Shown: piece by piece, positions 1 to 64,000 of the stretch
Numbering within the stretch: the first letter of the stretch is position 1
How the letters are laid out: every line of letters starts with the position of its first letter
Assembly: GCA_021234155.1 (NCBI GenBank)
Contig: JAJEKV010000080.1
Span: 1,286,182 to 1,350,181 of the forward strand
Length of the DNA stretch: 64,000 nucleotides
Origin: Isoetes taiwanensis
Taxonomy: Eukaryota > Streptophyta > Lycopodiopsida > Isoetales > Isoetaceae
Direction: 5' to 3'
The notes under the pieces: model-generated
Told to the model about the DNA's origin: nothing
Databases searched by the model: none
What the model saw: the letters and a program-made list of their open reading frames with translations, nothing else
Made by a program: the position numbers and the translations under genes

Positions 1-1740
1 AGGAGAACGATCCTATACTTGAAGTCATATTGATTGATAGATTTGGAGTAATTGAGTATACCATAAGAAGGAAAATGATATTGAATATAGAGGATGTTAG
101 ATGTAGACTACACTTTTTTAGACAATTGACAAAATAAAAAACTTGTGATTGGTAAACGATAAGGGGCAATAACAGAGCTTGAAAAATGAACATATCATTC
201 ATGAATGTTGGCTTGCATTAGAGTTAAGACATTTACAATGGATCTAGAAGAGGTTACATTGACATTGTCTCTTAGAATTTAGGTTGGGGATTAGACAGTT
301 AGACTTGTATTTACAACACGCCTTCATTTTGAACTTTGTAAACTATGTATTTGCAATAATTTTGAATGTGGATATTTTCATAACATATCGAGTGGGTGCA
401 TAATTAAGAGAAAAGTACAGTGCCAATAGTCAAGTTTAAGCTTAAGAGAAATATATTGGTCATAAGTTTTGTCAGTTGATTTTGGCGACCGGGAGAAAAT
501 ATTTTTTTTTTAGGCGGACGGAAAAAATGAGAATGCTTTATATATGTTATAGATAGATGTCTAGGTGGGATAAATTTGTGTTTGGTTTAAAGGATTCATG
601 GCCGTTGAGATAAAAAAATCAAAGGCTCAGATTTCGATCCAAGTCATTCAATATTATTCGTCCTTTTTTTTTGGTGGAACAGAGTGTTTATGGCGGGAGA
701 CGGAGCAGATGAAGCCGCTTTGCCGCTTCTATCATCCCGCTCCTTTCCCGCTTCTTCCGATCTTCTATCTTCAGATGTGGTACGCAGATCCTCTATCTTC
801 AGATCTTCTATCTTCAGACGCAGGATGAGCGAAGCCTTTTTTCAGGATGAGCGAAGCCTTTTTTCCGTTTGTGAGGAACAAGCAATGTGAAGCAGACGCT
901 TCAGATGCAGAAATTAGAGAAAGGTTCAAACTCTGGCTCAAGCTCACGCTCAGGCTCAAGCTGCTCATCGAAAGGCTAGAAGATGTTGTTCTCCAGAACT
1001 TCACAATCGATTCTTCGCAGCTCTTCAGCATTTGGAGGCTCTCAGACTTGTAATTTTTTTTATTTCTTTTCAAATAGCTGCTCTAAAGCAAATCTAAGAG
1101 TTTATTATAGCTGATGGCCTCACAAATGATGAATAAGAGCCACTTGCAGGTTGGGATCTTGGCTTTTAGTTGGTAACAAGTCTGATTCTTGGTCTGATAT
1201 CAACGCCCTTTTTCTTTTCGCAGAAGTATGGGTTGCACATTAGGAGGCCAACTGCTAATAGTTGGACCAATTTCTATTAGTAGGAGGAATCTGGGTTTCT
1301 CCCGAATACAGCCAACAGAGTTGCAAGTCGTCTTAAGGCTGGGAAGGCTAGGAAGAAGATTGAGCTGCGGATGACCTTGCCAACAAGAAACGTCTGCCTT
1401 CCCCCCTGAAAAAAAAGCTGGGCTTGAACTGGATACATTTGAGTGGCATCCGTTTCCTATCTTTTTATCTTGTGGGTTTGTGGCAGGAGTTCTGGATTTG
1501 GCAGCAGGCGATACCTCAATACCTCGATTCTCCTTTTCTCATCTTTGTCTATCAAGGTAACCCTCCGTATCCTTTAGCTTGTTAATTATGCAAAATGCCA
1601 TCTTCAATCAATAATGTTGTAATCTGAATCATAGAAAGGTTGGTTTGTTTGGTGAGTTCGTTTATGCATAAAGTGTGTTTTGCAGAATGGGCTAGAGTTT
1701 GTCCCTGTATAAACGTGTTTTGTAAAGTGCCATGTCTGTC
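1..1740. other. Gene-poor stretch, probably interior of the CACTA element
   Basis: No convincing coding sequence is seen. Short open frames around 600-1050 have no recognisable motif. The stretch holds T-rich runs near 500 and 665, a cluster of TCTATCTTCAGA-type repeats at about 760-825, and a perfect tandem copy of a GGATGAGCGAAGCC unit at about 822-866. Because the CACTA end at 2937 points leftwards and no partner end is visible, this stretch is probably inside that element; that is inference. Confidence 0.4.
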
Positions 1741-1751
1741 TGTTTTCTAAG

Positions 1752-2079
1752 CTCTTGGAGAAGAGGAGTGTTGAAGACCTTATAATGAGTGTTGGCTCTG
1801 GTAAGTGTTTCAATTTTTGCATGGATGTCTGTTGAGCATTGTTTTGGCTGATTACTCAGGTGGAGGAGGAGGTGTGGCTGTCAGTGCTGGTGCATTAGCT
1901 TCAGGGGGAGCTTTTGCACCTACTGCTGCAGAAGTAACCAAGGAAGAACCCAAGGTACAGTCTTTTCCTACAAGTGTGCATTGCTCATTTTTATTGTGTT
2001 TTGATTATTTATGCTCATTTTGCAGGAAGAGCCAAAGGAAGACAATGATGACTGTATGGGTTTTAGTTTATTTGACTAA
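1752..2079 (+). pseudogene. 60S acidic ribosomal protein P2, C-terminal exons only
   Basis: Three exons encode the end of a ribosomal stalk P-protein, the flexible acidic tail that recruits elongation factors to the large ribosomal subunit. Exon 1752-1800 reads SVEDLIMSVGSG, exon 1860-1954 reads the Gly/Ala hinge (GGGGGVAVSAGALASGG), and exon 2026-2079 ends in the hallmark MGFSLFD followed by TAA. The introns have GT-AG ends (gtaagt...actcag and gtacag...ttgcag) and their phases fit. The SVEDLI/SGGGGGVAV pattern fits P2 better than P1 or P3. The N-terminal helical dimerisation domain is not found upstream in the window. This is therefore a fragment, probably captured by the CACTA element, or the 3' end of a gene with distant 5' exons. 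Confidence 0.75.
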
Positions 2080-2399
2080 CCCATCGGTTTATCCTAGAAT
2101 AACTGGGGTTCAAATCCATGTTCTTGAGTTCTTGGAATTATTGGGGTTCAAATCCCCTTTCCCGGTTCTGCACTGATATGAAGAAAAGGCTTGACAATCA
2201 GACAGAACCATTGATATTGGCAAGGGTTATTTTAAAAATGAAATCATTGCCATTGATGTGGACCCTTTATTAGCATCCACATTTAATAGCTTTACACCGT
2301 CGCAACAAAAACATGCTAAAGACGATGTCACAATGAAAATGCCATTTGAAAATGCCATTTGAAACGTCAAAACAACGTGCTTGTAACGTAAAGAACGTC

Positions 2400-2930
2400 T
2401 TAAAGACGTCACAGCAACATCTTTATTGCATATCGGCGACGTGGAACGTCGCTAATCAAATTAGAGGAACATGTATAACAAACGTTTCATTTGCGATGTG
2501 AAAGCAACGAGATAACAACGTTGGAACGACGTATGAAGGACGTTATACCGACGCCTTGTACGTTGCAGACACGTTGCCAAATACATCGTAAACAACGTCT
2601 ACGCTCCGACGTGTAAGCAACGAGATAAGAACGTTACGACGACGTGTAGAGGACGTTACACCGACGTCCCACGTCGAAAACAACGTTTCATGGGTGACGT
2701 AAAGATAACGAGATTAGAACGTCGTAGCGACGTATTAACAACGTTACAGCGACGTCGAGGACGTCGCAAAACTACGTTTCACCTGCGACGTGACGTCGCC
2801 CTGCGACGAATCCTAGGCGACGTCATTTGCAACGTCCGTGCAACATTTGCAAGACGTTTTCATGCGACGTCTGACGTCTCTAATACGTCGATGTGACGTC
2901 ACTAACGACGTCGCCAATAGCCCGTTCTGT
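2400..2930. repeat. CACTA subterminal repeat region rich in ACGTCG motifs
   Basis: About 530 bp are dominated by short ACGT-containing words in both orientations (CGACGT, ACGACG, CAACGT, GACGTC), far above the local background. Such arrays are typical binding sites for the CACTA-encoded DNA-binding protein. CpG and CpHpG are still abundant, which suggests the sequence is not very old or is under little cytosine decay. Confidence 0.8.
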
Positions 2931-2937
2931 AGTAGTG

Positions 2938-5065
2938 TCCCCCTATTATGCCTTGTTAGGGCTTTGTAAATATTTCTATTGGAGATGGTGTCTTGTACAA
3001 GACTAGAAATTTCTAGCCATGTTTTCCAATTCTCACCAACAGCCATTCTACCAATTGTGCACAAGCCCCTATCCATCCACTCCTTGTACTTCCTTGGATG
3101 TTTAAGAGCTAAACATCCATCATCGTCACTGACCAGCCCTTGATGCCAGAAAAAGTTGAAGTTTTCTGAGACCTGTTCTATTGGATAAGCTTTAAAGCAC
3201 ACAGACACCTTGTTCCAGGCTTGGATAATCCTTCTCATTATGGTGGAGGTGCCTGACCCTGGATTGAGTTGATAAAAAGCTGAATCAGGTAGATGATGAG
3301 GGGTAGATGGACTTCCCACTAATGTAGTCTTCCCAACCCAATATCTAGTGAAAACAAGGGCAGGAGATTTAGCAGCTGGGTCTAGAGCTCTCCAAACCAA
3401 TTTTGCTGCCAAAGCTTGAGCCTGCAAGAAAAGATCTTTGCATCCCAGTCCTCCTTTCTTTCTAGATAGAGTCAAATATTTCCATCCTACCATATGTGTG
3501 CCTTGCCAGATAAATTCCTTCATAATGACCTCTAGCTCCTGGTAAGTCTTCTTGTCTGCAATTATTGCTGATGAAAAATAAACATGAGAGCTGGCAATAA
3601 CACTGTTGATTATTTCTACTCTTCCAGCTAAAGACAGAGATTTGGGATACATTTGGAGCTTTTTCTTTATCTTGGTCACAATGGGTTCCCAAAGGCCATG
3701 CAGACTCATGTTGAGGGCTAATGGTAGACCCAATAGTTTGGTAGCTTTCTGAAGACCACAGACACTTATTCCCTCAATGTGATCCTCCAGGCTATCAGAA
3801 ATGAAGGCACATTTTTCCTTGTTTAGAACCACTCCTGAAGCTTTCCCAAAAAGCTCCATGGCAGTAAGAAAATTCTGGATACTGTCCCCTTGCCTTTTTA
3901 AAAACACAAAAGTATCATCAACATACTGCATTACTGATAAAGTGTCTTTTATATCTGGAAGATTTAGGCAACTGATTTTCTTATCTTGTTGCATCTTCAT
4001 GATAAATCTAGTAACCATTTCTGCTACTATTAGGAAGAGATAGGGGGCTAAAGGACACCCCTGTCTCACCCCTCTTTTACACTCAAAAAAGGAAGAGGGA
4101 GAGCCATTAACCAATACTGTTGAACAACCAGTTGCATTGAAGCCAACTATTTTCCCAATAACCTGTTCTGAGAAACCAAGCTGTGCCATGGCCCTATAAA
4201 GAAATTTCCAGTCAATAGTGTCATAGGCTCTCTTAAAATCCAACTTTAGGAGCACACAACCTTGATTGGTTAGTTTATTCCAGTGTAGACCTTCATAGGC
4301 TCCAATAAAATTGTCTAAGATGCACCTCCCTGGAAGAAAACCAGACTGGACTGGGCAGATCTTATTCTGAAGAATTTTTTTGACCCTGTTGGCAAAGATC
4401 TTAGCCAGAACTTTATATGTTACATTTGTTAATGAGATAGGTCTCCAATCCAAAAAATTGATAGGCATATCTACCTTTGGGATTAGAGCAATTAGGCCTG
4501 CATTAATTGCTGGGTGTAACTTTTCAGCCTGCCAAGCACCCTGTACAAATGTAACTATGTCCTTGTTCATTACATCCCAGAAATGATCATAAAATTCAGG
4601 GGGTAGACCATCAGGTCCAGGGCTTTTCCCATGAGCCATACTCTTTAATGTACTTAAGATCTCAGCTTCCATAGGGATTGCCAAAAGTTGCATGTCCTGA
4701 ATATAATCATCCTTTGGTCCAAGGTACTCAAAAAATTCAGCCATTTTAGCACTGTCATTATCCTTGGCTGCAAATAATTCCTTGTATTTACTATAAAACA
4801 GTTTTTGGATGTCTTCTTGCTTAGACAACTCTTGCTGATTATCATCTCGAACTGAGACTATCCCATTGTTCATAATTCTACTTTTAGCAGCTCTGAAAAA
4901 GAATTTTGAACTGCAATCATCCATGAGATTCACATATAAACTTCTGCTTTTTATGGCCAGACTTTTAGCTTCATGTTCTTCAATCAACTTGACCTTCCTT
5001 TCCAAGGACTCCTCTTTCTGCTGCAAATGCACATTGGCTTTGTCCAAGAAGAGAAGCGATTCTGC
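2938..5065 (-). pseudogene. LINE-A ORF2, reverse transcriptase part, truncated by CACTA
   Basis: This is the reverse transcriptase of an L1-type non-LTR retrotransposon, which copies element RNA at a nicked chromosomal target. Visible RT signatures include GKSPGPDGLPPEFY, RPISLTNVTYKVLAKI, SGFLPGRCILDNF, LLKLDFKRAYDTIDW, GVRQGCPLAPYLF and the catalytic YVDD box at about 3914-3925. The frame is open from 5065 to the CACTA junction at 2937; the apparent C-terminus to 2813 is CACTA sequence. The usual C-terminal zinc-knuckle part is missing, so the LINE was cut by the insertion. One in-frame stop (about 5066-5068) separates this part from the upstream linker. Confidence 0.92.
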
Positions 5066-5584
5066 CTAACATCTCTTATCTCCGAATAGACCTCCATTTT
5101 TTTCTAGCCTTTTTTTCCTGTTCCATTCCTTACCCCACTGCTTAACCCAATTTTTGATTTGTTTGCTTCTGCATATGAACTCCTTCATAGAGCCACTTGC
5201 ATTCAAGTGCTCTAATGAGCTATAAAATCTAGTGAAATCCTCACAAAATGTCTTGTTATTCAGGAGACTGACATTAAATTTGAAAGGGGTATCAGCACAT
5301 CTGTTTTGAGGAAAAATGCCAGTGTCCAGGATCTGTGGGTAATGATCTGAGATTGAGTTGCTACAGTCATTGTTGATGATCAGATTATCCCAGTCATCCA
5401 AAGTGGAGATACTGGTATAGTATCTGTCTAAAAGGCAATATACTCTGTCATTCCCCTTCCTCTTATTGCTCCAAGAGTATGCATTAGAGGAAGAGGGGGC
5501 ATGGTATATAAAACTATGAACCAATTTGTCCCATTGGGTTCTCCTTTGGACATATTGATCTTCTTTCCTGCCTTTTGCTCCCAA
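5066..5584 (-). pseudogene. LINE-A ORF2, end of endonuclease and linker
   Basis: This frame continues ORF2 after a frameshift. It carries the last endonuclease motifs (NAYSWSNKR, RVYCLLDRYYTS, and ISDHYP, matching the S-D-H active-site region of APE-type LINE endonucleases) and the linker towards the reverse transcriptase. It ends at an in-frame stop at about 5066, six codons before the open RT frame resumes. One frameshift and one stop in an otherwise readable ORF2 indicate a fairly young, recently disabled copy. Confidence 0.85.
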
Positions 5585-6066
5585 GATGGAGTGTTATTAA
5601 AATCACCACTGAGAATCCAGTTATTGGTATTCTGTCCTTGCAGCCAATCTGCCATATTTTTCCATTGCTCTTCTCTTTCCTCAGGAGAGGTAGAGGCATA
5701 GACATTTATGATGCCTACTTGCTCTTGCCCAATCTTCAGAAATGCCACCTGCCATCTACCTGAGGGGTGCAAGAAAGAATTTACCATTTTATACCCACTC
5801 CAAGCAATGCAGATGCCTCCTTTTGTGCCATCTGTAGGGGACCAGATGGATTCTCCATTGGGGAAAATCCAATTTCCCAAGTTTGAGGCCTCAAAGGCTG
5901 GCAGCCTGTGCTCCTGTAGAAGGACAATGTCTGCTTTGAGCTCCTTGAGAGCTATTAGAGCCCTTTTCCTTTTCAGGGGACCCTTGATTCCTCTTAGATT
6001 CCATGTGACTATCTTCATTGGGTTTTGGAACTTCTGGAGCGAAACTTGAGCAATGACATGCTTCAT
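5530..6066 (-). pseudogene. LINE-A ORF2, APE-type endonuclease N-terminal part
   Basis: This is the start of ORF2. MKIVTWNLRGI, IVLLQEHRL, GGICIAWSG, INVYAS and WILSGDFNNTPS are the standard motifs of the apurinic-like endonuclease that nicks target DNA for L1 retrotransposition. Reading is good until about position 5560, where the frame shifts to the one used at 5584-5066. ORF2 begins 20 bp after the ORF1 stop, the usual tight plant L1 layout. The methionine at MKIVTWN is the more typical start; the frame is open upstream to 6066. Confidence 0.9.
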
Positions 6067-6085
6067 GCAATAAGAACATTTGTCA

Positions 6086-7574
6086 TTAATAATACTGCAA
6101 GCTTACAACCATGGGGGTATAGACCTTTTTCTGTCTTTTTTTGAACTGTGGCAGAGGAGTAACATAATTCTGCTCCTTTAATTCACTCCTCAGCTCTTCT
6201 TCACAGACTTCTTCTTCATCCCAGAATTTACCAGACAGCCTGGAAGAAGGGTCTTTCAGCTCTCTTAGTTGTGCTGCTGGAGTCTTGAACACTTCCCTTT
6301 CCAGGATTGATGTATTTCCAGGTGTGGTTTCCTCCAATTCTTGACCAGAGGGGCTTATAGGTCTATTGATCTGATCACTAACAATTTCCTGGCCAACTGG
6401 AGTTACAAGTTTTTGGGGCTGATTCCCCAATCCTTGGCCAGGTGGACTTACAGGCCTATTGCAGTGCTCAACATCAATTCCCTGGCCTTCTGGAACTGTA
6501 AACCCTGGATTTGGGTCAATATCCAAATCCCCTGTATCAGATGCATCTTTTACATGGCCCTCAGCAATAGAGGTCTCTATTGTAGTATCTTCAATGCTTG
6601 AAACCGGGTCAAAAACCTCTGATCCTTTGGGGAATAATTCCATGACAGGAAGGGGAGATTCATTGCTATTGTTGGCTGTCAGGAGAGGAGTTTTGGGTGA
6701 GCTCGGTTCTCCTTTCTCCTTGTACCCAATTGACTCCTCAGATGAGGAATAGCTTCCATTCCCCTGAGGCTCCCTTATTGTGAGAGCCATGGAGTTATTC
6801 TTTTGAAAGGATTTTTCCTCCTCCAGGACCCCTTTCCCTTTGAAATCTGGATTGTTGAGGACCTTCACTTTAGAAGCGTCCTCCATGAACTGAACCTTTC
6901 TTTTCCATTCAGTTCTCAATTTCCTCTCCAAACTTTTTCCTGACTCTACTTTAGCTCTCTCCTTTTCTCTTTCTTCTCTGATTTTTTGTTTCCTTCTTTT
7001 CCTTTTTTCACTCCCATTTTTGTTCTGCCTGTATCTTTCTGCGTTTCCCTTATTGGATGTAATCCATATTTCCTCGTTCTGATTCCCCTGTTTCCTTTGA
7101 TTTATTTCCCTTGAGGTCTCTTTTAGCTCTCTCTCTCCTTTGCAAATTTCCCCCCCATGGAGTCTCAATCCACAGGCCGAGCATGGCTGTGGCAGTCCTT
7201 GCCATACCAATTTTAAGGTTTTGGGATTACCAAAGTAATCCACAAAGTTTATGTCACTCAGGATTGGCTTTAAAAGGTCGATTTGAGCCCAAACTCTTGG
7301 GGCTTTATCTGGAGAAACTTCCCAACTAATAACATTCCCAGTCTGCTGGAATAGAGTGAGCAAGGATTGCTCGTTCCAGTACATCAGATTTAGACCTTGT
7401 AGAGATGTCCAGGCCGGGTGATACAGCTCAGAAAAATTTTGAGGGTCAAAGGAAGGATACCATTTTTGAAAGAAAAATTGAGTGTTAGCCTTGGAGATGG
7501 TTCCTTGTTTGAGCAAAAGGGTAGCTGTCTGGCTATTACCGCATTCAACCATAAAAAAAGGAAAGTCAATCCAG
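6086..7574 (-). pseudogene. LINE-A ORF1, C-terminal part with zinc knuckle
   Basis: This is the gag-like ORF1 protein of a plant L1 LINE, which binds RNA. The segment FFFQKWYPSFDP followed by VWQGLPQPCSACGLRLHGG fits the DUF4283 plus zf-CCHC_4 arrangement, with knuckle C-x2-C-x4-H. It is followed by a long charged, low-complexity tail (KREKERAK-type) to the stop at 6086. The open frame has an internal ATG at 7552 but is also open upstream to the transposon junction (IDFPFFMVEC). The missing N-terminus is at 34612-35234, and the two halves are in frame once the 27-kb insertion and one TATA copy are removed. Confidence 0.88.
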
Positions 7575-7578
7575 TATA

Positions 7579-7602
7579 GGGTAAAAGAAAGCTAGGGTGT
7601 CT
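7579..7602 (+). repeat. Left terminal inverted repeat of the giant transposon
   Basis: The repeat starts GGGTAAAAGAAAGCTAGG and continues GTGTCT. It matches the right end (34588-34611) base for base over 24 bp. Immediately inside lies a near-perfect palindrome at 7611-7639 (arms TGCCCTTACATTAT and ATAATGTAGGGCA). Confidence 0.9.
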
Positions 7603-8868
7603 AAAAAAAATGCCCTTACATTATGTATAATGTAGGGCATGTAGGCACCCGTTTTTGTTATTTTTTTGAATTTTAGTTAGTTGGGATATGCAATGATTAG
7701 GAATAGCCACGTCAGCAATTCAAAATTATGAGTGGCAGTGGCAACCAGAACGGACCTTCATTGCAATTTTTCGGAGGGAGATTGCGAAGTGTTTCTTGTT
7801 TAGGAAAAAAATTTGCCGCCGTTCCAATTTTTTGTGTTTGTGAGTGATCAACGAAGTAATTCGACTGTAACTATTCTTCTTCCTCGAAATCCTTGCCCAA
7901 ATCCAAGCAATGGACGCCTTTGCCTCCCGGAAGTCACCCAGATTAAACAAAAATTTGAAAATGGTCGATTCTAGCAAGAAAGCCGAGAAAAAAGGAACCA
8001 GGGCCAAAAAGAAGACTTATTTGTGAAGAACCCGCTGTTGTGGAAGCAAAGCATGTAAGATGTGTCAATGCAGATGAAATTTTTCCAGATTTACAACAGA
8101 TAATGGACGAGCAGTGGGGGCCCAAAGAGATACGGGGGTTCAAAGAATCTAGCGTGAAGCCAGAGTGGGCCGAGAACTTCTACAAACATTATGAAATTGT
8201 TTTTCGTAAGCGGGAGGTCACAAATCGCCATGTACCTGAGTACTTTGCTCTGCATTCGCCCTTCAATTGACAGGTAAAAAAGTAGATTGGGATACTTTTA
8301 AAGTTTTGGCCAAAGATTTGGCAAAGGGAGGAGCAAAAGAATCTGCTATTACAGAAGAAATTGGGACCTCTAAATCCACATCCAAGGTTCCTAAATTTCA
8401 GCAAGGATTTTACCCTAAGGAAGAGCTTGAATTTGCGTAAACTCTCAAGCCAGTTGTCATGGAGAGTTAATTAGCAAAGACATCCAAGGTTGAAGAACCG
8501 AAAATTCATTTGGCGTAATTACGTGACAATATAAATAAGATTTCGGGAAGAAAGGATGCACATGAAGAGGACCTAGCACGGATACAAGAAGACATCAATA
8601 GTGTTCTCGATGACGCCAAGCGTAATAAGAGAGACATCAAGACGTGGTAGCGTGAGGTTGACCTTTTGATGAGGGATAGAACCGGGAAGGAAGAAATATC
8701 AAGAGAATTCAGGAGCCATTAGAGAAAGCCATTCGGAAAAGGAGTTATGTGAAAAGAGGATTGCGTAACTTGAGGAGGCTCACAAAGTTCGCTTTGAGTG
8801 TCGCAGACGGCTTGATGATATGCATAAGCATTCGGCAATGATTCTCCCTTCAGCCCAAAACAAGCTTA

Positions 8869-9081
8869 GTGATCTCTCCAGCTGAAGAAAAATTCATATC
8901 TGTGCATGGATATGTGTTTTGTAGTAATGGCTTTGCTAATAATGAACCTATCCTAGTTGCTCCATGCGAGCATTCATTTCATATCTTCTGTTTCTCATAT
9001 TCTATTTCTGCTGGACTATCCTGCCCAAGAGCATGCAAATGGGATGAAAACATTTCAAAGATCTTGGGTGTGTACACTGGA
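8869..9081 (+). CDS. RING-like zinc-binding exon
   Basis: The frame contains ILVAPCEHSFHIFCFSY followed by LSCPRACKW. The spacing C-x-H-x2-H-x2-C ... C-P-x2-C resembles the second half of a RING or U-box-like zinc module. An upstream pair is not obvious, so the fold is uncertain. The exon ends at 9081 with donor GTAAGC. The phase joins the exon at 10183 to give TGELQSAKKTTEQK. The intron between (9082-10182) carries a hAT-like MITE. Confidence 0.45.
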
Positions 9082-9382
9082 GGTAAGCAGTATTTCATGA
9101 TTTATGTTTAATTTGCTGCACCCAGGATTACTGCAATGTAGAATCCATTTACATGTAGAATCCATTTACATGTAGATTGCTGCACTTAAGGTTTTGCTAC
9201 AGCATGTAGGAGTGTACTGGTTATTTTATACTTATAGTTCCATGCCTTGCATGTCATACATATATGTGTTTCTTACATACATGCTGTACATTCACAGTGT
9301 AGGGTCCTAGATGTAGAACTTAAATACATAAAATTAGGAGTTGTGTACTGAGTTTTGTGGCAGAACATTTAGAGGTATTTTA

Positions 9383-9957
9383 CAATGTTGTTAAGTACGT
9401 CAAAATCCGTACGTTTAAAAAACGTTTTTTAAGATTTTTTGAAGATTTTTAAAATTTTTGAAAAAAATCTTTAAAAACGTATTTCATATAAAATACGTTA
9501 AAAATCTTTAAAATCCTTAAAATCCTTAAAAATCCTTAAAAATCTTTAAAAATCCTTAAAAATCCTTAGATTGTAATTTTTTTTATCTAAATATATGACA
9601 TTCTTGAAGTTATTTATCTTTATGTATAAAATTCTTATACTTCTTAACCTCTATAATAATATTTTTCTGAACTTTCTTAAGAGTTGCATAGCAAAACAGC
9701 TATGATATCTTTATAGTTGAACTTAATAGTTCTAGCATAAGCTTCTGATTTACTTGTTGACATGCTACGTCTTATAACTTGTAACAAAAATGTGCATTTT
9801 AACAGTGGCAAATATGTCCAATAAAGCAGTGCAAAGAATGTGTAATTTTTTTATTTTTTATTTTTTGGTCATACCAAATCATAAAAATCCTTTAAAAAAC
9901 GTGAGGATTTTTATAGTTGTTGCCTAAAAATAAAAAACGGGTTTTTTAACAACATTG
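9383..9957. mobile_element. hAT-like MITE in an intron of the left-arm gene
   Basis: The 575-bp insert has terminal inverted repeats starting CAATGTTGTTAA and is flanked by a perfect 8-bp target duplication, GTATTTTA (9375-9382 and 9958-9965). An 8-bp duplication is characteristic of hAT elements. The interior is AT-rich without a coding frame and includes a tandem run of AAAAATCCTT-type units at about 9495-9580. Confidence 0.9.
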
Positions 9958-10182
9958 GTATTTTATGTAATGTCTGATGTGTACATGTGCATACATTGGA
10001 GCACATTCATGTACATTACATGTACATTCCATCTAGATAAACAGCTGTTTACATGTGTATGTACTCAAAGTACTTGAACGTAGATCAGTTCTAGTAATAT
10101 GTACAGCTATTGATATGTACAGAACAGTTAGAGACTGATTAGTTTGAGACTGATATCTGACTGTTATGTGATTTATTTTCAG

Positions 10183-10900
10183 AGCTTCAAAGTGCCAAAA
10201 AAACAACTGAGCAGAAACTACACCACAGATCAGGTGCGCTTGTTTTCAAATTGTTTTGCATTGTGTCAGAGGAAGCAATTTCTTATTCTTGGTTCGATTT
10301 TCACAGTTTTGGAGGTTCCAAAGAAAATTGAGGTGCAAGATGTAGCCGAGGGAAAGAAAGCAGTGATTGAAGGAAAAAGCAAAATCACTATTCTTGCGGT
10401 GATACAGGTTGAGGAGGCTGGCATTCCAGGTCTGCATGGTGACATTCCAGATTATGACGAGGAACTCGAGAGATTGAGGGAGCAGGCTAAGGCCACATCT
10501 TCAAAAGTAAAGGCAGCAGCAGAAAATGTGACTCCAAAGAAGAAGTCCACGCCTAAAAAGCCACAGAAGAAGGCAGCAGTAGAAATAGGTAAGAAAGCAT
10601 TTTATTTCAGTGTGTACAGCAGCTGAGAAGTCCATGACATCCTATGTTTACAGGTCCTAATGAAGAGGAATCTTCCGAGCATCAAGATGTAGAGCAGGAT
10701 ACTCTTAAGTTTGTGTCAAATCTTGCTTCTGACATAGTAAAGGAAGCTGAATTTCATGACAATGAGAAATCAGGAGAGGTTGAAGACGAGGATTCTGGAC
10801 CTAATAAGAATCTGAGTGAGGAAACCAAAAAAGATGGGAAGGAAATGGATACTGACTCGAGAAAAAAAAGACGTCAGCATCGTAAGAATGATCTCTACAG
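10183..10900 (+). CDS. Lysine/glutamate-rich middle exons of the left-arm gene
   Basis: Three exons are bounded by consensus splice sites: 10183-10233, 10307-10588 and 10654-10900. The joined frame reads SVLEVPKKIEVQDVAEGKK, then a basic run (TPKKKSTPKKPQKKAAVEI) and an acidic stretch with ESSEHQDVEQD, ending KKRRQHRKNDLYR. The alternating basic and acidic low-complexity sequence looks like a disordered nuclear linker. No known domain is recognised. All three phases agree, which supports real transcription at some point in the past. Confidence 0.55.
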
Positions 10901-11034
10901 GTAACTTGATCTACATATCTTACATTTTTTTTTAATTCTAGTATCCAAGTTAAAAACTTTAAAATAATATGGATAGTAGTAGACGAATGTAGATGATTTG
11001 TGTAAATGTACTGGTCATTGAACCCGCATCGCAG

Positions 11035-12107
11035 TTCTCGAATCTGCACCATATGATGCCTTCTTTGAACCGAATGATGAAGCTCAAGAAGGCAAGGATT
11101 TTCCTGTGATCTTTGCACGAAATGGAGTGTTATTTATTTGAACAAGATGTCTTTGGACATGAATGTGGGGAAAATTTTCCAACCCGCATGTGGATATGTA
11201 TGCGTGTAATTGGACTTTGAACTTGTTCATTTGTATGTGTAAGTCAAGTTAGTAATTTTATCCTTTTCAACTTGTTATAGGTGCCCGCAGCTTCGTGTTC
11301 CGTGATGATAAGAAGGCCGACGCCCGGTTCTTCCCAGGGACAACTTCATGGAATTTGCAAAGATGGACCAAGGCAAGTTTAAAAAGATAAATCTATGGCA
11401 GCCTCCGAGCGTGGAAGAGATATTGTAAAGGTAGCTCTTACAGGGGATAAATGGGCTGAAGTACGATGGATCATGATTCCAATGCTATGTAGAGTTCTTG
11501 AACATCACACTTTGGCCATCTTCAACATGGCACTTACTAAGAGTAAGAACACCATCAACATTCGGATCTTCAATTCGCCGAGGACATTGACATTGACATG
11601 CTTGCACTTAAGAGGTATTTTGTATTTCACATCTCCTTTTATTAATATTGAGTGGATTGGATACCATGTTAGCAAACTTCTTTCATTCATTTGCTACAAA
11701 ATAGATCCTGGTCTTTTGCGTGCTCCACATCCTCACTATGGCACGCTGGTTGTGTCGAAAGTGTCCCACTTTTTGAAGACAAAATCCTTCACCGGTTGTG
11801 AAGATTCATAAGTGTCCACAGCCAGAAAGATGGGGATTCATGTGGCCTCTATGTTGCGGCTTATATGCGAAGTTTGTAGACACAATCGCGTGTGTGGTAA
11901 AACTACCAATGTGAGTGTCTCACTTCTTTTGTCTTGCAAACAAATGGTTTTTAATACTTATTATATAAGTATTGTTGTCACATTTGCAGATTACCCGAAA
12001 CTGGTTCTTGCCAAAGTATACGGAGGATCGTCGTGATGTTCTCATCCAAGCACTACTTCAGGAGTTAGACCACATTCACATCGCACCCGAAACCATTAGA
12101 CCACCCG
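11035..12107 (+). pseudogene. Ulp1/C48 cysteine-protease-like region
   Basis: Segments resemble the SUMO-protease-type C48 peptidase fold found in many plant DNA transposons. IMIPMLC...EHHTLAIFNM (from about 11,470) matches the strand-and-histidine motif. IRIFNS stands where the catalytic Asp is expected, here Asn. DGDSCGLYVAAYM (11,829-11,867) matches the catalytic cysteine motif D-x-x-C-G. The Trp usually after the His is absent. A later exon, 11,990-12,107 (ITRNWFLPKYTEDRRDVLI), has good splice sites and joins the FCP1-like exon in phase. The pieces lie in different frames, so at least two frameshifts have accumulated. The assignment rests on motifs only. Confidence 0.55.
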
Positions 12108-12269
12108 GTACTAATAAATGTATTTTGAAACAAACCTATCCCTATTGTCAATGCTAAACACTATTTGATTATAAAATACACATTTTTTCATTGAATTTTA
12201 ATGAATAAAATCTCTTTTTATTCAACTGCACTATACTTTATTGATAAATTGCATGTTCTTTCATATCAG

Positions 12270-12958
12270 GTGTACAGAAAAGGTTGATAGTGTTTGATAT
12301 CAATAATGTTTTGGCAAAACAAATACATAGGACTTTGGTATCAGATGATCAGCTAGTTGGAAATTATGACATAATAGGCAAGAAAGTGTTGTTTTTAAGG
12401 CCCCACCTAGATGAATTCCTGGAATTTGTATTTGAACACTTTGAAGTAGGAATATGGTCATCAATAGCTCCATGGAACCTATCAAGAGTAGTGGATAAAA
12501 TCTTCACAATGACGCAGATAAGGGACTTAAGGTTCACCTTTGATGGAAGCCATTGTTTGGAGCTGCCTTTCCGGATTGCAGCATATGAAGACAAACCTTT
12601 GTATCTGAAGCCAATTGAGTTTATATACGAGAAGTATCCAGACAGGAATGACAGCAACACACTAATAGTAGACGACTCCGAGTACAAGATGCTCTTCAAT
12701 CCCAACGAAAATTGCATATGCCCACCTTCATGGCAGGAAAGTGATGTTGAAGACACAGGTCTCTTGACACTTCTGAAACCATGGCTAGAGGGTTTGTTGA
12801 TAGCACCAGACCTGCAACAGTATGTGAAGCAGAATCCTTTACGCAATCCAACCGATGTACTAACAACAGTTGTCTGGGGGCAAATGCTTTCAGAGGGCTA
12901 CAAGGACAGAGATGGCATGTCCAGGCTATGGACAAGCTGCAAGAAAGTAACATATTGA
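12270..12958 (+). CDS. FCP1/NIF-type HAD-like phosphatase domain exon
   Basis: One long exon (acceptor ...atatcag, stop TGA at 12956) encodes a domain of the FCP1/NIF HAD-like family, which includes RNA polymerase II CTD phosphatases. Seen in order are IVFDINNVLA (nucleophile loop, D-x-N rather than D-x-D), RPHLDEFLEFVFEHFEVGIWSS, DGSHCLELPF, KDxP-like DKPLYLKPIEF, and SNTLIVDDSEYKMLFNP with the DDS-x-x-K acidic motif. A plant class with D-x-N-G-L-L at the nucleophile is known and this protein resembles it. Loss of the general acid Asp suggests reduced or altered catalysis. The exon joins 11990-12107 in phase (RPPG/VQKRL). It is the best preserved part of the left arm. Confidence 0.75.
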
Positions 12959-12989
12959 AACAGCAGAATAGTATGTACTGGCTTCACAT

Positions 12990-13830
12990 CGGCTGTGACC
13001 AGATTTCACACTGACCCCAATTTTTGGTCCACAGTTGTTTTTTAGTTGTACGGAAGTGTTGTTTTATGCCAAAAACAATACCAAAATGGCCCCAAAAGTC
13101 CACGTGGCCCGTTTATCCGGATTTGCACAAAGAGACAGTGATTTTTTGGCAAAAACATTCCACTGTGGTTTTTCTGGCAGCTTTTTGTTTTTGATCAACG
13201 TGTCCTTTTTTTCACTATTGTTTTTCACGAACTTTTGTCAACGTGTGGTTTTTTCTTGACTGTTGTTTTTTGGAGGAGCCACGCGTTGTTTGTATTCCAA
13301 AAAACACATGTAGGTTTGAATATTAATACGTGGAAAATTGAAAAAGAATAGGCTTTTTTTCCCTTTTCAATGTGTGTTGTTTTGTTTTCTCCACTTGTAG
13401 TTCTTTAAGTTAACATTGTTTTCACAAAAGAAAATACGTAATATCTAAGAAATCCACATGTATTATTTTAGAATAATTGTTGTTTTCAAATGTTGTTTTA
13501 CTACGACAATATGTAGTTATTAGATATATCTTTTTTTTCTATATGTATTATGTTTTTTCTTTACATGTTGGTTTTAAAAGTTATCATTGTTTTCTTAAAA
13601 AACAATACGTAGTTTTAAAGAAACCCACATATAGGGAACATTGTTTTCCTTGATTTGATATGTAACTATTAAGAAGTAGACACGTTGTTTCTTAATAGAA
13701 TAGAATAGAATACATTTATGTCCCTTGTGCCGTAAGGCCCCTGGACTTGTGTAGCATGGGCGAGCTCCCTAAAAGGGTGCTACTAGCACATCACGTTGTT
13801 TTAATGTAGCCTTTTCTGAAGGCTGACTTT
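12990..13830 (+). repeat. 3' module of the left arm (T/G-rich, TTTTGGTCCACAGTTG)
   Basis: Just after the FCP1-like stop comes CACACTGACCCCAATTTTTG then GTCCACAGTTG. The same block occurs at 30,195-30,245 (minus strand, after the transposase gene) and at 49,845-49,905 (plus strand). It is followed by a T/G-rich tract with recurring TGTTGTTTT and ACATGTAG words up to the LINE-B insertion. It may be a shared 3'-end/termination or central repeat region of this transposon family. Confidence 0.6.
13691..13791 (-). mobile_element. SINE-like (short retroposon) insert, 101 bp
   Basis: The insert is flanked by a perfect 10-bp duplication, CACGTTGTTT (13681-13690 and 13792-13801). Read on the minus strand it ends in a TATTCTATTCTATTCT tail, a short tandem 3' tail as seen in some SINEs and LINEs. 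It contains GGGGCCTTACGGCACAAG before the tail. It is probably a SINE or a heavily 5'-truncated LINE copy. Confidence 0.8.
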
Positions 13831-14223
13831 TTTTTTTCCTTTAATACCAGCACCCCGCTTTACCTCGGCTTCTTGGCCGTGCAGTGATGCGTCGTTATCA
13901 ATCAGCTTTTAGCTGAGCAATTTGTGTGAGGCTATATGACCCGTATTGTACAGATCATATTACAAGCCCTCTTTCACCGTGTGTACCTCTCTAATCCGGT
14001 CATCATTCTTTGGATCGATCTCGCCGGATCCCGTAACGATTCTCATCATCTTCATCATCCCGTGGATTGGTTCCCCACTTTATATTTCTATATACGCCCC
14101 GATGTCCCCATAGATCGGACGCCAAGTTAATCATGTGGTTTTCATCCTCTATTCCCCCCGCCACAAATTCTCGTGATATCCCGCCCCTCCCCGTCTATCC
14201 CTCTCCACCGCCCTTTTCGATTC

Positions 14224-15990
14224 TTAGATCGTGACTTCCCATCCCCGACCGACCAAGTATGTCCCTTCGTTTCTTCCCCAATATGTTATCGGTACACCCG
14301 TGTCCCATTTGTTGGTCGGGTTAAAACTTGTATGCGAGCCGCCTGTCTTGGGTCTCAGATGTCTCTGTGACCATGCTCTTGTCGCTATGTCCGCCCACTC
14401 CTCATTCCACTGCTCTTCTTCTATCAGGTTACTCAGGTTTAGTCCCATCTGCCTGGTCCATGTTGCCACCTCTCTTAACCATCCAGTGCCTTCAAGGATG
14501 TGTGATTTTGCTGATTCGGTGATTGCAATGCTGGACAGTTTCCCTTGGATGTCTCCAGCGTTGTCTCTGAGCAGGTATCTTATGGTTCTCTCCCATGCTC
14601 TCACTTCCATCGGCCTTTGCCCTGTTTCGAGGACCATGATTTGCCGCTGGCGTGTTTGTTCTTACCCCAATTTCGCCTGTGCCATTGTCTAAAAATTCCT
14701 TCCCCGCTTTTCCCAGTTTCTTTTTACATTTAAGCCTCGCCCCCATGCTTACGCCTCCGCATAACCGGGTGGTGGCTATCGCTGCACTAAATAGGTAACA
14801 TTTGATGTCCCAATCAGTTATTCGACTTCTGTTACAGAAGTTTTTCATGTTAAAGTAACTTCCTATAGCTGATTGGAATCTGGCGTTAGCTCCTTTGGCC
14901 CATTTCCCTGTGCCATGTGCATCATAACCTAGATATCTGTATTCTATTGTTGTTTTTGCTAGGTTCACTGTTAGCCCTGTATCTTCACAAAATTGTTCCG
15001 CATTTTTGAGCAACTGCATTCCTTTGTTTTTGTTGCCATCATACTAAGATCGTCAGATATAGCATTATTGGTACCTTAGTGTCTCCCAAAGTGTGGGGGG
15101 GCATACTCGCCCCTTGCTGATCCGTTATGTATCCCCTGTAGTGCATCTATGTATATTCCAAAGCGAGTTGGGGATAACGGGCATCCCCGCTTCACACACC
15201 TGTGTCACATATTATCGGCTGTCCTTCCCGCTCCATCTTAGCATACACCTTGTGGTACAGTCTTTTGCGATCGATCCTACCATGCTTTCTGGGGCTTGTA
15301 TATCCATCGGTCTTTTTAGCAGCTTCTCTCTGGGATCAGACAAACGCTTTTCTGAAATCTACAAAGCAGCAGATTATTTTCTTTCCATGCGCTTTGTTCT
15401 GCTCTATTAGTATCCGAAGGGTCACGAGATGATCTGTGGTTGAGTGCTCTGGTCTGAACCCAGCTTGCCCTTGTGCTCTCACATTTCCTTCCTCTGCCCA
15501 TTTCTTTAGTTTGTTATCCAGTACCTTTCCAAACCATTTTGCGAAAATCGAGCTTACCATTATCGTCCTATAGTTCCCTGGATCTTTTCTATTCCCCGCT
15601 TTATGTAGGGGTATGACTCTGTTGTATGTCCATCCGTCTGAGCCCCAGATGTATGATGCCATTAAAAATGTCATTGCCTGCGCCAATTTCTCGTCTTAAA
15701 CAAGATTTCAGCAATTCCACGGTCAGGCCGTATAAATCTGGTGCTTTGTGATTAGCCATCTTGTTTAGGGCTAACATTACTTCCAACATATTGAAGCATG
15801 GTTTGTCCGGGTCATGCTGTATTGGTATTGGTACCCGGTGGCGTTTTGTCTTATATAATTTGTCTAGATATGTCTCCCATCCCTCGGTTCCAATGTCATC
15901 TTGTTCGTCCCTTGCTTTTACATTGCTACCCCCTCCTTTGTTTTTGAATCCTCCGAATCTTCGGGCTGTTTTCTCGCCAGTTTTTCCCAT
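14224..15990 (-). pseudogene. LINE-B reverse transcriptase, multiply broken
   Basis: RT motifs are spread over several frames. Around 15.9-15.6 kb lie NKMANHKAPDLYGLTVELLK (block with K-A-P-D). Around 15.6-15.35 kb lie RVIPLHKAG, NYRTIMVSSIFAKWFGKVL, GQAGFRPEHSTTDHLVTLR and CCFVDFRKAF. The region of the catalytic box reads as a degenerate SDD near 15,045. The thumb-like region QFCEDTGLTVNLAKT follows at about 15.0 kb. Many frameshifts and stops show an old, dead copy. Confidence 0.8.
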
Positions 15991-16340
15991 GTACCATTGG
16001 TGTCAGAAAGGTGTTATTGTATCTTTTCTTCTTTAGTAACCTTATGTATGTCTGCCTTCTCTTCTCGGTATGTCTCCCCTCCCCTTATGCTTTCTTAATT
16101 TCCTCTTGTGTTCTCTCGTTTCGTCATCATACCATCTTGAAGCTGAATGCCCCTGTTCTTCCTAATTTTGATCCTTCTCCCAAACACATCTGCTGCTACC
16201 CTTATCATTATGTCATTGAGGGTATTCCCATTATCAATTGCATTGTGCTCCCCCCAATCCCATTTTCCCATTTCCTCCTTGATCATTTGGGTAAAGGTTT
16301 TGCAGATCTTTCACGGAATTGAATTCTTACCCCGTCTTTG

Positions 16341-17120
16341 TTATCCTTCTTTATTTCTGTGCCATCCTTTTGTGGCCTCATCCAATCTAAATGTTAGTTT
16401 GATCGGTCTATGGCTTTCCCTTTTCCTAGTCGGCCATTCCTGTAGCATTAGCCCTTCTATCTTTTCCGCTGCTTGGTCGCTCAAAATTATATAATCCACT
16501 ATGCTCTTACCATGTGAGTTTTGGCTCGTAAAACCTCCCGATCCCCTCCATTTTTTCGTGCCATTAGCTATGATCCCCCCCGTTGTCGCGTGCGGGACTT
16601 CCAAAGAATAGCTCACCTAGCGTTGACCTCAGCCTTATCTTCTCAGATCCCTCGCCATTCCCGTGTCCTCCGTGTACACTATCTGACCATCTTTCTCATC
16701 CGCGTGCGTAATTTGTGCTTGTTCCTGTCTGGTTCTGGCATTTAGATCTCCTACTATAATCATTGGTCCTTGTCCCTTCCATTTCGTTATGTTCTCTCCC
16801 AGTTCCAGCAATTCCAGCTTATCGCTGTTTGGCGGGTAATATGCAATTATCGGGAACTACCTCTTGTTTGTTTTTCAATTGAATATTCAAAACCATATAT
16901 CTTTTATTGATATCCTCGAATGTAACATACATGCATTGTGAGCCGCACTATTCTTTTTTATATAACAAGCCGGACACTGCACTCCCTCTCCCTTTCTTGA
17001 AATCCCCTGTCTTTCCAACATGTAAAAAATTGGTACCCTTCCTCCTCTCCGTAACCTTTTAGTGTTATGCTCCCATGTCTCGCCAAACATATTATGTCGC
17101 GGCCTGTGGGCACCTTCCAT
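16341..17120 (-). pseudogene. LINE-B endonuclease, broken
   Basis: APE-type endonuclease motifs are seen in successive frames: FGETWEHNTKRL and GRVPIFYMLERQG (about 17.1-16.95 kb), PMIIVGDLNAR (about 16,775-16,740), and HGKSIVDYIILSDQA followed by ESHRPIKLTF (about 16.52-16.39 kb). These correspond to the E-T/W, G-D-x-N and S-D-H sites that form the nuclease active centre. The order agrees with the minus-strand LINE layout. Confidence 0.75.
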
Positions 17121-17615
17121 CTTTCTCCATCATCCCATGGGTAGGTGCAGACAGTTCAAGACCATAATGTCACGCTTTTTCCCCAGAGGTTGCTCGCCGG
17201 GTCTCCATGTTTTCTGTGCCATTCCCCATTCTCCTTGGCCTCCCCCTGGTTTTCATTGTCGGGGTTGGCCCTTCGAGCCCTGCTTGATTTGTTCGCTCTT
17301 CGTTTCCCCCGTTTCCGCTTCCTCCTATTGCTCTGTTCTGGTTCCCATCTACCGTGATTGCTCTTAGTGCCTCCCTCTGCATTCTGTTCTCCAGCACCTG
17401 TTGTATGGGTTTCATGAGATGTGAATTTTCCTTCTCTGCTCCCGTTGGTTTTGCTACCCCCTGCAACCCTTCCGTCTGCTCCTGCGGTTGAGTCCCTTGC
17501 TCTCTTACCCTTTTGTGTATGTATACCTTGCCATTCTTGACCCCTGCTTGTATCCCTGCTTGGTTCAGTTCCCTGGCTTTGGCCAATTCCCCCGTAGCCC
17601 CCTGTCTGCATCAGA

Positions 17616-18264
17616 TCATGTTAATGCCTCCTGTACTTTGATTCCATTCCTCAATCTGGATCCCATCCGTAAGATCCTCTCCTTGGTTGCCATGTCCCTC
17701 AATGTCAGGTTTATGTGCCTCGATCTCCCCCTCCATTGGCCCGATCGGAGGGCTTTGACGATGACGCCCCTGTGTTCCTTGAACACCGTCTCTATCACTT
17801 CTGCAGTAACTCGATATATATCCTCATTAGGCCTCTCTGCTATCCCAATTAGCCTAACATCATGTTTAATCTTATTCTGCTCCTCATACTCCAATAAATG
17901 TGGTTTTATCCTATCATATGACTCCCATGCATCCAGCTCAACATTTGATTTCTCTAATTCAACCAACCTTTGCAGGATCTTTGCTTTCTCCTCTTCGATC
18001 TCGTCCATTCTCATTTTGCATTTCCTCGTTCATCTTCTCCACCCCTCCTACTCTCACGTCCATGCTAGTGATGGCTACTTTGTTGCTGTTACAAGTCTCA
18101 GCCAATGCGTTGAGTGCATCCAAGTTCGGGATCTTTGCCTCTAGCCGTTTATCCATTTGTGCCAGAAAGTCCCTAAGGTCTTGTTGACTCACCGGGGCTC
18201 TTGCCGCCTCCAATCTCCTCTGCTGGCTACAGTTGATGCTATCGGCCATCACCCTCATTTGCAA
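17616..18264 (-). pseudogene. LINE-B ORF1-like coiled-coil/RRM-like protein, broken
   Basis: Two overlapping frames encode an N-terminal coiled coil (DLRDFLAQMDKRLEAKIPNL, then MDEIEEEKAKILQRLVELEK) followed by VRLIGIAERPNEDIYRVTAE and RSRHINLTLRDMATKERILR. This resembles the coiled-coil, RRM-like and C-terminal arrangement of L1-type ORF1 RNA chaperones (Transposase_22-like). It differs from LINE-A, which has a zinc-knuckle gag-like ORF1. A Gly/Arg/Lys-rich spacer lies between it and the endonuclease (about 17.15-17.61 kb). Confidence 0.6.
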
Positions 18265-18739
18265 GAGAATCCTGTGCAGAAAGACTTTAAGCAGTGCGTT
18301 CGTGCTAGACTCTTGCTTGTGAAATAACCGTCGTTTCCCCCTAAGACTATATATATTTGCTGCTTCTAAACGGTATTTTTATTGATGATTACCGTTCTGA
18401 TTTGAATTTCAAATTTTAAAATTCAAAATTCAAAAGGCCCTAATTAGTTTCGTCCGTCCCTTTTTATTGTCACTCAGTTCTTTTCGTCCGTTGCCCAAGG
18501 TTGATCCTCTCGGGTTTCTCGAGTCTGAGTGGTTGGGTAGATGCTTGTCTGTATTGATTACGCTAGTATTTTCGTCTGTTCTGAGATTCTGTACCTGCAA
18601 TTTTTGTAGTTCTGTGTTCCTGTATTTCTGTGCATGTATCGTTCTGTTGAGCTGTGCTCGTGCTCCCTAGTCTGTGGTGAGGGGTAAACCCCCCCTTGTC
18701 CATACTTTTCCCCGATCCATGGTGTCGGCAATTTCGTCA

Positions 18740-19120
18740 TCTGGGGTATTCTTCATACCTCTTTAGAAGTCATATATTGTTTACAAATATTGTACCGTTA
18801 GTTATATTGAGTTTTTAGTGGTCCGGGTTACCAGTTGGTGGGTCTAGCCCTCGCTATCCTGGTGTACGGCGGAGGCTTGGCCTCACTGTCCCGTAACTTG
18901 TTCCCGTCCACCTTTTACTCTGTGTTGCCATACATCAGTAATTGAGGTATTCTTCATACCCCGCTGTACAAGTCATATGCCGTTCTCCATGTGTTGATGA
19001 GTTTTTGGTGGTCCGGGTTACCAGTTGGTGGGTCTAGCCCTCGCTATCCTGGTGTACGGCGGAGGCATAGCCTCTCTGTCCCGTATCTTGCCCCGTCCGC
19101 CTTTTACTCTGAAATCCTTT
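18740..19120. repeat. About 190-bp tandem repeats in the LINE-B leader
   Basis: The block GGTCCGGGTTACCAGTTGGT and its continuation occurs at about 18,820 and again at about 19,010. A linked block, GTATTCTTCATACC, occurs at 18,747 and 18,938. The period is about 190 bp and the copies are nearly identical. Tandem monomers upstream of ORF1 are a known form of LINE 5' UTR promoter. Confidence 0.75.
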
Positions 19121-19429
19121 TGTTCTCTGCGTGCTTCTGCGTGTCCTTTCATCAATCTCCCTCTGCTTGTATCTTTTACGGGGCTTGTTATATCTGTCAA
19201 ATTATTCTTGTTCCTTTTCTATCTGTCACTTACCTGTCACCCATTATTTTGTATTTCCCTTATTTTGAGTGTTTTCGTCACCCTTCTCCTCCCGAGTCGA
19301 TATCTCCCGCAATATGGTCCTTTTGTCTATTTTTGCATGGTGTCTTTCCTGTTCCATGTCCCAATGCGGCCCGGCGTCGCCTGTAATATTTTCCTTCCCT
19401 ATGTTTACATCTTCTATCTTCTATCTTCT

Positions 19430-20960
19430 GTCTTCTAGTGTCGCTTAACAGCAGCATTATGCTCCTTCAGTAGGTCTTCAGTAGTCCTCATTTATGCTCT
19501 AAATTGCTAGAGTCCATAATTTCTATAATTTCCCAATGTAGCTGTTGTCTCAATGAAATAAAATATATGTGGCTTTTATTTAAATTTAGAGAAACAACCT
19601 GTTTGGTCCGCTCTGGAACATCTGTCTAACCAATCAAATATTGACACGTGGCAATTTTTCAAAAAAAAAAAAACAATTATTTATTAGCTATTGATAATTT
19701 CAATCTACTAAAAGGAAAAAGACATCATGGAGCAAGCATCATTTGAATGTCCACTAAACTCAAGTTTGCCTTTAAGTTTTGATCTTAATTGATTCCATAT
19801 TTAAACTCAAGCTTGCCTTGAAACACAGATTATATTTTCACAAATTTATATATTGTATAAACTCAATTTTGCTTTATTCAAATTCTTGCCATGGAGCTGA
19901 TTTGATACATAGTAAATGATATGCATATTCTTCTTTTCATGGCACTGCCGCCTTGCAAACCTGTCTGTTTCCTTTCATTATGCCAAAATATTCTGAAGAA
20001 AAGAAAGATCCCTTTAACAACCTTTGACAAGTTCGCATGTTTCAAATGGAGGGCTGCCAAATGCATTTTCTGCAGTTTCTAATCCTCTCTCTTCTGCATA
20101 ATAAAACACCGTGACAGTCACCCCCTTCATAGAAAAATGCTCTTCCTGCAAAACAAACACAATAGAATATTGAGTGCTCAATTGATCTTATTTTGAAGTA
20201 GACAGAACAATCGTATGCTCATTGCCAAATTTTGGACGGAACCTTTTATTCAAAAATTGGTTTAAAAAGACAACAATGTTCAAAAATTGGTTTAGAAAGA
20301 CAACAATGTTGGTCCTTTTCCAGTTTCAAAGGCATATCAAAAACAATTAGCTTGCAGTATTCTTACTACGTTCTAGTTTCATATTCATAGAAACAGACCG
20401 TCTATGTACTTTCTAGAAATACATCATGGGCATATGCAATCAGGGGAGGAAATAGAGAGTAGAATAAGATTTACCGATCCACGAGCCCCCTCCTGTGACA
20501 AGAGCTGCCAAGCCTTCTTCGATCCTCATTCCAGTCTACTCTGTTGGATTAAGTCATCTTTAAGGATCTGCAACGGAAGCTCCAAATGGGCGGACTAGGT
20601 CATCTGTCATTGAAAGAACAGATTAGATTTTTTACAAGATCAGGAGAGCAGACTGAATATGCTTTTTGCTGGAGTTACCTTGGAGTCCAAGCCATATCTT
20701 CTGCAGTCCTCTACCGCCATAGCCAGACCTCCAAACTCAGAACAATTAATTTCTTTGAGCACAAGGATATTCAGAATCTAGGCTGTCCAGATTGTCTTGT
20801 CCGGATTATTGCAGCTTACGTCCATTTGACTACCCTTCTCGTGATCCGTGGCGCGCCCGAGCCATTTTCGGGCTCCCATCGATGGATCTATGTAATGACC
20901 TTGATGTTCTTGATATTTTCCTGGCCTTTTTTACAGGCCATTTTATACCAGTTGATGCAG
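19430..20960. other. Unassigned AT-rich stretch of the giant transposon centre
   Basis: No gene is recognised. The region contains poly(A)/poly(T) runs and a duplicated CAAAAATTGGTTTA(G)AAAGACAACAATGTT unit at about 20,249-20,308. It lies between LINE-B and the CAAGG-rich tandem block and may contain remnants of the original centre of the transposon. Confidence 0.35.
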
Positions 20961-20984
20961 CGACAGAGCACCTACATCAAGAAG

Positions 20985-21310
20985 AAGCTTTGCCATCGCC
21001 AAGCAAAGGAGCTCTGCCGGATTCGCCAACGCCAAGGGGGCCATTGCCAAGGGGGAGAGGGAAACAAGGTGGAGGAAAGCAGAGGGAGAGAGGAAAACAC
21101 AGGGGAGGAGCTCTCACGGATTCGCCATCGCCAAGGGGCCATAGCCAAGGGGTAGAGAGGAAAAAAAGGGGAGGAAAGCACAGGGAGAGAGGAAAAACAT
21201 AGGGAGGAGCTCTGCCAGATTCGCCATCGCCAAGCGGCGCCATAGTCAAGGGGGAGAGAGGAAAAACACAGAGAGGAAAGCACAGGGCGGAGGGAAACAC
21301 ATGGCGCAAG
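20985..21310. repeat. Three imperfect tandem units of about 90-110 bp, purine-rich
   Basis: A unit with GGATTCGCCATCGCCAAGGG, then GGAGAGAGGAAAAACA and GGAGGAGCTCT recurs about three times. The strand bias (G/A-rich plus strand) keeps several frames open, which explains the Pro/Leu/Ser-rich open frames on the minus strand. No protein is inferred. Confidence 0.7.
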
Positions 21311-21544
21311 GCCAATCACATTAGAGGACTTGGATCAACATCTTAGCCGTTCATCGTGCTGTCAATCTCGACCATCAATTTCAAGGGCCAATATCTAACA
21401 TAATAAAATGGGGATGAAGATCTCAACCATCCATCTTGATGGTTTAATAAAATACTACTTGCATTTGCATGCATATTTTTTAAATATATATAATAGATTT
21501 TATCCCCCTTTTTTTTTCCTACTACAGAGGGCTATTGTTTCTCC

Positions 21545-21795
21545 TATTGTGCCCCACTCTTTTCTCTCTGCCGCCTTTTTATATACAACTCCCTACCCCT
21601 ACCCTTGAGGTATGGCCAGTGCCCATATATTTCTTCGGGGATGTCAGAGTAGCGATTGCCCTTGAAAACTATTTCTAGTCGATCCTTTAGGTGGATCTGG
21701 CTGCAATTGCCCCGCGAATCGGCGGCCAAGCTGGCAATGCACACGAAGTTGGTTTTGCTTGATCCGCTTACCACCGGTTTTCCTGTGTTCTTAAG
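21545..21795 (-). pseudogene. Unrecognised exon-like fragment
   Basis: The minus strand has an acceptor-like ...AAGAACACAG near 21,790, followed by a protein-like frame with SSKTNFVCIASLAADS, then RGNCSQIHLKDRLEIVFKGN and YSDIPEEIYGHWPYL. Composition and codon use look coding, but I do not recognise the family. It may be a captured host exon. Confidence 0.35.
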
Positions 21796-22284
21796 AAAGC
21801 AAAAACATTCTCAAAATTTTAAATGATAAAAGGAAAAGGTTATATGCACACCCGAAATAAAACCCGCAATAGCAAAGGTCGAGATTGTAAGAGCTTCAAC
21901 AACTCTCAGTATGTTTTTATATCGAGAGGCCCTGCATGGTAGCACAGCTCCAGATAGCATAGGCAGTGCCAAAACTGTAGTTGCCGAGTGTTTAGAACTA
22001 TTTCCATCCTAAAGTAACAGAAACAGTATAGATGCAGAACAAAATTCTGGAGAAGATTATATGGCTCCGAAAATAATAGCTTGCGTGGAAAGAATTACTC
22101 CTCCTCACATTGGAAGCCCGACCAACTGTTGTGCTGGATCTGCCAATCCTATGAAAACTAGCATTAAAACTGGAGATAATATCGAGTTCTAGAACCCCGC
22201 AGTTTTAACATAAGTAGAAGCAAAAAAAAAACATCTCAGATCTCAAAAATAGAACCAAGGCAGGCAAGCACCGCTCTATAGGCG

Positions 22285-24068
22285 CATGCCCACGTGGCAT
22301 GTTGGAGCCCACATGGCATGTTTGAGCCACGTTGGCATGTTTGAGCCTAGGTGGCATGTTAAAGCCAAGGTGGCATGTTGGAGTCTAGATGACATGTTTG
22401 AGCCATCTTGGCATGTTGGAGCCTAGGTGGTGTGCTTGAGCCATCTTGGCATGTTTGAGCCTAGGTGGCATGTTGGAGCCCCAGATGGCATGTTTGAGCC
22501 ACCTTGGCATGTTGGAGCCTAGGTGGCATGTTGGATAAGTGGCATGTTGGAGCCAAGGTGGCATGTTTTAAGCCTAGGTGGCTTGTTTGAGCCATCTTGG
22601 CATGTTTGAGCCACCTTGGCATGTTTGAGCCTATGTGGCATGTTGGAGCACATGTGGCATGTTTGAGCCTAAGTGGCATGTTGGAGCATGGGTGGCGTGT
22701 TTGAGCCATCTTGGCATGTTTGAGCCACATTGGCATGTTAGAGCCTAGTGGCATGTTTGGGCCCATGTGGCATGTTTGAGCCACCTTGGCATATTTGAAC
22801 CTAGGTGGTAAGTTGGAGCCTAGGTGGCATGTTGGAGTCTAGGTGGCATGTTGGAGCCTAGGTGTCATGTTTGAGCCACGTTGGCATGTTGGAGCCTAGG
22901 TGGCATGCTTGAGCCACCTTGGCATGTTGGAGCCTAGGTGGCATCGGTGCCCTGCAGTGTCATGTTTGAGCCACCTTGGCATGTTTGAGCCTAGGTGGCA
23001 TGTTGGAGCCCTTGTGGTATACTTGAGCCACCTGGTCATGTTTGATCCACCTTGGCATGTTGGAGTCTATTTGGTATGTTGGAGCCCACGTGGCATGTTT
23101 GAGCCACCTTGGCATGTTTGAGCCTAGGTGGCATGTCGGAATCTAGGTGGCATGTTTGAGACTAGGTGGCATGTTTGAGGCCACCTTGGCATAGCCTAGG
23201 TGGCATGTTGGAGCCCGCGTGGCATGTTTGAGCCACCTTGTCATGTTGGGTGGCATTTTGGAGCCTAGGTAGCGTGCAGGAGCCTAATGGCATGTTGGAG
23301 TCCACGTGGCATGTTTGAGCGTAGGTGGCATGTTTGAGCCTAGGTGGCATTTTGGAGCCGACATGGCATGTTGGAGCCTAGGGAGCCAGCGTGGCATGTT
23401 TGAGCCTACATGTCATGTTGGAGCCTAGGTGACATGTTTGAGCCACCTTGGCATGTTGGAGCCTAGATGGCTTGTCGAGCCTGTGTGGCATGTTTGAGCC
23501 ACCTTGGCATGTTTGAGCCACCTTAGCATGTTTGCACCTAGATGGCATGTTGGAGCCTAGTGGCATGTTTGAGCCACCTTGGCATGTTTGAACCACCTTG
23601 GCATGTTGGAGCCCGCTTGGCATATTTGAGCCACCTTGAAATGTTCAAGCCACCTTGGCATGCTTGAGCCTAGGTGGCACGTTGGAGCCTAGATGACATG
23701 TTTGAGCCACCTTGGCATGTTGAAACCTAAGTGGCATGTTGGAGTCCGTGTGGCATGTTTGAGCCACCTTGGCATGTTGAAGCCTAGGTGGCATGTTGGC
23801 GCCTAGGTGGCATGTTTGAGCCACCTTGGCATGTTGGAGCCTAGGTAGCATGTTGGAGTTGTGTGGCATGTTTGAGCCACCTTGGCATGTTTGAGCCTAG
23901 GTGGCACATTGGAACCTAGTTGGCATGTTGGAGCCCGCGTGGCATGTTTGAGCCACCTTGGCATGTTGGAGCCTAGGTGGCATGTTGGTGCCCATGTGGC
24001 ATGTTTGAGCCACCTTGGCATCTTTGAGCATAGGTGGTGTGTTGGAGCCTAGGTGACATGTTTGAGCC
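22285..24068 (+). repeat. Minisatellite array 1 (19-bp unit)
   Basis: About 90 degenerate copies of TGGCATGTTKGAGCCNNNN occur. The variable four bases are mostly TAGG, CACCT-like or CACG, often alternating as TAGG then CACC to give a 38-bp dimer. Because 19 is not a multiple of three and stops are rare, several frames remain open and give repeat peptides; these are not taken as genes. Confidence 0.9.
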
Positions 24069-26130
24069 CAGGAGATGGACCTCAGAGGCCAGACCCCAGG
24101 AGATGGACCTCAGAAAGGTTGTCGAGGCAGCCTTTCCTATCAGCGCTCCTCTGGGAGGGCAAATGCCAACCCCCCCTCCCCCCCTCCGGGAGCTCAATTT
24201 TCCTATCCGACCGTTGAATCCGTCATTCAAGTAACCTGCTTCGAGCAGGCTCAAAAAAATCCAAGATCCATCCGGGAGAACTTATCACACCACGAAGCAT
24301 TCTGCGGGTTGACCGCATAGAAAACCAAGTGTTTTGTCATTCGGGCAGTACAAAGGCTCTGGAATGGAGATTCGACTTCACCATGTCGTCCGGAATGGCA
24401 AAATTTCCCCAGGGACCAAGTTACATGGTCATTTTGGCAATGAAAGAAACACGAACCCTCTACATAATGGTATTCCGCAGCCACCTCCTAGGCCAATTGA
24501 CTACGAACGTGTTGGACATGAGCTACCTTGGTGCTTCTTGGAGAAGGGGTGGTCTTCTGCCCACGAAACTTGCTCCCCGGGGTAAAGTCGACATTTTGAG
24601 TCCATTGGCAGAGTCAGTTCACAGTTCCGGAGTGGGAAGTTGCCCGTCCGTGGCCAGGGTTCTTTGGGAGAGGACCTTTGGGGCGAACTGCCTCCGAAAG
24701 GTTTTAAAGGTCCATCTTATGGCGTCAACACCCTCCCTCTACGTGATGACATTGTGCAAGATTTTGGTCGAATCTGACTAGGATATAGCCTCCGAAACGT
24801 AAACCCTGTGTGTTGCTAGGTTATTGAAGGGTTTACGTTATGGGGGTCGAGTTTTAGTCGGTTGCACTTGGGTCATGGTTGAGAAGCTGCAATTGAGAAC
24901 ATGAAGCAATAGGAACTGATGGAATGGGGTTTGGAGTTATCCTCCTCCCAGTGTTGCAATTAGAAGTCAAGAGCGCCTTTTGCTGTAGCAAAATTGTTTG
25001 GGATCATTCGGGATGGCCAATAGATCCAAACTCTGTTATTTCAGTTGCCATGGCTCCGCATGTGTGTTTAGCAAAGGCGCACCTAGCTATCCAAGAAAAC
25101 GACCACGTTTTGGCCTCCGAAACGTAAACCCTGTGTGTTGCTAGGTTATTGTAGGGTTTACGTTTCGGAGGCCAAAATGTGATCGTTTTCTCGGATAGCT
25201 AGGTGCACCTTTGCTAAACACACATGTGGAGCCATGTCAACTGAAATAACAGAGTTTGGATCTATTGGCAACTGCAACAGTTCCTATTGCTTCACATTTT
25301 CAACTGCAGCTTTTTGACCATGTCCCAAGTGCAACCGACTAAAACTCGACCTCCATAATGCAAACCTTTCAATAACCTAGCAACACACAGGGTTTACATT
25401 TTGGAGGCCGTATCCTAGTCAGATTCGACCAGGATCTTGCACAATGTCATCACATAGAGGGAGGGTGTTGATGCCAGAAGACGGACCCTTAAAACCTTCC
25501 GGAAGCAGTTCGCCCCAAAGGTCCTCTCCCGAAGGCCCCTGGCCACGGACGGGCAACTCTCCCACTCCAAAACTGTGAACTGACTCTGCCAATGAACTCA
25601 AAATGTCGACTTTACCCTAGGGACCAAGTTTCGTGGGCAGAAGACCACCCCTTCTCCAAAAAGCATCAAAGTAGCTCATGTCCAACACGTTCGTAGTCAA
25701 TTGGCCTAGGAGGTGGCTGCGGAATACCGCTATGTAGAGGGTTCGTGTTTCTTTCGTTGCCAAAAATGACCATATAACTTGGTCCCTGGGGTAATTTCGC
25801 CATTCCAGACGACATGGCGAAGTCGAATCTCCATTCCAGAGCCTTTGTACTGCCCGAATGACAAAACACTTGGTTTTCTACGCGGTCAACTCGCAGAATG
25901 CTTTGTGGTTTGATAAGTTCTCCTGGACGGATCTTGGATTCTTTTGAGCCTGCTCGAAGCAGGTTACTTGAATGACGGATTCAACGGTCGGATAGGAAAA
26001 TTGAGCTCCCGGAGGGGGGGAGGGGGGATTGGCATTTGCCCTCCCAGAGGAGCGCTGATAGGAAAGGCTGCCTCGACAACCTTTCTGAGGTCCATCTCCA
26101 GGGGTCTGGCCTCTCCCCTCTAGTGAGGAA
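24069..26130. repeat. Large palindrome core of the foldback element
   Basis: The two arms (24,069-25,142 and 25,143 to about 26,130) are inverted copies with scattered substitutions and small indels. At the centre is a hairpin with arms TTTTGGCCTCCGAAACGTAA and complement around GTGTGTTGCTAGGTTATTGT. A related hairpin with GTAAACCCT/AGGGTTTAC recurs inside each arm (about 24,795 and 25,365). Open frames in the arms have no recognisable motif. Confidence 0.9.
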
Positions 26131-26424
26131 GCTGCACAAAGTCCTGGCCTGGTTCGAGTTGGGGAAGTATGTCAGCTCATTAAGTTCTTCAGATCCCTCT
26201 ATTCTATTCCTTGCCAAACTCCTCTACCAAAAAATTCAAAGGTTATCATATTTCTTGCATAAAGTCCTAGTCATCATGTCCATGTCACCATCATCTAGCC
26301 ATGTCACCTAAAATTTGCCAACATCACCCAATGAAAAGACCAAAGATGGACATCTTGGAGCCTTTTTGGCCTAGTCAAAACTTGACCTTGCTTACTTGGC
26401 ATGCCATGTCACCACTTGGGGGTG
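26130..26424. repeat. Linker between palindrome core and array 2
   Basis: A unique linker of about 290 bp is present on the right side (for example AAAGACCAAAGATGGACATC). It is found again, inverted, at 56,918-57,200 in the second copy. It is absent on the left side, where array 1 abuts the core directly at 24,068. Confidence 0.8.
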
Positions 26425-29400
26425 CCTAGGTGGCATGCTTGAGCCTAGGTGGCATGCCTGAGCCACCTTGGCATGTTTAAGCCTGGGTGGCATGTTGGAG
26501 CCTGCGTAGCATGCTTGAGCCACCTTGGCATGTTGGAGCCCACGTGGCATATTTGAGCCACCTTGGCAAGTTGGAGCATAGGTGGCATGTTAGAGTCTCC
26601 GTGGCATGTTTCAGCATGTTGGAGCCTAGTTGGCATGTTGGAGCCACCTTGGCATTTTTGAGCCTAGGTGGCATGTTTGAGCCACCTTGGCATGTTGGAG
26701 CCCACGTGGCATTATGGAGTCCACGTGGCATGTTTGAGCCTAGGTGGCATGTTGGAGCCTAGGTGGCATGTGGGAGCCACCTTGGCATGTTTGACCCTAG
26801 GTGGCATGTTTGAGCCACCTTGGCATGTTGGAGCCCACGTGGCATTATGGAGTCCACGTGGCATGTTTAAGCCTAGGTGGCATGTTGGAGCCTAGGTGGC
26901 ATGTGGGAGCCACCTTGGCATGTTTGACCCTAGGTGGCATGTTTGAGCCACCTTGGCATGTTGGAGCCCACATGGCATGTTGGAGCCTATGTGGCATGTT
27001 GGAGCCCACGTGGCATGTTTGAGCCACCTTGGCATGTTTGAGCACGTTGGAGCCTAGGTGGCATGTTTGAGCCACCTTGGCATGTTGGAGCCACCTTGGC
27101 ATGTTGGAGACCACGTGGCATGTTTGAGCCCACCTTGGCATGTTTGAGCCTAGGTGGCATGTTGGAGCCCACGTGGCATGTTGGAGCCACCTTGGCATGT
27201 TTGAGCCTAGGTGGCATGTTTGAGCCACCTAGGAATGTTGGAGCCTAGGTGGCATGTTGGAGACCACGTGGCATGTTTTAGCCACCTTGGCATGTTAGAG
27301 CCTAGGTGGCATGTTGGAGCCTGCGTGGCATGCTTGAGCCACCTTGGCATGTTGGAGCATAGGTGGCATGTTGGAGCCCGGGTGGCATGTTTGAGCACGT
27401 TGGAGCCCTAGGTGGCATGTTTGAGCCATTTTGTCATGTTGGAGCCTAGGTGGAGCCCACGTGGCATGTTGGAGCCCACGTGGCATGTTTGAGCCACCTT
27501 GGCATGTTGGAGCCTAGGTGGCATGTTGAAGCCCATGTGGCATGTTTGAGCCACCTTGTCATGTTGGAGCCTAGGTGGCATGTTTGAGCCACCTTGGCAT
27601 GTTGGAGCCCACGTGGCATGTTTGAGCCACCTTGGCATGTTTGAGCCTAGGTGGCATGTTAGAGCCACGGTGGCATGTTGGAGCCTAGGTGGCATGTTTG
27701 AGCCAACTTGGCATCTTTAAGCCTAGGTGGCATGTTGTGAGCCACCTTGGCATGTTGGAGCCTAGGTGGCATGGTGGAGCCCACGTGGCATGTTTGAGCC
27801 ACATTGGCATGTTGGAGCCTAGGTGGCATGTTTGAGCCCACCTTGGCATGTTTGAGCCACCTGGCATGTTTGAGCCTAGGTGGCATGCTGGAGCCTAGAT
27901 GGCATGTTTGAGCCACCTTGGCATGTTCGAGCCTAGGTGGCATGTTGGAGCCACCTTGGCATGTTGGAGCCTAAGTGAGCCTGCATGGCATGTTTTAGCC
28001 TATGTGGCATGTTTGAGCCACCTAGGAATGTTGGAGCCTAGGTGGCATGTTGGAGCCCACGTGGCATATTTGAGCCACCTTGGCAAGTTGGAGCATAGGT
28101 GGCATGTTGGAGCCAGCGTGGCATGTTTGAGCACGTTGGAGCCTAGGTGGCATGTTTGAGCCATTTTGTCATGTTGGAGGCTAGGTGGCATGTTGGAGCC
28201 ACCTTGGCATGTTTGAGCCTAGGTGGCATGTAAGAGCCACCTTGGCATGTTGGAGCCCACGTGGCATGTTGGAGCCCACGTGGCATGTTTGAGCCACCTT
28301 GGCATGTTGGAGCCTAGGTGGCATGTTGAAGGCCATGTGGCATGTTTGAGCCACCTCGTCATGTTGGAGCCTAGGTGGCATGTGTGAGCCACCTTGGCAT
28401 GTTAGAGCCTAAGTGGCATGTTGGAACCACCTTGGCATGTTTGAGCCTAGGTGGCATGTTAGAGCCACGGTGGCATGTTGGAGCCTAGGTGGCATGTTTG
28501 AGCCAACTTGGCATATTTAAGCCTAGGTGGCATGTTTTGAGCCACCTTGGCATGTTGGAGCCTAGGTGGCATGGTGGATCCCACGTGGCATGTTTGAGCC
28601 ACCTTGGCATGTTGGAGCCTAGGTGGCATGTTGGAGCCTAGGTGGCATGTTTGAGCCCACCTTGGCATGTTTGAGCCACCTGGCATGTTTGAGCCTAGGT
28701 GGCATGTTGGAGCCTAGGTGGCATGTTTGAGCCACCTTGGCACGTTTGAGCCTAGGTGGCATGTTGGAGCCACCTTGGCATGTTGGAGCCTAAGTGAGCC
28801 TGCATGGCATGTTTGAGCCTATGTGGCATGTTTGAGCCACCTTGGAATGTTGGAGCCTAGGTGGCATGTTGGAGCCCATGTGGCATATTTGAGCCACCTT
28901 GGCAAGTTGGATCATAGGTGGCATGCTGGAGCCTGCATGGCATGTTTGAGCACGTTGGAGCCTAGGTGGCATGTTTGAGCCATTTTGCATGTTGGAGCCT
29001 AAGTGGCATGTTGGAGCCACCTTGGCATGTTTGAGCCTAGGTGGCATGTTAGAGCCACCTTGGCATGTTGGAGCCCACGTGGCATGTTTGAGCCCACGTG
29101 GCATGTTTGAGCCACCTTGGCATGTTGGAGCCTAGGTGGCATGTTGAAGCCCATGTGGCATGTTTGAGCCACCTTGTCATGTTGGAGCCTAGGTGGCATG
29201 TTTGAGCCACCTTGGCATGTTGGAGCCTAGGTGGCATGTTGGAGCCCACGTGGCATGTTTGAGCCACTTTGGCATGTTTGAGCCTAGGTGGCATGTTAGA
29301 GCTAGGGTGGCATGCTGGAGCCTAGGTGGCATGTTTGAGCCAACTTGGCATATTTAAGCCTAGGTGACACGTTGTGAGCCACCTTGGCATGTTGGAGCCT

Positions 29401-29432
29401 AGGTGGCATGGTGGAGCCCACGTGGCATGTTT
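26425..29432 (+). repeat. Minisatellite array 2 (19-bp unit)
   Basis: About 3 kb of the same 19-bp unit as array 1 occurs in the same plus-strand orientation. It contains higher-order duplications: a block around 26,690-26,830 recurs about 133 bp later, and 27,890-28,400 is similar to 28,690-29,190 with a period near 800 bp. This indicates unequal exchange. Confidence 0.9.
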
Positions 29433-29514
29433 GCACCGGTCCTGCACCCCCTCAAGGAATACAAATCAAATTCTTGATGGTTGTTTTATGCAAAAATAGG
29501 TGTTAAGTAATTGA

Positions 29515-30110
29515 AGTAGTTGAAGTAACTTGTCTTACATGGAATACTAGTATAAGGACATGTGATCGTGCACGTGCATCACATGTAGCAAATCAAGTAC
29601 TCTGTCCTACCACTATAAAGACCCGTGATATGGAAGGATAGGACATGTAGAGAATCAAGTATTCTTTCCTACTTCTATAAAGACATGTGACAATAGAAGT
29701 ATTACACATGTCGTAATTCATGTATTCTTTCCTACAATGCCTTAGCAAATAAAGTACTCTGTCCTACTACTATAAAGACATGTGACATGGAAGCATATGA
29801 CATGTAGAGAATCAAGTATTTTTTCCTACTTCTATAAAGACATGTGACAATAGAAGTATTACACATGTCGTAATTCATGTATTCTTTCCTACAATGCCTT
29901 AGCAAATAAAGTACTCTGTCCTACTACTATAAAGACATGTGAATAGAAGTATAGGACATGTAGAGAATCAAATATTCTTTCCTACATCTATAAAGACATG
30001 TGACAATAGAATTATTAGACATGTAGAAATTCAAGTATTCTTTCCTACAGTGGATTGTATTATAAAATGACATGTCACAATAGAAGAAACTACAAAACAA
30101 CAGTGGATGT
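29515..30110. repeat. Tandem ACATGT-rich repeats, right-arm interior of the giant transposon
   Basis: Units containing TTCTTTCCTACTTCTATAAA then GACATGTGACAATAGAAGTA recur about every 55-60 bp, with a 180-bp higher-order copy (29,640-29,760 and 29,815-29,935). The recurring ACATGT/CATGTAG words match words in the left-arm 3' module. They may be protein-binding or central repeats of the transposon family. Confidence 0.7.
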
Positions 30111-30189
30111 TTTAGTACACTGAAAAAAGAACACCATTATCGAACAAAACCATACCTCCACAAATCCACATGTAGGATTCTTTGAAAAC

Positions 30190-30250
30190 AGGACATGTAG
30201 ACCTACCAAAACTGATGTTTTCAACAGTGGACCAAAAACCGGGGTGAGTG
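30190..30250 (-). repeat. 3' module of the right arm
   Basis: On the minus strand this reads CACTCACCCCGGTTTTTGGT then CCACTGTTGAAAAC. It is closely similar to 49,845-49,905 and, over a shorter core, to 13,003-13,045. In both arms the module follows the 3' end of the arm's gene. Confidence 0.7.
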
Positions 30251-30449
30251 TGTTTTGAATGTAATTTAATGTTAATATAAAACATGAACAACAGACTTGT
30301 ATATATTGGCATCATATCTGATATGATCAGGTTGTATATCTTGTGATATGTAATACAAGAGTTTTTGTCTCCATACATGTTCCACTTTCTGCTTTGTTTC
30401 ATGAATCAAAAGAAAAGCTATTGATATCCATTATAACAGAACAAGTTCA

Positions 30450-30830
30450 CAGACTAGTTTAACTTCTTCATGCAACAATTGATGAACATTTTGTACTTTC
30501 TAATATACATTGTGCTTGGAATCAGAAGATATTGTGTGATACTGAAATTTAAGTATCAAAATGCACTTCAGATTAAAAAATAAGTAAATAAGAAAAAACT
30601 TGCAGCAATCGACTAGTTTTCTCAACATAACACAGACTAGTTTAACTTCTTCATGCAACAATTGATGAACATTTTGTACTTTCGATATACATTTTGCTTG
30701 GTCACGTAAGATATTCTCGCGGATATCTAAAATTGAAGTATCAAAATGCACTTGATTAAAAAATAAGTAAATAACAAAAAAACTTGCAAAGCAATCGACT
30801 CGTTTTCTCAACATAACAGAAGATGATGGC
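30450..30830. repeat. About 180-bp tandem duplication
   Basis: The segment beginning ACAGACTAGTTTAACTTCTT and including ATTGATGAACATTTTGTACT occurs at about 30,451-30,630 and again at 30,631-30,815, with small indels. There is no coding signal. Confidence 0.85.
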
Positions 30831-31090
30831 AAATATGAAAGTTCCTTTGTATAGAACTTAGTCATGTGCACTCAACAATCTCGGTGTAGGCTTGATATAA
30901 GCATGTCATGCACCTCTCGTGGTGATCATATATGTTGTAACGCGCCCCCTTCAACTTATGCTTGACTCTTTGATCGTGAACTTTGCTCCAATTACAGATT
31001 CACTGGTACCAATACTATTTTGTCATCCAACAACTTGTACTTGTGGTTTGTGCCTTGTAGCAGTTGATAGTAATGATCAGCTATAACCCA

Positions 31091-34000
31091 TCACCGCCAA
31101 GCAAGCATTCTATTTCCATAGTCGTCAATCACATCTTCCTCAAGAATATGCATCTTCTTCACGATAGGAGGACTTAAGTATGGAACATTTTCATGATTCC
31201 CCGGAGCAGCAAAAGATGCAAATATGTCTCCAATTTGGAGTACATCGGATAGTTCTTGCTCATCACCGTGCATAAAACCAACTAGCTCTTCTTGTTCGTC
31301 GACACGGGGCGAACTAGGCTCGGTTTTGTGCAGCTTCCACGCACCACAATGCTCGAGATTCTCACATTCTCCCCATCTGAAATTCAAGCAACCATTGCAA
31401 AAACATGACAGGGGATCTATACATGACAAGTGTTGGGTCATTTGGATTAATAGCGGCATACACAATGTATAGCTAGAGTACCGTGCAATGTCTCACAATC
31501 TAAACGAGGGTCCCTGTTAATGTCTTACGCCATCACCTTTCATATGACTCTCGTCCATTTTGCACTTCTTTTGTCTCAAAGAAAGTGCAAGCAGAGTTGG
31601 CACCCAAAATCGGAACACCATTCTCTTTCCCTTTGCTCGCCTCGCTAGGAACCTTTTCTCCAAAGCGACCGCCCATCATGTTCTCCTTTTCCATGGCTCG
31701 AGCCAAAATAATTCCATCAGATCCTAATTTTATACCGTTATAATATTGGGCCACATTCAAATAAAAGGCTCGAGAACACTTAAACCGAAAGCAAAGACAC
31801 CCATCGGACCACATGACATGGTATTTGATGTGGCCAAAACCTTTTGCATCATCCAAATATGGTGCTTCTTGAGTGCAAACTGAACAAAGAAAGCATCATG
31901 CTTCATAACATCGGAAACATACAAATGAACAGTTTTTTTCAGCTCACCATTGACTTTCATCATGGATATATGCACCAGAATAGTTATCTGGTCATTGTTC
32001 CAATGCTCAGACTGAACCTCCCTGAATGGCTGCAAAGTGTAGTTCTCTGCAAAGTCCATTACTGACAAAACAGAATCATCCCTCAAATTTTGCACTGATT
32101 TCTGAATTGTTTTGCTCTCCGCCAACTTGTGAAAAGTTGTGAATAGTGAACTTTGTAAGGTGCTGAAACATCTTGTCAAGCAATGTACCTGGACTCCGCC
32201 AAGAACAAGCTTCAACCTCCTTGAAGTGCCGTTTTGGAAGGTTCGTTCACGTACTTGTAAACTTGCCATTCAATGTTCTCATTCTGCGACTCTTTCTCCT
32301 TAGGACAGATTTGAATATTTTTAGTGCCACAGTTCTGGCACTCTCCCTTGACACAGTCCAAACTATGCCACTCTTCGCCTTCCTTGTCACAGACCGTAGC
32401 TCTCCACATAGCACCAACATTTTGAAATGTTTTAGAAGAAGCTTGGCGGATGCCATTGTTCTCATCTGCACGACAAACACCATAAGAACATGTACAATTG
32501 GCATGAAATTTGTTCTCAGGACGCTAAAAGCTTTTTTCTCAGATAGATCAGCTTGTTCATGCTTCACGCAGTTAAAGATGTGTTCCTCTCTTTCAACCTT
32601 CTCACACACGTAGGCTTAAGCAGCTCGAACTTTTCGATGCTAATCTTCACTTCGGGATGTTCATCTTTGAACATCTCATACAATTCACTCGCAAGGAAAA
32701 AAAAGCGGCATGTATAAGTAAGATATAAATTAGAACTACTTACGAATCCAAAGATGTTGCAGACATTGCATTAGTTCTATGGCATTCAGATCATTATTTG
32801 ATATACATTCAACTACTATACCACAACATCGTACATACCATGTACATGATATGTATAAATGTATAAAGAATGTACTCCAAAGAGTTCCAGATGTACATAA
32901 AAAAGTCAATATGTAACCGTGTAACAGCGATGTTGTCATCAGATTATGAGATGTATGTATTCAATACTTTTCTTATGTAAGGAAGTACATTAAATACTTT
33001 TATGTATCACCCTATCTTTCAAAACTATCTTGAGATCAGGAAAACTTAAGAGGTACTATAATGTACTTGGGAACTACAAAAATCAAGACTATAATAACAC
33101 AGCCTGACTTTCAACACATTTTCTGCCTTATGCCACATTGGATGTAATTGGAAGTACATCCAAGTACTTTTCCTGTTCAACATAGCTCATTCAAGACTTC
33201 CAAGTGTAAAAATATAATTCATCAGAGTTGGATGTACTTCAATGTATACCCTAAACATCCCTTGCATGGAATGCAAATAGGATTACTAAACTTATCCAGG
33301 ATGCACAGAAGCTAGCTTCTATCAAGCTTGCAAAAAAGAGGATTAAAAGACTTAAAACTGACCTGGGGCATGTCCAAAACCGGATTGGAAGTGTCATTTT
33401 TCTTCCCGACATCCCCTCATACTTTGGAGAAGTTTTTTGTGTGGGTTAACCAAAACTCATTTACCAACTGTTTGGTTGATTAGGAAGCATGTCCGCCTGG
33501 GTTGCCTTCCCGCCGGTGCCCACATATTAGCACCTGATAATGACATCCGCTTTCTTCTAATTGCAGCTTTTGTGAGGTTTCTTGCTTGCACTTGAAGAAT
33601 TCTGGAGGCTACTCCTTTTTGCCTGAGTTTTCCATTCTCACCAACAATCATTGATAACAGGGAATGCTTAGCTGCTAATTTATCATTGCTATTTGCTTGT
33701 TTCACTTCCTGCAGACCTTCACGGATATTTTTTAGCATAGTATCCTTCAGAATTGCTTGCGCTGGATTTCCAATGGCAGGTTCAAAAAAGAAGTGCAGCC
33801 TTTCATCCTGAACAGTTTTCACGGGTGAAAGCATGCTAGGGTGTACCATCTAAAGTACTTTTTAGGGAGTGCAAAACTACCCAGAAAAGTACCCAGCACT
33901 AGGTACTGGGAACCTCCATAAATGCCGCAATAAAAAGAAGTTTGAGAGTTAATTCATTTATTTTAGTCTCTAATAGTATTGTTATCCTTCAGTACTATGG

Positions 34001-34523
34001 ATTGGCATGTTATTGACCTTCAATTCAAAAAATTTCAATTGATTTTAATGGAAAGAAAAAACAGAAAGTACCAGTTTTAAAAGTACCCAGTGTAGGTACT
34101 TTTGAGGGTTCCAAAAGTGGTACACCGTAGCATGCTTTTACCCTCACTGCTAAAGCTCTCCTTTGCACAGGACGTAAATCTTGAACCTGATCATATATAA
34201 ATTTACAAATTTCATCAATCTTACGCTTCATTTTCTTTGTCACATTCCCGATATTGCAATCTTCTTGTGCCATTTCTGTTCCTTCGTTGTTCATCATGGT
34301 TCTTGCGTGGTTTAGGGTTAGCTGGAGGAATTCTGGCAAGAAGGAGGGAAATCCTGGAGCTGGGCGAAGTTCTAGCCAGAAAGTGGGAAATTCTCCTAAC
34401 GTTCAGGCGTTTCTTGGAGTGGTTAGAGCGGCGGGAATTGAAATCTGCTTCATGATTGCGTTTTAATTGACGTGGCAAGTAGTTCCGAAAAAAAAGATTC
34501 CATAAGATAGCTATTATGTACAT
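31091..34523 (-). pseudogene. DDE-type transposase of the giant transposon, decayed
   Basis: The gene occupies the right arm. Order on the minus strand: N-terminal part (34,523-34,137), a MITE, RLHFFFEPAIG and a basic region (33,829-33,457), and a Cys-rich zinc-like part CVKGECQNCG (about 32.33 kb). Then come MDFAENYTLQPF and VQSEHWNNDQITILVHI (32,059 down to 31,970), VSDVMKHDAFFVQFAL, WSDGC (31,797-31,811) and a C-terminal tail ending near 31,091. The same chain (C-x-x-C knuckle, MDFAENY, SDGC) occurs in an uncharacterised transposase-like family that I recall from fish and cnidarian genomes. The Asp in MDFAENY and in SDGC would be the first two acidic residues. At least three frameshifts and the MITE make it inactive. 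Confidence 0.7.
33838..34128. mobile_element. hAT-like MITE inside the transposase gene
   Basis: The 291-bp insert has ends AGGGTGTACCA and ACGGTGTACCA (inverted) and a perfect 8-bp duplication, AGCATGCT, at 33,830-33,837 and 34,129-34,136. It splits the N-terminal coding part of the transposase after the segment RRALAVRVKA. The interior has ACTTTT/GTACCCAG words in inverted copies and no coding frame. Confidence 0.92.
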
Positions 34524-34587
34524 ACTGAAAAAACGGTTATGTATTTGAAATGTGATACATCTCTTACTCTACATTTGGCCAAATGTA

Positions 34588-34611
34588 AGACACCCTAGCT
34601 TTCTTTTACCC
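34588..34611 (-). repeat. Right terminal inverted repeat of the giant transposon
   Basis: This is the reverse complement of 7579-7602 with no mismatch. Just inside it is a perfect 16-bp palindrome, ACATTTGGCCAAATGT, at 34571-34586. It differs from the palindrome beside the left end, so homology between the ends is confined to the 24-bp repeat while the palindromic design is shared. Confidence 0.9.
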
Positions 34612-35234
34612 TATATACTGTTGATTGTGACCCCCTGTTCCATTCTCTCCAACTCCCCTTTTAAATATTGAAGTCTGACCCCCTCATGACGGATGCAACC
34701 AATGAGCCCACAGGATTTCAAAAATTTTAATTTACTTTCTACTGCTGCATTTCGAAGAGGCTTACCCACAAACACCGGTTCTTTGTTTGTCAGCAGTTCT
34801 TTTCGCACCTCCTCCCCCACCTGATTTGCATAGTCCAAGATTTGGTCCACTGCCTCCTTCTGACGCTGCAAGGTCCCCACTCCTGAAGATCGCCTGGTAT
34901 TCACCATATCTGCAGTAGAGGTAAGGAAATCCCGAAAAGCCAAGAAATCCTTCACCTTTTCGCCCTTCTCTATCGCTGCTAGGTGACCCGCAATCTCCCG
35001 GATTTGGCTATGTCCCTTCTCACTTAGGGTACGAATGATATTTAGTAATTCTGCATTCCTGGCTTCCCTTTTGTCATTATTCTTTCCCGTCACTGTTGTC
35101 CCATTTTCCCCCAAATATGCCCCTTTCTGCACATTTTCCAATACCAGTCCTGTCTGTCCCAACTGTTGTACATTCCTAGACAACCCTGTCTCTTGTTCCA
35201 CTGTTTTCAACGAGTCTTTTCCTTCTTTTTCCAT
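34612..35234 (-). pseudogene. LINE-A ORF1, N-terminal part
   Basis: The frame starts at ATG 35,234 and runs through a predicted helical region (KEAVDQILDYANQVGEEV) into PVFVGKPLRNAAVESKLKFL and CGLIGC, the start of a DUF4283-like domain. It reaches a stop created by the transposon end. When the 27-kb insertion and one TATA are removed, the next codons are those at 7574 (YWIDFPFF), continuing the same domain. The two halves are therefore one gene split by the insertion. Confidence 0.88.
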
Positions 35235-35630
35235 TTTTTAATGTTTTAGATTTTCTCAATACTGCAAAGCGATCTACACTCCTAACTGTAAACTTTCACA
35301 ACTATTTTGCTATCCGTCCACGAACAATGCGTATGAAAGACACCAGCAACACTAACATTCCTATCACCCACAAACTCACCCAACCAAGATTCTAGAAGCA
35401 GGACCTCAGATTGAGGAACCACGGATGAGATAGGTGTAAATAATTCTTCAGGGAAGAATCTATTGTACACCAAGCTCTCCCATAGCCATGCACTCTCTCC
35501 CTCAAGCCATCCACAAGAGAATCTCTCCCCTTGGATCAGGATCGTGAAGAGTTTCATGGTTTAGGGTAGAGAGGTTTCTGTTCTCCCGCCCGCGCTTCTG
35601 CCATCCCCATGTCGATCATAACATTTTAGA
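35235..35630 (-). other. LINE-A 5' leader
   Basis: This is the region upstream of the ORF1 start on the minus strand. It includes an open frame, 35,557-35,282, without a recognised domain (contains GWLEGESAWLWESLV). The exact LINE 5' end is not defined; sequence character changes near 35.63 kb. Confidence 0.45.
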
Positions 35631-37960
35631 AAACCCCCACAGAGCTCATACTCTGCACAATGAATGCATTGAACCAAGTAAGAAACTTGAACTTTATAAA
35701 GTAACTTACTGCATTGGCGAATAAATCAATTTGCCTAAAAGTATTGAAATTGTCGAGTGCAAATTCGATGCAGGCTATATCGTGGAAAATGACAACATAA
35801 ATGAGCATGGGGCTATGGAATACCAATTATGGAGCCGTACTCAAAATATATGAAGCTGCAAACCCAAAACCAAATAGAATGATCAGTTGGGATTAGGAAA
35901 CCCCTGCTCATCTTGGAATTAAGCATGTTATTCAGTGCAGGTCTTTGCATTCATTAGAAATTTCAAATGTTCTTCATACCACTATAACATTTCTAGGCAA
36001 ACAAACCTTGTCGGCTTTGCAATAGAGGCTTTGGCTTCAGATAATAAAGGCTTTGGCTTCAGATAAGGTCTTGTGGTCTATTTGTATCTGCCCAAAGGAG
36101 CAGAATGTGCTACGGACCTTAGCTATAGCAGCAAATCCAAGGTGGAAAAACATGTAGAAAAGGGCAATTACTGTTTTAAGAGGTCCTTAATCCAACATGC
36201 AAACACAGATTAAAAAGCCCAGAATTAGTATCTCTGGGCCCTTCGGCAAAGATCTTGGCTTCCACTGCCATAAGCGCAGCTCTAGTTTACTATCAACTTT
36301 TGGATGGTACTTACTACTACTGGCTGATAAAGGATGATATCTTTTCGAGTTCACGCAATGCCTTCTAGCAATTTGCCAAACCAACAAACACAGCCGCTAC
36401 ATCCTTTTGTAGGCTTAGATTCATAGTGGCAGATTTCTGGTTGATCAAAACTGCCATCGCCTGGAAGGAAACATTTTTTGCAGTGGGGCAGGAAAATACA
36501 ACTGCTTATAAGAATGTCCTCCTTTCCCTCTTATCCTGTGAAGAAAACATCAGAACCAATTAATGCAACCGACACTGAAGTCCTGATTCCCTTCCGACAA
36601 AAATCTGGATGCCCAGACAGAACTCAGTTGCCGGGAGCAGAATCAGACGCATATTACGGCTTCGGATTTGCACTTCTTCAATCTGGCGCAAAACAGACAC
36701 CACAAGAATACGTGTCAATTCAAAAAGAATTTAGATTGCGGCAGAGAAACAGAGGGGATACACGAAGAAAAGTATTCTATTGCAGTGCCATGGATTACAA
36801 AAACTCTGCCCTAAAAAGGAACAGAAGGACGACGGTTCTTTAAAGCAGAAAGCCATGCTGTAAAAATCTCAAGGAAAGGCTTGTGAAATGAAGAATAGGG
36901 TTCCTACGACTCCAAGCGACATGGCGATGTGGGTTTAATTCATAAGCGACATGGAGAGATGGCTCAGAGCTAACATAACTCCATAGTCTCCTTTCCTCCA
37001 TAGTCTCCTTTCCTGTCCACGCACAACGGGCCACAATAGCGCTCACCTTTCCGTTTCTTTCTGCTGCAGGAAAAGCCTATAACCTTTCGGAGAGTTCCAC
37101 AACCTAGTATGAGCTTCTGGAATTATCTTGAAGCTAGTATGAGCTTCCGGAACCATCTTCTAGCTCCTATTTGCAGTATACGTGCCAGCCTTTGAAAGGC
37201 CAAATTTTCTTACACTTACACGTGTTTAATTCTAAACAAATGATTAAAAAATACTTAAATAGGTTTAAGTTGGCCCCTTACCCTCCATATTACAATTATA
37301 TATTAGAGATATGTATTGCTTACTCCTTATTGCTTACTTTGGATCATTGGATCCAGTGATAATTTCATGAATATGCCCTAAACCCATGTAGAAGCCCGTA
37401 CTCCCCATACATGTATTCATACACTGTGTACATATGTATGTAAGATAAATAGAAACAGAATATATATTATTCAGATAATTTTGCAACCTTCTTGAGTGGA
37501 CGAAAATTAAATTGCACTCACATCACAGAAACAACTTAACTAGGTAAGCACATCATTAACAACAAGACAGTACATGTAGAGACTCACAATACAGAAACAA
37601 CTTAACCAGGTAAGCACATTGTTAACAGCAACACAGTACATGTAGAGAACTGGAAGAGGGACATGAAATTACATGTATGAAGTCCAACTTACATACAGAA
37701 AGCTGAAACTTTTGCATTGATAAAGTACCTAGGTAGCTTCACAAAGAAGTCTCCACAAGAGGTGTATACACAAGATAGACAAGCTTTGTACATACAAAAC
37801 CATAAACTCAACAGCAAGTTCCCATAGCCATGTCAGACCTGCATAGTGCGAAAGTACAGCATCCCAAGACGTTCCAGTGTGTTATTGTGCCTTATGAAGA
37901 GAGCCTGCATCAAGTTCATGTAACCACGGAAGACCCTGCATTGCCTCAAAGAGACCTTTA
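35630..37960. other. Unassigned sequence, possible intron and exon remnants
   Basis: No gene could be assigned. A direct repeat, GGCTTTGGCTTCAGATAA, lies at about 36,030-36,066. A plus-strand frame, 36,478-36,843, has no recognised motif. A duplicated GAAACAACTTAAC(C)AGGTAAGCACAT unit lies at about 37,527 and 37,596. Confidence 0.3.
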
Positions 37961-37964
37961 AATC

Positions 37965-38805
37965 TTACATATCTAGATAGTGCAAAGCTTCCTCCAAGTG
38001 TTGAATGGTGTTGCACATAGCAGTTTTAAATTTCCTAATGTTCATCATAGTTTCCTTTGACACCAAGTCCATGTCAACGTGAAGGTAAAAACATTCGGAC
38101 TTGTTTTCACCTGCACCATGCCCACACTTCTCAAGTTCTTCATCAGAGTCGGTGTCTATGTTTACAAATGGGCTGAAAACAACATCCCTAGCTGCAACGG
38201 CCATAGCATTGCTAACTTCTTTGATTGTGCCTACATGAAAACGAAGAAATATATGAGTAAAGGAAAGACCCTAAGTTACTGAGCAGAGAAGGACCAATCT
38301 TGGAAATTGAGGGGGATGTAAGATGGGCAGCCATCCAAGGGTGTGTCTGCAGGGCTATCATGTGTCTCCTCTCTACTTTCTTTGTTCTCCTCACTCTCTT
38401 CAGCATCCTCAATGATTGCCTTAGCATTCCAGAACCTCCTTCTCGCCTTCCCAATCCACTCTATCGGAACTATTCTAGGAGGAAGCCCATACCACACTCC
38501 TCACGTCACTATGAGTGGCGTACCCCGAATTCAGAGTTAACTGCCAAACAACCTCTACACGCTGTTGGGAAATGAAGGCGGTGTTGGATGGAAGAATCCA
38601 AGCACCACTGAGCACAACTTTCTCCGTACGAAGCATGCTGCAAACAGTTTGAATCAGGGATGCGGTCAATTGTCTCCTCCCATGATAAAGTCGGAAGTGC
38701 CTAGCTTTTAGAAGCAGGTTATGATTATCAAGATTAACATAGTTCTTAATGTCACCGGCTCCGTAGAGTGCATCCAAATCTTTTTCACGTTCAATCTGTT
38801 CAGCA
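37965..38805 (-). pseudogene. Unrecognised multi-part gene fragment
   Basis: Minus-strand frames look protein-like and are collinear. IEREKDLDALYGAGDIKNYV follows an acceptor-like CTGAACAG near 38,797. VEVVWQLTLNSGYATHSDVR ends near 38,480. A second frame continues with YGLPPRIVPIEWIGKARRRF and an acidic stretch. Another segment (38,204-37,965) reads VFSPFVNIDTDSDEELEKCG. A one-base shift near 38,490 breaks the frame. I do not recognise the family. It may be another transposon-encoded protein, cut upstream by the repeat region at 38.82 kb. Confidence 0.4.
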
Positions 38806-38859
38806 GTTACATCTTATATTTATATTTATATCATAACATATATATGTTCTTATGTTTGT

Positions 38860-39090
38860 CGTGTTGAATCCGGCCGTTGATCCGAGATCCTACTCATGTG
38901 GCTTTGGGACATATCCTACGGCCTGGATGGCTTGGTAGTTTGTGTATAGACTATATGTAAGCGATCCTACGGTCCAGGTTGATTTGATCCTGATCGTCGG
39001 TCCGAGATCCTACGGCTCACATTGGTTTGGGACACATCCTACGGTGCACATGGCTTTGGGAATTATATGTAATCGATCTAACGGTCCAGG
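38860..39090. repeat. GATCCTACGGCTCA repeat tract, left part
   Basis: Diverged units with GAGATCCTACGGCTCA, GGCTTTGGGACATATCCTA and ATATGTAATCGATC alternate here and resume at 40,731-40,905. The tract was split by the solo LTR. There is no coding signal. Confidence 0.75.
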
Positions 39091-39094
39091 TTGA

Positions 39095-40725
39095 TGTGAC
39101 GTTCCACGTATTTATACGGTATACGTAACATATTTATATGGTATACGTATAAATATACCGACACATTACCCATTAAAGGTACGCCACCAGGGGGTACTGT
39201 AACCTAGGGGGTTGTCCTAAAAGAGATTAAATTAGCTATGCTAATTTAATCATTAAAGATAATAACCTATAACTTAGAGAATTAAGGTTCAAATGGATTA
39301 ATTAGGCTAATTAATGCTTTGGGAAGGCGCCACCTGGCCTAAATCGATTGGCCAGCATGGGGACTTCCAAATTAGGCTGTCAACCTGATCCATATATCCC
39401 TAATTAACTCCCAAAATTCGTCCAAAAAGGAGCAGGAGCTGAGCGCCTACCCTGCCCAACTGAGCGCCACCATACCAAGCACTTTCACCTGTGTAGCTGA
39501 AGCTGAACACCAAGACCAGGAAGATGGAAGCACCAAACGATAACGGGTCTAGCAGGAACTCAGGTGGGTGGCTAGGATAGCCTGTGAATTCTAGGGTAGC
39601 GCCCCTGTTGGGCACTGGTTGTGTTTGTTTCTTTGTTCTCTCTGTGCTTTACTTGTAGGAACTAACCCTTGATTGTAAAGGTGAGTTCTCTGTATTTCTG
39701 ATGCTGGTTTTGCTCTTAAAGGATGGATTGATGGTTCTTTGCATAGCTTTACTCTGGAAATGGGGGGATAAGGGGGGTAGAGACCTCTGAGCCCATTTAT
39801 TGTAGTATGCTCCTAGATAGAGCCCTGTATTATCCTATTAGATGCGGCCTGTGTACAAGGGACCACCGGGTCATAGATGCTATGGATTGGCTTAGCACCA
39901 AAGAAGGGACGCAGTGGTGAAGTGGGGGTGGGGTCTTGCACGAATATAAAAGGCTCCTGAGACTCCTACAGTGGGCTAGGCCTGATAGCCGGTCACGTAG
40001 AGGGCCGGGTATGGGTCTGACACTCCCTGGGTGTAGAGGTGTGATCCGTATGGAGCATCTTGCACTTTGAGTAGATTTAGGGTGAGTAAGTCGGGTATGA
40101 ATGCGGGGGTCACTGATGCGGCACGTATTCTCTAGCTCACCCATGGAACCACTGTGATCCTGGAAGGGGACGCTTCCCTGACCTGCCTCATCGGACCGGG
40201 GCGTCATGAACCCTGGAGTAGGCTCCGCAGGGTGATACCTCGAGCCTGCGTCTCCGGAAGGCTATAGCGAAGCCATAGTGTGAATCGACCCATCTGCAAA
40301 ATGTGCACAGGAGTAGCCGATGTTCTATGCCAGCCAACGCCAGGTTATACCTCTGTCTGCTGATCTCTTGAGGCCGAGCCATCAGTCTATCCTCACAGGA
40401 GTCTGAACCGGGGTAGAACCTGGGGTTTGGGGTGTTTTCTTAGTTTAGATGCATATTCTTTGCCGTTGGTATTTGGATGGATGCGCCACCCTTCGTGGTG
40501 GTTATTTATATATGATTTATGCTGTGTGCTAACATACGCTTCCGCGACGTAGGAGTCCCACTGAAGGCGTGGGCCGAATGACACCTCCGTGTCCTTCACT
40601 CGGGCATCTCTCTATAGATGGCCCGGGATAGACGGAGGGCCCTGCTCGTGGCGATATGGTCGCCATGAGGGGAAAGTCCCCGTATGTATACGGCCGGGGG
40701 CCGTATATATTCAGGGAGCGTCACA
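39095..40725. mobile_element. Solo LTR of a retrotransposon (1631 bp)
   Basis: The sequence starts TGTGACGTTCCACG and ends GGGAGCGTCACA (TG...CA with extended TGTGACG inverted ends). It is flanked by a perfect 5-bp target duplication, GTTGA (39,090-39,094 and 40,726-40,730). No internal region is attached, so it is a solo LTR left by recombination between LTRs. Ends, length and interior words such as GTGCACAGGAG and ATGCCAGCCAA match the LTR at 58,975-60,580. Confidence 0.92.
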
Positions 40726-40730
40726 GTTGA

Positions 40731-40905
40731 TCGTGATCCTGATCGTCAATCTGAGATCCTACGGCTCAGGTGGCTTGGCACATATCCTACGGTCCACATG
40801 GCTTTGGGAATTATATGTAATAGATCATACGGCTCATATTGCTTTTATATGGTGAGATCTTGATCGTTGATCGAGTCTAAGATCCTAAGGCTCATGTTGA
40901 ATGCT
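40731..40905. repeat. GATCCTACGGCTCA repeat tract, right part
   Basis: This continues the tract at 38,860-39,090 with the same units (GAGATCCTACGGCTCA, GGCTTTGGGAATTATATGTA). Confidence 0.75.
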
Positions 40906-40924
40906 CGTCCCTTAAGAAAAGGCT

Positions 40925-41010
40925 TTTAAATTTTTTTATGTTATTGGGGGGATTCGAACCCTAACACTTAACCCCCCAAACCCCCCACTCTAACCACTAG
41001 ACCAAGCATT
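40925..41010 (-). mobile_element. tRNA-derived SINE-like unit
   Basis: On the minus strand TGGTCTAGTGGTTAGAGTGG resembles a pol III A box and GGGTTCGAATCCCC a B box, separated by a G-rich spacer (GGGGGGTTTGGGGGG). An A-rich tail follows. The acceptor-stem halves do not pair, so it is tRNA-derived rather than a tRNA gene. A similar unit is at 61,081-61,172. Confidence 0.6.
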
Positions 41011-41089
41011 AATTCTATGGACAATTTATGCTTCAAATACACTTAAGGGTAATGTTCTAATTAAGATAAAATACAGTATAACACTCTAG

Positions 41090-41785
41090 CTAGTTCAAAA
41101 GAGTTCTAGAATGTTCTGGAAGGCTCTAGAAAGTTCTAGAATCTTCTAGAAAGTTCCAAAATATTCTAGAAAATTCTAGAACATAAGAGAATCTGGAGGG
41201 AACCTAAGAAAATTCTTCTAGAAAGTTCCAAATTGTTCTAATAAGTTCTAGAATGTTCTAGAATGCAGGGGAATCTATGGGAATGTAAGAGAGTCTAGAG
41301 AAATACTTTCAGAAAGTTCTAGAATATTTTTAAAGTCAGTTTTAGAATGTAAAGGAATCCAGGAGAATCTAACGAAATCTAAGAAAATCTCATAAAATGT
41401 AAGAGAATCTAGGAAAATATTTACAAACCTAAAGGAATCTCTTAAAATCTAGGGGATCTAAGGGAATGTTCATAAAATCTAAGGGAATCTAAGAAAATGG
41501 TGATGAAATCTTAGAGTATCTAGGGGAATCTTTATAGAATCTCTTTGAATCTCATATAATGTAAGGGAACCTAGGGCAATCTCATAAAATATAAAGGAAT
41601 CTAAGGGGATCTAAGGGGATCTTCATAGAATCTTGAAGAATCTACGAAAATCTAATGGAATCTAGAGGGAATCTTATAAAATTTAGAGGAATCTCCACGA
41701 AACCTCCAAGGGAACCTTGGTAGAATCTTAGAGAATCTATGAATTTAGAGTATTCTCAAGAGATTCTTTTAGAATGTAGGGCACG
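41090..41785. repeat. Low-complexity tract of TTCTAGAA and GGAATCTAAG words
   Basis: About 700 bp are built from degenerate units of about 10-20 bp, first TTCTAGAAAGTTCTAGAATG-like, then GGAATCTAAGGGAATCT-like. This looks like an old degenerate minisatellite. There are no genes. Confidence 0.8.
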
Positions 41786-41914
41786 ACAAGAACTTGCAGC
41801 ATAGGAATAGGAACATGCTAAAACTCGAACATGCACCGTATGACGCATTAAATTTCTTGTTTATATATATAATAAAATTATCCTGTAAGTATGTATGTCA
41901 TGCATAACACTTGG

Positions 41915-42000
41915 AGGGCTCGGATTGTGCCACGTGGCATACCGTCTGAACTTTTTCTCGGCTCAGATTATGCCACGTGGCATGCCATGTGAACTTTTTC
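41915..42000. repeat. Duplicated unit with CCACGTGGCAT
   Basis: Two copies of GCCACGTGGCAT...GAACTTTTTCTC lie about 41 bp apart. The CACGTGGCATG word is shared with the 19-bp minisatellite and is also a G-box core. A functional role is not shown. Confidence 0.6.
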
Positions 42001-42084
42001 TCATGCAAAAAGGTGCGTGTCCCTTGAAAATTTTTGACGGTGAAGATGTTGAACTGTTTTGCCACGTCCTAGATCCACATCAAG

Positions 42085-42217
42085 CATAAAAAAAGATACG
42101 GACGGTTTAGGTCGTTCGTCCAAATCGGACGATCGTTCGATTTAGATCCGGTAAAAAAAGATACGGACGATTTAGGTCGTTCGTCCAAATCGGACGATCG
42201 TTCGATTTAGATCCGGC
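42085..42217. repeat. 65-bp tandem duplication
   Basis: The unit AAAAAAAGATACGGACG followed by GTTTAGGTCGTTCGTCC and CGGACGATCGTTCG is present twice with one substitution. Confidence 0.9.
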
Positions 42218-42419
42218 CGAGGGCGGTCTAGGGTTTTTTCTTTTCGTTACCTCTTTCTTATGGAGGTCGGTCGATCCCAGCTATGGCTAGAAGAGCAGCA
42301 TATGATGTTGTTGACGTTGCCTCAGTCTGTGGCTGCACCATGCTTTCTTTGGTATAGAAGAGCAGGGCTGATGCAAGTTAACCCTGCTCCTGCAATTCTT
42401 GGATCGATTCAGAGTAATA

Positions 42420-42625
42420 TTCAGACCGTTTTTGTAAGCTCTTTAAGGATCTGTCTTTATGACAAATATATGTTCAGAATGATTGCATTGGTTGCTTTTG
42501 GACTAGACATAGTAATCTGTATAGGTGTTCTTATAAGGATTATCTTTACATACTGGTGCACAAATACATTTATCGTTATAGTCTATTTTAAGTGAAACAA
42601 AGGTTTCTAATAAATGGATTTTAGA
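42420..42625 (+). repeat. Copy of the 49.26-49.46 kb segment
   Basis: About 200 bp (TGTCTTTATGACAAATAT, then GATTGCATTGGTTGCTTTTG, ending ATTTTAGATTATA) is nearly identical to 49,260-49,458. A short frame through it is conserved only because the copies are recent. It suggests a dispersed or locally duplicated unit about 7 kb apart. Confidence 0.85.
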
Positions 42626-43569
42626 TTATACTAGAAAATTGCCTACCGTTGGTGGGCTTTCTATGTGATATGAAGATTGGGATACTAATGTGTTGTCTAT
42701 GAGCAAGTGACGTTAAAGTACGGGGTACAGTTTGTGTTGTTTGGAAGTCCCTTAAAGATGTAGATCCCATACTTCTATGCCCTTTTGTTAAAGCCAACGA
42801 CCTATGCCAGTTCAAGCATGAAAAATATTATTGCCTGTTTGAGCAGCTTGCAATGTTCAAAAGGCAGTAGAAGGGAACTGAAAGTTGCAGAACCCTGAAG
42901 TTGAACCCTGAAGTGGCAATGACAAATGCAGCTTAAAACCCTATCTAATATTGGAAAACCAATCATATAGGCATGTGGACCTAACAGAGAGACATAAATA
43001 ACATACAGGGGTCTTAATCCAAAACTAATCCAAAAGTGTTATGGTTGGAATGACCTAACTGAGATTCATAAATAATTCTATACCAATTTTCATATAGATC
43101 TTCATACAGCGCTTTCGTCAGGCATAAGATATCTATAAATGTGCCCAGTTGGTATGAGGAGTTACATATATTCTTGGGGTAGATAACCCTTGTCCATCTA
43201 AAAAATAGGTGGTCAAGTTCAAGGGATCTATATAGAATAACTATACAATGTCAAAGTATAGCAAAAGTGATATATGAAGCATTGCCATTTGCTATAGCTC
43301 TATTTGCATCAGTCTAAGTTGCAACTATAGCCATCAACTAATGCATGGGCTTTGAAATAGCTTTCACTTAAATCAATTCAACGCATGGCCTCACTTAAAG
43401 AGAAAAATGCCTGGCATATGTACTTATTTGTATGGTGTCTTCTTGAAAAAGCTCTTTATAATGTCCTCTTTATAATGTTCACATATAACGCTAGGATGAA
43501 CTTTCTTTTAAAGGCAGTGTTTCGACAGACGACCAGCAATAACTATGAAAGTGGTGGTGCCATCTCCAG

Positions 43570-43795
43570 CAACTATATCCAACCACTATATCAATCTATA
43601 TCTCACAAAGCAAAACTACAAAATGGCGATGCCTTCTAAGACAGTGAAATACTATTGCTGTATTGGAATTTCTTCGTAAACATTATCCAACCACTATATC
43701 AATCTATATCTACAAAGCAAAACTACAAAATGGCGATGCCTTCTAAGACAGTGAAATACTATTGCTGTATTGGAATTTCTTCGTAAACATTTAAA
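43570..43795. repeat. About 113-bp tandem duplication
   Basis: The unit containing ATCCAACCACTATATCAATC, AAATGGCGATGCCTTCTAAG and TTGCTGTATTGGAATTTC occurs twice head to tail with a 2-bp difference. It contains no gene. Confidence 0.9.
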
Positions 43796-45000
43796 CAGGC
43801 AATTGTTTTCATTGCCATATTCACTATGTCCAACACCTCACACATGCAGGAATTGTAATGCAAAACACTTGAAGCCCATAGCCATTGGCAAACACATATG
43901 CTGAAAATGTGGAAATCGCCCCAAAATGATACCTAATCGACCAATTGTTGAAGATTTTTTTATGCAAGAAATGAGATACAGAGTCAGCAAAGAGAAATGA
44001 GTTCTTAGACTGCCAGCAAAATATAACAAAAGCATAAAACAAATAGCTTATAGTTCTGGCCACGGCCAGCAAGATCAGAGACCCTTTTCATATCATTGAG
44101 TGCTGGAACAGATTGCTGAACTTTATCTCGAACAATTTGGAACCATGGGAGACATATTGAATTTGCACAGAATAAGAACCCAAGGAGAAACAATGAAAAT
44201 ATGGGAAGTATATATGCATCTTCAGATTTGTGGTAAGCCACATTTCAACAAAAAGAGCTGGCCGAAATTCTTACCTACGATGCCTTCTATCTGTTGGAAT
44301 GCTAGAGGTGGATTAGGTGCAGATAAAGGCAACGAATCTACAGCATAATGTTCTCAATGTGGTGAAGGCCATGTGCATACATTTGACAATTTGCGTAGAC
44401 TTCGTGCAGATTATTATGTAGACATTAAAAAATTCTCACCTTTTTTATACGCACATGACTAACAATACTTTGCATCTTGATGAAGATGTTGCTTGCAAAT
44501 TGTGCATTTCGTAGTTCCATATTTCCATATGGAGTCTACAGTACATGTTCCAGTCTCATTTTCCCACAGGACATTAAGCAAATATGTCCATCTTACTTTT
44601 CAAATTTATCAAATCTTCCAAAAAATATAACTGAGCATATATCATCCAAAAACGTTTTCTTCTGTTATACATGACTTCCATCTATCAATAGAATCCATAG
44701 ATAAAAAGGACAAAAATCTATGCTGCAAATCCCGCATTAGGATGCTTTTAAGTAGTTTAGTGTTAGAAAGCTATATCCAGACATGGCAGACAAAAATGTA
44801 CGCTTGCCATGGGTGTCGTATCGAACAGCAAAGGCAATGGCAAAGGTAGGTCCAGAGAGAAAGTTCCTGTCATGGATCTTTTGTAGCTATTCCTCCTGAT
44901 GTCTTTGTTTCACTACTGGAATCAAAGGGTTCGCATGATCTATCTTCGTTCTTCTAAGCAGTACTTTCTGGTTGTATTTGAAATAGCTTTCGAAGGCATC

Positions 45001-56084: not shown

Positions 56085-58436
56085 TGGCTCAAACATGCCA
56101 CCTAGGCTCAAACATGCCACCAAGGTGGATTCAACATGCCAAGGTGGCTCCAACCTGCCATGCAGGCTCTAACATGCCACGCAGGTTTAACATGCCAAGG
56201 TGGTGCAAACATGCCACATGGGCTCGACCATGCCACCTAGGCTCCAACATGCCAAGGTGGCCCAAACATGCCACGTGGGCTCCAGCATGCCACCTAGGCT
56301 CAAACACGCCACGCGGGCTCCAACATGCCAAGGTGGCTCAAACATGCCATCTAGGCTCCAACATACTAAGGTGGCTCAAGCATGCCACCTAGGCACTAAC
56401 ATGCCAAGGTGGCTCAAACATGCCACGTGGGCTCCAACATGCCAAGGTGGCTCAAACATGCCACGTGGGCTCCCAACATGCCACCTAGGCTCCAACATGC
56501 CAAGGTGGCTCAAACATGCCATGTGGGCTCCAACATGCCACCTAGGCTCCAACATGCCAAGGTGGCTCAGGCATGCCAAGGTGGCTCAAACATGCCACCT
56601 AGGCTCCAACATGACAAGGTGGCTCAAACATGCCAAGGTGGCTCAAACATGCCACGTGGGCTCCAACATGCCACCTAGGCTCCAACATGCCAAGCTGGCT
56701 CAAACATGCCACGTGGACTCCAACATGCCACGTGGGCTCCAACATGCCAAGGCGGCTCAAACATGCCACTTAGGCTCTAACATGCCACCTAGGCTCAAAC
56801 ATGCCAAGGTGGCTCCAACATGCCACGCGGGCTCCAACATGCCACCTAGGCTCCAACATGCCAAGGTGGCTCAAGCATGCCATCTAGGCTCAAGCATTCC
56901 ACCTAGGCACTCCAAGTGGTGACATGGCATGCCAAGTAAGCAAGGCCAAGTTTTGACTAGGCCAAAAATGAAAAGATGTCCATCTTTGGTCTTTTCGTTG
57001 GGTGATGTTGGCAAAATTTGGTAACATGGCTAGATGGTGGTGACATGGACATGATGACTAAGACTTTATGCAAGATATGATAACCTTTGGAATTTTTGGT
57101 AGAGGAGTTTGGCAAGGGATAGAATAAAGGGATCTTGAAGAACTTAAAGCGCTGACACCTTTCCCCAAATCAAACCAGGCCAGGACTTTGCGTGGCTTCC
57201 TCACCAGAGGGGAGAGGCCAGACCCCAGGAGATGGACCTCAGAAAGGTTGCAGAGGCAGCCTTTTCTGCCAGCGCTTCTTCGAGAGGGAAATTGCAATGG
57301 CCCCCTCCCAGAGCTTGGTTTCCCTATCCGATCATTGAATCCGCCGTTCAAGTAACCTGTTTCAAGCATGTTCAAAAAAATCCAAGATTCGTCCGGGAGA
57401 AATTATCAAACCGCGAATCGTCCTATGGTCGACAATGTAAAAATCCAACTGTTTTGTCATTCGGGCAGTACAAGGGATCCGGATTGGAGATTTGGCTTTG
57501 CCTTGTCGTCTGAATGATGAAATTACCCTAGGGACCAAGTTACACGGTCATTTTACATGCCAGTATTCCACAATAGGCCAATTGACTACGAACGTGTTGG
57601 ACATGTGCTTCTTGGGAGAAGGGGTGGTCTTCTGCCCACGAAACTTGGTCCCGAGGGTAATGTCAATGTTTTGAGTCCATTGGCATAGTCAGTTCACAGT
57701 TCCGGGGTGGGAGAGTTGCCCGTCCGTGATCAGGGGCCTTCAGGAGAGGAACTTTGAGGGTGAACTGCTTTGGAAGGTTTTAAGGGTCCCTTCTAGCGTC
57801 AACACCCTCCCTCTATGTGATGACATTGTGCAAGATCCTGGTCAAATCTGACTAGGATATGGCCTTCGAAACGTAAACCCTATGTGTTGCTAGGTTATTG
57901 AAGGGTTTACGTTATGGAGGTCGAGTTTTAGTCGGTTGCACTTGGGACATGGTCAAGAAGCTGCAGTTGAAAACTTGAAGCAATAGGAATTGACGGAATG
58001 GGGTTTGGATTTATCCTCTTTCCAGTTTGGCAATTAGAAGTCAAGAGCGCCTTTTGCGGTAGCAAAATTGTTTGGGATCATTCGGGATGGCCAATAGATC
58101 CAAACTTTGTTATTTTAGTTGCCATGGCAAAGATGCACCTAGTTATCCAAGAAAACGACCACGTTTTGGCCTCCGAAATGTAAACCCTACAATAACCTAG
58201 TAACACAGAGGGTTTACGTTTCGGAGGCCAAAACATTGTCGTTTTCTTGGATAACTAGGTGTCACCTTTTCTAAACGTGCATGCGAAGCCATGGCAACTA
58301 AAATAAGAGAGTTTGGATCTATTGGCCATCACGAATGATCCCAAATAATTTTGCTACTGCAAAAGGTGTTCTTGACTTCTAATTGCCACACTGGGAGGAG
58401 GATAAATCCAAACCCCGCCGCGTGGCATGTTTGAGT
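56085..58436. mobile_element. Second foldback element copy
   Basis: The order is array 3 (56,090-56,917, minus-strand orientation), linker (56,918-57,200), core (57,200-58,197), palindrome centre near 58,197, a partial inverted core (58,198 to about 58,420) and a one-unit array remnant (GTGGCATGTTTGAG). This is the inverted equivalent of 25.14-29.4 kb with most of the second arm deleted. It shows that array, linker and core form one mobile unit. Confidence 0.8.
56090..56917 (-). repeat. Minisatellite array 3 (19-bp unit)
   Basis: About 43 units occur of the reverse complement of TGGCATGTTKGAGCCNNNN. A 240-codon open frame through it is repeat translation only. Confidence 0.9.
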
Positions 58437-58439
58437 GAA

Positions 58440-58974
58440 TATGAACTTTAAATTAGCATTCAAATTTTAGTTGTTAATATTTATCTATAGACATGCATAA
58501 TCAAGGTCCGCTAACATATAAAGCAGTTTGTTTAACGTCTGGCTCCGACATTTTTGCCCAACATATGTTTAATATATGCCCAACCACTAGAGAACCACAG
58601 GCTCGCCCTTTCCATAAGGTCAAGGTAATAATTTTGGAGTGATCTAGTATTTGGGCAATCGGATTCCATAGCGATAAACAACTCCCCTTTGTAGCTAATC
58701 AAATTGAACAGATTTAAGCCAAGGCAGGACCAAATAACGCCTGACCACAACAATTGGGCAAAGCTGTCTAACCTGAAAGTTTTTATTTTTCAAACACCAT
58801 GACACGCACCTATAATGCAATTAGCCAACGAGTCAAAATAACGCTCTAACTACCGGAAGATTAATTATATGTTAAATATTAAAATAATGCTTTTGCCACG
58901 CATATACACTTGGTTCAGACAATTTTTTGGCACTGCCATTTAGGCACATTTGAGTAACTCCTGGTGCTTCAGGC
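58440..58974. other. Unassigned AT-rich stretch
   Basis: No gene or repeat is recognised between the foldback copy and the LTR. Short open frames have no motifs. Confidence 0.5.
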
Positions 58975-60580
58975 TGTGACGTTCCAGCACAGTATACGGT
59001 CCCAGGACGTATACTGTACTGTCTCGTCACGCGTACACGCCACTCCAACTGACGTGTACGCCGACGTGTAGCCAGGTGAGTAGCCCTAGGGGGCAACTTG
59101 CTAGGTATGTGCACTTCTTATTAATGTGCACATGCACATTTATTAAGGTGCACACATTTCCATGTGGGCACATTTAGGTGCACACATTTCCATGTAGGCA
59201 CATTTGGCCACCTAGCCATTAAAGGCAAGTGGGCCCATTTCCAATTATCCCACATGCCTAAAGGGATAATTGGAAACCCTAAGCCCCAACCCTTGCCTAT
59301 TTAAGTAGAAGAACCCTAACTTGCCCATTTTTCGTTCCTAGGGTTTTAGAGCTCTGTTTTGGCTGCTCTAGGAGTCAAAACCGCCCCCGCACTGGCCCGA
59401 GAGAATGGCACCATTAGTTTCCCTTGATTCGAGCTTCAAGAGGGATGGTCGAACTCAGTCGGGAGGAGCAACTCATGGATCGGGTATGTAGTCCATTTAA
59501 TGGTCTAAACCGTTTTCCGGTCATTGTATCAAGAGGGTTTAGCCTATTAAATCGCCTTTAGCAGCTATCTAGATCTCTAGATGAGTAGATACTGGACTCT
59601 AACTAAAGAACCTAACTCTATGATATAGATTAGATCTATGTTCTTTAGTTCTTCCGTGATGTATATGGATGATGTATCTCTGTGAACTCCTTGTATTGGG
59701 AAGGGGGTAGAGACTTCAAGCTTGGTAGTAGATGCTCCTAGATTAGCCTCTCTAGCACACCATAGATTCGGCCTGCGGTACAAGAACCACACCGGTTGTG
59801 GGTGAAGGGCCGACCGGGCCGAGAAGGAGGTTCGTGTTTCGACTCTTGAACCATCCCTCCGGTGTGTAAGGCCCACCGGGATCATTGTGACTAGGTCTAA
59901 TGGCTTACCACTGAGTGTGGGTAAGGCATGGGCTCGACACCCGTGAAGTGGTGTTCATGACTTTCCAGTGGGTTCAGTCGAATACGGGCAGTGGCCCTCT
60001 AGTCACCTTGAGTCAGCATGTAGATCTCTGGAGGGAGTGATCCCTACCTGCCCCATCGGAACTGGGATGATGACCCCAGGAATAGCCCTTCTGGCTATGC
60101 ATCCGGCGGGCTACAGTCAGGTCCCGACACTTTTCAGCCTACTCTGCAAAGTGTGCACAGGAGGGGCGGATGGAGTGGACAACCCTATGCCATGTTCTTA
60201 TGCCAGCCAAATCCATTGCCATGAATTAAATGCGCAATGAACTCGGGAGACCCAAGCCGCCGGGTCATCCCTTTGAGTCCGAGCCTTGGGTAGGATTCCC
60301 TATGTGATGTCCGATCTTTGTCTATGCAGATATGTGGAGGACCATCCTTCGTGATGGTCATATGATGTTGATGTATGTACTACTGACATGTATGTTTACG
60401 CTTCCGCAGCTAGGTAGGCCCTGAGGGAGACAGGGTAAAGGACCCCTTCATTCTTCCCACTGGAACTCTTCAAGGTTGCAGTGATACGTGGAGGGCCCTA
60501 TATTAGCATGGAGCTGGTATGGGGGATGAACTCCTGTTTGTATACGGTGAGTGCACCGTATATGAGTAGGGGACGTCACA
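58975..60580 (+). mobile_element. 5' LTR of an LTR retrotransposon (1606 bp)
   Basis: The sequence begins TGTGACGTTCCAGCAC and ends GGGGACGTCACA. It is followed after one base by a primer-binding site, so it is a 5' LTR in plus orientation. A TATA-like TATTTAAG at about 59,298 could serve the LTR promoter. It is the same family as the solo LTR at 39,095-40,725. The 3' LTR is outside the window. Confidence 0.92.
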
Positions 60581-60581
60581 G

Positions 60582-60593
60582 TGGTATCAGAGC
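60582..60593 (+). promoter_or_regulatory. Primer-binding site for initiator tRNA-Met
   Basis: TGGTATCAGAGC is the standard sequence complementary to the 3' end of plant initiator methionine tRNA, used to prime minus-strand DNA synthesis of LTR retrotransposons. It lies one base after the LTR end. Confidence 0.95.
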
Positions 60594-61080
60594 AATGTTC
60601 TTGGAGACCAAGAGCAAAGCACTGGCCATGCTCCCAGTAGTACTAACTTGATAGGATCCTCGAACCTCGGAAAGTGGGAAATTTTTTTTTCTCATTTTTG
60701 TAGTTTATGCTAAGCTAGTAACAGTTAAGTGGATTGGAATTTAATATTAGCACAGTTAGGTGAATTGGAACTTAATAAAACTAAAAAGAATGAGCCATAA
60801 TAAAACTAAAAAGAATGAGCCAGGTAAGGTGGTCTCACAGCTCGAACTAAAAAGAATGAGCCATAATAAAACTAAAAAGAATGAGCCAGGTAAGGTGGTC
60901 TCACAGCTCGCGCCTGGTTCAATAACTAAACTTTAGTTTTGCGAGGCGCAAGCTGTGAGACATTGATGAACACAGCTTGAAAAGTTATAAAATTTAAAAA
61001 AGTAACTTGGTAATTCGAATCTTAGCCTAGGATCTAGCTAGACTAGTCTAGTTTTTCAATCTCCTTGAACCTCATCTTAA

Positions 61081-61172
61081 AAAGATTCCCGCGGTAGCGA
61101 GAATTGAACCTCCCACCCACAGGGTTGAACCCCCCCAAACCCCCCCGTGCCAACCACTGAGGGCGGGCATCG
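61081..61172 (-). mobile_element. tRNA-like unit inside the retrotransposon leader
   Basis: On the minus strand it reads GCCCGCCCTCAGTGGTTGGC (A-box-like), a G-rich spacer, then GAGGTTCAATTCTCGC (B-box-like) and CCGCGGGA. The CCCGC/GCGGG ends can pair. The same spacer, GGGGGGTTTGGGGGG, is found in the unit at 40,925-41,010. It is SINE-like or a tRNA-derived relic. Confidence 0.5.
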
Positions 61173-61314
61173 TTTGCGTTTGAATTATAATTCTTAATTA
61201 AATTTAAGCTTTAATAATGTTAGATAATATTAATGGCTAAGCCTTAGATTTAGAACCAAGGCCCTTAAGCTAGATAGAGACAGCATCTCGATAGACACCA
61301 GGACTCCGATCGAC

Positions 61315-61530
61315 ATGATGCGCACCAAACAGACCGCTCGACTTTCTCGACAAGGCGAAACAGCCAGAGGCCAAGGAGGCCGAAGGAAACAAGAAGAGGA
61401 GAGGACAGAACGAGAGCGGGAGGCCAAGGCTCAAAAAGCAGCAGAGCAGAAGCTGGTCCAACATTTTGAAGACTCAACAGCCTGCACTGTTCATGCGAAG
61501 CGAGTAACCCTCATGAGGGAAGGCATGTAA
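61315..61530 (+). CDS. Short ORF with a histone H3-tail-like N-terminus
   Basis: A 71-codon frame starts MMRTKQTARLSRQG, so RTKQTAR is identical to residues 2-8 of histone H3. It is followed by a charged, helix-prone segment (RKQEEERTEREREAKAQKAA). No histone fold follows. It lies in the 5' internal region of the LTR retrotransposon, where gag would start. It could be a captured or convergent H3 tail. Expression is unknown. Confidence 0.4.
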   Translation: MMRTKQTARLSRQGETARGQGGRRKQEEERTEREREAKAQKAAEQKLVQHFEDSTACTVHAKRVTLMREGM

Positions 61531-64000
61531 TTAGCTAGTTTAATTAAGGGAGATCCCCAGTAGATATGTTGTAAATAATCAATAATTTTGTTAATACATG
61601 ATAATTTTGAGTAGTTTATGTGTCAAATCTTGCTTAATTAGGACGAGTTAGCAAGTAGTAGTTTTTATTTTAGTAAAATAGGATACTCTCAGACCAAAAA
61701 GTGTGATGTCTCACAGTACTCGGTCGCAAAACAAAAAGTTAGTTTTGAAGCGAGGCTAAGTCGTGAGACCTCCCCAAACTTGACCAAAACAGCTCCAAAT
61801 TGACCCAATAAGGGGTCGATTCTGCCTAATTTGATGAGCCCATCACCCTTACACCATTAGTTTACCCAAATTAGACACCTTTGATCGAAATGAGATCGAT
61901 GTCTCACGCACTGCTACCGGTCGCAAAACAAAAAGTTAGTTTTGAAAGGCGCAAACTGTGAGACCTCCAAACTTTGAACCTCCATAACTTGAGCTACATA
62001 GCTCCAAATCACTTTGAAAATTGTTGCAATAGGACCATTAGATAGCCTAGAATCCATTTATGACCTCAAATTAGGCTAGAAATGTCAAACCCTAGCTCAA
62101 ATTGACCAAAATTGCCCAAACCCTTGAATTGTTTTTCCAAAACGTAGTTTGTTTGTAGATAGAAGCCTACCCCATTAGTAGCTCGCAAGTATTGCTCTCG
62201 CTCGAAGCTGATACCTTACTCCTAGATAGAAGTGCCCAAGAACACCCCTTTGTTATAGTCATCTAGACCTCAAAGATAGCAACCCAAGTCCAACTCACCG
62301 TTTACATCACCTCTGCTCATCATGCCAAGGCATAAACCTTGACCTAATTCTCAGGTCCTTCTAATAGAGTTTGACTTATATAGCGCCACATTAACATTCC
62401 CTATTGCCGTGGTACCTAGAAAGGAGCTAGAGTCTAGAGCTGCCCAAGCCGCTCCATGTGTAGAGATTGGACTCCCCCTAAACCAACTTTTTTTGGGACC
62501 TTAGAGTATGCCTCAAACATCATGGAGGTCTTGCAAAACAATCCTCATGTCATGCCATACCACACGCCCTAATATCCATAGACTTGTAGATTATAGATAT
62601 GTCTCCAATAATCTTTGCTTTCGAGCCACCTTGCTTGCTTATAGAGCCCGAGAATGTTGTAGGAGAGCCCTTCAAGTAGACCTTAGACTCTAGGAAATAC
62701 GAGTTGCTTTCAAGAAGGCACGGGCCGAGCCACGTAAGAGCTAGAGGCGCAACTTCTTGAAGACATCAAGGTCCCAGCCGATGTACAGACAGATAAGGAG
62801 AGGAGACCGAAAAGACAGACCCAAGAGAGGGAAGCACAACGACAAACACCTCAACCGACAAACGAGTAGAACAGGACACCACCGGCCTATCGTCAATCTT
62901 CATCAAATGGGAAGAATAATTGGTAACCAACAGCATCAAGAATTTTCTAGATGTCAACCTCTCGGCTACCAGTCCACGAGCTCACATCAGGAAGAGGATC
63001 TCGACGCCTTCACCAACTCGACGCCCACGAGTTTCAAATGGAAGAATGCAAGGCAGCAAAATACAGGTGCAGGAACACGTTAGACATCGATGCCGCGTTA
63101 GCATCACGAGCTAGGGTCAGAAGGCATAATCTTCCGTCGAGGGGAGAAGTCATGGCAACACAGGAGCGTATAAGAACCGGAGAGAAGACCACCTCGACTT
63201 GCAGCCCAGCAGCTCAAGCGAATGTCAGGCAACGCCAACAAAAGGAGCGACCAAGCTAGGCAACCACAAAGCACCTAAGGCTGACCAAGATGAGCTTCCA
63301 GCTCCCTTGCACCAGCAGGAGACCACGAGGGGAGGAGACGCATATCAGGAAACATCTCCGACTTGAAGGCCTATATCAGCATTAGGGACAAGATCAAGGA
63401 GGAGAATATTCTGCTCGAACAAGAATTCCGGACCCAGGAACACCTAGAAACCAAAGGAAGATCGGCTTTAATACGTCAGCCAAGGAGTGCGAGACTCGAA
63501 TGGATAGGACCCAAAGGACGGAGGAGACGACCTAGCCAGCAGATACAAATCACGCAAAGGCGACCAGAAGGAGCCATGGTAAGGGCAATGGAGATGACCA
63601 CACTTCTAGGCAATGTGAGAGGCACCTCGGAATGAAGCAAAGCCCAAGCAACAGAAGTCGCACTCAGAAATTCAACCTGCGGAGGAATGACAATGCCTGC
63701 CTACCGACCATGATCTCAGAGCTTCGAAGACATCCAAGAATGCCCAACTGCAATAGCTAGGTGATCCTACTTAAGCGATCAAAGGCACCGCACATCGGCA
63801 ACCTTGCAACGACACACCGCATGTAGGGACGTTGAGCGATCACCGCATTCCTCACGACGAATATACACATTAAGGAGGAGCACCTTTCTCAAGGGATCAC
63901 ATCGACGAACACTCTTCGCAACTGGCGTGACGAGCTCGGATCAGACATGAAGCTCAACAATGGTAGCAGCATCTCAAGGAATCCTGGAGTCAACCAGAAC

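Follow-up and report, generated by a model that had tools for sequence, protein, structure and literature searches.

Among the described DNA transposons of plants and other eukaryotes, Sola2 elements are characterised by AT-rich 4-bp target-site duplications, short inverted ends (12-21 bp in the examples given) and a large transposase (PMC3627910), and Sola elements are reported from the moss Physcomitrella and from pepper (Capsicum) (PMC9033089) as well as from the ferns Ceratopteris and Azolla (PMC6890710, PMC6786969). Ginger elements have termini of the form TGTNR; Ginger1 encodes a Ulp1 domain, and Ginger2 targets RTATAY and generates 4-bp duplications (PMC2836005). A Ulp1-like protease gene is also described beside the transposase in plant DNA transposons of the MULE type, known as Kaonashi or KIU-Vandal (PMC13317346). 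The window analysed here, a stretch of 64,000 nucleotides from the genome of Isoetes taiwanensis, contains a transposon with likenesses to each of these systems. The genome has 66 matches to the chlorophyll a/b-binding family, which marks a photosynthetic eukaryote, and the DUF4283-type ORF1 of the LINE agrees with a land plant. It is very probable that a cut-and-paste transposon of about 9 kb, equipped with its own transposase and cargo, inserted into ORF1 of a LINE with duplication of TATA and afterwards received three nested insertions. The outer element is tentatively filed as a Sola-like cut-and-paste transposon with a 4-bp stagger.

The outer transposon occupies positions 7579-34611 and comprises four blocks of its own, 8,876 bp in all, together with the three nested insertions, as delimited by exact boundaries in the window and by alignment to the copies L051, L052, L053, L055 and L056. 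End comparison and genome counts define its terminal inverted repeats: the left one (7579-7602, plus strand) is identical in 24 of 24 bp to the reverse complement of the right one (34588-34611, minus strand) and reads GGGTAAAAGAAAGCTAGGGTGTCT, and the two ends diverge beyond these 24 bp. TATA lies directly outside both ends (7575-7578 and 34612-34615) and is identified as the target-site duplication from the flanks, from other end pairs and from empty sites. Across the searched genome (1.66 Gb in 1,110 contigs) the 24-mer end has 387 matches when one mismatch is allowed, 199 in forward and 188 in reverse orientation, and the reversed control pattern has 0. Thirty-four end pairs were compared, namely the window, 26 pairs among the listed end matches and seven fetched copies (L057 is excluded from this count, its right end being outside the fetched stretch). 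The 4-bp flanks are identical in 29 of the 34, where random pairing gives an expectation of 0.6%; the five pairs which lack a perfect duplication deviate by a single base in four cases and by two bases in the fifth. The search for further loci with these ends and a 4-bp duplication, suggested by the initial annotation of this DNA, was thus productive. Twenty-six different 4-mers occur among the 29 duplications and therefore TATA in the window is one case and not the fixed target of the family, which makes 4-bp duplications at weakly AT-leaning sites. T is the commonest first base and A the commonest fourth base (14 of 29 each), A or T is present at 82 of the 116 duplication positions, and symmetrised target-site counts gave no strong motif beyond this weak AT lean. 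Inverted ends on dispersed copies, a duplicated target and empty sites are together the general hallmarks of a cut-and-paste transposon with terminal inverted repeats, and all are present here. Along the 9-kb copies similarity is slightly higher at the ends than in most of the interior, in an alignment from which L055, which carries another MITE copy, and L057 were excluded.

The outer transposon is located in a LINE that runs on the minus strand. The 3' portion of this LINE (2813-7578) contains the reverse-transcriptase region (an ORF at 2813-5047 and its neighbours) and the C-terminal part of ORF1 with a DUF4283 domain (6086-7578), as found by ORF and domain scans, and its continuity with the sequence from 34616 onwards covers 6001-7578 and is based on 11 other copies. 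The 5' portion (34616-35607), placed by alignment to other copies, includes the N-terminal part of ORF1 (34616-35234). The LINE match stops near 35594-35607 in eight of the 11 copies, which is probably the 5' end of the host LINE. The insertion is proved by these 11 distinct LINE copies elsewhere in the genome, which align over the predicted empty site and none of which contains an insert; ten have no gap at the site and L020 has a single extra base, and TATA is kept in nine, L019 and L020 being different. Three further places (C1013, C1049 and C1061:1968), known from coordinates alone as flank matches overlapping by 2-4 bases, are not part of the 11. Joining the window flanks with one TATA gives a stop-to-stop frame of 704 aa (...TINSI-YWIDFPFF...), whereas a 2-bp duplication of TA would leave 520 aa, the upstream part of which is scrambled. 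The frame ...(N/G)S(I/L)YWIDF... continues through the site in nine of the 11 empty copies, the exceptions being L019 and L020. The perfect ends and the insert-free copies bear out the proposal of the initial annotation that a DNA transposon with 24-bp inverted ends had split the ORF1 of a LINE, and the alignment across the junction which it had called for likewise agrees with its claims that the two halves become contiguous once 7579-34611 and one TATA are removed and that the duplication is 4 bp and not TA, as do the 29 end pairs with identical flanks. Its statement that excision restores the frame holds in so far as the joined frame is that of the site before the insertion, no excision as such having been observed.

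Very probably the LINE inserted first, and a DNA transposon of the 9-kb family next entered its ORF1 through a 4-base staggered cut at CAG-TATA-TACTG, by which TATA was duplicated. This family carries the transposase on one strand and, converging with it, RING-like, Ulp1-like and NIF-phosphatase sequence on the other. A 575-bp element, a CACTA element and a 321-bp MITE each entered the outer transposon later, in whichever order. Nothing seen contradicts either the insertion or the nesting.

The transposase gene of the window copy (30887-34402, minus strand) is broken into a core at 30887-32701 and pieces of an N-terminal exon at 33315-33822 and 34139-34402, which were located by tblastn with protein segments of L060, L053 and L058. 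This exon is split by the MITE at 33823-34143, and the window copy is most likely dead because its transposase frame is both interrupted and split by the MITE. Many relatives of the transposase are present elsewhere in the genome, and among the best 150 of 7,292 first-look candidates that were scored, 67 have at least 70% identity and 83 are below. The transposase frame of L060 (435-2324) is intact and encodes 629 aa. The motifs DFAENY (235), WSDG (317) and GKGEHDG (355) are conserved between L060 and L059, the latter a copy nearer to the family in the window, and the two families are 51% identical; judging from this conservation, the three motifs would provide the catalytic D, D and E/D of a predicted DDE/D triad. 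Scans with the 629-aa relative gave matches below cut-off only in Pfam and NCBIfam and none in the PDB at E <=1. In collections of viral and prokaryote genomes, each prefiltered with a pair of short peptide patterns, 58 and 92 stretches with the peptide patterns were obtained, none of which was confirmed by tblastn as a transposase relative.

Sola fits best among the known systems, and the outer element is most like Sola because of its 4-bp AT-leaning duplication. The resemblance is closest to Sola2, with which it shares AT-rich 4-bp duplications (29 of the 34 pairs, with 82 A or T bases among the 116 positions), short inverted ends (24 bp here, where the Sola2 examples have 12-21 bp) and a large transposase, a tentative placement made by description (PMC3627910). 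It differs in its size of about 9 kb and in a second, converging gene set of Ulp1-like, RING-like and NIF-phosphatase sequence, which does not figure in the Sola descriptions compared. The transposase could instead represent an undescribed superfamily of plant DNA transposons, in line with the database scans, in which the intact 629-aa relative matched nothing in the PDB and nothing above cut-off in Pfam or NCBIfam, and with the prefiltered viral and prokaryote collections, which yielded no confirmed relative. This is considered unlikely: AT-rich 4-bp duplications together with short inverted ends match Sola2 (PMC3627910), Sola has been recorded in moss, ferns and pepper (PMC9033089, PMC6890710, PMC6786969), and absence from Pfam does not equal absence from Repbase.

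The Sola-like outer transposon carries its second gene set on the plus strand. The set begins with degraded coding segments of a left gene, coiled-coil and RING-like (8169-9084), which were found by tblastn with L053 and L056 segments, the RING-like Pfam matches in L056 being below cut-off. These are followed by a degraded Ulp1-like (Peptidase_C48) segment at 11243-11952, likewise found by tblastn, with a Pfam match in copy L056 (E 4.6e-4) whose 20.5 bits fall just short of the cut-off of 20.7, and by the open frame of an NLI-interacting-factor-like (CTD-type) phosphatase at 12284-12958 (PF03031, E 8.6e-18). The nearest PDB structures of the NIF-type phosphatase are UBLCP1 and CTD small phosphatase-like protein, and the gene has many genomic copies. 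A phosphatase is listed within 5 kb of the transposase in 31 of the 67 closer transposase matches and in none of the 83 more distant ones, and is convergent with the transposase in all 31; the phosphatase is therefore a regular part of this transposon branch, by which it was perhaps acquired. Both lists consist of about the best 150 matches each and distant phosphatase copies could therefore be missed; for L060, tblastn detected no phosphatase within 5 kb downstream of the transposase. Codon counts indicated no clear purifying selection on the phosphatase among the copies compared, several rows of which are confounded by frameshifts.

The RING-like, Ulp1-like and NIF-phosphatase sequences are probably helper or captured genes. 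By analogy with what is described of Ulp1-carrying Vandal elements (PMC13317346), the phosphatase, Ulp1 and RING proteins may counter silencing or alter transcription. A more far-reaching version of this idea, which is rather improbable, holds that the element would represent a lineage of no described superfamily and that one branch of it would combine its own RNA-polymerase-CTD-type phosphatase, Ulp1-like protease and RING-like protein into a kit against silencing or for control of transcription, comparable to VANC in Vandal. Literature searches returned no paper joining Sola with Ulp1 and none on a CTD phosphatase captured by a DNA transposon, and nothing relevant that ties the NLI interacting factor to a transposase or transposon, the one paper returned being unrelated by its title and the start of its abstract.

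The initial annotation had combined the scattered features of the locus into one giant 27-kb element, a claim that does not survive comparison with other copies. Among the first 100 of the 387 end matches, there are 27 neighbouring plus/minus end pairs within 50 kb, of which 16 span 8.5-10 kb, one spans 5.4 kb and ten span 11.3-32.6 kb. The copies L051-L056 and L058 were picked from visible end pairs and L057 from one end and are not a random sample, so the length of the outer family, about 9 kb, rests on these 27 listed pairs; the ten longer ones could include other long forms of the family. L051, L052, L053, L055 and L056 align to the window in blocks which are interrupted at the same three places, besides which there are smaller gaps, for example two stretches of <170 bp that are missing from L053 and an extra MITE in L055. 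Subtracting the three insertions and their extra duplicated bases leaves 8,876 bp, the remaining 18.2 kb being secondary insertions, and the outer element spans 27 kb today because three other transposons inserted into it later.

The boundaries of all three nested elements are exact and supported by alignment of copies. The first, of 575 bp (9383-9957), has ends CAATGTTGTTAA and an 8-bp duplication GTATTTTA at 9375-9382 and 9958-9965, and by the length of this duplication it is presumably hAT-like. The second is a CACTA-type element of 17.2 kb (13007-30252) with ends CACACTSACCCC...TTTTTGGTCCAC and a 3-bp duplication TTT at 13004-13006 and 30253-30255. Its CAC ends (CACACTGACCCC / CACACTCACCCC) and 3-bp duplication are those of a CACTA (En/Spm) transposon, as the CACAC at its termini also indicates, and its left end is common to many other loci; this likeness concerns a secondary insertion and not the outer element, between whose two converging gene sets the CACTA element sits. 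No transposase family match was obtained in the nine ORFs scanned of the 25 listed with at least 110 aa in 13007-30252. The CACTA element contains a reverse-transcriptase remnant at 15339-15695 (PF00078, E 2.5e-7); a further reverse-transcriptase domain (PF00078, E 3.6e-31) is encoded by a 791-aa open frame at 52945-55320, outside the outer transposon. Two arrays of a 19-bp minisatellite, GCCTACGTGGCATGTTTGA, are also present within the CACTA element (22288-24068 and 26424-29433, with about 94 and 162 copies), separated by a near-palindrome at 24084-26114 whose arms of about 840 bp are 93% identical. Blocks related to the minisatellite recur with their surroundings in inverted orientation at 56-58 kb (minisatellite at 56085-56915), which suggests a second related element.

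The third nested element is a MITE of 321 bp (33823-34143) with ends GGGTGAAAGCATGCTAGGGTGTACC and a 4-bp duplication TCAC at 33819-33822 and 34144-34147, its limits being supported by end counts in addition. Its end aligns to the end of the outer transposon better than all of 5,000 shuffles and has 3,383 genomic matches when up to two mismatches are allowed (control 0). This resemblance of the ends points to the MITE probably being a non-autonomous relative of the outer element, and the genome holds a very large population of such MITEs related to the outer transposon. The same MITE is present in L055 (7963-8285), inverted and at a different position in the 9-kb element, so that the MITE family entered the 9-kb element more than once. 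In L057, where the left end of the transposon lies 311 bases into the locus, the ORF text alone suggests an interruption near that end by a Copia-like retrotransposon (about 1155-5321).

A single giant transposon that mobilises the CACTA element, the satellite and the phosphatase as cargo is a very remote prospect, largely refuted by the left CACTA junction. Among the 40 of 1,340 candidates that were scored, a 200-base query over this junction has a full-length match at the window alone, and the 39 other matches lie on one side of it, in the transposon or in the CACTA element, reaching up to about ten bases over. A shared junction should outrank such one-sided matches, and therefore the 27-kb composite looks private to the window locus; there is no sign among these 40 matches that it ever moved. 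The unbroken 27-kb stretch with a single pair of perfect ends and one duplication would agree with a giant element, as would the end pairs elsewhere that are up to 32.6 kb apart, but a typical copy measures about 9 kb (16 of the 27 listed pairs) and each of the three extra blocks has its own inverted ends and duplications.

Scarcely any credence is given to the outer element being a Ginger2-type (Gypsy-integrase-like) transposon with an RTATAY target and 4-bp duplications, even though the TATA in the window lies in GTATAT as this would predict and Ulp1 domains occur in Ginger1 (PMC2836005). Its ends, GGGTAAAAG, begin with GGGT and not with the TGTNR described for Ginger (PMC2836005), the family has no fixed target, with 26 different 4-mers in 29 duplications, and Pfam scans detected no Gypsy-type integrase domain in the transposase. 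Ginger2 was accordingly rejected and the TATA target at the window site is regarded as coincidental. MULEs have target-site duplications of 8-11 bp, in contrast to the 4 bp of the outer family, whose transposase has no MULE match in Pfam. The remaining candidates can be dismissed briefly: piggyBac and Kolobok target TTAA, which is absent among the 29 duplications, Tc1/mariner elements duplicate TA, where the duplications here are 4 bp and a TA join breaks the LINE frame, and a chance inverted match was considered for the ends and rejected.

The Sola-like outer element is a genuine and fairly ordinary transposon with unusual cargo. The locus as a whole presents a clean and checkable history of nested transposons, the outermost insertion of which is proved by empty sites. 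The 9-kb family is of wider interest, having hundreds of ends in the genome, a transposase that is unnamed in the libraries searched and a phosphatase gene that travels along with it; annotation could mistake elements of this sort for host genes.
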